From: Cinnamomum chago
Lineage: Eukaryota; Streptophyta; Magnoliopsida; Laurales; Lauraceae
Direction: 5' to 3'
Assembly (NCBI GenBank): GCA_038049695.1
Contig: CP142461.1
Location: forward strand, 28,093,001-28,157,000
DNA length: 64,000 nucleotides
Within the stretch, counting starts at the first letter, position 1, and each line of letters starts with the position of its first letter. Below are positions 1 to 64,000 of this stretch, piece after piece. Both the position numbers and the translations under genes were made by a program. The notes beneath the pieces are model-generated. The model made no database searches and was not told the origin of the DNA. It saw only the letters and a list, made by a program, of their open reading frames with translations.

Positions 1-96
1 CAAATAAACATATGCACTGATGCATTGGCATCTCATCATCAACTAACACCGTCCTAATCCCGGATTAAGTCGGTAACCCGGTCCGTGGTCGCGACA
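1..96 (+). mobile_element. 3' end of a long Gypsy-type LTR
   Basis: The first 96 bases end in GGTCGCGACA. The complete solo LTR at 6243-9249 has the same ending, and both are preceded by a similar run of CCCGG and CCCGGTCCG blocks. The rest of the LTR lies left of the window, so neither its length nor its target duplication can be judged. It abuts the integrase side of a decayed Copia, so it probably inserted into that older element. Confidence 0.6.
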
Positions 97-2435
97 GCTT
101 TCATCATGGACTTGATCACTGCCATCTCCAACATCATCACTATCATCAACATGATCACTAGCATGTGCCTATTCTAGCTCTTCATTTTCTTCAATATTTT
201 CATTCTCTTTCTTTTTAGGAATAATTGCATCACCATTGGTATGATGCTCATGGGGAATGACAACTTGCTCTACCCACTCAGCAACAACTTATTGCCGAAG
301 AAACTCATCAAAATCTTTGATGGTTTTGTCTTCTCGAAAGACATATTGGCTTCTATAAACCTTCCCATCATCGGGACTCCACAACCTATAACCAAATTCT
401 TCATCCGCATAACTTAAGAAAATACATGGCATAGGTTTATCGACTAACTTAAACCTTAAATATTTAAGAACATGCATGGAGGCTTTGCATCTGAATATCC
501 ACAAGTACTTGTATGAGACATCTTTTTTTTCTCCAAATTTGTTCGGGGACATCTCCATGTAAGAATTTTGATGGAAACAAGTTAATCAAGTAACATTTCG
601 TTCTCATGGGTTTACCCTAAAACAATTTCGGTAATCATAAAGTGAACAAAAAACATTGAATCCTCTCTAGAATGGTTCGGTTCATGCGTTCGGCAATGGT
701 ATTTGTTGAGGAGTATGTGGAGTGGCCTTCTCATGCCTTATTCCATGCTTTCTATTCTTCAAATGCATTTGAGGTATATTCACCTCCGTTGTCCATTCTC
801 AAGCATTTCAATTTCTTTCATGTTTCTCTTTCAATAAGAGCGTGGAACCTTTTGAAACAAACAAGCACTTCATCTTTAGTTTTAATAGTGTATGCCATAC
901 TTTTCTATATGCATAATCAATTAAGGTTACAAAATAAAAGGCTCCACGGGTGTAACAGTTTTCATAGAATTGCATATATTAGAGTAGATTCTTTCCAAAA
1001 CTTCCATACTTTTGTTGGTTTTATTCCTCATAAAAGAAGCTCTATGTTGATATCCAACTTAACAATCATCACATGGACTTAAATGCATACCTTTCATTTT
1101 CAAAAGGAGGTTCTTTTTTGCTTAGACTTCCATCCCCTTTAGCTCATGTGGCCAAGCCTCTTGTGCCATAAAGTACATAAGGAGGTCTAAAATGTAGCAT
1201 TTAGCTCCCACTTACATGAATGTCCCTTCATGTAGTATAGCGTGCCACCTTTGTCGCCTCTTGAAACCACTAGTGCCACTTTTGTAAGCTACCATCCTGA
1301 TTTGCAAAAATGAATGCATACCCTTCATTATCCAACACTCCCATGGATAAGAGATTTATACGCAAATCCAATACATGCCGTAATTCCTTTAGTACGAGTT
1401 TGACTCCTATACTAGTTTCAATGCATATGCTACCAATGCCAATAATTTTGGATGTGCCTTTGTTGCCCATGTGCACAATATAGAATTTCCCCAACTTGTA
1501 AGAAGTGAACAAGTCTCTACAAGGTGTAGCATGATAAATGGCTACGGAATGTCTATTCAATTCGTGTCAATGTTCATTATATTGAGACTTTCACTATCTT
1601 CTTCTATGAGTATATCATCATTACTCGCAATGTTAGAGGTGGTTTCATCATCACTAACATTGAGCTTTCCTTCTTTCTTGTTTGTCTTGTACTTTCAATA
1701 TTGCCTCTTTATGTAACCTGCTCTTCTACAATAGTGGCAAATAATCTTTTTCTTGACTTAGGTCTAGGTTTAGACTTTTCCCGAACACGTGATTTGCGAC
1801 ATGAAGATCTACCTCTTTCTTCACTTGTCAACACTTAAGATCTTGAAATACCACTTTTCATTCTTCGTGTTACTTCATTCAACAAGCTATTTGTTACATA
1901 ACTCAAGTTAATGTTCCATCTGGCACCGAATTACTTGCGAAAACCACCGGTGTTTCCTAACTTTCCAGCAATAAACCAAGTAGCAACAATGCTTGCAACT
2001 GATCATCCAACACCAGGCTCATAGATGTCAATTGGTTCACAATGCTGTTCAGCTCATTAAGATGACTCCGTTACTGAAGATCCTTCATCGAATTTCAAAT
2101 TCAGAAGTCGCTTAAAGAGCAATGCCTTGTTGGCCGCCATCTTTCTTTCATATAAGTCATGCAACTTCTTCCATAGAGATTGTGCCATAGTCTCTTTTGA
2201 CACATTAGTTTCTTCCATTCTTCTCTAAACATATCATCCTACTTCTTTCCTTTAATTGGTTCATACATACCTTTACAAATTATTACTTCCATCTTTACAA
2301 GTATGTCTTCCATCTTTGCCTTTCATATTAACCAATTATTACTTCCATTGAGGCTAAACCATCTTTGGTGTAGCAATTCTGGTTTTGATTCACATGAATA
2401 CAATGCAAATATATAACCCAAACTCTGATGCCACT
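97..2435 (-). mobile_element. Fossil Ty1/Copia internal region: gag, protease, integrase part
   Basis: Read on the minus strand, the order is that of a Copia element. A primer-binding site complementary to initiator-Met tRNA (TGGCATCAGAGT) lies beside the LTR at about 2423-2435. A gag zinc-knuckle relic lies near 1690-1750 and a protease-like stretch near 1270-1560. The integrase C-terminal end near 290-560 shows the family pattern CIFLSYADEEFGYRLW (PCIFLGY..EFGYRLW in relatives). Reverse transcriptase and RNase H are not seen and would lie left of the window, beyond the LTR fragment at 1-96. The coding region is heavily broken, with many interruptions, so this is an old copy. Confidence 0.8.
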
Positions 2436-2518
2436 TGTTGGGAAGCTTGTGGAACTCTTCCCCTCTTTGTGAATTACTTAGGAACTTCAACAAACATAAA
2501 GGATGCACAATCCAAATT

Positions 2519-2933
2519 GTAAAGTCCCACATCGCTCATGTGAGAATCAAAAGATTGGGCTATATGTGTGGACACCTCCTTATCTAGTATAACATGTTTT
2601 GGGTACGCCAATGTGGGGGGGGGGGGGGGGGGGGGGGGGGGGGGCGCAGAAACAATCCTATGGGGGCCCAAAGCGGACAATATTATACTTGATAAGCTGG
2701 ATCGTGACAATTGTTATCAATGCCGATGTTTGCTTTCCTCTGAGGGTGTGGGAATGTAAAGTCCCACATCGCTCATGTGAGTGTCTAGAGATTGGGCTAT
2801 ATGTGTGGACTCCTCCTTATCTAGTATAATGTGTTTTGGGTACGCCAATGGGGGGCCAGAAACAAAGTTGTGCGGGCACCCCTATGGGAGCCCAAAGCGG
2901 ACAATATTATACTAGATAAGCTGGGTCGTGGCA
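2519..2933 (+). mobile_element. Complete 415-bp TRIM (miniature LTR retroelement)
   Basis: Two direct repeats start TGTAAAGTCCCACATCGC, at 2519-2709 (191 bp, ends GTGACA) and 2755-2933 (179 bp, ends GTGGCA). Both contain AAGCGGACAATATTATACT and both follow the TG...CA rule. The 45-bp middle begins with TTGTTATCAATGCC, about 10 of 13 matches to the initiator-Met primer site TGGTATCAGAGCC. It ends with a purine tract, GAGGGTGTGGGAA, that fits a polypurine tract. Both outer flanks are CAAAT (2514-2518 and 2934-2938), a perfect 5-bp target duplication. There is no coding capacity, so movement would need proteins from another element. It sits inside the LTR of the older Copia. Confidence 0.83.
2615..2644 (+). 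repeat. Poly-G tract, 30 G
   Basis: Thirty consecutive G lie in the left LTR of the TRIM. The right LTR has only six G at the same place (near 2850), so the tract expanded from a short run after insertion or was mis-sized by sequencing. Confidence 0.95.
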
Positions 2934-3146
2934 CAAATCAAGCAACCACAACAAGTTTAATGGAAGAAAAATAAAAGGAGTAAGAGCAAAGAACGAACGC
3001 ATTGATATACGTGGAAAACCCTCTAAAATAAGAGGAAATAACCACGGAACCTTTGAATCAACTCTACTATGCAAATGAGAAATTACAAAGTTCTACTTCT
3101 CAAGTTAGTAACTTGATGAACATCTTTTCATGTACAAGAAAACCCC

Positions 3147-3743
3147 CTTCACTCTCTTGTTGATTCTTGAGATAATTTGAAATAAAGAAGAGAATGAGAC
3201 TTAAGAATCTTCACATTCACACATGTGAGTTACACATGTAGACTTAAGTAGGAAAACCAACATGGGCCCTTACATGAGGATGGGACCAAGTCTTCACCTT
3301 TATTCCTCTTGTTATCGGCGATGGGAACCTTCTTTCGTGTGTTATATGAGTCCAGAGGAAGGGCCATAAGCAGCCTTTATAGGTATTGGATGGATATCAT
3401 TTCCATCAAGAATATCCCCTAAACTTAACGATACTTTGAAACTGGTGCACAAGGGTTATCCTCAAGTAACAAAAAATACAAAATATGGGATCTGCTAAAA
3501 CAAAACCAAAGATAAGTATAGATTGTTAAAGATGTGGTTGTGGTTGTTGGGACCACATATGGTTAATTCCAAACCAAACTACCCACCCCCACCCCCCCCC
3601 CCCCCCCCACCCCTCTTCAATCTCTTATTGATTTTTGAGATAATTTGAAATAAATAAGAGAATGAGGTTTAAGAATCTCTACACTCACACATGTGGACTT
3701 AATGGGCCTTCACACGAGGATGATCCCAAATCTTCAATCTTCC
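3147..3743. repeat. Degenerate direct repeat pair with a C17 tract
   Basis: The stretch near 3147-3296 (TTGAGATAATTTGAAATAAA, then CACACATGTG and ACATGAGGATG) recurs at about 3610-3743 with scattered differences. Both copies resemble LTR interior of the neighbouring fossil Copia. The second copy is preceded by 17 consecutive C at 3592-3608. The arrangement may be a partial duplication or the worn end of another LTR. Confidence 0.6.
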
Positions 3744-4590
3744 TAGCGGCTGATTTTGTAAGAGAATGTAGTAAAGATTATGGAGTTATACCCAAAAAGA
3801 AACTTCGTTGATATTGACCTCTTCAAAAGCTTGGTTGGATATTACTTGTTATAGACTGAGAATGACTCCATCAAAGCGAATGCCCCTTAATTCATACTTT
3901 GTCAATCTCTTCTTGAGAACCAAATCAAATAGCAAACCATTCGTAAACATTGGCTATTACCATGGGACTCAAGAAACTTCCCCAATTGATGTTGGCAATC
4001 CTATGAATTTCTTGAACACTCAACATCCTACAAATAGGATATCCTATCATAAAATTTTATTTATATTCGTACACTTCTTCCTCATCATATTTTCATAATC
4101 AGCATCTTTGGAGGAGGCATCTTTATTCCATTCTTTTTTCTTTGGTTGATTTTAGGAAAAAAGAAAACTCTTTCCCCTAACCAGTTGGATTCAAGTTAAA
4201 GTTTCTCACTACCTAATCCAATCACCTTAATCTCTTTACGATTTGAAATTTCTTTCCTCTATCCATAGTCATCCTAAACCCATTCATACTAAGCAAAGGA
4301 CAAACATGCACCAATAGAAAAAAAATGTGATCCATAACACCACCAAAGAAAAAGAAGAAGGACGACTAATACTTTCAAATAGAAAGAAGAAACACCTTCG
4401 AAAGTAAGGGAGAGATCCATTCAACTGAGGATTGAGACATATGAAGAATTAAAGAAAGCTTGTGGCAGATTGCTTACTTATTTATTTGTTTGCATTTTCC
4501 TCTATTGTTGTGTTTAAAAGCATCCATAAAAGGTTTTTAAGGGTTCAAGGACAGTGTGTCAACTCTATTGAAATTACCAGTTCATTTGTA
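3744..4590. other. Unassigned spacer
   Basis: No convincing gene or repeat boundary was seen. A 96-codon open stretch on the plus strand from 3808 has no domain or family signal that I recognise and is probably chance. Confidence 0.4.
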
Positions 4591-4595
4591 GCTTG

Positions 4596-4909
4596 TGTTA
4601 CAACCCCACTCAGCTCAGCATGATATTGTCCGCTTTGGCCCACGTGCGCGCGTGAGGACTTCGCAGGAGGTCACCCATCATAATATTACTCTCGCCCGAG
4701 CATGTTTTACTCTAGAGTTCTTACGGTTCCCGGGGCCGCACGATTTTAAAAAGCCTCGTGTTGAGTTAAGTAGGGGTTTGACTTATAAGCTCAGTGATCT
4801 GGACATTTTTGGTGTGAGACTCATTTATTCCTCACATTGCAAACTTAGCCCATATGTGAACCCTTCTAATCACCCTTCTTTAGGGGGGCCACAATCGTGG
4901 GGTGTTATA
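4596..4909 (-). mobile_element. Cassandra TRIM solo LTR
   Basis: The segment runs from TGTTACAACCCCAC to GTGGGGTGTTATA, the inverted ends expected for Cassandra read on the minus strand. It contains a stretch matching 5S rRNA, the hallmark of Cassandra LTRs. The flanks are GCTTG (4591-4595) and GCTTA (4910-4914), a 5-bp target duplication with one difference. Length is 314 bp. There is no internal region or second LTR, so it is a solo LTR left by recombination between the two ends. Confidence 0.85.
4653..4723 (-). other. 5S rRNA-derived segment inside the Cassandra LTR
   Basis: On the minus strand, CGGGCGAGAGTAATATTATG followed by GATGGGTGACCTCCTG aligns with the 3' two-thirds of plant 5S rRNA. 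It covers the region of the intermediate element and box C of the internal pol III promoter. Several positions differ from the usual plant 5S and the 5' third is absent or unrecognisable, so this is not a functional 5S gene. Confidence 0.83.
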
Positions 4910-5082
4910 GCTTAGAGGAGCACTCTAGGATGTAACATTTTCATAAGTCAAAAGGGAGGCTATTTTGTTTCTCTAGCCAAAAACTAAAGGAGAGAAAGCA
5001 AATGAAAGGAAAAATCTTTTGTTCTCAAGGTTTTATCAAATGAGCGAATTGATAGAAAATCTTTAGTATAGTATTATAAAAG

Positions 5083-6237
5083 TTTTTTTTTGGCCTATAG
5101 AAAGGATATGTATTAAAACCAAAATGAACAATAACAAAAAAAAGTAGCATAAAAAAAAATAGAAAAAAACCTAAAGTACCCTTGCTTGAACCCATACAGA
5201 CCTGAGACTTAGAAGTGAAAATCGGGGACGGGTTAGTGAGGTGCTAATTACTGTTATACTTGCTGGACCCTTGAAAGATTAGCAAAGTCATGGCCCACTC
5301 CCGATGGAAGAAGGTCATTGTGTAGATCTTAGCTTTTTGCTTCTCTTGGCGATACATGCCCTCCATACAAGGAGGCAGCTGCAAATTGAAGGTTGTTATC
5401 TTGGGGTAATCAAGCTTAGACAGGAAGTTTGCCGTGCGATTAGCTGTTCTTTTGCGATATTTGATGGACTATAGGTCATTGCTTGCTAATATGACCGTTC
5501 CTGTTCTCTCAGACATCATAAGATTCCTAGGGAAGCGATTTCTTAGTTTGAATGGATTAGACTAAGATGAGACAATCCCCTTCAATTTGAAGATTATGGA
5601 TGCCCCGGTCATGGTAGTATATGAGACCTTGGATGAGTGCTTGTAACTCTGCTTCCAAGGGGTGGGGCACCATTGCCTTGCTTGAATAAGCTATGATAAA
5701 TGTTCCTTCGGCATCTCCTACTATTTTGACGAAAGGATTTAGAGTTAAAGTTGATTTTCACCCAATCTGTTGGTGGTGGTAACCACCAATCTCGAGGTTT
5801 TTGTATTCATCCATGTTCGAAGATAAGCATGAGATAGATCCCCTTCAATCATGGAATGAGCCAGTCTGTGTTTGATACGTTGAGGGTATATATGGTGATA
5901 TTAGAAAATGCATTCATTTCACATATTGAAAATGTACCAAGATATTAGCATTCCAATGTGTCGGTTGGCTGGAGATGCCATATTCCAAAACCATTGGCAA
6001 AATGAAAGGGCGTGGGTGGGTTTTCTTATGGATGCTAGTAAGGCTTCTTAAATTCTTTAGGGTAATGACATGAGATGGTCGATAGTTTCATCTACACACC
6101 AACGTTGGAGGCATATTGTGGAGACATGGGTCATCTAGGGAGCCAAAAAGGCTCCTGTAGGTAGGTGGTTATGGAGGGTCTTTCAACCAAACATTTGTAT
6201 TTTTTAGGGTAGGCGTAGTTTCTATTTACTTCTCATC
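5083..6237 (-). pseudogene. 3' part of an L1-type LINE (zinc-binding and RNase H region)
   Basis: Minus-strand translation gives relics in the order expected near the end of plant L1-type ORF2. A zf-RVT-like motif (CLQRWCVDETIDHLMSL) lies near 6100. The start of an RNase H domain (WWLPPPTDWVKINFN) lies near 5770-5800. The RNase H core follows as GDAEGTFIIAYSSKAM, HPLEAELQALIQGL and EGDCLILV near 5580-5730, and RTANRTANFLSKL near 5420. The Asp, Glu and Asp of the RNase H site remain in place, but frame changes and stop codons break the reading frame several times. The 3' end runs into a nine-A tail (plus-strand T run 5083-5091), preceded by TAATACATATCC, typical of plant LINE tails. A solo LTR at 6243 cuts the element, so its 5' part is displaced or lost. 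Confidence 0.7.
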
Positions 6238-6242
6238 GGTAG

Positions 6243-9200
6243 TGTAAGACCCCGACCCGAGTGATCCCGATTAGTGCTAATTAAGTTGCGTGTTAGTGCT
6301 AAGCTTGATTAGTGTTTTTGGTCTAGTTGGGTTTGGAATAGCCTTGATTCTAGTTTTGGGCCTTTTGGAGTGATTGATAGCTTGTGGGGCCCTTTGGGGG
6401 TTCCCTTTTTCGGCTTTGCATTTTCTTGTGAAATTTTCCCGACGTGTTTTAAATTGTGTTTTTGGGCCCGTTGCATTCATCTTGTGGATTCTTACAACTT
6501 TCATGTTGATTCCGTGTCCATTCGAGGCCCCGAAACCCGATTTCATAGCCTTGAGGGTAAAACAGTCATTTCACACCAAATCTGTACCCAAAACTTAATA
6601 TTCTCGAAACCCGCGAAACATACACTTTTTGGAAACTAGATATTTCAACGAACAATTCTTCCTTCTTCGTCGAATTCATCCGAGGACCCGAGAGAGATGA
6701 TATCAGCCCATTTAGTTTCATTAGTTGTGGGACCCAATCCAACCCAACTCTTTAGCTAACAAGAGAAGCCATTAGCCATTCACTTCATTTATCATTTTCC
6801 AGCACAAGAGAAGAGTCTAGGGTTCTCCTTGGTTTTCTCTCCTTCTTCTTGCTTCTCCATCTCAAAGCCTCACCAATCTTGCACCAAACTCAAAATGGAG
6901 ATCATCTTCTTCTTCCTCATCTTGCAAGCATTCCATTGATACCATTTGTGAAGGGGACCCTCCATCACAAGACCTTCTTTGAGCTCATCATTGCCATTAG
7001 AGGACCTTAAAGGTAAGAGATCATCCCCATCTCCTAGATTAGTGTTCCTCTAGTTCTTGTTAAGCTACATTTCCATTTTTGAAAGGTTTCCTAGTCATTA
7101 TATTGTTTGACCCATGTTAGGGCTTTATTTGGGGATTTTGCATTGTAGCTTGGACCATTTTCTTGGAGGACTTGATAGAGCTTAATATCATTAATTGAAG
7201 AATTGAGGCAAGTGAATGTTTGGAGGTTTTTAAGTTTCAAATGATTTGGTGAAACATTGATGGATTTTTATGCTTTCATTGATTGCATTTATTGATTTTT
7301 TATGGTTGCAATAAATGATATTTATGCATCTTGATAGCCTCATTTAATGTCTTGGAATCATGTGTTTTAGTCATCTTGATCATAGTTCTATGTGGTTGTT
7401 GAAGTGTTGGAAAGAAAGGAACAAAAAGGAGAAAAATCCAAGTCCCGGACCTGCACTGCGCCCAGGACCGATCGATCGGACGTGCAGACCGATCGATCGG
7501 TCTGTCAGTAACTGTAAGGGTTTTTGGACCGATCGATCGGGCCCTGTGTAGAAATTTCGGCCGATCGATCGGTCCCTGTTCAGTTTGAGTCCGGTGGATT
7601 TTGAGATTTTTATTTTTTTTCCTTAGTGCTAGGTGGGACCTTGGCTACCCTTTTTGGACTAATTGGACTATGGGTGAGATGTCTTGAGCCGACGCTTCTC
7701 ACGGTTAGTTTGGTGGCATCGAAGTTCAATCCGTTTCAATCTTGAACGGGATGGAATGACGCGATAACTTCTTCATATCCAAATATAAGTCTTTTGCCTT
7801 GGTTATCGCGAATTCCATTCCTTTCGATGACTGAATAGGTTGGTCGATGTTTCCGAATTAACGTCATGCCTAGGATGGACCGTCTATAACCTTGATTTTC
7901 CTGGTATGAAATCTAGTTATAACCATAAGCTCATTTTAAGTTTTGAAAATCATAAGAGTGCATAAGGAGCCCGGAATGTCTTCAAACTCAAGGAGTACCA
8001 AGTTATATCTATAATCGACATACGGGACCCCTATCCACTCAAATAGATCTTTAAATCATCATCTTTCCCGAATTGGTATAGTTCATCATATTTCTCTATT
8101 TCCAAGCATTACTTGACATGAATCGTTTTCCCGAAAGCATGATAGTAGTATTGACTTGTCCAGATATGTATTGCCCGACATGAGATGACAGTGTGCCTTG
8201 AGCACCCCCGTTTTCCCCGTCTATTTACTGTACTTGATTTACTTGTATATGTCTTGATTGGTTTTATCCTATGAGTCGGCATCACTAAGCTTGGATACCT
8301 TGTCAGTCTGATCCACTGACTTGGATATCCCTCTCCCGTCCCGCCAGCTGCAGTTTGGATCCCGATGCCCGGTTTATCACCGTGGCCCTGTCCCGATACC
8401 CGGTTCGCTACCGTGGTCCCGTTCCCGTATTATTATATTGTATATATGTATACGTTATTTCTCCTCACCTTGTGTGACTGAGATCAACGTCCCGTGATAC
8501 TGTTGTCACATTAGTGACAGAGGACTTAGCTTTATGTGATTGCCACCTTGTTATTCCCGATTTCCTTGGTTACCTCTTATGTTTCATCTTGTTTACTTGT
8601 TTTATAGCAAATGATTTATCTGTTTTATAAGAGTTCTTGCTTAAACAGATTTATATGCTTTTCAAGGTATTTTCCCCTATTATATGTTGTTGTATCCTTG
8701 CTTTCTCTTGCCAGACCGTCGCGTCTGATCCTTTGCTTTGGTACTCAGGTCCCGTTGCCGGCTTCTTTGAGGAGGAGCCAGAGGAGGCGGTAGGAGGGCC
8801 GCAACCTCTAGTTGAGTGGCGTGCTGACGATGTCATGTAGACATCGGGTTGCTACGAGAGACGCACATTTTGGGAGCTATACTTTAACCATTCTTTTGGG
8901 TTATTATTTTGTTCATATTGGCCTTTGTTGGCCTCTCTTTTTGGGGATTGTAACTAAATGATAACTTGTCTAACTTTAACAACTTTTGGGAAACATTGCT
9001 ATATATCATTGCTCATTTTGATACAGTCTTTCATACTCATGTTATTGTTATGATCTTCATGACTAATGATAGTTGGACTATTTGATTTGCTACACGCTTC
9101 CGCACTCAAAAAGAAATGTTCATTGATGTTTGTGATATCCTCACCGCGGACACCTGTGGGAAATTAAACAAAAACGTGTGTGTTGTTGGTTCACGACACA

Positions 9201-9249
9201 CACTAATGTCCCGATCCCGGATTGGGATTCCCGGTCCGGGGTCGCGACA
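6243..9249 (+). mobile_element. Gypsy-type solo LTR, 3.0 kb
   Basis: It starts TGTAAGACCCCGACCC and ends GGTCGCGACA, with perfect 5-bp target duplications GGTAG at 6238-6242 and 9250-9254. There is no internal region, so it is a solo LTR. Its length and TGTAAGACCC start suggest a long-LTR Ty3/Gypsy group such as Del/Tekay; that lineage is inferred, since no coding region is attached. The element at 24594-27983 shares the start and the middle (GAGTCGGCATCACTAAGCTT here, GAGCCGACACCACTTAGCTT there). A cluster of GATCGATC palindromes lies about 1.2 kb in. Small open frames inside it are not genes. Confidence 0.87.
7468..7572. repeat. Palindrome cluster, CCGATCGATCGG x4
   Basis: Four identical 12-bp perfect palindromes CCGATCGATCGG start at 7468, 7489, 7529 and 7561. 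Spacings are 21, 40 and 32 bp, close to 2, 4 and 3 helical turns. The cluster lies several hundred bp downstream of where the promoter of this LTR family should be, so it would be in the transcribed leader. Confidence 0.9.
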
Positions 9250-9262
9250 GGTAGTAGGGATC

Positions 9263-10676
9263 TGTTGAAAGTTCCCTGAGATGATTGTAAAGGCTCTGGA
9301 AAGTGCATATACTTGCCGGTTCATTGCCCTAATAGCGAGTGATATCAAAGTATTTAAAGATGCGTAATGTATTAGAGTCTTGTAAGGTTCCAATGGCGAA
9401 AAAACTTCACTTCTATTAGAAACGAGTAGAAACCAGGATCTCTAAATATTGCATATAGATCACTGCGGAAATAACTTTGATCTAATATGATTAAATCATT
9501 CCTGCGAGATCTCTCTGATTTGATCTCGATCTTACAGCAACCGAAAAACCTCAAGATCTTCTATCATATTCCTATATGCTCGAACTCGCACCAGGGAGTA
9601 GGCCTCTTCTGCGAATTCTCCTCTGCTCTCCAAAACCGAGATTTCTCTTTTACTTTTCTTGTTATTAACCTAGAGAGCAGTAGCGCATATTTATAGGCTA
9701 CAATAGGGACCTTAAGAAGAAAATAAGGATAGGATCCTTATGGAAGCAAGAAACCCTAATTCGACCCAAATTAGAATCCTAGTTCCATAAATTATAATTC
9801 AGTCCACTAAAGAATTATAATTGCACTCCTGTCCTTATTCTTAAAATAATATTTCGAGCTTCTTATTATTAAATGCTTATCAATCTCCCCACGTTAAGAT
9901 TTCAGATTTTCAGATATCCATCAATTAAATAATTTCTGACATCTATATTTAATCAATATCTTTATAATTCTTTGAGACCTTACACTTAACTTATTTGATA
10001 TGTCAGACACAAAATCCACCTACAGGGTTTGACATAATCAAAACTTAAAAGCTTCATCAAGAGGATATCATCAATCCCTATTATGGGACATGGATTCCGT
10101 CAATAAACTAATATCCACCACACACGTAATGTAGTCATCTAATTCACTGAGATTATTAACCCATAAAAGATCTCACTCCTTCGTAAATCAAAATGCCAAA
10201 CACTAAATGTATGTATCTATTATTTATGTCGGGATTAAGAGTACAAGCACTCATAATAACCATTTGGGTGTTCATCATCTTATATAGTTAGTATAAAGAC
10301 AATAAACCCAAAAACACTATCATGTTCAATGCACACATAGTGTAGTAGCATAATGGCTCAAAACTATACCATTTCCCACAGTCAAGACAAGCCTGCTTAA
10401 ACATCATGCTACAATCGTACTAATGGTGTGTCCAAATCCATTTAGATTGTGAACAACAATTTATATTCTATAAGAACCGACAAATAAGTCTTCCGTGTAT
10501 AAGTAAAACTCCACACACCAACTTATCTACTTTATAAAATAAAAGACACTTACATGCATAATAATGCAACCATTTGCCCATACAAAATCTCAGTTAGATG
10601 AGAAGACAAAACATACTAAAAATGAATCAGTCAAAGACAAATACATGAAGTATGTTTTTAGTATAAACTTCCAACA
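9263..10676 (-). mobile_element. Probable Copia-type solo LTR, leftward
   Basis: The segment runs from TGTTGAAAGTTCCC to ACTTCCAACA, so on the minus strand it reads TGTTGGAAGT...CTTTCAACA. A minus-strand TATA box (CCTATAAATATGC) lies near 9690, followed downstream by a CT-rich leader. No clear 5-bp target duplication was found (GGATC left, CCTTC right), so the exact edges are less sure. No internal domains adjoin it. Confidence 0.55.
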
Positions 10677-12304
10677 CCTTCATCTATGCATCCAAATGGG
10701 ACCCTTAGTAGGTGGTTTTTTTCTAGAAAGATGAACACTTGGGCATCACACGAGCATATTGGAATTCTCCAAATAATCAATTTCCATGTGTCCATTTTTT
10801 ATTTGAGTCTTCATTCTTAGGACCCATTTTCATTGAATGCAATCACTTAAACCTGCCGACTCTCTTGAATCGGGCCATCGATCCTGATTTCATATTGTTC
10901 CATACATCAATCATCATTGGATTTTATCATAATTATATATAATAAACCATTATGGGTGAAGGACTAGGACTTCTCAATTTCAAAATAGAGTGTCCTCGGC
11001 GATGCTACGTCACCCGACCTGTGTCAACTAATCATTGGGTTATCTTATGGGACCCTTAAATTCTATGACATTCCCTAAAATGCTGGGCAATTCTAGCCCC
11101 TACATGGTTTCTACTTTCTTAAAATCCTTCTTTGAATAAAACTCGGAATCACAAATCTAGAAAGTCCCGATCTCATCACATCTACTATAAGTCCAAGAGT
11201 TTATTCATTTTACCTCTAGAAAAGAAACTGTCGTTCAGACTGTTTTCTACTTCCCTAAAAAGATATCTCTCTTCTAAGAAACTCTTCCTTAATAAAAATA
11301 TGTCAATCCCGAAAACTCCTCAAGGAAGTCCCTAAAAACTTATCGCCAAGAGTCCACTATTCACATAATAATATATATAGGAGAAATTCAATTGCATTTA
11401 TCCCTCACCATTTTGGTGAGGGATAGCTGATGCGGAATTCACTAATAGCAAAAACAATAAAGAAGCTGCCAGATAAACTTCTCTTATTTTTTTCTCTTCT
11501 GATTTTTCTTGCTTTTGCAAGCATTTCAAAACAACTCCATTTTCACTTTTATCCATCGTTTGTCATTGCAGAGAAACACCCCTCTTTGGAGACGACGCGG
11601 CTCTTCGCAGGCTGCCCTAGCTTCTTAGGTAATGTAACCGCATGTTTAGATCTCTTTTTCTTTTCAAGCAATGTCTCTTTCTATACTGCTCTTTCTTTCT
11701 TCAATCCCTCTCTATCTATTCTCAGGCGAGGTCTTTTTTTTCTCTCTAAATAGACACCCTCAATTTCATGGCAGCATCTGCCCATTTCAATATCCAAATT
11801 CAAACACAAACCCGTAAAACAAAATAAAGAAACTCACTCAAAGGGTCTTCTTAGGCACAGTCTCTCTCTGCTGTAGGTTTAAAAGGTCTCAGGCTGGGTA
11901 CACTGCCACCCCTACTTGTGCATAGGTATTTGTAGTGGAAGTGGGACTTGGGATGAATGGTTCTTGATTGTAGCACAAGTTATTTCCATGTGAGCGAGTC
12001 TGTTTTCATCTGGTTATCTTTTCCCTCTTTGAAAATTTTACATCAACTATTATGTTGCCATCATCACTAATGCTACTATTTTAATCTTTACAATGGTAGT
12101 ATGGTACTAGATTATTCTTAGCACTTCTAGGTGAAGAATTATGGAATTCTGAGCCTAAGAAAATGTAGGATTTTCATCCCTGGCTGTAGGGACCACCAGG
12201 AAAGGGAAAAATGTAGAGTTTTCTTAGTTCCCAATTTTCTGAACATGACACCAACGTTCCAATGATCTAGGATGTTTAGTTGATAGAAACCCCGTTAAAT
12301 GAGG
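10677..12304. other. Unassigned spacer with a 10-bp hairpin
   Basis: No gene could be supported. A perfect 10-bp inverted repeat with a 5-nt loop (ATCCCTCACC / GGTGAGGGAT) lies at 11400-11424. Exon-like pieces with plausible splice signals occur near 11570-11630 (TTGCAG before, GTAATG after), but no coherent reading frame joins them. Parts of 10700-11100 may be worn LINE sequence in continuation of the element at 5083-6237; that is a guess. Confidence 0.35.
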
Positions 12305-14209
12305 TGAAAGTCCTTGGGATCCTAACCCTAGAGGAGGGGGGGTGAATAGGGTGTGCTACAACTATGACCACCAATTTAGACAAATTTTAACTTCTTTAAA
12401 ACCAACTAGTCATATGTGATGATTAACCATACAATATGCGGAAGCTAACCAAAAACAATCACCACATAGCAATCACCACAACACAATATTTATAGTGGTT
12501 CGGCCAACGTGCCTACATCCACTACCGGCTTGTGCATCCAACACCCCACCGGATTTCCACTATGTATGCTTTTTACTAGGCTAAGCAATAACCCTTACAA
12601 TGTTGTTTTTCTAGGCTAAACAACAACCTCTCAATGTGCTTTTATAGGCTAAGCAATAACCTTTACAAGATGCTTTTCAAGGCTAAGCAATAACCTTTAC
12701 ACAATGCTTTTCTTAGGCTAAGCAATAACCTTACAAGATAAAGATTTCTCTAAGAAAGTGTCTTCTCAAAAGATCACTCTAAGAGATTACAATTTAAGCT
12801 CAAATTAATTTGCCTCTAAATAGGCGGATATGAAAATGAAAACTAGCTCACACAAACACTCAAAGAAATGCAAAGATGTATGCTTATGAAGTGTGTATGT
12901 GAAAACTTCAATCAAGTTTAAAAGTAAGCTCAATCAATTTATGCTTAATGCAATTCGAAAGTTTAAGGCACAAAAAGATATGATTGAAGTTCTATGCAAA
13001 TCACTTGAACAATTACACACTTGTGAATGATATGAAAATCTAAAGATCACAAGTTGTATGAAAGTGTTTAAGCCTAATCAAGTGATGCATGTGCAATGTT
13101 GTTTTCAAAACTAATTTGACTAAAGATTAAATGAATGAAAACAACAATGGAAGTTTCAACCAAGTGAAATAATCATGCAATAAAAGAAATCAAAGATTTA
13201 GGCTAAGCATGATTAAGAAAGTGTAAAACAAAACTTAGGTTGAAATCAAAGTGATGAATCCAATCTTGAATATCAAAGATGAAGGGAAGAATGGATTCAA
13301 CACATCATTGTTATCATGCTTGAAATCATTTTCCAAAGTTTCAAATAAAGCACATAACAAATGATTAATTAAAAGTAAAACTTACTTGGAGATTTAACTT
13401 AGTTGATCCAAGCTTAAGCTTCACTTAATGACCCCTTTGGTCTCTCTTAGTTCCTCCCCTTTGTCTTGTCTCAAAGCTCCTCAAAGAAGGCTTAAAAATC
13501 TCCAACTTTGGACAAAGGAAAGAACTCATTTTTATAGCAAAAAATGCCCAACGGTTAGTCCTCGGTCGACCTAGACACAGGTCTCGGTCGACCGAGAAAG
13601 CACAACGGTCATATTTCTGACCGTTGGCAAGTTACAGTTCAGAAACTGCCCACTCGACCGACAGTGTTCCCGGTCGACCGGGAAGCAGGTCTCGGTCGAC
13701 CGGCGACACTGCACAGGCCAAAATTTCCACTTTTGCAAGTTTCAAAGTATTTCTTTGTGGAACTATTTGGGCCAATAAATCAAGCTTAAAAACATGTTCT
13801 AAGTCATTCTAAGATGTTTAAAAACATGAAACACACAAAGCCTAAAAAGATTCAAAAGTTTAAAACCAAAGGCTAGCTTGATTTGATAAAACTCTATTCA
13901 AATGAGAAATGCATACAAAACTGATTCTGAAAGTGATGAATGTATGCAAGGCTCAAACCTAAATTCACAAAGTGATTTTCCAAATATAATGCATAAGGAA
14001 TTAGGTTTTCAAAAGAGTTTGTATTCTAAAACCAATGCATCCAAGTTTAGAAACAAAACATGCATAAAACAAGTACATTTCCAAATTTAAAAACCAATGC
14101 ATGTAAAAATCAATATTTCAAGATTTTCTAAATCAATGCAAGTGTGTGAATCAAATGATGCTAGAATGATAATGCATCCATCAAATTGCAATCTACAAAA
14201 TTCCTAACA
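12305..14209 (-). repeat. Left (3') LTR of the gag-only element
   Basis: This 1905-bp LTR carries a minus-strand TATA box (GCTATAAAAATG near 13530-13540) and the GGTCGACC palindrome cluster just upstream of it. Near 12590-12720 it holds short tandem units containing GGCTAAGCAATAACC; the other LTR has one extra unit. Confidence 0.88.
13561..13711 (-). promoter_or_regulatory. Palindrome cluster upstream of the LTR TATA box (GGTCGACC type)
   Basis: GGTCGACC or close variants start at 13564, 13586, 13652, 13672 and 13694; three of the four intervals are 20-22 bp. Some copies extend to 14-bp perfect palindromes (CTCGGTCGACCGAG, CCCGGTCGACCGGG). The last two sit between CAGTGT (13662) and ACACTG (13706), a 50-bp composite. 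The cluster ends about 25 bp upstream of the minus-strand TATA box, where promoter-proximal factor sites are expected. The role is inferred. Confidence 0.75.
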
Positions 14210-16269
14210 ATCTCCCCCTTTGCAATTTGATCGCAACTCACTCATCACACTCACCACTGAATAAACACACTTAGTCTTCAGCTCCCCCTAAGCTGGACAA
14301 GTCTTGAAATCTTCTTGGATGCTCCTTCTCTTAGCTTGAGCTCTTGAGCTCTTTTCTTCAATCTTCTTGATGCTTGGTGCTTGATCAAACTTCAAGCTTT
14401 CTATTCATCTTCCTTTCTTTGGCTAAGCATCTTCTTTAGCTCCAAGCTTTCTTTCTTCTATAAGCTCTTCCCCTTTGACCATGCCTCTCTCACCCTTTGG
14501 CAAGATATGCATTCTCTCTTCCCCTCTTGAGAACTTGAATGCTTTCTCCCCCTTTGAAGAGTAGGAGATCTTTGAGTACTTGAACTCTCTCTCCCCCTTT
14601 GACATTAAATTGCAAAGGTACCTACACACATGAAATAAGGAAAATACCTTTTAGTAGCACCTGTTAACAAATGAAATCGAAAATGAAATACATAACAGGC
14701 TATCATGTATGGAAGTAGTCTCTAAGGGCTCAAAGGCAATCCAAGGGTCAATTTGATCACAACTAATTCTTCCTATGAAGGTTTACACTCCCCCTCAATC
14801 CATTCTCTTCTTTTGTCAAACTTTTGACAAGATTTAACTATTAGATTCAAGAAGTAGATGGTTTATCCAATTGAGGGTCAACTTCAAGAGAAGGATTAGA
14901 TTCATTTAACTATAAAGCTCATATGATCAAATTGCCAAAAGAAAGCTAGGTCTAATGGGAAAAGCAATCATGGATACCAATTGGAAAAACAAAGAATACC
15001 AATTGAGATTTAAGGATATGTCTATTAAATCAATCACTCTAAAATGGATTTAAAAGTATGACTATTAGGAAAAATCCAAATTAGAGCTATCCATGAAGCA
15101 ATGGGGTTTATTAATCATAGCATCAAATAATCTAACTATGGAAAGCATATGCTATGAAGGTTTTGAAAATCATTTCATTCAATCAATAAATATGACTTAT
15201 CATGTGCAAGATGAGTGAAATGAAATTCAAGCATGAAGCCAACCTCAACTAATAACCAACCCATATTATGAACACATAAACATGGTGGTCATGAGATATA
15301 CCTATATGAGCAAAAGAGGTGGCAACATGAACATTATGATGCTAATGGAATGTGACATGGAACAAATATATAACTATCAAGCTCAATCCAATGCATACAA
15401 GGTCTATCACATACACAAGATAAGATATCAATTGGATATGAAATCAATGGAAAGTTATACCAAATGAAACCAATTGAATATGATAACATGATTAAAAGCA
15501 AGGATGTGACAAACACACAATTCCATCAAGCATCATAAATGCATATTCATCACTTTTAAAGATATGACTATTAAGCATAGTGATGAATAAGACAAATTGC
15601 AATGCAAAAGGATATGGCTATGAAATGCATGCAATATCAAAGTGTCAAAATCATATGAATTCAACATCTAAGATATCCATCAAACATATAGAAATATGAG
15701 AAATGGGTTTCAAAGAGTTTCATATGATTAAGAACACTACTTATGAAGTTGAAACATGTATAAGGATGATACCAAGAAAATCTACATGAATCAACATCAT
15801 AACCATCCAAAAAGAAATGACTATAAGGCATAGAGGATGGATTTGGGTTCTAGTATGGTTTCTACAAATATTACTAAGATCAAAACCATACATGGAACCA
15901 ATTGACATTTGCATATAAAAAGAATGACTAAATAAGCAAAGATGCAAATGACTTGAAACAACAATTGATCATGACTAAATTAGCTATGAAAGCTTTTAAA
16001 GTCACAAACAATTTAATCATGTAGAAATGCAATGCAAAACATAAAACTAAATGAGTGCAAAAAGCAAATCAAACATGATGAAATTATAATCAAAAGATTT
16101 TGAAAACCATGAAGTGTAACTTAGAATGGTGTATGAAAACAAAATCAATTGATCATAAAGAAACATTGCATTTTAAGAAATGTAACTATGAAAGAACAAA
16201 ATGCAAAAGCAATCATGACCAACAAAAGGTTTAACTTATAAAGCATAGGTTGGTCAATGAGGTCCAAGG
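14210..16269 (-). mobile_element. Non-coding 3' internal part of the gag-only element
   Basis: This 2-kb AT-rich stretch lies where pol would be in an autonomous relative, and no pol motif was recognised. At the LTR side the polypurine motif recurs several times (plus-strand CTCCCCCTTT-like blocks at 14213, 14549 and 14591), as described for Sireviruses. Farther right, loosely repeated words of the type ATGACTAT followed by AAGCATAG suggest degenerate internal repeats. Confidence 0.6.
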
Positions 16270-17840
16270 CCTTAAGGTTTGTCTAAGTATAAAACTTTGG
16301 GAATCCACCTAAGGTCTTGGGAGGGTTGAGCTTTGAGGTCTAGTTTGGAATTCTCACCAACTAAAGGAGATTTGACTTGATAAATTTTCAATTTAAACTT
16401 ATCACCATGATATTTTGATTTGACTATATTTAGCTTGGATTTGTGATTAGTCTTTTGAAGTTGGTGGGTTTGTTTCTTGGGGGATTGATTCATTTTTCTT
16501 TTCTTCTTATTTTCTCCCTTTCTTTGACTTTTGAAATTTAGATTTAACTTTGTAATTTTCTTCAAAAGTTCTTTCATGTTTTGACTTAAAGGAGGTAGGT
16601 TGAGAAGCTTTTTGTTAATAGATTCTTTGATTTTTGGTTTAACTTATTTAAGCTTTTTAGAATCTATCTTGGGAGACTCCTTGTTAATTGGTTTAACTTG
16701 TTTAAGCTTTATGGAGTCTTCCTTGGTTTTTAGTGTCTTACCCTTCAAGTTTGATTTTACTTTCTTTGGTTCAAAGATGGGATTAGACACATTGCTTCTT
16801 CTTCGTTTGCACTCAAACCTAAAGTGTCCTTCAATGCCACAATAATTACATTTAGACATGGGCAAAGAAGTGTGAGTGCTAGAGAATGAGGACTCACCTT
16901 TCACAAAAGTGTTGGTGAAATTAGGGTCATGTGAAATATTCCTATCAAAACCAAGACCCGTCCTATCTCTTTGAGATTTACCCAATTTAAATAATTTTAC
17001 AAATTTCTCATTACTTTGGGTAAATTTGCACTCATACTTTTGTTTGTACTCTTCAAGTTGAGTGACTTGGGTTTTAAGGGTTGAATTTTCATTTTTAACT
17101 TTTGTTAGTTCATTTTCAATTCCCTTAAAATTGTTTAGCTCTTCATAGGCAAGTTTTAACTTAGATTTAAGCTCATTAACAACATTAGATCCAAGTTCTA
17201 AAGTTTTTAAATTACTTTGAGCATTAGACAAATTTTCATTGGAAATTTTCAACTTGGATTTTAAATAGTTAATGTTTTCATCTTGTCTTTTAATTGTATC
17301 TCTTAGGTTCAAATTTTCATTTTTAAGCTCATCACAATTTATCTTAATCTCATTTAATTCATCTTGAGCATTAGATAAATTTTCCTTAGAGATAGTCAAT
17401 TTAGATTCAAGATTGTTAAAGTCTTTATCTTGCCTTTGTAATTGATCTCTTAGTTTTAGATTTTCCTTATTAAGATGATCATAACCTATCTTTAATTCTT
17501 TTAGTTCATCTTGAGTATTGTATAGGTTATTCAAAGAGATCATGAACTTAGATTCTACACAATTTATAAATTCATCTTTTTCTCTAAGTTCATTTTTAGA
17601 AGAGTCTAATTCTTGGTTTAGCCTTTTAGATTCTTCTTTTAATCTTTTATTTTTCTTGGAAACCTCTAAGGACCATGTGTACAATTCCTCATAGGCTTCA
17701 TATTCATCAACTTCTTCTTCTTTTAATTCAAGTTGAGATTCTTTAATTTTAATGTTTGAATCTCCATAAGATGGAAGAATGAGGGGTCTAGAAGAATCTA
17801 CAAAGTCTAGCATAGTGGAGTCCATTCTAATGATGTTCAT
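16270..17840 (-). mobile_element. gag-like coding region of the Sirevirus-like element
   Basis: A long leftward reading region of about 400 codons begins near 17840, shortly after the primer site. After a short acidic lead it is almost entirely Lys/Glu/Leu/Asn-rich heptads with repeated units such as KSKLKISNENLSNAQ, a predicted long coiled coil. A zinc knuckle CNYCGIEGHFRFEC (CX2CX4HX4C) follows near 16810-16850. Gag proteins of this group pack RNA through the zinc knuckle and assemble through the coiled coil. A Lys-rich tail near 16270-16580 ends in a WIPK motif that in relatives lies just before the protease. No usual N-terminal gag domain is obvious. Confidence 0.7.
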
Positions 17841-17940
17841 AAAAACACAACTCTAGGGTTTTAACTCTAGGTTTTTACACCTAATCAAGAGTTCCAAACA
17901 CTTGATCCTAAAAGATAGAGCACGAGTCTCTGATACCAAT

Positions 17941-19876
17941 TGAAAGTCCTTGGGATCCTAACCCTAGAGGGGGGGGGGTGAATAGGGTGTGCTACAACTA
18001 TGACCAATTTAGACAAATTTTAACTTCTTTAAAACCAACTAGTCATATGTGATGATTAACCATACAATATGCGGAAGCTAACCAAAAACAATCACCACAT
18101 AGCAATCACCACAACACAATATTTATAGTGGTTCGGCCAACGTGCCTACATCCACTACCGGCTTGTGCATCCAACACCCCACCGGATTTCCACTATGTAT
18201 GCTTTTTACTAGGCTAAGCAATAACCCTTACAGTATTGTTTTTCTAGGCTAAACAACAACCTCTCAATGTGCTTTTATAGGCTAAGCAATAACCTTTACA
18301 AGATGCTTTTCAAGGCTAAGTAATAACCTTTACAAGATGCTTTTCAAGGCTAAGCAATAACCTTTACACAATGCTTTTCTTAGGCTAAGCAATAACCTTA
18401 CAAGATAAAGATTTCTCTAAGAAAGTGTCTTCTCAAAAGATCACTCTAAGAGATTACAATTTAAGCTCAAATTAATTTGCCTCTAAATAGGCGGATATGA
18501 AAATGAAAACTAGCTCACACAAACACTCAAAGAAATGCAAAGATGTATGCTTATGAAGTGTGTATGTGAAAACTTCAATCAAGTTTAAAAGTAAGCTCAA
18601 TCAATTTATGCTTAATGCAATTCGAAAGTTTAAGGCACAAAAAGATATGATTGAAGTTCTATGCAAATCACTTGAACAATTACACACTTGTGAATGATAT
18701 GAAAATCTAAAGATCACAAGTTGTATGAAAGTGTTTAAGCCTAATCAAGTGATGCATGTGCAATGTTGTTTTCAAAACTAATTTGACTAAAGATTAAATG
18801 AATGAAAACAACAATGGAAGTTTCAACCAAGTGAAATAATCATGCAATAAAAGAAATCAAAGATTTAGGCTAAGCATGATTAAGAAAGTGTAAAACAAAA
18901 CTTAGGTTGAAATCAAAGTGATGAATCCAATCTTGAATATCAAAGATGAAGGGAAGAATGGATTCAACACATCATTGTTATCATGCTTGAAATCATTTTC
19001 CAAAGTTTCAAATAAAGCACATAACAAATGATTAATTAAAAGTAAAACTTACTTGGAGATTTAACTTAGTTGATCCAAGCTTAAGCTTCACTTAATGACC
19101 CCTTTGGTCTCTCTTAGTTCCTCCCCTTTGTCTTGTCTCAAAGCTCCTCAAAGAAGGCTTAAAAATCTCCAACTTTGGACAAAGGAAAGAACTCATTTTT
19201 ATAGCAAAAAATGCCCAACGGTTAGTCCTCGGTCGACCTAGACACAGGTCTCGGTCGACCGAGAAAGCACAACGGTCATATTTCTGACCGTTGGCAAGTT
19301 ACAGTTCAGAAACTGCCCACTCGACCGACAGTGTTCCCGGTCGACCGGGAAGCAGGTCTCGGTCGACCGGCGACACTGCACAGGCCAAAATTTCCACTTT
19401 TGCAAGTTTCAAAGTATTTCTTTGTGGAACTATTTGGGCCAATAAATCAAGCTTAAAAACATGTTCTAAGTCATTCTAAGATGTTTAAAAACATGAAACA
19501 CACAAAGCCTAAAAAGATTCAAAAGTTTAAAACCAAAGGCTAGCTTGATTTGATAAAACTCTATTCAAATGAGAAATGCATACAAAACTGATTCTGAAAG
19601 TGATGAATGTATGCAAGGCTCAAACCTAAATTCACAAAGTGATTTTCCAAATATAATGCATAAGGAATTAGGTTTTCAAAAGAGTTTGTATTCTAAAACC
19701 AATGCATCCAAGTTTAGAAACAAAACATGCATAAAACAAGTACATTTCCAAATTTAAAAACCAATGCATGTAAAAATCAATATTTCAAGATTTTCTAAAT
19801 CAATGCAAGTGTGTGAATCAAATGATGCTAGAATGATAATGCATCCATCAAATTGCAATCTACAAAATTCCTAACA
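17941..19876 (-). repeat. Right (5') LTR of the gag-only element
   Basis: This 1936-bp LTR is almost identical to the left LTR, with one extra tandem unit near 18305-18340 and few other differences. It carries the same TATA box and palindrome cluster, and would hold the active promoter for leftward transcription. Confidence 0.88.
19228..19378 (-). promoter_or_regulatory. Palindrome cluster in the right LTR (GGTCGACC type)
   Basis: This is the counterpart of the cluster at 13561-13711, with GGTCGACC-type sites starting at 19231, 19253, 19319, 19339 and 19361 at the same spacings. It lies upstream of the promoter that would drive the element. Confidence 0.75.
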
Positions 19877-20829
19877 TGAGGTACCTCAACAACTTGTGAA
19901 ATGGGCATAACCTACAGAGAAGTTGGAGCAATCTAGAGCTTGGATTTAGATGAAGATGGAAGATCCGTTGCCGATTTAGCTCCTAAGTTAATTAAAAATT
20001 CAATTAATAAGATGGAAGATGGTGGTCTCAATTATAGACAAGTGGTTAGAGAGTGGACTTCACTTGTCCCAGTTGTTTGGGTTGAATGAGTTTAATCTGA
20101 CAACTACTCATAAAGCTAGATTTTATCACTACTATATGCATGTGCTTTTGTGGTGTGAAGATCAGATAATGTCATAGATCCAAGTTTAGAGTTGGGGATG
20201 AGATCATTCCTTTAGTGGGATTTTTATTTTATTTTTATAATCATTATTCAACAACAGTCTTGCTATTAACTTATTGTTCAATCCAAGTAATACATGAGTT
20301 GAATATTAATTTTTTTTTACAAACAAATTTTACAGAATGCCTTTGTCTATTTCATCAAGTTCTGAAATACTGGCCCAAATGCCTATGTGGTAATGGCGAC
20401 ATGAAACTATTTACCTCGCATATAAGGTCCAATCCAAATCGAAGATTTTGGGAATTCCCAAAATGGAATGTAAATGTTCTAATATGAATGTCTTTTTTAG
20501 CAAGAAACTATATAAAAAGGTTCATGTCTAATTTCGATTAATTAATTCTAAGTTTTTGGAAGGATGGAAATGGTTGCGGTGCATTTATATGGAAAGATAG
20601 AACTTCAAGGGAATGAGTTTTTGAATCAAATACAATGTCATATGATAGACATGATGTTACTAAAGAATTACAAATTTGCATTGAATACTTGAAGAAATAA
20701 AATGAAATACGGAATCAACTGGTGCAGGCAGCTATAGAAAAGAAAAAGGAAAATGAAAAATTGACTAATTTACAATATTCGCATTTTCTCCAAAAAAAAA
20801 TACACTTTTGTATTTCTCAAAAAAATATT
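19877..20829. other. Unassigned spacer
   Basis: No gene or repeat edge is recognised. It begins with the TGAGG duplication of the preceding element. A 90-codon open stretch from 20215 has no recognisable domain. Confidence 0.4.
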
Positions 20830-21662
20830 CATAATTGAAGGCATTGCCGCATAATTTCGATGGAGACTTTTGCATAATTTGCCAAATACAGTATCGATGA
20901 GATGTGTTTGGCATAACATGTTGGATGGCCTATGTCATTGCCGGATCCTGATCAGTTATGAGCGCCTTCAGTGCTGCTATTGGCATTGCTTCGAGCCATT
21001 TGGTAAACAACCACACAAATGTTTCAGATCTTTCATTCAAAATAAGACTACAACCAAATAGAGCTAATTGACCATGGTGATTGACACCCATAAATGCACC
21101 GAATATTTAGTCATATTTGTTTGTCATATACATTATGTCAAATGACACCATGTCCCCAAATGCACGATGACTTCTGACAAAGATGCTCTGACAAAAAAAA
21201 ATATTTTATTTGGTTGTTAGGATCTCTCTGTATAGAAAAACAAAAGTGGTGGTTCATTTCTTTACGTTGAACAAGATACTCATATACCAATTGTCCATCT
21301 TTATCAATTTTGTCCGTCATTTTATCTCTGTTATGGTTACGCAAATTTGTTTTATTGAACCCTATATTTTCAAAACCATTTGCATGCAATTCAAACACTC
21401 TCATAGCATTTTCAGTCCGTACATTAGCTCTTTCATAGGTATCTATCAAATCTTTTTGTACGGGAGTGATTGTTCTGTGTGACCGTAGCAAACAACGCTT
21501 GTGGGGAGTACTTAACGTATGAGTATGTTATGCGATGAACTTACAGACCAAATAACTTGAACCCCCCTCCCCTTTTCTTTTAATTTGGAAATATTCCGCA
21601 CTACAATTTTCTCACGTCTCCATAGTACGCCTTTCACCTACATTATTAGAGTTTGGCTTCTT

Positions 21663-23592
21663 TGTTAGGGATTTTTTTTTGTAATTTGATGGATGCATTA
21701 TCATTTTAGCATCATTCGAATCTTTACATGAGCATGGATTTAGAAGAACTTGAAATCTTGAACTTCACATGCATTGTTTTAAAACTTTTAGAATTTATGT
21801 TACATGCATATTTTGGATTTTAAACTAGGATGCATTAAGTTTTGAAAAGAAGATTTTTGAATCATGCAAGCCTTTGGACCTACAATTGTAAATCATTTTA
21901 GGCACAATAGGTTCATGTTTTGGAAGATACTTTTGGTTTGATTTAAACATGAGGCTAAGTTTGATTTCCATGGCCCAGAACTCCCGCTAGAAAATTCTTT
22001 GGAGTAGCTTTTTGCCTAATCTTTTTAGAAGGAAAAACTTTTTTGGTGCTACAATACTTTTGATATAGTACTTGTGCTATAGTGTTTTCCTACAGTTTTT
22101 TGCTATACAGTTAAGTCGGTTAACTAAACTTAAGATGTCGGTTAACCGAACCTTGACCGAACCTACTTTGGTTCCTATTCCAGAATGTGAGAAATGTTAA
22201 ATTTCGGTCCTACGTCGGTTAGTTGTCAGTTAACCGACATGAGGAAGTTCGGTTAGTCAAATTCAAATTTTATGACTGTTGGAAAATAACTGTTGGGAGT
22301 TCAATTAACCGAACTTGAAGTCGGTTAACCAACCAACTAGCCGTTGGATAACTTTTTATATATAAACAGCTAATTCCAAAGCCAAATTGGAGGAACCAAG
22401 GGGTATTCCTTGAGGTGTTTTGAGGCCAAACAAAGGAGAATGAGCTAAGGAAGGTTAGAGGGTCATAAAGGAAAGCTAAATCTTGGAATCATGAGTAAAT
22501 CATCTAAGTAAGCTTAGTTTTCCTTATCATATGTTTTCATGCTTTGTTTAGACATTTGGAAAAACTATTTTAACATGCTAACTATGATTTGATAAATCCA
22601 TTACATGTATTTCACTTTGAGTTGCTTTGTTGTTTTGGATTCTTCATTTAGATTCAAACCAAAGCTTGTTTTAACTTTCATATCATAATGGTTTCATGCT
22701 TTGTTAAAAATTTGATTTCTCTCATAGCATGATTCTCATACTTGGTTGAATCTCTAGTTAGTTGTTTTCATTCCATGAACACATAGCAAACTAATTTGTT
22801 TTGAAAACAACTATACTCATGCATCACATGTTTTAGATTTGAAATTTTAATACAACTTGCATAACTTGATAAGTCATATCTTTACAAGTTGTTTATTTAA
22901 AGAACATGTGATTAGCATTTTCACTTTAATCAAAGCATTTGTGATTTAAACTTTCAAAATCTTTAACCTTACATTCATTGAGCTATCATTTTAAGACTTG
23001 ATTGAAGTTCTCATGCATACACATAAAGCATTTATCTTTGCTTTCATAGAGTGTATACGTTGAGTTAGATTTACATTTTTATATCCGCCTAATTAAGAGG
23101 CTTTGTAATTGAGCTTAAATTGTATCTCTTCAAGTTTTGTGTTGACACTTCTTAGAGACAACCATTATTAGGGTTGCATAGGTTATTGCTGAGCCTTAGA
23201 AAACCATAAGTATATGGTTAGGGGTGAACCATAATACCCAAGAAGTTATTTCTTAGCCTTGGAAAACATATTGTAAGGTTATTGCTTGGCGTTGAAAAAT
23301 ATTTTGTAAAGATTATTGATTAGCCTATTGAAAAGCATAGATAATGAAAATCCGGAAGGGTGTAGGATCACAAGCCGATAATGGATGTAGGCATTGAGGC
23401 CGAACCACTATAAATCATTGTGTTATTGTGAATGCTTTATGGTGATTGTATTTGTTAGCTTCCGCACTTTAATTCATAATCATCACTAGTAACTAATTAA
23501 TTTAAAGAACTTTAGAAATTGGCATAATTGGTCACAAAAGTCAAGCTCACCCTATTCATCCCCCCCTCTAGGGTTCGGATCCCGAACTTTCA
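21663..23592 (+). mobile_element. Solo LTR related to the Sirevirus-like element
   Basis: It starts TGTTAGGGATTTT and ends GATCCCGAACTTTCA, with perfect TTCTT duplications at 21658-21662 and 23593-23597. Read in reverse it resembles the LTR at 12305-14209 throughout: the same ends, the tandem AAGGTTATTGCTTAGCC-like units near 23270, and the same promoter layout. It is clearly diverged, so it is a sister family or older copy. It has a plus-strand TATA box (TATATAAA, 22357-22365) and no internal region. It interrupts the FAR1-like pseudogene. Confidence 0.85.
22118..22330 (+). promoter_or_regulatory. Palindrome cluster upstream of the TATA box (GGTTAACC type)
   Basis: GGTTAACC or one-base variants start at 22118, 22140, 22217, 22228, 22251, 22303 and 22323. 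Spacings include 22, 11, 23 and 20 bp. The cluster occupies the same place as the GGTCGACC cluster of the sister LTR and ends about 27 bp before the TATA box. The centre is TA instead of CG in every copy, while flanking CG dinucleotides (CGGTTAACCG) are often kept. Confidence 0.7.
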
Positions 23593-23800
23593 TTCTTTGC
23601 TCGTTGGCCTTCTTTTGAACAGAAAAATCTCTTCTAATTAATAGATTTTTCATGTGTCAGTGGATCATTTCTCTTCTCTGAGCTTTTTCTCACACTAAAG
23701 CCTGCATCTCTCGCATGTACATTATAAAGTCAAACGCATCATCTATGGTTTGAATAACATTCCTAACTTTGGACAATTCTTATCATCAATAGTTGGAATA

Positions 23801-24588
23801 AATGAATTCATTCCACCTACATTTTGTTTTAAAAATCAAAATATAAATAAATAAATCAAAGTATAAAGCAAGACTTTTGGAAGTGGATCAATCGACTATG
23901 TTGGAAGTCCAAATGAGAAAAATTAAAAGATTAGAAATCAATGCTACGTGTTTTTAAAGACCCACAAGCATTACATGAATGTTATATCCAAATAGCTTCA
24001 ACATTACAAGTTGACTTTGGTAGAGTTCATGGTAGCAAGTTGCCAACCCTAGTGATGGATCACTAGCAGGGACTGTGTGGTGTTTGAGTTGAATATTTAC
24101 CCCCCAAAGGAGAAAAAAAGAATAAAAAAAAGGAAGGAAAGAATTCACCATTTCAAGGATAGGAAAACCTCATTTAGTGGTTTGCAATGATAACATGATA
24201 TCTAATTCTAGTCATTTTGAAGCTCAATTCTCCGCATTCTAACAAAATGATGTTAAATTTTATTGGAAGAAAGTTTCCATAAATGGGCTTGGATTCAATC
24301 TCTGTAAGAAGGAGCTATTATCCCAAATCTCCCTACAAGATTTTGAAAAAAATCCATTTTCACATAATGCCGAAGAGAGAACATAGCTAATTAGCTATGA
24401 AATTGTTCATTTCTGTCCATTGCTATAACGGATAAATGGTAGAAACATAGGTCATCAAATGACCCCGAAACCCAACTCGGAGAAAAAAAGAAACCCGCTC
24501 CATGACCTTGTTAGTCATATAGTTTCTCCCCTTCAATGCATTAAAAATCATAAAAATCATTTACATATAGACAGCAAATGCAGGTGCA
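23801..24588. other. Unassigned spacer
   Basis: AT-rich sequence without a recognised gene or repeat edge. Small open frames such as 23954-24151 (minus) show no domain. Confidence 0.4.
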
Positions 24589-24593
24589 TATTT

Positions 24594-27500
24594 TGTAAGA
24601 CCCTCACCCCCTAATTTCTGAGATTAGTGTCAATTAACGTGTGAGTTAGCACTCTAAGTGGGATTAGTGGTTGTTTGCTTAAGTTTGTGAGTTAGAATAG
24701 CTTTTCCATATAGCTTTAGGGGCTTTGAGAGCCTTTAAATATATGTGCTATGCGTGGTTAGCATGGGAAGGTTATTCGCGATTCTCAAAAATTCCCATTT
24801 CAGCTTCTTTTGACTGGTCTCATCATTCCCTACGACTTTTATGTTCACTCTGTCCCTATTCGAAGCTCCGAAAACCAGTTTTTCCAGCCCTCATGGCAAA
24901 ACAGTCTTTTCACATTGAATATGAGCCCAAGTTTCAAGATTTCAAAACCATGTCAAAGTTATACTTTTTGAAAACTAGATGCTATGAGGGTCATTTTTAT
25001 CTTCTTCGTCGAATCCATACAAGGCCTAGAAACCCATGTTTTAACCTCGGCAAGTTTAAGTTGTGGGGCCCACACCCACCCATTATAAAAGCCAGCCCTC
25101 CTCTCTTTCCTTTCCCATTTGTTCCAGCTAAGGAGAGCTCTACAACTGACCTCTCCCTCTTCCTTTTCTTCTTTCTTTCTTTTCCCCAATCTTGGAAAAG
25201 ACTCTTGCCATTTGGAAATCCAACCATGCCATTTGTACACCATTTTTGTACAAATCCAAGCTGAGCAACCCCTCTCCTCATCAAGAACTTCTCAATAAAT
25301 TATCCTAGAGGTAAGAACTCATTCCCATCTTCTCATACATGCAATAGTAGCCCCTAAGGACCCATTTTCCAGCCCTGCTTGAGCCAATTTCAATCCCTTC
25401 CTTGTTTTCCTATTTCTAGGGTTCTAAGATGGGCATTTTGGGGGTTTTTGTGTGAGGTGGTTTCTCTTTGAATTGGATGGGTTAAAGGCTTGTTTGGGAG
25501 CTTTGGAGACCAAGGCAAGTGATTGAAATGTGATTATTTTGAGCATGCCAACATTTATGGATTTTTCCACTTTTTTATTGCTACGGTTATATTGATTTCA
25601 TGGCTACTCTCATCTTGACTGCTTAATGAACTTTTAATTAACCCTTTGAATTACATTTTTAGTGGTTTGTTTCCTTTATTTGAGCCTTCATTAAGTTTCA
25701 AATTTTTGTTCCATGCCTAAGTGTGTTTTTGTTACAAATGGGCTGAATGTATGCATTGATTTGGTGATTGATTTATATGATGGAATGGGTGTGATTTTAT
25801 GGAGGATAAATACGGGTTTTGGAAGGGAATTCTAAGGCCTAAATTTGGCTAGAAGTTTGGGAGGAAATGGCCATAGAAGGGGAAGAAGGACCCATGCAAA
25901 ATGCTGCATGGTGAGCCACTCGAGCCAGCAGGGCCTCTAGGAGAGGTGCCCAGTTCAGCGAATGGGCTTGCTCGAGCGAACCTACTTGCTGCTCCAGGCC
26001 CTGTGAGATGCCTGAAAATGGTTTTTGACATTGGAGAATGGGTTGTTTTGATTTCTAATCCCCACCCATTGATGATTTGAAGAATGAAAGGATGCACCCA
26101 TGCAGGAATCCAACCCGGAAACATGTTAAGACTCCATTAATTGGATAACATGCTTTAGATGATTGGAACGCCGCCAAACTTTGGGACCACCAAATAATAC
26201 AACAATCCGGCATTCGGGGTCTATGTGCACGTTATGCCAAATGTTGCGGTCTCAACATGTCCATGGGACGTGTATTTAGAAATTGACCGTTAAGCTTCGA
26301 TTCACTCGAAAGTACCATTTTACTTTCGTTGTTCAGATTTGCTCGTTCAAACTTTGTTTTTATACTCGTTCGATTCATGGTTTGTCAGTTTTTTCGCCTG
26401 GTTTTACTCGTTTTGACTAAAAATAATTAGTTTTGTCATTTAGTCCATTTTGACTAAAAATGATCAGTTTTGTTATTTAATGTGTTCCAATGAGCTTCTG
26501 TGTTTACCTTGGGAGGACTACTTTTTACGTTCATGTGTATGTATTTGATTTAGTAGGTTTGAATAGTTCCTTGCTATACTATGTGTGTTAGTTTCCTTTG
26601 GATTTGTGAGCCGACACCACTTAGCTTGGGCCACCTCGTTAGCTTGATCCACCAGCCTAGGGCCCTAATCTATCTCTTAGCCAACTGCAGCTTGGGTTCG
26701 CGGCCCGTTCCTAGTGTTATGGCGGGCTATAATGGTTTATTATATATATATGCTTAGTGTGCTCCTGCGACTTCGTGTGATGGAGAATATATATATATAT
26801 ATATATATGAGTTATGCTAGAAAACTCCCTAGGCATTTTTCTTTTAAAAAGCCCATCTTTTATCCAATAAAAGTGTGACACATGTCATCAGTGATACACA
26901 TATCCGAGTCTCTCCTAAATATTCTCCTACAAAAGTAAAATACTCTTAAATCATTGGCTATTAGATAGGGGCAGAATTTCTCCCATTTTGATATAGGCGA
27001 ATTTTTGAGAATTTCCTATATATATTTATATGTGCTTAGTGTGCTCTTGTAACTTTGGTGATGAAGAATATATCTTTGTGTGGTTGCCAATTTGTCATTG
27101 CCTTGATTTCAGCTTGATTATGTTTTCTTACTCGTTTTATTACCCGATTTATATCATGCCATGTTAGTCCGATTTATCCCTATTTTTATTTAAGAATTTT
27201 AGTATGATGCCACGTCATATTTTTGCGTACACGTCATGTTTTATATGCACGTTCAGTTTGTTCGCAACCTTTATTACCCTAATTTGTCAGATATTCCTAT
27301 TTTATATTTGTTTTATATACATGCAACTTTTAACCAAATAACATGATTTATCATTGGTTTATTAATCAACATCTTGCCAACATATTTATTATCCATCTCA
27401 GTCACCTGTCATGCAAACCATCGTGTCTGACCCACTATGTTTGATGGTCTAGGTAGCAGGTCTTTCGTCCCGAGCTAGAGTATATATGTGTGTTTAGGTG

Positions 27501-27983
27501 TAAAGCCATGAGTTTTGCAGCTTCATAGTACCGATGATGTCATTTAGACATCATGCTTGGTACCAGAGTTACGTCCCATATTTGGGGTAGTGTGCATTTA
27601 GCTTGTTATTTGTATGACTTTTATTAGCTTTTTCTTTGGGATTATAATTAATTCACTTTTATAATTTGTAACTTGAACATATGTGGAAAATGAAATTATC
27701 CTGTTAATGTCAGCTCTGTATTTTGTTATTATAGTTTGTTCCAGTCTGATTATAGGTCTTGATATGATAGCTTTATGCTAGTAGTTGAGTGCAACGCGGA
27801 ATCCGATGGCCACAAGCTTTGAGTCGCGGCCCGACGTAAGCTTCCGTGGAGAATATGCATGTTGTGTTGGAATTCTGACATCCTCACACATATGGATCTT
27901 GGGAGAAACACAATTTTTACTTAATCCCAAATCACGCTCCCCAACGTCGGACTACAGCAAAAGTCCAATTTCGGGGTGTGATA
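24594..27983 (+). mobile_element. Gypsy-type long LTR, 3.4 kb, probably solo
   Basis: It starts TGTAAGACCCTCACC and is alignable by eye with the solo LTR at 6243-9249: the early part with the AAACAGTC word, the middle with GAGCCGACACCACTTAGCTT, and the end with GGGGTGTGATA. A plausible TATA box (ATTATAAAAGCC) lies near 25080. Flanking 5-mers (TATTT left, GATTC right) do not match well, so it is older or has worn ends. An AT microsatellite lies at 26787-26808. A stretch of about 60 bp ending in GCTTAGTGTGCTC is duplicated around 26740 and 27035, enclosing about 210 bp of unrelated sequence that may be a small insertion. Confidence 0.75.
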
Positions 27984-28342
27984 GATTCTCTCTCCAACCA
28001 TGTACTAAATGTAAATGCCAAATATTTGTTGTCACCACAATATTCTCCTGATTCTATTGAAACACTATGTAGGGACCTACGAATATGTTAAATCCTCCAC
28101 AGTAATATTTAGAAAATTCAAAGCACCTTCACCAAATAATCTAAGATTAGTAAATACTCCAAAACAGGAGCATGAAAAAAGCTTCATAAGGTTAAGAAAT
28201 CTGAAAATGGTAAAAAAAATTTTTATAGTAAATAATGCTCAGGCAGTTCCATCACATCCCTTCAATCTAACACTAACAAGCTTTTATTTATAAATGGTTA
28301 GTCTCAATATTTGAACTTTCACACTATGAGAGAGATACTCAC
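27984..28342 (-). other. Probable intron start of a host gene
   Basis: On the minus strand this stretch follows a GTGAGT donor at 28342 and is AT-rich without coding signal. The long LTR at 24594-27983 interrupts it. No downstream exon was recognised within the window, so the continuation of the gene is not established. Confidence 0.35.
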
Positions 28343-28444
28343 TTGAAGGGGGCTACAGAAAGGATCTGATGGGTCGAGCGTTATATTCTCATATGTGGGG
28401 TACTGTAGCGAGAGAAGCAGCCGGAGATCGAGTCCTGGGTCCAT
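28343..28444 (-). CDS. Probable first coding exon of an unidentified host gene
   Basis: On the minus strand an ATG at 28444-28442 opens 34 codons, beginning MDPGLDLRLLLSLQYPTYEN and ending PFCSPLQ. They run directly into CAA|GTGAGT, a strong plant splice donor. Codon composition is balanced and the sequence is not low-complexity, unlike surrounding chance frames. The leader upstream (28445-28521) is CT- and CA-rich, as in plant 5' leaders, and appears to continue at 46941-47189 beyond the nested transposons. I do not recognise the protein and no later exon was found. It could be the intact start of a gene whose other exons lie beyond the window, or the remains of a dead gene. Confidence 0.42.
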
Positions 28445-28521
28445 GAAAGCAAGAGAACCCTCTCTGGAATGATGGATGATGGATGGAGGTGCAAGGACGA
28501 TGGATGCAGAATGATGGAACA
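28445..28521 (-). other. Putative 5' leader next to the host exon
   Basis: CCATCATCC-like repeats and CT-rich sequence lie just upstream of the putative ATG. The LTR/hAT/Copia tower begins at 28522, so this leader is separated from its former upstream part by about 18.4 kb. Confidence 0.4.
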
Positions 28522-28530
28522 TGTTGGAAG

Positions 28531-28745
28531 TAGGGGTGTAAAAAAAAACCGAATAACCGTCTAACCGAACCGAACCGAACCGCGGTTAATAACCGTGGTT
28601 CACGGTTCGGTTACGGTTACGGTTATTGAACTCCAAAAACCGCACCCTACGGTTCAGTTACGATTTTCTGTATTAATTCACGGTTATTAACCGAACCGAA
28701 CCGTAACATACGGTTAACGGTACCGTTATACTAATATAAGAAAAA
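28531..28745 (+). repeat. Left subterminal AACCG array of the hAT
   Basis: About twenty copies of AACCG or its complement CGGTT lie in both orientations within the first 215 bp (for example AACCGAACCGAACCG, ACGGTTCGGTTACGG). Subterminal motif arrays are the usual binding sites for hAT transposases; the role here is inferred from position. Confidence 0.85.
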
Positions 28746-28866
28746 CTAAAGGGCCTAGATGTAATTCTGAAGTTATGTGAAGCACTTAAGCCAAATAGAC
28801 ATCACTCACATCAGTATCAAACCCTAGCATCCTTCTCCCGTTTCTCACTTTCTCGCCCCAGCCTCT

Positions 28867-30851
28867 TGTTGGGATTGGTGTATGCCCTAAAGCCCACTGA
28901 CTGCACTCACATCTCTGTTACTGGATATTTATTGGTTATTTAATGGAATGACTTCTTTCTCTTTATACGTGTGTATATGTATGGTTGTGTAAGGCCCATT
29001 GTTTTCTAGTAAATGACTTAGGTGTGTAGTGGCTACACACAGTAAGGTCTGAGTCATGGACACTTGAAACAATAAACTTGTTCATAACTGAGAGATGGAG
29101 TTGGGCACTTCATCTTGGTATAAGTTATAATGAGATACTCTTCTGTATTCAGGGTGACTTACCTTAGTCAAGGAGGTCTTTCCGGATTTATCTCATTAGT
29201 GCATGTGTCATGCATTGAACAGGACCACTTGTAGGTGTGATCTCTAAAATAGTACTATCACAGAGAGAGATCAACTCACCTCTTGCTACTGAGTGACCAG
29301 TGCTCTTAATCTTGAGCATTTGTGGATGAACTGACGAAGTCGAGTTCTTGTACTTTAATTCACTATGGGTGAGATCCTGTTCATGGGTCAATAGCTCTGT
29401 GTTTTGGGTACTCGGGCTTGATTAGTTGGGACGTGCAAATGCAATATGGAATCTATGCCATCGTGTGATGGAATGATCGTCCCCTTAGAATTATCCGATT
29501 AATCATCAGAATCTAAGATCTTAGTATATGGATGTTCCATATGGATATTGAACTTGTGGGTAGCTCCCTGGATCAAGAGAATGATATCCGGATGATGATT
29601 AAGTCAAGGGTATGAAGTTCTAAGGATGAGATGTAATCAAGAAGGTAGATAGTACATCGGTTAACCTACTTGATTATGGATGTTACATAGAGGGGCATTA
29701 TGGTCATTGTACTTGGTAGGTCAAAGACAATCGTCTATTTATGATGAGCTTTATTTGCAATTTAATATTTGTCCCTGGAGTGCAACCATAACTCTCTAGT
29801 GGAATGAGTTAGGGTTAAAATGATCTTAATGTTGCTATGGGGTTAGCATGGACATTTTGGTCATTTTGGGAGCCAAGGGCAAATATGTCTTTTGGTCCCT
29901 CTTCTAGCCACTTTCCTATATTGGCATGGTTTCCTAATTTAATTAAATGATATGTGGTTGAATTAATTTTATGGAAGAATAATTTTGAGTTTAAATTCTA
30001 ATAGGCTCTTGATGGCATACATGAATTTAACTCTAGCTAAATTATTTACTAGTGGGCCTTGGTGTGTTTAGCTATCTTGTGGGCCAGCCATAAGTGGAGC
30101 CCCTTGTGTGAGGTTTCCAAGTTTGATTGGGTATCTTTACTTGGAAGGAAAGACTCCTCTTTGGGTAAGAATTCCATTAATTAAAGGTTACTATTTTTAG
30201 TGTCTTTAATTAGTAAGTGTTGCACAACTAAAGGGGAAGGTTGCTATTCTTTTTAGGGATAGTCATTCCTATTAGAAAGAGATCTCTTAAAGGCATGAGA
30301 TCTATATATATTACCCTCTCTCCCCTAGGCGTGTAAGCCATGTGATACCAGCAACCAGAAATAATTAAAAACGTGCAACAGGTTGGAGTTCTATTGGCCG
30401 CCCAAGCCAAGAAGTGGAACACACGCCCAGCACTTCTTCTTCTTGATAGAAGAGATCAGATTCTGATCTTGTTCCACAAAGATTAATTCTGAAAACCCTT
30501 CTTAGGATTCCATAGTTTGATCCCACCATCAAAGCCAATTAGATTAGAGAGTGGAATAGAAGAGAAGATCAAAGGAGAAACTATTGCAGAAATTCCTGCA
30601 ACATACATTGCTGATTGCAGGTTGGTTTCAGACCTTTGAAGGCTTTCTTTTCAGAGTATTGAGGCATTCAAATCATCAAGGTAATAGTCCTCTATCATCT
30701 CCTTTCTTTAGGCACATGTTGATCATGATTTCATGGAGTTTTTTTGCATGTTTCATGGCTGGAAATCAGATCTGGGTTCTTGTTTTTAAAAACCTGAAAC
30801 CAAATCAGCCATGGAAGTTTTGAATTCAGATCTGTTATGCACACACTTTCA
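28867..30851 (+). repeat. 5' LTR of the young Copia
   Basis: Begins TGTTGGGATTGG and ends CACACTTTCA. A TATA-like CTATATATATTACC lies near 30300, consistent with transcription starting in the last 550 bp of the LTR. Confidence 0.92.
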
Positions 30852-30970
30852 ATGGTATCAGAGACACTCCATGTGAAATAATGATCCCATGTTGTGTGGT
30901 TTTCAATCCTAGATTAATTAAGGGCATGGTGGCGCCCTTTAGATTGTTGTTTACTGCATAAATATGGTGC

Positions 30971-31130
30971 AGGAATTTTTCCCATGCTGCTGGAACAATT
31001 CCAGAACGCTGATTACTACATGTATGAAGTCCAGGAATTTTTTCATGCTGCTGGAACAATTCCAGAATGCTGTTTTCTATATGTTTGAAGTGCAGGAATT
31101 TTTCCAGGGTGCTGGAATAATTTCAGATCA
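30971..31130 (+). repeat. Three tandem units in the Copia leader (CAGGAATTTTT type)
   Basis: Units of about 55 bp carry GTGCAGGAATTTTTCC, then GCTGGAACAATTCCAGAA. They recur three times with a few differences just after the primer site. GGAACAATTCC is itself an inverted repeat, so the transcribed leader could form short hairpins. Confidence 0.8.
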
Positions 31131-32105
31131 CTACATAGTGCTGTACATAGCACTTTGAATGCACTAACCTCTTTGTTTGCAGCCATATAATTGCATCCTT
31201 GATGGTTCGCATGTATGTGTGTGGATTTGGATGTTTTTAATTAGTTGGAAAGTGTACGATTGCGCGGTTAGCAATCATAGGAAGTTGTAATTATTTCCTT
31301 GTTTATATTTCAACTAGTCTTGATGTAAGCTTTCTTGAAAAGCATAGGGATCTCCAATGTATTTTTTGGGTTTTTGTTTTTCAATGGTTTGCTTGTATAA
31401 ATTTGATTTATTGTAACAAGCAAGAAAAGGAAAGTTACAAGCGAGGAAGGTTGCAACAAACCGGGTCCCATGGTGACGGAGGCAACGGAGGTTTCCTAGC
31501 GCAAGAAGGACTCTTTACCAAGTTTCCTAGTTGGAAAAGGATTTGAAGTCCGAAATAGCAGGGAGCCATCAAGGATTGCATTCTTTAATTTGCTTTTATA
31601 TATGGAATGCATGGTTGAATGCTTTATATAATTGCTATGTTTATCACCTAGTAACATGGCCACCACTAGGTTCTTAAAATTGGCATCTTTCTATATTGGA
31701 TTGTTTTTTGTTTGGCTAATTGTTTTAAACGGATCTTAGACCAGCACCTTCTATTTGTCTAAGGTTTAAAATTGGATAGGGTTTAGTTTACCTTGGTACC
31801 CTAAGTTTCCAATAGAGGCCAAACTAAAATCTAATATGTTAATACCCTAGTGGGCCCATAACCCACAGGTCCCAAGACCTTTACTCAATATGTTTTAAAG
31901 CAAAGGTTATTTAATTTTTGAGATGACTTAAGCAATTGAGTCATGAAAATTGTTAACTAAGTTTGCTAGATTTAAACAAGATTTGAGTAACGATGCTAAG
32001 GTCAAAAGAGTTTTTTTTTTTCAAAACCCTAGTATTAAATAATCAAGTGGGAGAGGGGTTTGGGAAAACCCCACGGCCTTCCATTTTAGGTTCATGCTAT
32101 CTCAT

Positions 32106-32335
32106 TAGAGTGTTAATGGGAGCGGCCATCCCTTCGATGGAGTTCTTTACTAAAGATCGCTTCGATGGGTTAGTGGGTGAACCAATGTGAATATTCGTAA
32201 TGAGGTGTTAGTGGGAGCGGCCATCCTTTCGGTGGAGTTCTTTACTAAAGATCACTTCTATAGAATGTCAATGAAGTGTTGGTGGGAGCGGCCATCCCTT
32301 CGGTGGAGCTCTTTACTAAGGTTCACTTCAAGGGT
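32106..32335 (+). repeat. Tandem units in the Copia leader (GGGAGCGGCCATCC type)
   Basis: Three units of about 80 bp share GTGGGAGCGGCCATCC, GGTGGAGTTCTTTACTAA and AGATCACTTC. A worn further trace (CTCGGCCATCCCTTCGATGG) lies near 32561. They occupy the long untranslated leader upstream of gag. Confidence 0.8.
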
Positions 32336-32734
32336 TGACTGGAGTCACTTCCCTTCGGAGGACTTAAGTCATAGACATTTTGGGAACGTTCATAAAAGAT
32401 GGTAATGCACTTGACATAAGACGGTAATGACCTCTCCCTAGGAGTTAGAGTTGTTTGTCATATGAGGCCAAACCAATCAGTGATTGGACTATCACTGGAT
32501 ATGCGTATCCAGACAGTGATGATCCAAATAAGCAGACCTTAACTCAACGTGACTGTAGGCTCGGCCATCCCTTCGATGGAGGGTCTATGAGGAGGTTGAG
32601 ACACTGATACATTATTATTAGGGTTAAATAATGTAAAAAGTCTTGTGCATGTTTTTCCTTTTATTACAAGCACAATATACATGTTACATATATACTACCT
32701 GTCTAATTATAACCTGTTATATATATCCAGAGAG

Positions 32735-33530
32735 ATGGGGAAGGATTCATTTAGCCCGTTGATGAGTATTTTGTGTGAGAACAAATTGACTGGCCCAAAT
32801 TACGTAGACTGGAAAAGAAACCTTAACATAGTACTCACCGCTGAGGAGTACAAGTATGTTTTGTCGGAACCCTGTCCTACCATTGATGATTATTCTACAG
32901 ATGACCAGCTAGAGGCTGAAAAGAAATGGAAAAAGGCGAATAGCATGGCCAAATGCTACATGCTTGCTTCCATGTCCAACGTGTTGCAAACGCAGCATGA
33001 GCAAATGGACACAGCTTCAGATATCATGTTGTCCTTGTCTGAGATGTTCGCAGACAGAAGCAGGCCAGCTAGGCAAGCTGCTTTAAGGACAATTATGAAT
33101 TCTAGGATGGCTGAGGGAACACCTGTCAGAGAGCACATGCTCAAAATGATGGATTGTTTCAATGAAGCTGAGATCCTAGGGGCTGAGATTGATGCAGGGA
33201 GTCAGACTGATATGATTCTCGAAACTCTGCCGGGGTCTTTCAACCAGTTCAAGCTCAACTTCAACATGAGCAAGATGGACATGACTCTCTCTGAGTTAAT
33301 GAAAGAACTCCAGGCGGCAGAGGCCATCATGAAGCCTAAAGGCCAACTTCACTTTTCCCAGTTTTCCTCTAAACTGAACCCGAAAGGGAAAAAGTTCAAG
33401 AAGAAGCAGGGTAAGGGAAAAGGATAGAAAAAGGGCAATGCTGGGAAGAAGGACAAAGGCACAGGTGAAAAGCCCAAAGGGAAATGCTTTAAGTGCGGCC
33501 TCAAAGGTCACTGGAAGAAAGATTGTCCCA
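32735..33530 (+). mobile_element. gag region of the young Copia
   Basis: The reading region opens with an ATG at 32735. It shows a Copia-type gag N-terminus (LCENKLTGPNYVDWKRNLNI, the LTGPNY..W pattern of plant Copia gag) and a helical body (REHMLKMMDCFNEAEILGAE). A basic stretch and a zinc knuckle CFKCGLKGHWKKDC (CX2CX4HX4C) follow near 33485-33526. Gag forms the particle and binds the RNA. Confidence 0.85.
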
Positions 33531-33589
33531 AGCTCCTAGGCTCAGATAAGAAAGGTATATCTCTTTCCTACTACATTGAAACCTGTCAT

Positions 33590-34900
33590 GTGGTTGATTC
33601 TACTGATTCCTGGATAGTAGACTCTGGAGCCACTAATCATATCTGCAATTCATTGCAGGGGTTTCAGATAATGAAAAAGCTTGAGAAAGGGGAGTTTGAC
33701 CTTAGAGTTGGAAATGGAGCAAAGATATGGGATGTTGCAGTGGGAGCAGTTACCTTACATTTTCCGCATGATAGGATATTAGTTTTAAACAATGTTATCT
33801 ATGTTCCGGACATAAGGAAGAATTTAATTTCAGTTTCCAGACTCATTGAATTTAATTATTCAGTTTCTTTCCATTCTGGTGTCGATATCAGTAGAGATGG
33901 AAATATTATATGTTCCGGTAGAATGCATGATAACTTATTTTATATATATCCTATTGCTCCCTCACTGCATAATGTACAACTAGAAAACTCATCTTCCCTT
34001 AAGAGGAAGGTATCTTCGACCAATGACACTTATCTTTGGCACTTACGTTTGGGTCACATTAACCTAAAACGGATTCAGAGGTTGGTAGAGGATGGGTTTT
34101 TGAGCTCATTAGATCTCGAACCTTTACCTCAGTGTGAATCTTGTCTCATGGGAAAGATGACCAAAAGGTCATTCTCTGGAAAGGGACTGAGGTCAAAGGA
34201 GTTGTTAGAATTGGTTCACACTGATGTGTGTGGTCCTCTGAACAAACTAGCTCGAGGAGGTTATGAGTATTTCATCACCTTCACTGATGATTACTCTAGG
34301 TATGGATATGTGTACCTAATGCGACGCAAGTCTGAAGCGTTTGATAAGTTCAAACAATTCAAGGCTGAGGCGGAGTTACAACTAGGGAAACATATCAAAG
34401 CTCTTCGATCTGATCGAGGTGGCGAGTACCTCCTGGGTGAGTTCAAGGAGTACCTCACACAACATGGGATTGTGTCTCAGTTGTCTGCACCGGGTACACC
34501 CCAGCAAAATGGTGTAGCAGAGAGAAGAAACCGGACCCTTCTTGATATGGTAAGGTCCATGATGAGTCATGCAACCCTACCCATATCTTTTTGGGGATAT
34601 GCCCTAGAAGCAGCAGCATACATTTTGAATCTGGTACCTTCTAAATCAGTACCTAGGACACCTCAAGAAATGTGGACAGGACGAAAACCCAGTTTAAAAC
34701 ATATCCACATTTGGGGTTGTCCAGCTTATGTACTGAATGATAAAGCTACCAAGCTAGAACCCAGATCGGAAATGTGCTACTTCATTGGGTATCCTAAGGG
34801 AACGAGAGGAGGCATCTTTTATCATCCAAAGGAGCAAAAAGTGCTTATCAGCACTCATGCTAGATACTTGGAGGATGATTGCATGATGCACCAAGAACTT
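33590..34900 (+). mobile_element. Protease and integrase region of the young Copia
   Basis: The aspartic protease motif WIVDSGATNHIC lies near 33609-33645. The integrase zinc-binding part (HLRLGHINLKRI, CESCLMGKM) lies near 34040-34160. The catalytic core carries HTDVCGPL, SDRGGEYL and the Glu in PQQNGVAERRNRTLLDM, between 34210 and 34560. The C-terminal CYFIGYPKGTRGG follows near 34770. All motifs are well kept. Confidence 0.88.
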
Positions 34901-35149
34901 GGTTGTAAAGAAACACTTGAGGAGATTCTTTCAGAAACTCCTGTAACATCTGTGCCAGATCCTGAGACTGTAGAAAATCAAGACATTCCTTTTAACACTC
35001 CTGAGCCTCGTCGTAGTGGGAGAATTTCTAGACCACCAGATAGATACCTGGGAGTGTCTTTCATGACAGACTCCGAGGATCTGGTTGAGGATCCTACTAG
35101 TTACGATGAAGCAGTAACGGACATAGATTCTGACATGTGGTAGCAAGCG

Positions 35150-36667
35150 ATGAAATCTGAATTGGATTCTCTGTATTCCAATCAAGTCTGGGAACTTGTG
35201 GATGCGCCTGAAGGGATCAAACCCATAGGGTGCAAGTGGATCTACAAGAGAAAGAGAGGAGTGGATGGGAAGGTTGAAACCTTCAAAGCAAGACTGGTGG
35301 CAAAAGGATATACTCAGAAAGAGGGTATCGATTATGAGGAAACCTTTTCGCCAGTAGCCATGCTCAAGTCCATAAGGATTCTCTTAGCCATCGCATGTCA
35401 TTATGACTACGAGATATGGCAAATGGATGTCAAGACAGCTTTTCTAAATGGAAGTCTTGACGAATGCATCTATATGATGCAACCAGAGGGTTTCATTGCT
35501 GGTGGCCAAGAGAACATGGTCTGTAAGCTTAAGAAGTCCATTTATGGACTTAAGCAAGCGTCTAGGGCATGGAACATCAAGTTTAATCAGGCAGTCAAAT
35601 CCTTTGGCTTTGATCAAAACATTGATGAACCATGTGTGTATAAGAAAGGGAGTGGAAACGCAGTTACATTTTTAGTCCTATATGTGGATGACATATTACT
35701 CATTGGAAATGATGTTGGCATCTTGTCGTCTGCTAAGGTTTGGTTATCATCTCAATTTCAGATGAAGGATTTGGGTGAGGCGAGCTATGTCTTAGGGATC
35801 AAGCTTTTGCGAGATCGCAAGAACAAGATGTTAGCCTTATCCCAATCTTCGTATATTGAGAAGATATTGGTCAAGTATAACATGCATGACTCCAAGAAGG
35901 GCTTGCTACCTTCTAGACATGGAGTACCACTATCTCGGAATCAATGTCCGAAGACACCTGAGGAGATAGAAAGCATGAGGAGAGTACCATATGCATCAGC
36001 TGTTGGAAGCCTCATGTATGCAATGTTGTGTACTAGACCAGATATTTGCTTTGCCGTTGGCATGGTTAGCAGATATCAATCAAACCCTGGACCTATGCAC
36101 TGGACAGTTGTTAAGCATATATTCAAGTATCTTCGGAGAACGAAAGATTATATGCTAGTCTACCGAGCAGATGATCTAACGCCACTGGCGTATACAGACT
36201 CTGATTTCCAGTCGGATGTAGATGGCAGAAAGTCTACCTCAGGATACGTCTTTACTCTATCAGGAGGGGCTATATCATGGAGAAGTGTCAAGCAAGATTG
36301 TACTGCTGATTCTACCATGGAGGCAGAGTATGTGGCGGCATCGGAAGCTGCAAAGGAAGCAGTATGGCTCAGAAAATTCCTATTGGAATTGGGAGTAGTT
36401 CCTGCAGTGCAAAAACCGATTGTCATGTACTGCGATAACACTGGTGCAGTAGCTAACTGCAAAGAGCCCAGGAATCACAAGAAAGGCAAGCATATTCAGA
36501 GAAAGTACCACTTAATCCGGGAATTTGTCCAAGATGGAGAAATAGTGGTAGAGCAGATTGCCTCAGCTACTAACTTAGCTGACCCATTTACTAAGACTCT
36601 TACTGAGAAAGTCTTTACTTCACATGTTGAGTCTATGGGAGTTAGGTTAGGTCGTAGTGATCTTTAG
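35150..36667 (+). mobile_element. Reverse transcriptase and RNase H region of the young Copia
   Basis: Reverse transcriptase begins with VWELVDAPEGIKPIGCKWIY and carries the catalytic YVDDILLIGND near 35680. RNase H shows YTDSDFQSDVDGRKSTSGYVF near 36190, MEAEYVA near 36320, and the usual end motif LADPFTKTL near 36580. The region stops just before the polypurine tract and 3' LTR. Confidence 0.9.
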
Positions 36668-36681
36668 TGCAAGTGGGAGAT

Positions 36682-38666
36682 TGTTGGGATTGGTGTATGC
36701 CCTAAAGCCCACTGACTGCACTCACATCTCTGTTACTGGATATTTATTGGTTATTTAATGGAATGACTTCTTTCTCTTTATACGTGTGTATATGTATGGT
36801 TGTGTAAGGCCCATTGTTTTCTAGTAAATGACTTAGGTGTGTAGTGGCTACACACAGTAAGGTCTGAGTCATGGACACTTGAAACAATAAACTTGTTCAT
36901 AACTGAGAGATGGAGTTGGGCACTTCATCTTGGTATAAGTTATAATGAGATACTCTTCTGTATTCAGGGTGACTTACCTTAGTCAAGGAGGTCTTTCCGG
37001 ATTTATCTCATTAGTGCATGTGTCATGCATTGAACAGGACCACTTGTAGGTGTGATCTCTAAAATAGTACTATCACAGAGAGAGATCAACTCACCTCTTG
37101 CTACTGAGTGACCAGTGCTCTTAATCTTGAGCATTTGTGGATGAACTGACGAAGTCGAGTTCTTGTACTTTAATTCACTATGGGTGAGATCCTGTTCATG
37201 GGTCAATAGCTCTGTGTTTTGGGTACTCGGGCTTGATTAGTTGGGACGTGCAAATGCAATATGGAATCTATGCCATCGTGTGATGGAATGATCGTCCCCT
37301 TAGAATTATCCGATTAATCATCAGAATCTAAGATCTTAGTATATGGATGTTCCATATGGATATTGAACTTGTGGGTAGCTCCCTGGATCAAGAGAATGAT
37401 ATCCGGATGATGATTAAGTCAAGGGTATGAAGTTCTAAGGATGAGATGTAATCAAGAAGGTAGATAGTACATCGGTTAACCTACTTGATTATGGATGTTA
37501 CATAGAGGGGCATTATGGTCATTGTACTTGGTAGGTCAAAGACAATCGTCTATTTATGATGAGCTTTATTTGCAATTTAATATTTGTCCCTGGAGTGCAA
37601 CCATAACTCTCTAGTGGAATGAGTTAGGGTTAAAATGATCTTAATGTTGCTATGGGGTTAGCATGGACATTTTGGTCATTTTGGGAGCCAAGGGCAAATA
37701 TGTCTTTTGGTCCCTCTTCTAGCCACTTTCCTATATTGGCATGGTTTCCTAATTTAATTAAATGATATGTGGTTGAATTAATTTTATGGAAGAATAATTT
37801 TGAGTTTAAATTCTAATAGGCTCTTGATGGCATACATGAATTTAACTCTAGCTAAATTATTTACTAGTGGGCCTTGGTGTGTTTAGCTATCTTGTGGGCC
37901 AGCCATAAGTGGAGCCCCTTGTGTGAGGTTTCCAAGTTTGATTGGGTATCTTTACTTGGAAGGAAAGACTCCTCTTTGGGTAAGAATTCCATTAATTAAA
38001 GGTTACTATTTTTAGTGTCTTTAATTAGTAAGTGTTGCACAACTAAAGGGGAAGGTTGCTATTCTTTTTAGGGATAGTCATTCCTATTAGAAAGAGATCT
38101 CTTAAAGGCATGAGATCTATATATATTACCCTCTCTCCCCTAGGCGTGTAAGCCATGTGATACCAGCAACCAGAAATAATTAAAAACGTGCAACAGGTTG
38201 GAGTTCTATTGGCCGCCCAAGCCAAGAAGTGGAACACACGCCCAGCACTTCTTCTTCTTGATAGAAGAGATCAGATTCTGATCTTGTTCCACAAAGATTA
38301 ATTCTGAAAACCCTTCTTAGGATTCCATAGTTTGATCCCACCATCAAAGCCAATTAGATTAGAGAGTGGAATAGAAGAGAAGATCAAAGGAGAAACTATT
38401 GCAGAAATTCCTGCAACATACATTGCTGATTGCAGGTTGGTTTCAGACCTTTGAAGGCTTTCTTTTCAGAGTATTGAGGCATTCAAATCATCAAGGTAAT
38501 AGTCCTCTATCATCTCCTTTCTTTAGGCACATGTTGATCATGATTTCATGGAGTTTTTTTGCATGTTTCATGGCTGGAAATCAGATCTGGGTTCTTGTTT
38601 TTAAAAACCTGAAACCAAATCAGCCATGGAAGTTTTGAATTCAGATCTGTTATGCACACACTTTCA
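36682..38666 (+). repeat. 3' LTR of the young Copia
   Basis: Same length (1985 bp) as the 5' LTR, with no difference found in the lines compared. It ends CACACTTTCA at the CCTCT duplication. Confidence 0.92.
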
Positions 38667-38751
38667 CCTCTCTCTCTCTCTCGCTTCTCTCTCTCGACCG
38701 AAGCCTGCGACGACCGGAGGCGAAGAAGAAGGAGACAACGACCAGATCCAG
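38667..38751 (+). other. Leader exon of the hAT transposase gene (right part)
   Basis: After the Copia, the CT-rich leader continues and ends at CCAG|GTTTGT, a good splice donor. The part left of the Copia (about 28746-28866, TCAAACCCTAGCATCC and CT-rich) is its upstream half. Plant hAT genes often have such a non-coding first exon; the assignment is inferred from composition and splice signals. Confidence 0.5.
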
Positions 38752-38841
38752 GTTTGTTTGTGTTCTTACTACTGTTCTAGGGTTTTCTTTTTATTTTGTT
38801 CTGAAAGTCTGCCTGTGCAATTTATTCTTCTTTCTACCGGC

Positions 38842-38912
<71 letters not shown>

Positions 38913-41381
38913 GTGGTGAGCCAAAAAAGTGTTTAGGATTTCCCAAATGATAGTTGCCTTTTTACATGATGAACTGATGAAGGATGACATGTCGTTTTTT
39001 CCCATCCAAATGACACCCCAGATATAAACGACCCTTTACCTCTCATGGGATTTAACTTAATTCCATCAAACATATTAGGAATCAACTGATTGTTTTTGGG
39101 CTATATGAGGACTCAATGAACCTCATATCAAGGACCACATTACTTCCAACGGGTTGCAGATTGCAGAGTTCTTCATACTAATGCATGCCTGTTAGGGTGT
39201 GATGATGGAAAAATATGATGGGAAATGTTTCTGAAGAAAACAGCAGCCGTGGCACTATGCATCCGCTTTCACAACCTTTGTTGTGATTATACAAGTTATT
39301 AAAATAATTTCAACTAAACAACAGCCATGGCATACTGGATGTAATACTACGTTAAAGGAATAATTGGTTCCCTCCATAATTTGGGAAACATTCTCTCAAG
39401 GAGCATCCTTCTTAACATAATATATATGGGCAATATCAAAGACATTCAATGGGGCCACTAGCACAAGCAGCAGAGAGCAATGAGAAATTACATGAGGCAC
39501 ACTTAGGGCTGCTAAAAAGGTGAGGGGGGTGGGGGTAGGGTGAGGGTTTTGGATTGGGGGGAATGTCTATGCAAGGGCAAGGAATTCTCCCTCAATAAAG
39601 CCTGACGACATCTCAATAATGTGTAAATTTTAAGGGCTGCAACAAGATCAATGACGTAAATATGAAAAATGTGTTGTTTCAGTCTAATGGTGAGCAAAAG
39701 TGTTTGTCCCATACCTTGATTGAACCCGAAGCAACATGTCGAAATCAACGGTTTTGATCATCCAAGGTGGCCGACAACCGGCCTTATCTTAATGCTATTT
39801 ATCTTCCACCCCCAATCCATCTCAGAGAATTCCCATCTTCTTTCTGCCGCCTCCCATCTTCTCAAAATTGAGTAAGAGACGCAGGAGCATGATAAAAAAC
39901 AAAGGAGTAGAAAATGTTGCCCAATGCTTTATTAGCTCCTTCTTTGATGTAAGCCACCATAAATGAACCACACAGGGTCCCCCAAAATGGTAATACTTTA
40001 TATAAACGCAATGCACCCATGGCTTATTTTCCACTCTGTAAGTCCCCTCCAAAAAGAGAGTAGATAAATGCAATGAGGGACCTTTCAGATACAGCCAGCA
40101 TCTAAAGCATAGAATGATCTGGCTTATGGAGCCCTCTTGGTCCACCACCTTATGATCAATCTAAACCCCTTAAACTCTCTATTCTCTTGTGATTAGCACT
40201 AATCCAAATTTGACACTCGTCCAAATTTCACAAGCGCTTAAATTGACCATTGGAATTTGGCATCCATCCAATTGAATTGTTCTTAGCTGTGTATAGGTGT
40301 TGCAATGCCTTTGATTTGGCCTGCTTTGTTTTCTTGGCTTTGGGTACTTTTTGGTTCAGTATATATCTCTTGGATTGTACAGTTGTAACATCTTCACAAT
40401 TGTTTTAATTTAATAAGGTCAATCTATCAAAATAAAAAATCTATTTAGTAGGATTTGAAGAATTTTAAGCCCTCAAAATGTTACATGTCTCCTTTATCTT
40501 CAGATGATTGTCATTGCTGTGATTGTAATATAAATGTAAAATCAAGTAAAAACACTCTTTATTCTATTGGTCAATATTTAATGCCATAGCTATCTAAGGG
40601 GGTAGTTGAAATTGGTGGTTCTATTGGTCAACATGTACTTTTGAAATTGTGAATAAGAAAGAAGAAAAGAAAGAAGAAAGAGAGCAATGTTTCTCTCTTT
40701 GTTTGGTGTTGTTTGTTTCATGCTCTGTCATATGGACAGTATGTGTCTATGTGATGTTACATGCACATGAACTCTGTTGTCATCCCACACATTTCCCCCT
40801 ATCTCATTTCATAGACTATGGTGTCTGCAGGCACCAATCCCTTTACTAAATGTAGCAAGAGTGAGCTTTGGGTACTCAAGTAGTGTGAATGAGTTTATAG
40901 TCATCTAATCAAAGTTGAAGAAATCGACAACCAAGTAAGATAATTTCAATTATCCACATTATAATAGGCATGGAGCTGATTTATGATTGACCTCCTTCCG
41001 GTTAATAACTAATAACATCAAAAGCATGAACCGTTAGCTGATGGCATGGCAATGTATATCAAATGGTTAATCCAAGACATCTTAAATGTGTTCTTGTGTA
41101 AACAGTAAACATCCATGGTATTTTGATTTTCAGTTAGTAATTGGCCTGACTACAAGCATAAATCAGCGGTCACATAGCATCAATTTCTTCTAAGTATGAT
41201 ACATATCAGCTGTTTGCATTGGTGATTAGAACAAATATAAGCCAATATTTGAAAGCATATTAAAAGATGACAGGACAAAGATAACCCCATGGTATATGCA
41301 GGCAGCATGACATGTTGTACGGAAATTTCACATTAATTTTTTTTTTTTGTTCTGAGTGTATTTTTTTTTGTTCAATTTCAG
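38752..41381 (+). other. Putative leader intron of the hAT transposase gene
   Basis: Begins GTTTGT after CCAG and ends in a T-rich tract plus TTTCAG at 41381, thirteen bases before the transposase ATG. It contains a GA microsatellite at 38846-38909. No gene was recognised inside: the open frames at 39512-39748 and 39822-40148 (minus) lack domain signal. Confidence 0.5.
38846..38909 (+). repeat. (GA)n microsatellite, about 64 bp
   Basis: About 32 uninterrupted GA units lie in the putative leader intron of the hAT transposase gene. Confidence 0.97.
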
Positions 41382-41393
41382 TGTCAAATATTG

Positions 41394-43578
41394 ATGTCTA
41401 GTATGGCCGAGACTCCACTTCCTCAGCCTGATGCTCCTCAACCTAGAACCCACTCTGTTAGTCACTGTCAGAGTCAGGTATCCTCTCTCAAAAGAAAAAA
41501 TAACAAAGAATCAGATATTTGGCAGCATTTTCCTAGACCTGAAAATTATGACCCGAAGATTCAGTACACACTCCATTGTGGCCATTGTGATGCTCCTGTT
41601 AAGTGGTTGAGTGCTAATGGAACTAGTGCAATGAGGAGTCATTTGAAAATCTGTCATAAGTTTCCAGAAAATATAAATGCAAATAGTCAGAGACAAAAGA
41701 AAATTACTTCAGTAATGAAATCTGGTAGTGGATCTGAAAATGTGAATCCTCTTGCACTTTGGAAATTTAGTCAGGATGTTTGTAGAGAGGAACTTGCAAG
41801 AATGATTATCTTAGATGAATTGCCTTTCAAATTTGTAGAGAATGAGGGGTTTAGGCGCTTTTGTAGCATGATGCAACCCCTATTCAAACCTATTTCACGT
41901 GTTACAATTGCTAATGATTGTATGGCTTTGTATGTGGCGGAGAGAAAAAAATTGAAGAGTATGTTTTTGAAAAGTAAACAAAGGATATGTCTCACTACTG
42001 ATGCATGGACATCAAATCAGAACCTTTCTTATATGTGCCTTACATCTCATTTCATAGATAAAGACTAGAACTTGCACAAAAAAATCTTGAACTTTTGTGT
42101 GATTTCTAGTCACAAAGGTGAGGCAATAGGTCGAAGGATTGAGGAATGTTTAGTTGATTGGGGAATTCATAAACTTTGCACATTAACTGTTGACAACGCT
42201 ACATCAAATGACACTGCCATTACTTATTTGAAGAGAAAGTTCTTTAAGAGAAATGAAAATTTTATTTTAGGCGGTCGATATTTTCAAATGAGATGTTGTG
42301 CACATGTGTTGAATTTGATTGTGAGAGATGGATTGGATGAGTTGGATGGTGCCATAAATTGAATTAGGGCTGTTGTGAAATATGCTAGGAGCTCTCCACA
42401 AAGGGCCCAGATATTTAAGTCTTGTGTGGAGAAGGAGGGAATAGATTGTAAAAGGATGTTGAGCTTGGATGTTATAACTAGGTGGAATTCTACATTTCTG
42501 ATGTTGGAAACTGCAGCTAAATTTGAAAAGGCATTTGATCGAATGATTGATGATGATGATAAATTTAAGAAGGAACTCGAGGACGTAGGTGGACCTCCTA
42601 CCTTCGAGGATTGGGAAGATTGTAGGCTCTTGACCACTTTTTTGCAGAAATTCTATGATGCTACAACTAAGTTGTCTGGCATTTCATATGTGACTTCTAA
42701 TTTGTATTTTCCTGTAGTTGTTTCCATTGAGAACAAATTGAATACCTTGATGTCTGGTTTTGATCCTTGTTTAAAAGCTATGGCTATCAAAAAGAAATTG
42801 AAATTTCAGAAGTATTGGGAACCAATTGAGAAAATGAATATGATGTTGTTGATTGCTATTGTGTTGGATCCACGTTACAAGTTGAAATATGTGACATGGT
42901 CTTATGGATTTTATTTCAAACTTGAGTCTTCCAAGGTGGTTGAGCTTACTGAAAAAATAATGGATACACTTAATACTTTGTATGTGGAGTACCAACAACT
43001 TCAGTTCTCTAGTGCTTCATCTTCGAGTCATAATTCTGAATTGGAGGTTGATCAACCCATTTTTAATGAAAATGATGAGCTGGAGGAATATGAAAAGCAT
43101 ATGGCAGAAGTAGAAAATGATGTGGACAAAAATGAAGTTAAACAATACTTGGATTTTCCTCGTGAAAAAGCTCAAGCCAATTCGAATTTTGATATTTTGA
43201 ATTGGTGGAAAGTAAATTCTTCAAGGTATCCAGTTCTTTCTCAAGTTGCACGAGATATTCTAGCTATTCCTGTCTCTACTGTTGCTTCGGAATCTGCCTT
43301 TAGTACGGGAGGACGTGTGTTAGATCAATATCGTAGTTCTCTATCTCCCAAAACAATAGAAGGCCTGATTTGTGCACAAGATTGGTTTCGAGGTTTAAAT
43401 GTAACAGATGATTTGGAAGATGTCACGGAGGAATTTCAAGCCTTCGAGGAGTTAGGTAAAACATTCCTTAATTCTCTTGAGATTTCATGTTATTTCAAAT
43501 TTGTTATGAATTTAAATTAGATCAAATGATTAATAATGATTTTCTTTTTTGTCAGAATTTGATTTTGATGAGGTTTGA
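41394..43578 (+). pseudogene. hAT transposase (BED finger, RICESLEEPER-like), two premature stops
   Basis: One frame runs from the ATG at 41394 through a BED zinc finger (LHCGHCDAP ... MRSHLKICHKF, residues about 60-95). It then carries the catalytic-core words LTTDAWTSNQN (near 42000) and LTVDNATSND (near 42190). The C-terminal hAT dimerisation domain (NWWKVNSSRYPVLSQVARDI, STVASESAFSTGGRV, SSLSPKTIEGLICAQDW) is near 43200-43390. A last intron is likely at 43456-43555 (TTAG|GTAAAA ... TTTTGTCAG|AA), adding codons EFDFDEV and a TGA at 43576. This gives about 694 residues, typical of plant BED-hAT transposases. In-frame stops at 42066-42068 (TAG) and 42360-42362 (TGA) interrupt it, and the frame is otherwise continuous. 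Expected role: cut-and-paste transposition of the 28531-45345 element. Confidence 0.88.
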
Positions 43579-44788
43579 ATTGAAGCTATGTTGAATCGAA
43601 TGCAGACGCATGTGCTCCCAAGATTCCAGATATTTGGGGCATCAACAATGATAAACATTCTGTGTTTGTTATGTATTTATAAGTCTTCACTTTCCAGTTT
43701 CCAGCCTTTGTTATGTACTTATATTTCTTGCTTTCCATGTGGTGTTTTTATTGTAATGGTATTTATAAACTTAATCTTGTGACTGGATTCTGGTGGTGGG
43801 TTCTTCTGCAGGTATTGACTTTTTTTTTTTAGACCCTTTTGTTTCCTCTGTGAAAGATTATGTGTTTGACACGTTTTGGTAATTGGGAAATGAGTTTGGT
43901 GATATGGGTTTTCTGTTTTTGCCAACACTCTCACAAATGCACAGGAATCTATCCCTGGGTCACTGCCTCACTGGGTTGTTTTTACGTGATGTCTGGGATG
44001 TTGAAATGAAATGTACATGGTGTAATGAGGGGTGATTTATGGTTTTTTTTTTTTTTTTTAGTTTTAGTTCTGTCAAGACCTGAGATTTTTTATTTTTTTT
44101 TGGGGGGGTGGAATGAGCTTCAAAAACACCCAAGTCTCTGTCAGAATCACAGAGGAATTCCTGATAAGCTGATCTTGAAGAGCATATGGAGTCTGCACTT
44201 TGGAGAATTCCAAGACTATTTTGACCAAGTGTTTTATAGAATGATCCCCGCCAAATGGAGAATTCGGAGAATACAAGCAGGCATGGCCTGAAAGAAATCT
44301 GGAATTGGTCAACGTGAATTCCCATCAGAAGTTTTTTTCCTTATTGTCTCATGGTTAAGCTTCTGTTTCTCCACCTAGCAGATATTAGTTTTGTGGAAAT
44401 CTGATGGTCTTTGTCTTTACTTGTTTTGATCACCTGTAATTGATGCCTGCCCACCTTCATTCAGAGGCACAGGGCCCACTGTAGATAGAACTATAGAGAA
44501 TTTCTAGTGAAGCCATAAAGGGTTTGTTTCATACTACATAGTTCCTGTAGAATGATACAGGAAAGTTAGTATAGTTTTTGTGCATGAAATTTACTAATAT
44601 TGTGTAGGACTTTGGGATTTTTTTTCCCAGCTGGTAAAGAGGTTCTTGATGTTAACAGCTTGCTCGGAGAACCAATGGTGATCCATGCCTTCCTGGGAGG
44701 ATATCTGCGTACCTCAACAAGCCTCAAGTGCAAAAGGCTCTTCATGCCAATACAACAGGGCTTCCATTTCTTTGGGACTTCTGCGGAG

Positions 44789-44826
<38 letters not shown>

Positions 44827-45176
44827 GTGTGTGTGTTGTCACTGGCCTTTCAAGGATAAATCTACTGAATAGGGTCTTACACATCAATTTAAGCTTGATC
44901 AAGACTAGTCTTTACTTTCAGGCCTGACAAATATGAGGGAGGTTCATGCCTAGGTTTATGGTCAAAGTCTCAAACGCCACATTATGCCCATGGCCACGAA
45001 GTTTATTCCTATCGGTTCAAAATCCAGGCCTGAGATTGACCCATTTGGATGGCTCTACTTGATTGAATGTAATAAATTAGGCCATCTTTGAACCCATCTC
45101 ATCCCAATGTCACCCAAGTGAGCCTACTTTAAAGCACAAAAAAGTGGCTAAGGAATAGCAATGAAGATTTTTTTCC
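43579..45176 (+). other. 3' non-coding part of the hAT
   Basis: Presumed 3' untranslated and spacer sequence between the transposase stop and the right subterminal array. It holds a CT microsatellite at 44791-44822. No further gene was recognised. Confidence 0.55.
44791..44822 (+). repeat. (TC)n microsatellite, 32 bp
   Basis: Sixteen uninterrupted TC units inside the 3' part of the hAT. Confidence 0.97.
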
Positions 45177-45345
45177 ACGGTTATTAACCGTAACCGAACC
45201 ATTTCATACGGTTAACCACGGTTCGGTTTTCCACGGTTTTTGTGGATAGGGTTACGGTTACGGTTTTGAAAAATAGAAAACCGCAGTTACGGTTCGGTTA
45301 ACGATTTTCCCAATATGAACGGTTAACCGAACCGTTACACCCCTA
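45177..45345 (+). repeat. Right subterminal AACCG array of the hAT
   Basis: A dense mixture of AACCG and CGGTT words (for example ACGGTTATTAACCG, CGGTTAACCGAACCG) mirrors the left end, finishing with TTACACCCCTA. Confidence 0.85.
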
Positions 45346-46940
45346 GTTGGAAGTAAGTGGGCCTCGTGGATAGGTTTCAAAAACTTTTGACCCACTTGAT
45401 GCTGGGATCAACTATCCATAAGGCTACAAACCCAATCCAGGATCCAAGACCTCAAACTTATCAACCATGATCAGTAGAAAACTTTATCTAGAAGAAAGAA
45501 ATAGCACTTAACAAGCAACCATGAAATTCTACAACATACAAGGAAGTAGATGTTTACCTTTGAAGCTTGGTAGCGCTCTAATGGAGAAGTTGATAATTTC
45601 CTTTGATGAAGAACTCTTTCACAAAGCAAATCAGAATCTCTAAGACCTAATTGTCTTCCACACTATGACTTGTATCAGATTTCTTTTCTCAAAGAGAAGG
45701 GTGGGTTCTCCAAAAGAAACCAACTAGAAACTCTAATGGAAACCAGAAGAGAAACTAGAAGAGAAAGGAGAGGAGAGGGCATGCAACACTTGCTTGGACA
45801 TGGATTCCAATTGAGGAGTGGTACTAATGGACGTCCAGCCCTCCTCCTTTTATAGCATGAGCAACCTCCTCTTACTTACTAATTCTTAGAAGTCACACTT
45901 CCAATGCAATCCTTTTCTTTTTGAATTCAAGTAAAATTAGTAACAATCTAATAATCGGGCTAGCGTGGGGACCATTAGGGATTCCATAAAAAGCTGGTTC
46001 CAACTGGGACATCCTAACCACACATCTAATGTGCAATCCGGGCCAACAGTTAATTGCAAATAACTCCACTATATAAATGCAACTGAACTCCAGTCTTAGG
46101 AATAAATTACAAGAAGACCCTAAACTTCCCTATGACCACAGGTAGACCCCTTCTCTATATCCATGGATCAATTGAATTAAACATGTCCATCCAACTTAGA
46201 TCCATATCTTATTATCCTTGAGATCCAATCAATTATAGTGATCATCAGTACCTATCCAATTAACTCTTAATTTGGGATGGATGCGTACTTACAAATGATA
46301 AATCCATTAATTGTCACAAGGGGATAATGATGATAGATTTCATCTTGACCATTGAATGTTCACACAGTTCTACTACCACATACCCAAGACACCGAGGTGT
46401 TGACCTACAATTAGTCTCACTCATTGGTGACTCAAAGCAAATGAATAAACAGAAACTTGAGTTCATTAATGTCTCAGGATTATGAGACTATTGCTAGGGA
46501 ATTGTGAGAGATACCTTAAAGTAAAGACAGTGTTTCATAAGGTGCTTCTCATGGTCCTTCATTACATCTAATGTACCGGCATAATGATCCAAAGTCTTAC
46601 ACTCTGATGATCGAGACAAATCACACTATCTCATAGTGATCATAATGTTACAATCTTGTCAGATGAGATGCCCAGTTTCATTACCAGTTGTGAATCAATT
46701 TAAGCATATGATTGATAACATATGTCGCCCATATGTGGATCTTATCTATACACATGTATCACATCTAATATACTTGTGGACTCCGGTTCATCTCATGAAC
46801 CATCATGTCATTCGTATGGGTTATGTGAAAATCATAAAATACCATTCATCTCATGAAACGAAAACATGATTATATTGATAAATAAAGAAATAAATCAATT
46901 TATTACATCATCCACTGGATTAAGACCATATAATCTAACA
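45346..46940 (-). mobile_element. LTR A, Copia-type, leftward; outer member of the nested tower
   Basis: It continues from the nine bases at 28522-28530 and is alignable along its length with LTR B at 47190-48936 (shared CTACAACATACAAGGA, AACTCCACTATATAAATGCA and TCATCTCATGAACCAT). It ends CTAACA. A minus-strand TATA box (GCTATAAAAGGAGG) near 45855 shows leftward transcription. No internal coding region is attached. The 5-bp flanks do not match, so the copy may be rearranged or may come from recombination between elements. Confidence 0.7.
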
Positions 46941-47189
46941 AATGCTTCTTTAGAAGCCCTTTTCTTAGCAAGAAGCCCTCTCTCCGAAATGCCGGACAAA
47001 TGTCAACAAATGAGCCCTTCTTCAAAAACCCTATCTTTTTCTAGAACGCTGATGAAGTCAAAGGGGACGTGATTGGGAGAAGACAGATGCACCTTTCTCT
47101 ACTTTCTTTCTCCGAAATGACGGACGATGTCGAAGACGGGCGAACGTGGAGGAAGAAAGGGAAACGGGGAAACGAAATAGAGATGAGGG
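46941..47189 (-). other. Host leader or promoter fragment between two LTRs
   Basis: This 249-bp non-repeat island is CT- and pyrimidine-rich on the minus strand (TTTCGGAGAGAGGGC, CTCATCTCTATTTCG). It fits the upstream part of the leader of the host exon at 28343-28444. It carries one copy of the GAGGG flank of LTR B. Confidence 0.4.
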
Positions 47190-48936
47190 TGTTGGAAAAT
47201 AGGTGGGCCATTCAGATAGGTTTCAAAAACTTTGACCCACTTGATGCAGGGATCAATTATCTAGAAGGCAACAAACCCAATCCAGGATGCAATCCCTCAA
47301 ACTCATAAACCATATACAACAATACATCCTATCTAAAAGATAGAAAACAGCACATAAACATGCAACCACGAAATCTACAACATACAAGGATGTAGATTAT
47401 ACCTTTGGATCTTTGTAGTGCTCTAATGGAGAATTTGAATTCTTTCTTTGATGATGAACACCTTTACTAATCAAATTAGAATCTCCAACACCTTTTGATC
47501 TTCCACGCTATGACCCATATCAGATTCTCTTTTCTCAAGAAGATTGTGGAATCTCCAAGAGAAAAACCCTAAAGGAAAACTAAAAGAGAACTAGAAGAGG
47601 GAGAGGAAGAGGAGTGTGCAACACTTGCACAAAAGGGACTTGGGCGTGAATTCCAAGATGGAATTAATGCATGGGGACGTCCAAGGCACTCCTCTCCCCT
47701 TTTTATAGCACTTAAGCAACCACCTCATTCTAATTGAAATAGAAGTCTTACTTCCACAACAATTAGTTGCTTACTAAATCACAATTAAAAGTCTTACTTC
47801 AAATATGATTAGTAACTTTCTCTTTTTCTAATTAAAATAGAAGTCTCACTTCCATTAATAATTAGTAACTTACTATTACCACTATTAGAAGTCTCACTTC
47901 AAATAGAAATAATAACTTTCTATTTCCTTTTAGAGCTCTACTATAATTAGTATCTTTCTAATATCTTGGGTAGCGTGGGGACCACTAGGGATTCCTTAGA
48001 AAGCTGGCTCCAATTGGGACACACGACCCCACATCTCATGTGCAATCCGGGCCCACAGTTAATTACAAATAACTCCACTATATAAATGCAATTGCACTCC
48101 AGTCTTAGGAATAAATTACAATGAAGACCCTAAACTTCCTCAGTACCACAAGTAGGCCCCTCCATCTATATCCATGGATCAATTGGACCTGTCCACCAAA
48201 ATAGATCCATATCTTATTATCCTTGAGCACCAATTAATTATAATGATCATTTGGTACCGATCCAATTAACTCTTAATTGGAATGGGTGCGCACTTACCAA
48301 TGATAAATCTATTAATTGGCACAAGAGGATATTAAAGATAGATTCCATCTTGACCATTGAATGTTCCCACAGCTCTACTACCACATACCCAAATCACCGA
48401 GGTGTTGACCTACAATTGGCCTCACTCATTGGTGACTCAAAGCAAATGAATAGATAGAAACTTGAGTTCATTAATGTCTCAAGATTATGAGCCTATTGCT
48501 AGGGAATTATGAGAGCAGACCTTAAAATAAAAACAGTATATATAAGGTGCTTCTCATGGTCCTTCAATACATTCAATGTACCAGCACCATGATCCAGAAT
48601 CTTACATTCCGATGATCAAGACAAATCACACTATCTCATAGTAATCAAAGTGCTGCAACCTTGTCAGATAAGATGCCCAATCTCATCACTGGTTGTGAAG
48701 ATATTTAAGTATAAGATTTGCAATACATGTCTCCTGTATGTGGATCTCATCCATACACATGTATTACGGTTCATCTCATGAACCATTATGTCATTCGTAT
48801 TAGTTATGTGCAAACAAGTAATAAAACACCATTCATCTCATGAAAGGAAAGCAATAATATATATATACATATTGATAAATAAAGAAATCAATCAATTTAT
48901 TCATCATATACTGGTATTGAGACCATAAAACTAACA
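47190..48936 (-). mobile_element. LTR B, Copia-type solo LTR
   Basis: It starts TGTTGGAAAATAGG and ends AAAACTAACA, flanked by GAGGG (47185-47189) and GGGGG (48937-48941), a 5-bp duplication with one difference. A minus-strand TATA box (GCTATAAAAAGGGG) near 47705 indicates leftward orientation. No internal region is present. It is diverged from LTR A by many small changes, so the two are separate insertions of one family. Confidence 0.78.
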
Positions 48937-49563
48937 GGGGGAACATGGGGCAAAACGAAAAGGGAAAGATATTTTGATGTTCTATATCTCTTTGGCGAGC
49001 GGGAGGGCTCCAACTTTATTGTTTTGTTCTCTACATTTGGGTTTCTTAATTACTTTTGTTGTGAGTGGATTCCACGTCAGCTGCTCCTCACCATTTGGAT
49101 GCACCTGAATATCTCTGTTATATATATATATATATATATTTTTTTTTTTTATTTATATATTTATATATATGCTCCTACGAGAGTAACACTCACACTGCTG
49201 TGAGAGTAGAGTGAGACTAATTGTATCTATATCCAATACCAACAACCTAAATGCAATGGGTCCCCCCTTACTCTCATAGGAGCATTTCCCATATACACAC
49301 ACAACTCTCTATTTACATTCCCTTTTCACTGAGTCCCATGTGTTTTATGATTAAGTTTGAAATCCTATATGATTTTAGAATGCCTTGATTTATGTGTTAT
49401 CTTTAAATCCATATTTATTTCTTTTGCTAATGTCAATCTAAAATTTTGGGATTTTGAAATTCAGTACCAAAGGTTAACGTTAGTCCTACCTATTCATCTC
49501 CAACGAGCTAGACTTTTTGAGAATATTCCTAGTTTTTTTTTCCATAAAACCTCTTTATACTAA
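48937..49563. other. Spacer, possibly host promoter side
   Basis: Non-repeat sequence follows LTR B, with a TA microsatellite near 49120-49140 and a T/A-rich patch. If the host exon call is right, this lies upstream of that gene. No promoter element is convincing. Confidence 0.3.
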
Positions 49564-49885
49564 GGGCGTGTTTGGATGCACTAGAAAACATAAAAAAAAT
49601 AATCTTTTAGAGAATATAATATTTTATTTGTTAAAGAAAAAATCTTGTATATATATTTGGTAACCCAAGAAAAACATGAAGAAAATATTATTTTCTTTCA
49701 AGAACTGCAATATTTTTAACTAAAACCGCCCCTTGTAGAAAACGTTTTGCAATATAAGAATCTTACAAAATGTGATTTTTAAAATATCAAAGCAAAGTCT
49801 TTATTTCACTAAACTACCATGAAACGTTTGTTTACATGTATTGTAAAGTAAAGGTAGATGTTACATCACGGTAAATGTGAGGTAA
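49564..49885. mobile_element. Possible hAT-type MITE, left part
   Basis: GGGCGTGTTTGGATGCAC at 49564 has the look of a plant MITE terminus. GTAAAGTAAAGG-type words follow near 49845. The solo LTR at 49886 interrupts it. The matching right terminus was not found, so the call is tentative. Confidence 0.35.
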
Positions 49886-50837
49886 TGTAACGCCCTAAGA
49901 TCCGGGCGCCTCGAATCTCGGGATGCTACAAGAAAGTACCCAAGAGATGCGGAAAATCCAATAATATAATCAAGTATAAATCTCATATGAGCAAGTAAAT
50001 GGACAAAGCCCTAAAATTTTAGTTCACTTTAAGAGATTATAAGGTACTTTTTGAAATTAAACTAACTATCCAATCCTAGGCCGACACGGCCAGCTACGAG
50101 AAAAGGAAAGAATAGAGATCTACGTGTCAGACGCCTCTCGATGCACCAACTGCATCATTCTCTGAACCCCGCGGCAACGGATCAGCCGCCAAGCAATTCT
50201 ACCAATCAAAGAAAGCGGAAGAGAAGATACCTGAAAACACCAAGGATTGGGTCAGGCTCGACGAGCCAGGCAAATAGGCATGTTTAGATGGCAACACGTT
50301 ATATTAATAAACAGAGAAGAAGACCATACCTGATCCCAACTGTACCTGCGTGATTAGTATACCAAAAGAATTATATAATATCTGAGTGCAACGGAAGCAG
50401 TGTGGAGTGTAGTGCATGAATAATAATCAAGATATCTATATAACAGATGTTTGATACAGCATATCAAGTAGATAAAAGAAGTCATCATCAGCAAGACATC
50501 ATATAAATCATATAAGCACATCGAAGTCACTAATAGCATAGATAACCTGAGAATATAACTTTACCATATACGTAACCATCGTATCCAAATCCAATCGTAA
50601 CAATGTCGACAGTTAAAGAAAATAAATAATGGCAACCATATCACATAATAATAATACATCTAATATACATACACAAGAGCATATAGAGGTACGTCCACAG
50701 TTGAGGTACAAGGGACGTGAGGGGTCAGAGCCAGCTCATCGGCATTGTCCCAACAACTGTCGATGGACATTAGCCATGGGGGTCATAGCCACCCATCGCT
50801 ACCGTCACATCGAATAAGAGTGCACAAGAGTCCATCA

Positions 50838-51130
50838 ATAACCATAGCCACTGCCAAGTCTCAGCCATTGGTCTTACGTGCTAGCTCTACCTCAATACTC
50901 ATCCATAGCCACGGCCAAGTCCCAGTCATTGGTCTTACGTGCTAGATCTATCTCAACACTCAATATCCATCCACCTGTATCCGGTCCGAATGCCGGCGGT
51001 CTCGGTACCCGATCACTCATCGGTACCTACTGTACTCAATCACTCAACATTCATCCACATGTACCCGGTCTGAATGCCGGCGGTCTCGGTATCCGATCAC
51101 TCATCGGTACCTACTGTACTTAATCCCTCA
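50838..51130. repeat. Two adjacent tandem duplications in the solo LTR
   Basis: A unit of about 66 bp (ATAGCCACTGCCAAGTC ... GGTCTTACGTGCTAG) is repeated twice at about 50838-50965. A unit of about 80 bp (TGCCGGCGGTCTCGGTA ... CGGTACCTACTGTACT) is repeated twice at about 50968-51130. Copies differ at a few positions. Confidence 0.8.
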
Positions 51131-51919
51131 ACATCCAATATCCATGTCCATGCCGGCATCATAACCCTCGACAGACCAATCGTACATCCATGTATCCTAC
51201 GGATCACTAGGTGGGGGTACTCCGAACTGGATAACGATATTATCCTTATTATGAGATGATAGTAGTCAAGGGTACGAGGCACGGAGTTCAAGTATAGTTA
51301 ATCCATCCTTGTGATTCTCAACAACTAATAATACATACCCTTATAAACTCCGCTTCTCTATACGCTTAATTAGTATTATCTCATTATATGATCCATTCAT
51401 CAATATCTACCGTTAAGTTACCATTATTACTGGTCAGGACTTCAAGTGCCATGTCCCGACATTTCATCCAATACGGACCGTGATCGTGGATTAGAGCCTA
51501 AGTGCAATGCCCTGATTTATAATATCTCTCGAGGCCTACATCCAAAGTTCGGACCTACCAGCCAGACTTAGTGTCCGTTTCAAAATATAAGTACCACATA
51601 TCTCAAATACATCGGTCATCACTGCCCCTCTCTTCGGGTCCAGGGTCCCACTTCACCCAAGACAATGATCACGGGGCCCCAGATGCTTATTAAGTATCCT
51701 TGGTGCTCTTGTAGGTGTTTAGCATCTTAATACATCCATAACCATTGAATCGGGTTCCGTTTACAACCCAAGACCCTACTTAGGTGGCTACGCGGGTCAA
51801 GGTTAAGCCCAGCCCTTGACTCGTGTCTCGCGTATCCCAAACAGTCCAGATGGAAGGTCAACGGGGCCCACGCATGATCATATCATAAATGGGAACTAAA
51901 TCTAGAAAATCACTATTTA

Positions 51920-52222
51920 CAGTGTACCGGGTCGACATCATGGGTACACGGGTCGACCTGCTACACTGTGGAAGTGGACAGCTAACTGGGAGTTAGAAAA
52001 CTTAGTCTGCAGTGTCCCCGGTCGACCTGGAGGGTCCCCCGGTCGACCGGGTACACTGTGGGAATTTTCACAAACAGTTGGCAGGGGGGATTCCTGTAGT
52101 GTGGCTGGTCGATCGGGTACACTGAGTCAGGCACCATGCAGGAATTTTCAGCTCCCAGCTGAGGGTCAGTCCCCTGTGTGCCCGGTTGACCGCCTGAGTG
52201 ACCAGGTCGACCGGGTACACAT
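51920..52222 (-). repeat. Array of CAGTGT-palindrome-palindrome-ACACTG composites
   Basis: Composites of 49 bp lie at 51920-51968 and 52010-52058, each with CAGTGT, two GGTCGAC(C) sites 21 bp apart, and ACACTG. A worn third has GGTCGATC at 52107 and ACACTG at 52119. A worn fourth has GGTTGACC at 52185 and GGTCGACC at 52205, about 20 bp apart, between GTGTG and TACACA. The composites repeat every 75-90 bp. The array lies about 650-950 bp downstream of the TATA box, so it would be in the transcribed leader. Confidence 0.82.
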
Positions 52223-53513
52223 GAAACCCTAAAAATCAAGATTCTACCCTCTTCCGTTTTCCATCAAAACTACATCAAATGGATCCCAAATCTTCACCAA
52301 ACACTTCCAAACCTTAAACACTCCTCCCTCATCATGACCTCATCACAAGTGGGCCATTGATCTTCCAAATGGGGGATTCCCATCCATCAATGGCCAATAA
52401 CACATAAGAAAAGGCTTAGAACATCTATTCATGCATAATACCATCTAATCAATCATCTAAATACAGAAATCATGCCAATTAACTATAAAAGACAGTAATT
52501 AACAATCTAAGCATGTTAATAAATTTAATTAAAGAATCTAAGCATGTCTACTTGCCTTATTAGGAAGAAAACTCCTCAAGTAGCTTGGGCTCCACTCCAA
52601 TAGCTCTAAGTTCGCTCCCAATGGTTGAATCTAAAATCTCTACACGTACACCCATTCCCAAAGAGAGAAATGCATAAGAAATAGAACTTTAAGAGAAAGA
52701 GCTATACTACAAGGAAATTGGAAAGAGAGGAGGAGATTACCTTAACTTGGAGAGGGAAGAGAGGTCTAGGAGATGAGAGACCCTAATCTCTAACTTAGAA
52801 AAGAGAGGGAGAGATGGGAGGGAATTGTAGTGAAATGAGGTGAAGAGATAAGAGGGGTTTCTTTTATAGGGGTTGGTTGGGTTTTAGTCCAAAATACCCT
52901 CCCTTGCTAGAGTAAGTTTAGGATAAGGATGAGGGTATTTGGGGAATGCTAAAATAGAATGACCAAAGGGTCCTTGGTTACCAATAGAAATAAAGGATAA
53001 AGGGCTAGGGTAATTTAGGTATTCACATCTAATAACTAAAGTATCCTCAAATGAGTGGTTGTGAATAAAGGAGCCTAAGGGCAATAAAGGTAGGTTATTT
53101 ATTATGACAAAAGTACCAATGTTTACTTGGTAGAGAGTAAAAGAGCCAAGGACATTTATGGTATTAGGATTTCCAAAAAGGAGGGAAAAGGTGTGGAAAT
53201 AGAGACTAGAGTACCCTCATATGATAAATGGGTTAATGGGTTGGGCCATAGGTAGTTGGGTCATTCTAAGGTTAATTGCACAACTCTCTAAGGGAAACCC
53301 ATCTATAATTAGGATTACCACTAAGGCCTCTAATTGGTTAACTAATTCTAAGAAAACCACTATTAATCTCACAAGAGTCTCAATCCTATAAACTAGGCTT
53401 AATTAATGGGAAATTACTAACTATTCATGCTAATCACCTATTAAATAGGATAACATATTGTTGACTTGGTCAAATTGGGTCCCACTAGGTATTTCTAGGA
53501 ACGGGTCCTCACA

Positions 53514-53960
53514 GGTAAAGTATGGGTGAGATAAAGTATATGGTGAAGTAAAGTGGGAGAGAGAGAGAGAGAGAGAGAGGTAAAGTAGTTGCCTTTTATC
53601 CTGGCTTTACTTTATCACACTTTATCATGGTTTGTGGCTTGTGAAAAAAGTGATAAAAATGTGGCTGTTAGATTTTACTTTACCATACTACTATTTCATA
53701 TAAATACAGTAAAGGGAGAATTTATCACATCTAGGTGATCAAGACATGTCTATTTACATGTGTGGTAAAGTAAAATAAGGTTTATGCCACATTTTGTTAA
53801 AAGGTGAAGTAAAGTAATGTGAGATAAAGTGTTTTGTCAAGTAAAGTGAGAGAGTTATAAAGTAGTTACCTTTTGTATTGACTATACTCTACCACACTTT
53901 ACCATATTTTTATGTGGTAAAGAAAAGATGGCTTATGGTAAAAGATAGTGGCAATTGGAC
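53514..53960. mobile_element. GTAAAGTAA-rich sequence, possible MITE right part
   Basis: More than ten AAGTAAAG or CTTTACTT words in both orientations lie between 53514 and 53960. They continue the theme of 49840-49885 across the solo LTR. A GA run lies at 53560-53578. Dense subterminal words in both orientations fit a non-autonomous hAT, but no terminus was identified. Confidence 0.4.
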
Positions 53961-55458
53961 TTTACTTTAGTTCTATACTTTTTAATTGAGACATGGTAAG
54001 TTGCGTATAAACTAATGTATTTATAAGTATTTAATCTAATAATGAACATTATTATGATCAGTAACATTAATTTGTTGTTATCTTGAAATTGTTTAATATA
54101 TATTGTAATATGTGGCACCTGCCAAATAATTGAATTAATTTAAAATCTATTACTTCCTCAAAAATTGTCAAATAACAAAAGTATTACATAATTCAAATAT
54201 TACACTATTTTATTCTGCACTGTGTTATTCTTGCAATATTTAAATTTGTAAAGGTTTTATTTTATAACCATCCAATTGGGTCCTAATTGTGTCTTCCTTA
54301 TACTCAAAGAATCTCTAGCCCTTTCCTTGTCAAATCATTAACCAAAATTAATCTTAAGAGTCTAATTAAGATTTCCTTACTCAATGCTATCTGAAATTAA
54401 AAATCCCTTATCCATTTGATCCTTTATAAACTATTTCTCATATAATACGGGCTCATCTAACTATGAAGAATGTCCAATGCAGTGCAATGTTATATGCTAT
54501 GGAGCCCATTTAATCAAATATAACAAGTCTCATATATATTATACTATCAACAACGCCCCGGGCTAAGATATTACATTTTGTATTTATGAGATATCAAAAT
54601 TAAATATAAATATATAAGCATATATTCATGCATATTTATATAAAAACAGTCAACACATCTTCAATCACAAATACAAGTGGTCATCATCAACAATAAACTA
54701 TTACAAAGATAAAGTTAAAAAAAATCCATTCAACAACAACAAAATAATAATAATAATAGCAATAATTACTAAAGAAGATATAGAAAAGAGAATTTTGTTA
54801 GAATGATCAAACTATTTTTTAGCTCTAGATTTATAAAAAAAAATGTATTAACATCTTAACTTTAAAAGCCATAAATTATGAGACTTTAAAACTACAGATA
54901 GTGTTATTTGATCTCAGTAATAATTGGCCCACCTTGGATCAATATATATATATATCTATTAATTATGAGTCGATGTAGGCCCAAGGAAGTGTAATTTATG
55001 GTGAGCCAAACTTAAAGTCATATGTCTATATAATCATATCAGAAAAGGATGCCTATAAGATTCAACCAAAAAACTCCAACCTCAAAACATTTTTATCACA
55101 AGCACATCCATGAGATGGTCTACTAGAAGGTCGGGTCTGATTTTCGTTCACATGTGACAATCTTTGAATAGAGTAGAGTTGTATTTGGAAACTATAAGAA
55201 AATGATATTTTTAATGAAAAATTTATTAGTATGTATTGTAAAAAGGGAGGCCCCAAATATTAAAATAAAAAGATGACAATCTTGAGATGATGGAAGATAG
55301 ATGGCGCTGAAAGAGAATAACTGTAGCAAAATAGAGAGATTTTAGAGGATATTGATTAAGAGACTTTATGAGATAGAGGATATGGATAAAGAGATTTTTT
55401 TGGAGAAAAAATTGTAGCATGTGATGACATTGCACCATAAACCACTCTATGTTTTTTC
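53961..55458. other. Unassigned AT-rich spacer
   Basis: No gene, RNA or clear repeat boundary was seen in this AT-rich 1.5 kb. Short AT runs occur near 54940-54955. Confidence 0.4.
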
Positions 55459-56766
55459 TCTATATTATATATAGTAAAGCAATGCCCTTTTCATTGGGGA
55501 GCAACACGTGGCCAACCTCAAGTTTTTTGCACCGCTTGATTCCAGAATTGCCCTTCTAATATAATCTCATCACCTAAAATATCTCAAAGGAAATTTAAGA
55601 TATTCTTGAAAAAAGATACTTATCCCTTCCCTAAAACATAGCATAAAATAATAACTTCTCTTTAGTTATGAAATCCAAGTCTTCTTTATTTACGGGGTCC
55701 ACTTTTTTTTATACCAACACAATAAGAGGAGACCACTATCATAGGCTGTATTATACTTCTACTACTTCTTTCTCCTTATTTTCCTTTCAATATTTAGTAA
55801 AATTAATCTGTGGGGCCCATTATAAACATCTTTCTCCTTATTTTTCTTTGGATATTTGGTAGGATTAATTAATCTGTGGGGCCCATTGACTACTTTTTTC
55901 TCCTTATTTTCCTTTCAATATTTAGTAAGATTAAATTGTGGGGCCCATTATGGACATTTTTTTCCTTATTTTTCTTTAGATATTTGGTAAGATTAATTAA
56001 TCTGTGGGGACTAGTGTGGAAACCAATTAATTCCAGAATCCACATTTAATTCTGAAATGACATTCAATTTATGGCTAAGCACAAATACAATAGGATCTCC
56101 AAATAATAGAGTACCATACATAATAGGATCAATTCTCTAATTTTCCTAAATAATAGGATCTCCAAACTATTCTCCCCATCTTCATTCTCAAATCAAGTTA
56201 CCAACTATCACTAATGTAATCAATTACTAAAAACAAATATGAAATCTAAATTTGGTTATTTACTAATTTAATCAAATAAATCTATGAGTCCCATTATGAA
56301 ATCTAACTCTTCTTTATTTTCAAACTCACAATTTACGGGGGCCACTTTCATAAGTTGTATTCTGCTACTTTTTTATCCTTATTTCCCTTTCAATATTCAG
56401 TAAGATTAATCCATTGGGCCCATTGTGGATGTTTTTACCATTATTTTCCTTTTGATATTTGGTAGGATTAATTAATCTGTGTGGCCCATTATGGAAGCCA
56501 TTTAATTTCAAAATCCACATTTAATTATGAAATGGTACTCAATTTATGGCTAAGCACAAATATAATCAAATCAATGTCCTAAAATCTTTACTATTTACTT
56601 GATCTTTCCCTAAATATTTCTAGCTACCTAAAATTTCTTTAATTAGTTTCCATCTTTATTATGAATTATATATTAATGTTCATTTATAATTTATTTAAAT
56701 ATTTAGAAATATTTACAATTAGATATTTCAATGATTTTTTAATCCAGCGTAGGCCTATTGCACTAG
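55459..56766 (+). mobile_element. Possible non-autonomous Helitron
   Basis: The left end TCTATATTATATATAG and right end CCAGCGTAGGCC ... CACTAG|T resemble the TC start and CTAG end of plant Helitrons, with a T after the end as expected. The left neighbour is not the expected A, and the 3' hairpin is weak. Internally, 60-80 bp units with AATCTGTGGGGCCCATT and TTTCAATATTTAGTAA recur at least five times. A larger block is present twice (near 55660-56090 and 56300-56575). There is no coding region. Confidence 0.4.
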
Positions 56767-57486
56767 TTTATTTGAAATGAGAAAGACTGGGTTGCTGAGG
56801 TGGCACCCCTCACAGCCCACATCCCTGTTTGCTTTAATATATATAATGTTATATGCTTGCAGTATGCTCTGGCTCTTATTTTTTAAGAATTCATTCATAA
56901 GGGCTTACATTTAAAATTTAATTATTTTTTTTATTAGGGCCTGGGCTGGGCATGGCTTGCTTGGCTAGTAAATTTGTATAATATAAAACCAACAACCATT
57001 TGTTGAGCCTAATATCTCATAATCCTTTCATATAACATCCATAACTTTTCGATTATGTAGAGTTTCCATCTCATTGTGTAATATAATATTCAAAAGTTTC
57101 TAAGGTTTACAATGATAATTGCATATCTGGTTACTCTATTGGAGTAAAATGTCCAAGAGCCAAAAATAAATCGGGACCTATATTGGCTTTGTATGCCCAA
57201 TGTAGATTCAACCACGCTATTGATGGAGCTTGCATTATCTAAGTTATAGAAATTATTTTATTTTCAATATTAGACTCTAATTTTTTTCTAGGATAGTGGA
57301 CCCTATCCTAGAACAAATATGTGGGTACTCAAGAAAAGAGACGAAATTAGTCTTTTCTGCATTATTCTAGGCTTATCAATATAATGTGTAGTAATTGAAA
57401 TATACCCAACATTTTATTTGGATGTCCATAAATCTAAAGTTAATCCTATTATTCTGGATGGTATGTTTTAAAGAGAAGTTTTTAAA
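56767..57486. other. Unassigned spacer
   Basis: AT-rich sequence with no gene or repeat edge recognised up to the TAA target duplication of the CACTA element. Confidence 0.4.
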
Positions 57487-57512
57487 TAACACTACTAGAA
57501 AAAAGGGTTTTT

Positions 57513-57795
57513 ATATCGGCTAAAAACCGATATAAAAGACCTATTATATCGGTTTTTCACTAAACTCCAAACCGATATAAGTACCCCCGATATAATAGAT
57601 AACTATAACCGATATAATATGTATATTATTTAATATCGGTTTTTGGACAACTGATGTCTTTTAAACCTGAAATTATAACACATATTACTGTAAAACCGAT
57701 ATAAAAAAAGTGAAACCGATATAAAAAATATTTATAATATCGGTTTTTTGGGATTATATTATATCGTTTGTTCTGTAACCGATTTAATATTATAT
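57513..57795 (+). repeat. Left subterminal AACCGATATAAA array of the CACTA
   Basis: About twelve copies of ACCGATATAA or TTATATCGGTT in both orientations lie within 300 bp of the left end. Such arrays bind the TNPA-type protein in En/Spm; by analogy this is the binding region here. Confidence 0.85.
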
Positions 57796-57857
57796 ATGTA
57801 TTTTTTTTTATAAATAGTCCTTCTAGAAAGGGTCAGGTGACCTTACGGTCACCTGGC

Positions 57858-58005
57858 GGCTAGCCCCCTTGCAAAGGGGGGCTAGCCGCCAGACCCACGG
57901 TCAGCTTTCCAGTAAGCATTTTTTTGTCAGGATGATTTTCTGTGCATCCTGCGGCTAACCGCCAGTGCACCTGCGGCTAGCCCCCAACTTTTCCTGCGGC
58001 TAGCC
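57858..58005 (+). repeat. Palindrome cluster, GGCTAGCC x5
   Basis: GGCTAGCC or GGCTAACC start at 57858, 57880, 57953, 57975 and 57998, with spacings of 22, 73, 22 and 23 bp. The first pair sits in a larger inverted repeat (TGGCGGCTAGCCCCCTTG / CAAAGGGGGGCTAGCCGCCA). Confidence 0.88.
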
Positions 58006-58037
58006 GTGAGCCATCCTGATTTGAATGGCAGAATTTG

Positions 58038-58960
58038 TCTCCAGTAGAAAATTCATAACTTCCTCTTCTGAACTCGAAACAACATGATTCTTGATCCAAA
58101 TGAAATATTTATCAGAGGGATACAACTTTCATGTTTTGATATTTAACCTAGATTGAATGGAAAGTAGTGTAAAATCACCTTGAAGCTGACTGGTCACAGA
58201 AAAACAGCAACCTGAGTGAAGCAGAGTTGTCTCCAGTAGAAAATTTTTAACTTCCTCTTCTGAACTCGAAACAACATGATTCTTGATCCAAATGAAATAT
58301 TTATCAGATTTCTACAACTTTCATGTTTTGAGATTTAACCCAGATTGAATGGAAAGTAGTGTAAAATCACCTTGAAGCTGACTGGTCACAGAAAAACAGC
58401 AACCTGAGTGAAACAGAGTTGTCTCCAGTAGAAAATTCATAACTTCCTCTTCTGAACTCAAAACAACATGATTCTTGATCCAAATGAAATATTTATCATA
58501 GGGTTACAACTTTCATGTTTTGAGATTTAACCCAGATTGAATGGAAAGTAGTGTAAAATCACCTTGAAGCTGACTGGTCACAGAAAAATAGCAACCTGAG
58601 TGAAGCAGAGTTATCTCCAGTAGAGAATTCATAACTTCCTCTTCTGAACTCGAAACAACATGATTCTTGATCCAAATGAAATATTTATCAGAGGGCTACA
58701 ACTTTCATGTTTTGAGATTTAACCCAGATTGAATGGAAAGTAGTGTAAAATCACCTTGAAGCTGACTGGTCACAGAAAAACCGCAACCTGAGTGAAGCAG
58801 AGTTGTCTCCAGTAGAAAATTCATAACTTCCTCTTCTGAACTCGAAACAACATGATTCTTGATCCAAATGAAATATTTATCAGAGGGCTACAACTTTCAT
58901 GTTTTGAGATTTAACCCAGATTGAATGAAAAGTAGTGTAAAGTCACCTTCAACTTCTGGA
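58038..58960 (+). repeat. Five tandem 192-bp units inside the CACTA
   Basis: TCTCCAGTAGA starts at 58038, 58230, 58422, 58614 and 58806, an exact 192-bp period. Each unit contains ACTTCCTCTTCTGAACTC, AACATGATTCTTGATCC and AAGCTGACTGGTCACAG. The last unit is incomplete. Copies are nearly identical, so the array is recent or homogenised. Confidence 0.93.
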
Positions 58961-59032
58961 GGCTAGCCTTCAACTTGGAGGCGGCTAGCCGAACCAAGTT
59001 GGAGGCTAGCCTTCAACTTCTGGCGGCTAGTC
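58961..59032 (+). repeat. Palindrome cluster, GGCTAGCC x4
   Basis: Sites start at 58961, 58983, 59004 and 59025 (the last is GGCTAGTC), with spacings of 22, 21 and 21 bp. Spacers repeat TTCAACTT and AACCAAGTT words. Confidence 0.88.
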
Positions 59033-59639
59033 GAAACAGCAGGGAAAAAACAGCATTGTGAAGAAACGCAGCAGGGAAAAAAACAGCAGAAACACAGCAG
59101 GGAAAGAAAAACAACAGGGAAAAAAAATACATAACAACAGCAAGAAAAACAGCAGCAGAGATTGTGAGAAAACAGAACAAAAAAAAACAGAGAGAGAGAG
59201 AGAACAGAAAACAGTAGCAGCAGAAGAAAAGGGAAAGAAAGAAATGAAACAAAAAGAAAGGAAAGAACGTGGTGTACCTGGCACCTGCACAGCGCCGGAA
59301 GAGCAGCTTCTTCCTCTTCGTCGTCGTCGTCTTCTTCTTCTCCGGAGAACGAGAGTGAGCGAGAGAGACAGGGAGAGCAGAGAGAGAGTAGAGAAAGCGA
59401 GAGTGAGAGAAGAGCAGAGAGAGCGAGAGTGAGAGGAAAGGGGTTTTTGGAGGGAGAGAAGCGCTGGGAAGAGAGGCGAGAGTGAGGAGAGAAGAGGGCG
59501 AGAGTGAGGAGAGAAGAGAGCGAGAGTGAGAGGAAAGAAGGAATGATGGAGAAAGAAAGAGAAGGGAGGGAAGGAAAAAAAAAAGAGGGAAAGAAGGAGT
59601 GAGCCCGCGCGGGGGATTAAGGGATTTGAGGTATATAAT

Positions 59640-60150
59640 ATCGGTTTCATAATAACCGATATAAAATATTATATATAACTGGCGGTTAGCCGCAGGTGCA
59701 CTGGCGGTTAGCCGCATGTGCACTTGCGGTTAGCCGCATGTGCACAGGCGGTTAGCCGCAGGACGCCCTGAAAAGGGAGGGAAGAAGGAAAAATAAAAAG
59801 GAGGGAAATAACCAATATAAAATATGTATATATAATATCGGTTCCATAATCACCGATATAAAATATGTGTATACAACCGATATAAAATATATGTATACAA
59901 CCGATATAAAATATTTGTCTATAATATCGGTTTTATAATAACCGATATAAAATATTGAAATTAATATCACATATTTTCCTAACCGATATTATATATAGAG
60001 ATTATTATGTCGGTTCCAGTGTAACCGATATAAAAAAAATTGACCGATATAAAAAAATATTAACCGATATAAAATACATTGACTGAAGATATTATATCGG
60101 TTATATAAAAAACCGATATAGGGCAGTTTTTGCAACCGATATAAAAGCCC
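59640..60150 (+). repeat. Right subterminal AACCGATATAAA array of the CACTA
   Basis: Over a dozen AACCGATATAAAA or ATATCGGTT words lie in both orientations, mirroring the left side. A GGTTAGCC cluster is embedded at 59684-59757. Confidence 0.85.
59684..59757 (+). repeat. Palindrome-like cluster, GGTTAGCC x4 at 22-bp period
   Basis: GCGGTTAGCCGC starts its 8-bp core at 59684, 59706, 59728 and 59750, an exact 22-bp spacing three times. The spacers carry GTGCAC. These are the GGCTAGCC sites with one base changed in the same position in all four. Confidence 0.9.
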
Positions 60151-60403
60151 TTTTTTCTAGTAGTGTAATCTCTTTCTTTTCTAAACATTGTTACTGCATC
60201 AATAATGACAGTGTTTCTAAAGCTCTTTTAAATAAATGCATAAAGGCTTGATTCACAAATTCTTTTACCGATTCATTTTGAGCAAGAGAAATGGTAATTG
60301 GTTAATTACAATAATTTTTACAAGTTGTTAACTAACATTACTAGAATTAGAATAGAAAAACCTCCTTAAACTATCATACGAAGAACTTTGGGATAGTTAG
60401 TAG

Positions 60404-61372
60404 CATGGTTCAAAATCTCGGTTTCGGTCGCGGTATCGGCAGGGCCGAAAAACCGATATGATATCGGTATCGGTTGCGGATATCGGTCCGCCGCAGTCAT
60501 CACGGTATGAATTTTTTTTAATCCAAAAAATTCGCAAAAATATCCAAAAAATCCAAAATATTAGAAAATACTGGAAAACAATATTTGTTTCCATTAATAA
60601 CAACAATAAATCAAAATCTCGATCACCTTAAGTTATGAGTCCTGTCTGTGTCGCAAAAATCCTTTTGCGAAATCCTAAATATATAAATCTAACATAAAAG
60701 TACGTAGATTAATCATTTACACACCATACAATGATCATGAATCATTAAAACAACATATTTATGATGAAATCCCCAAAAAATAATATATTATAATTCAAAT
60801 ATTAAAAAATCCGAAAATAAAAAAAATTGAAAAAAAAGTTCAAAATCATATATATGAGTAGATCTAGCATGAAAGTATGTAGATCTAACTTCTAAATGAA
60901 GAAAACAACATAAGTGAGTAAGTGACAAACCTCCATGCTTCATCTTCAGCGCAAAAAAAAAAAAAAATGCGTATCGCCAAAAGTGCGCCGGCCGGGTTCC
61001 ACCTGAGGGGGAGTATTGAAAAGTGGGCTCCACCCGAGGGGGAATATTGAAAAGTATTTCCGCTGCCTCTACTAACGCCTTGAGGTTTTGGTAGGAATGG
61101 CTAGTTAAAGAAATTCAATATGGTATCAGAGCCAACCGGTCGTGAGTTCGAATCCTAGGAGGAACGACTCGGCGCAAAAAAAAAAATGCGTGTCGCCAAA
61201 AGTGCGCTGGCCGGGTGGATGAGGGGGAGTATTGAGAAGTGGACTCCACCCGAGGGGAAATATTGAAAAGTATTTCCGCTGCCTCTACTAACGCCTTGAG
61301 GTTTTGGGCCGAGATTTTGAAGAATTTTCCCACTACGGATCGGTGCGGTATCGGCCAGTTTTTAAATCCATG
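60404..61372. mobile_element. Non-autonomous hAT-like element with TRIM remnants inside
   Basis: The ends CATGGTTCAAAA and TTTTTAAATCCATG form a short imperfect inverted pair. The flanks are GTTAGTAG (60396-60403) and GTTACTAG (61373-61380), an 8-bp duplication with one difference. CGGTATCGG words cluster near both ends. There is no transposase. Length is 969 bp. Confidence 0.65.
61014..61307 (+). mobile_element. Truncated tandem TRIM (two LTRs, shared internal parts)
   Basis: An LTR of about 104 bp (61014-61117, TATTGAAAAGTGGGCTCC...) is followed by a perfect primer site TGGTATCAGAGCC (61121-61133). A short internal part with GGCGCAAAA and a polypurine tract GAGGGGGAG follows. A second LTR starts at 61230 and loses its last part at about 61307. 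A second copy of the internal end (GCGCAAAA ... GAGGGGGAG) precedes the first LTR at about 60950-61013. This is a tandem TRIM cut at both sides. GAGTTCGAATCC inside resembles a tRNA B box but has no tRNA around it. Confidence 0.75.
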
Positions 61373-61541
61373 GTTACTAGGGCTTCCCTCATAGGATCCA
61401 AGTTCACCAATCACCATCACAAACAGAAAATGGCCCCCACCACAATGGAACCTTACATGATTCCCAAAGATATATTCCATGTTTTACTATTTTTTGTTTC
61501 TAAATACCAATCATGACTCGCAACGACTACAATAAAACAAA

Positions 61542-62500
61542 GAGAGCTGCTACCTGCACACTGCATTTTGCTCTCTACACACTGCATTTTAAAAGAAAAA
61601 AAAAATCCTAAACTACCCTCGCCCTCTCCTTCCCTCTCTCTCCCTTCTCCACGTTGTCCACCGCCCGCCCACCCTCTCCCCTTCCTCTCTTCTCCCTCTT
61701 CCTCTCCATTTCCCTCTTTATTTCCCTCTATTTCCCTCTCCTTGTTCGTCGCGGCCAGCTGCCCGCCCACTCTCCATCTCTTTCTCCCTCTTCCTCTCCT
61801 TCTCCCTCTCTATTTCCCTCTCCCCGCTCATCACCGACCACCGCTCGGTCACCTTCTCCCCATCCTCTCTCCCTCTCACGGTGGACAAGCAAATGGAGAA
61901 TAATCAAATGCTTTGGATGTAATAAAAAAAAATTACCATTGAAATTGGCGAATCCGATTCTTTCGGCGTTACAGGGCCGAACAAACCGAGTTTTTCCATT
62001 GAAATCGGCGAATCCGATTTGTTCGGCGTTACAGGGTCGAACAAACCGAATTTGTTCGGCCCTGTGTCGCCGAATGAAATTGGATTCGCCGATTTCAATG
62101 ACAAATTTTATTAATTTTTACATCCAAAGCATTTGATTCTTCTCCATTTGCTTGTCCACCGTGAGAGGGAGAGAGGATGGGGAGAGGGTGACCAAGGCGG
62201 CGGTCGGCGACGAGCGGGGAGAGGGAAATAGAGAGGGAGAAGGAGAGGAAGAGGGAAAAGGAGAGTGGGCGGGCGGCGACGAGCAGGGAGAGGGAAAGAG
62301 AGGGAAATAGAGAGGGAGAAGGAGAGGAAGATGATGAGGAAGAGGGAGAGGAGAGGAAGGGAAGAGGGTGGGCGGCGACAACGAGGAGAAGGGAGAGAGA
62401 GGGAAGGGAATGGCGAGGGTAGTTTAGAAATTTTTTGATTTTTTTTTTTTTTAAATATAGTATGTAGAGAGTTATTTGTAGTGTGTAGGTAGTCACTCTC
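61542..62500. mobile_element. MULE-type foldback element with TIRs over 400 bp
   Basis: The element starts GAGAGCTGCTACCTGCACAC and its far end, read in reverse, gives GAGAGTGACTACCTACACAC. The two arms, of roughly 430 bp each, stay complementary through the CT/GA-rich stretches to a small loop. Perfect 9-bp duplications TAAAACAAA flank it (61533-61541 and 62501-62509), the Mutator signature. The loop carries repeats of TTCGGCGTTACAGGG in both orientations. Open frames in the arms are low-complexity artefacts. Confidence 0.87.
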
Positions 62501-62509
62501 TAAAACAAA

Positions 62510-64000
62510 ATTTCCCCCGCTCAAACTATTTCGTCTCCGCAAATAAATTCCACGATCCATGGCAACAACCCACCCCAACCACAAGACCGTAAAAAGTCTA
62601 CAAAGTACAAATGACTGACTCCCGTCTTCGTGACTTTCCCTTAGCAAACCGCCACGTGTCAGTCCTCCAGCTTCCAGATTCCAGATTCCTTCCCCAGTCC
62701 CCAGTCCCCAGTCCCCAGTCCCCAGTCCATTCCGCCCCTCGGACCAGCGACCGGCAACGAACGCTCGATCAATAAATACCCAACACTCTCCCTCTTTTTC
62801 GCCGAATGCCACGATTTAAATTTTTTAGGTATTAACAGACAGATTTCGGAGCCAAAGAATCGGCCCATATTGCTCCGGTACGTGTTTCTTTCCGTTACGA
62901 TTTTCGCCCCCCTTTCCATCTAAGCTGTTTTCTTTCCAGCGGTTTCTGGTTTTATTTACACTGCATCTTCTGCTACAATAGTCTTCTCTCTTTTCCCTGA
63001 AAAGCGGTTTCTGTTTTTTTCTTTTTCTTTTTTTTATGGAAATAAGCGGTTTTGGTTTTTTTTTTTACATTGGAGTTAGGGCTGGTAGGGAACTGGTGTG
63101 GTTTTGGGCTGTGGGTGTGGGCCCAGTTTTGTTGAAGTGGGGGCGGTTGGATTGAAGAGACCTGTGTGTGGATGGTCCCTGATGGAATGAATTGATGAGG
63201 TGGGGCCTTTGGGTAGGTTTGAAAATGGGTCATGTTGTGCCCGGCATGAAGAAACTATGAGTCTGGGTCCAAGACCCAATACCCATGGGACCTGGATGTT
63301 GTGATCATAGAATAGTATTACTTTTTTTTTTCTTTTTTTTTTTTAAACAGAATAGTATTACTTAGATGGAAATTAGATGATGTATGCAAATAAGCATTCA
63401 AGTGGATGTTTTAAATTGTGACATGTATTTTTTTTTTTTAAATGTAGTTGGTGATTGAATTAGTCAATTCATCATGTATAGTATGCAAATTGAATGTACC
63501 AATTATTGAAACTTGAGCTCCATATAATGTTTCTTTCGAAAGATACAGATTAATTTGTGTGCTTTTGACATCAATCATTTAATACATGGTTGCTTTTTTA
63601 ATGTCCCAAATCTGCATCAAATGGTCAAAGTTCCATCCCAAATCAGTTAAGACTGTGATTTGTATAATTGAAGAAAAGAGCAAGGAGAAGCGGAAAGGCA
63701 GAAGCAATTTAGAATTTTTTTTTTATTTTATACCCATAAAATCTTTCAATCAATCCCAGTAGGATTAGGACTCTTCTCTTCTGATTTTCGGCAATTGTAA
63801 CCCTATAGAAGGAGCATTAGAGATTGTATTATTACCATTCAAAAAACTTTCTTGTATTGTTCATTTAGAAACTTATCAATAAAATTATAGTTGTAGGTTT
63901 CAGGTTCCCTCCAGTTTGGCAACTCTATTATTAGAGTAAGTGAAGTAAAGTTGATTTTGAAGAAAGAATAAAATATAAGTGGGTTATGATGGTATTTTGT
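62510..64000 (+). promoter_or_regulatory. Probable promoter and first leader exon of a rightward host gene
   Basis: A G-box GCCACGTGTC lies at 62651-62660. Five tandem CCCCAGT units lie at about 62692-62729, and a TATA-like ATAAATA at 62772-62778. A CT-rich start with no ATG-led frame of note follows. A candidate exon ends at TCCG|GTACGTG (donor at 62878), and the rest to the window edge is T-rich, like a leader intron. No coding exon is reached. The call rests on order and composition only. Confidence 0.38.

Follow-up and report, generated by a model that had tools for sequence, protein, structure and literature searches.

Arrays of short palindromes spaced about two helical turns apart in LTR retrotransposons and a CACTA element of Cinnamomum chago

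Results

The window, by which we mean the whole 64,000-nucleotide stretch of Cinnamomum chago DNA that was analyzed, contains a non-autonomous, gag-only Copia-Sirevirus element (12305-19876, minus strand) with the TSD CCTCA. Its 3′ LTR (12305..14209, minus strand) is 97.9% identical to its 5′ LTR (17941..19876, minus strand), and its assignment to the Sireviruses rests on TG..CA LTRs, a PPT (AGGGGGAG) followed by the AT/TG attachment site at 14219, and a Met-type PBS (TGGTATCAGAG) at 17938, next to the 5′ LTR. A 402-aa gag-like ORF (16647..17852, minus strand) carries a coiled coil and a weak zinc knuckle, with Pfam matches to TPR_MLP1_2 (E 7e-4) and zf-CCHC (E 0.004) that both fall under the curated cut-offs; protein comparison with the ORF of a relative, L029, gave no real match. 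The 3′ LTR contains an array of the palindrome GGTCGACC (13563..13702) with four strict copies at 13564, 13586, 13672 and 13694 (gaps 22/86/22), lying upstream on the minus strand of TATAAAAA at a distance of 27 bp, and the window scan located the same array in the 5′ LTR (19230..19369; strict copies at 19231, 19253, 19339 and 19361). Nearby is a solo Sirevirus-type LTR (21663..23592, plus strand; TSD TTCTT), homologous by blastn to the LTR of the gag-only element (72% over part of its length) and differing from it in its cores, which are GGTTAACC. This second array (22118..22330) includes two strict copies, at 22140 and 22323, the others being degenerate, and lies 26 bp upstream of a TATA box.

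Two further LTR-like sequences bear arrays. The first is a repeat with approximate ends (6500..8600) and a CCGATCGATCGG array (7468..7572; gaps 21/40/32), in which the strict 8-bp core GATCGATC occurs at 7470, 7491, 7531 and 7563. This repeat is likely to be of Gypsy type, because copies of 79-87% identity are present in L012 and L018 and because positions 6553-6688 match L026:5373-5508, which adjoins an ORF for an SH3_Tf2-1 integrase. The second is a 3.6-kb solo LTR (49886..53513, plus strand; TG...CA, TSD GGTAA), whose ends are shared by at least 13 other copies (query 385-389 to 4014-4015 of 5001). Its GGTCGACC array (51930..52212) comprises four strict copies (51951, 52020, 52041 and 52205) together with degenerate ones, and the TATA box is 271 bp downstream.

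The window also contains a non-autonomous CACTA element (57490..60165), defined by perfect 13-bp CACTA terminal inverted repeats (CACTACTAGAAAA) and the 3-bp TSD TAA, and having subterminal ACCGATAT repeats. Three ORFs within it (213-238 aa) gave no Pfam match at E 0.1. One GGCTAGCC array is situated some 370 bp in from the left end (57857..58006; strict copies at 57858, 57880, 57975 and 57998) and another is internal (58960..59012; 58961, 58983 and 59004, gaps 22/21). On the right side, four CGGTTAGCCG copies (59678..59762) form a 22-bp tandem repeat; as the sites at 59683-59749 lie within this ordinary repeat (TRF: 3.9 copies, 92% match), the three gaps between them are not independent.

The strict copies thus located confirm the preliminary description in its claim that clusters of 8-bp palindromes occur at these positions, and the cluster observation is real. 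Its assertion that neighboring starts are mostly 20-23 bp apart stands with qualifications: several of the steps involve copies that are degenerate (13652, 51930, 52183 and 57952, along with most of 22118-22323), the three gaps of the right CACTA array are non-independent, and the same clusters hold gaps of 69, 73, 86 and 164 bp that the description leaves out. Of the three unrelated classes said to carry the arrays, Copia-Sirevirus and CACTA are established within the window, and Gypsy is established in relatives, not for the solo LTR at 49886-53513. Gypsy gag or pol sequences lie beside an array-bearing LTR in L018 (array 5751-5901, PBS word 7279, Ty3-type gag 7573-8199) and in L026 (the end of an SH3_Tf2-1 integrase), the LTR ends in both being approximate.

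Genome-wide, pairs of GGTCGACC separated by 12-40 bp number 36,698, versus 42 for the reversed control, although same-family copies dominate such counts and the pairs are not independent. The spacing is not flat: 33,022 of these pairs (90%) are 19-23 bp apart, only 163 occupy the trough at 26-28 bp, and 488 form a rise at 31-33 bp. The four other cores behave similarly. Pairs of GGCTAGCC, GGTTAACC and CGATCGATCG number 4,550, 2,115 and 9,380 (reversed controls 1, 83 and 0), and CGCTCGAGCG, counted as single words, occurs 35,424 times versus 75. Among the 50 matches listed for each, a non-random set starting at one end of contig C1, the gaps of CGATCGATCG concentrate at 20-22 and 41-42 bp and those of CGCTCGAGCG at 19-22 and 51-53 bp, and 10 of the 50 GGTTAACC pairs are 14 bp apart. 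When 20 stretches of 10 kb were sampled at round coordinates along contigs C1-C8, 6 contained one or more same-core pairs with a separation of 19-24 bp. A single spacing geometry in unrelated element classes, as had been proposed, is borne out, with spacers that mostly differ and a deficit at half-integral turns. The proposal that all sites lie on one face of the helix holds between neighboring sites only; 30 longer gaps from the sampled loci and the window are unphased (R 0.25 at 10.5 bp), many of them falling near a half-turn, whereas 17 longer CGCTCGAGCG gaps, among same-family copies that are not independent, are phased (R 0.62). A spacing of 19-23 bp that repeats near 42 or 52 bp would not be expected from one fixed small-RNA size.

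Pure chance is ruled out by the reversed-word controls, a one-family artefact by the presence of the arrays in several LTR families and three classes, and simple tandem duplication, except at 59678-59762, by TRF.

All 1,024 possible 10-bp palindromes were enumerated in 264 kb, comprising 20 loci and the window itself; every relative comes from one genome, and L029-L034 were chosen for holding arrays. Only five CG-containing palindromes reach at least four copies: CGGTCGACCG (18), CGATCGATCG (11), CGGTTAACCG (6), CGGCTAGCCG (6) and CGCTCGAGCG (4). Four of the five cores had been taken from the earlier observation, and GCTCGAGC was found in the sample. All five fit the form CGNYYRRNCG, a common form that is new here, and the remaining 48 palindromes of the form CG......CG total one copy in the same 264 kb. 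The suggestion that each family has its own core fails, as Copia and Gypsy share GCTCGAGC, Gypsy and CACTA share GGCTAGCC, and cores are exchanged within families.

This exchange, also new here, is seen in two pairs of closely related LTRs, with palindromes and spacing kept. The LTRs of L018 (GGTCGACC) and L026 (GGTTAACC) are sisters with support of 100/100 in a 13-row tree, and are identical at 554/604 positions downstream versus 107/175 in the array. For L030 and L032, with flank identities of 259/334 and 1,093/1,193, five GGTTAACC sites of L032 align with four GGTCGACC sites and with a degenerate GGTCGACT site of L030. In these two pairs some sites face a gap (L030:8399; L026:7975 and 7987) or a non-site (L026:8042). 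Two further pairs, L031/L033 and the Gypsy pair L026/L018, do not align inside the array, and thus replacement of the whole array and a change of word are equally likely there. Two CpG transitions per site could also turn GGTCGACC into GGTTAACC.

Among 12 Sirevirus LTR arrays (ten assigned by blastn, L022 by resemblance only and L024:5583-5642 by its PPT), 11 end 26-52 bp upstream of a TATA box, the exception being L024:5583-5642, for which the first TATA-like word is about 450 bp downstream. CpG observed/expected ratios in those 11 arrays are 0.80-1.21, versus 0.13-0.40 in their flanks. CpG enrichment is absent from the CACTA arrays, from 51951-52212 and from L026:4218-4248. The spacers contain CAGG or CCTG in 40 of 68 cases (shuffled mean 8.3).

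Symmetry extends beyond the cores in some contexts. Single GGTCGACC sites (n=64) have complementary flanks at none of 14 offsets (p<0.05), single sites of GGTTAACC, GGCTAGCC and GATCGATC exhibit some complementarity near the core, and the flanks of single GATCGATC sites (n=13) show symmetry at 5 of 14 offsets. In 34 unique pairs, complementarity of the outer flanks exceeds that of shuffles at 5 of 12 offsets (p<0.05), and spacer dyad symmetry amounts to 91 of 225 position pairs versus 59.7 expected. All eight array segments subjected to RNA folding were better than the shuffle mean (z -2.25 to -9.78), and spacer covariation was detected at one of five positions in 43 GGTCGACC spacers and at none of five in 25 CGATCGATCG spacers. 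Hairpin capacity is strong and covariation mixed.

Discussion

We propose that the clusters are putative cis-regulatory arrays for dimeric, sequence-specific DNA-binding proteins, a reading that we think has an even chance of being correct. One or a few such proteins would bind the arrays, one dimer reading each 10-bp palindrome of the form CGNYYRRNCG, and adjacent dimers two helical turns apart might touch on the same face and so bind cooperatively. Located just upstream of TATA in most of the Sirevirus LTRs examined, the array could function as an enhancer or anti-silencing element, and non-autonomous carriers would probably borrow the protein from the host or another element. Across an array one core word can give way to another, with palindromy and spacing kept. 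We infer the protein, its dimerization, its cooperativity and its role from the sequences, spacing, shared cores, core exchange and TATA position described above. Some of the words may resemble GCC-box, DRE, AuxRE or MYB sites.

Single GGTCGACC sites without flank complementarity are expected if sites are read by sequence. Counting against a protein array are the unphased longer gaps in one of the two samples, the L024 exception in TATA position, the arrays that lack CpG enrichment, the GGTTAACC pairs at 14 bp, the dominance of same-family copies in the counts, the two-transition route from GGTCGACC to GGTTAACC, the sites that face gaps or non-sites in the exchange pairs, and the two further pairs that fail to align inside the array.

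The main rival, which we regard as rather unlikely, is a hairpin or small-RNA function, in which palindrome pairs would be the arms of a hairpin or cruciform stem (at least 8 bp, with a loop of 11-15 nt) formed by LTR transcripts or by single-stranded cDNA, serving RNA structure or small-RNA processing, and loop length would set the spacing. The outer-flank complementarity and spacer dyad symmetry of the 34 unique pairs, and some complementarity near the core at single sites of GGTTAACC, GGCTAGCC and GATCGATC, count against a protein array and are as hairpins predict; the folding of all eight array segments speaks for hairpins, as does the report that palindrome-rich LTR regions of maize Sireviruses are small-RNA hotspots (PMC5311732, PMC10760457). 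However, covariation in the spacers is slight for both GGTCGACC and CGATCGATCG, loop length fails to predict the gaps of 41-42 or 51-53 bp or the trough at 26-28 bp, and palindromy alone demands neither one word per array nor five words of one form. Moreover, since the arrays lie upstream of TATA in most Sirevirus LTRs, only the 3′ LTR copy would be transcribed from that promoter.

An improbable alternative to the protein-array reading is a functionless, mutational origin, in which tandem duplication, template switching during reverse transcription and palindrome correction would make and homogenize the arrays. In its favor are the right CACTA array, which consists simply of a 22-bp tandem repeat, the faster divergence of array segments than of flanks, and the symmetry in the flanks of the 13 single GATCGATC sites. 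Yet among the matches listed the spacers mostly differ while the spacing is kept, Copia, Gypsy and CACTA elements have these few words in common despite their different modes of replication, and CpG-rich words survive amid CpG-depleted flanks. Very improbable is the idea that GGTTAACC arrays are methylation-decayed GGTCGACC arrays: the change from TCGA to TTAA is two CpG transitions and an intermediate, GGTCAACC, occurs at one aligned site, but CpG decay as the sole source of GGTTAACC is ruled out by half-decayed forms (GGTTGACC 2, GGTCAACC 9) that are fewer than GGTTAACC (18) in 264 kb, all five L032 sites are perfect CCGGTTAACCGG, even the one facing a degenerate L030 site, and GGCTAGCC and GCTCGAGC are left unexplained.

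It is usually assumed that unrelated transposon classes evolve their regulatory sequences separately. A broader proposal, which we offer tentatively and consider somewhat doubtful, is that Copia, Gypsy and CACTA elements share a small set of exchangeable CGNYYRRNCG words (five of sixteen seen) placed two helical turns apart. The set would correspond to what a small family of paired DNA-binding proteins recognizes, and elements would exchange words across whole arrays in an arms race that turns on promoter access or silencing, amounting to one code across classes. If true, tens of thousands of copies of a common word set with a fixed geometry, in which sister LTRs have exchanged words, would point to a common trans-acting system, and the words provide exact oligonucleotides with which to seek it. 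It would also make the persistence of palindromes in LTRs, despite their reported attraction of small RNAs, a question on which protein binding and hairpin formation can be tested against each other.

Several known systems invite comparison. CACTA subterminal repeats, which are bound by TNPA-like proteins, are likewise short repeated sites near both ends and capable of forming stem-loops (PMC2613891); here, by contrast, the ACCGATAT subterminal repeats are nearer the ends, and the GGCTAGCC-type arrays are set about 370-400 bp in from either end, with another midway. The anti-silencing targets of VANC proteins are also short arrayed motifs in non-coding transposon DNA with quick turnover between related copies, whereas VANC21 motifs have one orientation and are recognized by a protein that the Arabidopsis VANDAL family itself encodes (PMC5735166, PMC10398659), and the motifs described here are palindromes; no VANC-type Pfam match was found among 34 distinct ORFs. 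In titles and abstract openings of the openly licensed literature we found no cross-class description of fixed spacing, and a text search for the palindrome words returned, judging by title among the matches listed, primers and unrelated work.

In maize Sireviruses, fast-evolving clusters of palindromes occupy the cis-regulatory region of the LTR, much as proposed for the arrays here (Bousios et al., 2016, as cited in PMC5311732 and PMC10760457). One palindrome is the commonest motif in structured regions of both maize Copia elements and Helitrons (PMC10760457), which provides a precedent for sharing between superfamilies. The passages on palindromes in these papers, unlike our account, are silent on a fixed spacing, on the exchange of words and on a common set of words.

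The closest parallel is the repeated motif (RM) box. That palindromes had been noted in Sirevirus LTRs, as the preliminary description stated, is in print: Bousios et al. (2010; PMC2829016) report that the upper half of the Sirevirus LTR bears palindromic RM boxes built on a CGG-CCG core, which lie within CpG islands upstream of TATA and have extra copies in the linker preceding the env-like gene. The GGTCGACC and GGTTAACC LTR arrays of the window have such a box and core, a CpG-rich block shortly upstream of TATA is present in 11 of 12 Sirevirus LTR arrays, the table entry for a Vitis element, CGGTCGACCG, is a word found here (PMC2829016), and the linker copies resemble the situation in L024, where GCTCGAGC occurs both in the LTR and between pol and the 3′ LTR. 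The gag-only element has four strict copies per LTR and eight over both LTRs, while the RM-box count of at least eight covers one LTR plus linker. The RM section of that paper gives no spacing, in contrast to the two-turn spacing here, and it describes RMs as specific to Sireviruses and lacking in classic Copia elements (PMC2829016), whereas words of the same kind occur here in Gypsy LTRs (L018, L026) and in the CACTA element of the window, and two of the five words, those of the CGATCGATCG and CGCTCGAGCG arrays, are without CGG-CCG. Most likely the arrays extend the palindromic boxes already published for Sireviruses.

A restricted set of palindromic cores recurs at a preferred step

The window lies at C11:28093001–28157000 of a 1.06-Gb assembly (14 contigs), probably of a plant to judge by its elements. 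In this assembly the palindromic core GGTCGACC forms 36,698 pairs at distances of 12–40 bp, against 42 for the reversed control word, which is itself palindromic. The preferred step of about 20–23 bp proposed in the preliminary description is borne out by these pairs, 33,022 of which lie at 19–23 bp, with 2,491 at 24–30 bp (163 of them at 26–28 bp) and 488 at 31–33 bp. Pairs of GGCTAGCC (4,550 versus 1 for the reversed word), GGTTAACC (2,115 versus 83) and CGATCGATCG (9,380 versus 0) are likewise abundant, and CGCTCGAGCG, counted as a single word, gave 35,424 versus 75 genome-wide. Among the first 50 listed places for each word, the 19–23 bp class accounts for 43 (GGTCGACC), 47 (GGCTAGCC), 32 (GGTTAACC) and 32 (CGATCGATCG); a 14-bp distance occurs in 10 of the 50 for GGTTAACC and a 41–42 bp distance in 16 of the 50 for CGATCGATCG. 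The first 50 places for CGCTCGAGCG yielded 28 neighbour gaps of at most 130 bp, 11 at 19–22 bp and 8 at 51–53 bp. Near the centre of 14 of the 16 listed 41–42 bp gaps of CGATCGATCG, judged by eye, lies TAACTG or CAGTTA, as if occupying a vacant slot on a 21-bp grid. The helical phasing claimed for the clusters holds for gaps of up to 45 bp (n = 58; R 0.65 at 10.5 bp) but not for those of 46–130 bp (n = 30; R 0.25), as measured in the window and loci L009–L034 of this genome.

Enumeration of all 1,024 10-bp palindromes in 20 loci and the window revealed exactly five CG-containing words with at least four copies, each of the form CGNYYRRNCG and together numbering 45 copies, whereas the remaining 48 CG......CG palindromes contribute one copy in all. 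Of the 1,024, those that form at least one pair at 18–24 bp comprise four of these five words and AATTATAATT. An outer C..G flanks GGTCGACC on both sides at 39 of 72 sites in the fetched loci and the window, a tendency rather than a rule.

Arrays occupy different element classes

The palindromes claimed in the window were found at their assigned positions by sequence scan, although several of the quoted spacing steps depend on degenerate copies; 59678–59762 is a plain 22-bp tandem repeat. A 5-bp target duplication accompanies the Copia-Sirevirus element at 12305–19876, whose two LTRs are 97.9% identical and which has a Met-type primer-binding site together with the polypurine tract and attachment site of Sireviruses. 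Its single long ORF resembles gag, its matches to coiled-coil and zinc-knuckle domains both falling under their cut-offs. A solo LTR at 21663–23592 belongs to the same broad family and carries another core. The 3.6-kb solo LTR at 49886–53513 (TG..CA, duplication GGTAA) has ends that recur in at least 13 other copies among the matches listed. Both L012 and L018 hold relatives of the repeat around 7468, which is likely Gypsy since part of it matches sequence adjoining an SH3_Tf2-1 integrase in L026. At 57490–60165 lies a non-autonomous CACTA element whose three ORFs (213–238 aa) gave no Pfam match. Its ACCGATAT/ATATCGGT subterminal repeats (57520–57745 and 59638–60140) have neighbour gaps of 17–62 bp inside each end block, apart from one of 180 bp, and are spaced less regularly than its GGCTAGCC arrays. 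A second two-LTR Copia element with gag, integrase and RVT_2 ORFs (28866–38640) holds one GGTTAACC in each LTR and no array, and hAT transposase remnants (zf-BED, hAT dimerisation) lie at 41337–43517.

Arrays span element classes as proposed, with Sirevirus Copia and CACTA examples in the window and a Gypsy LTR in L018, but the idea that each family has its own core fails. GCTCGAGC occurs both in that Gypsy LTR (array 5751–5901, primer-binding-site word 7279, Ty3-type gag 7573–8199) and in a Sirevirus LTR of L024 (pol RVT_2, polypurine tract 5400, array 5583–5642), while GGCTAGCC is present in the window's CACTA element and adjoins the Gypsy integrase in L026. GGTCGACC occurs in Sireviruses and also in L034, where it is placed by nearness to a Gypsy gag-RT ORF rather than by LTR ends.

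Related LTRs exchange cores

The Sirevirus LTRs of L018 and L026 are sisters (support 100/100) in a 13-row tree that took in two unrelated rows. At two of the aligned positions where L018 has GGTCGACC, L026 has GGTTAACC, and at a third it has GGTCAACC; three other L026 sites lack a counterpart in L018. The two LTRs match at 131/176 positions upstream and 554/604 downstream, but at 107/175 within the array, where 56 alignment columns are gaps. In the pair L030/L032, four of five GGTTAACC sites of L032 are aligned with GGTCGACC in L030 and the other with a degenerate site, a fifth L030 GGTCGACC (8399) facing a gap; identity is 259/334 and 1,093/1,193 in the flanks and 105/191 in the array, with 102 gap columns. 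The L031/L033 LTRs and the Gypsy LTRs of L026/L018 are also homologous pairs with differing cores, and do not align within their arrays.

Arrays as putative protein-binding sites

A TATA-like word lies 10–70 bp downstream of 13 of 32 arrays examined, among them 11 of 12 Sirevirus LTR arrays, where the distance is 26–52 bp; for the exception, L024:5583–5642, the first such word is about 450 bp off. CpG observed/expected is 0.80–1.21 in those 11 arrays versus 0.13–0.40 in their flanks, an excess absent from the CACTA arrays, 51951–52212 and L026:4218–4248.

The specificity of the words, the helical repeat of their spacing and their position at promoters lead us to favour a reading in which the arrays would be bound by protein. 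A hairpin function is kept alive as its rival by the symmetry of the palindrome pairs. Stable hairpins were predicted in 8/8 array segments (z −2.25 to −9.78), as expected because palindromes must form them. Covariation evidence is mixed: single GGTCGACC (n = 64) and GCTCGAGC (n = 11) sites show none, GGTTAACC (n = 25), GGCTAGCC (n = 18) and GATCGATC (n = 13) show some near the core, 34 pairs show some, and typed spacer lists show little. CAGG or CCTG occurs within 40 of 68 spacers versus 8.3 in shuffles, and may represent a second site between cores.

An inverted CAACGG...CCGTT, which we take to be MYB-like, lies between two palindrome pairs of Sirevirus LTRs (window 13600–13625; also L011, L026, L029 and L031). 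On the outer side of palindrome pairs, about one turn from the core, CAGTGT...ACACTG was seen in several LTRs (L034, L010, L030, L031 and window 52020). A Sirevirus-type element in L029 (LTR copies ~1106–2787 and 7421–9102) contains, in addition to a gag-like ORF, a minus-strand ORF at 3568–4845 with a Transposase_32 domain (PF20167, E 4e-14), whose product is a possible trans-acting protein.

Comparison with known systems

The palindrome pattern is real and strong; the mechanism behind the arrays is one that we infer. A search of titles and opening lines of abstracts among openly licensed papers found no description of fixed spacing, a cross-class word set or word exchange. According to PMC5311732 and PMC10760457, maize Sirevirus palindromes are small-RNA hotspots, and one palindrome is common to Copia and Helitron regions. 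Rapid turnover of arrayed motifs is already known for VANC targets (PMC5735166, PMC10398659). The pattern is best filed with the palindromic repeated motif boxes of Sirevirus LTRs, among which PMC2829016 includes CGGTCGACCG, but it extends past Sireviruses.
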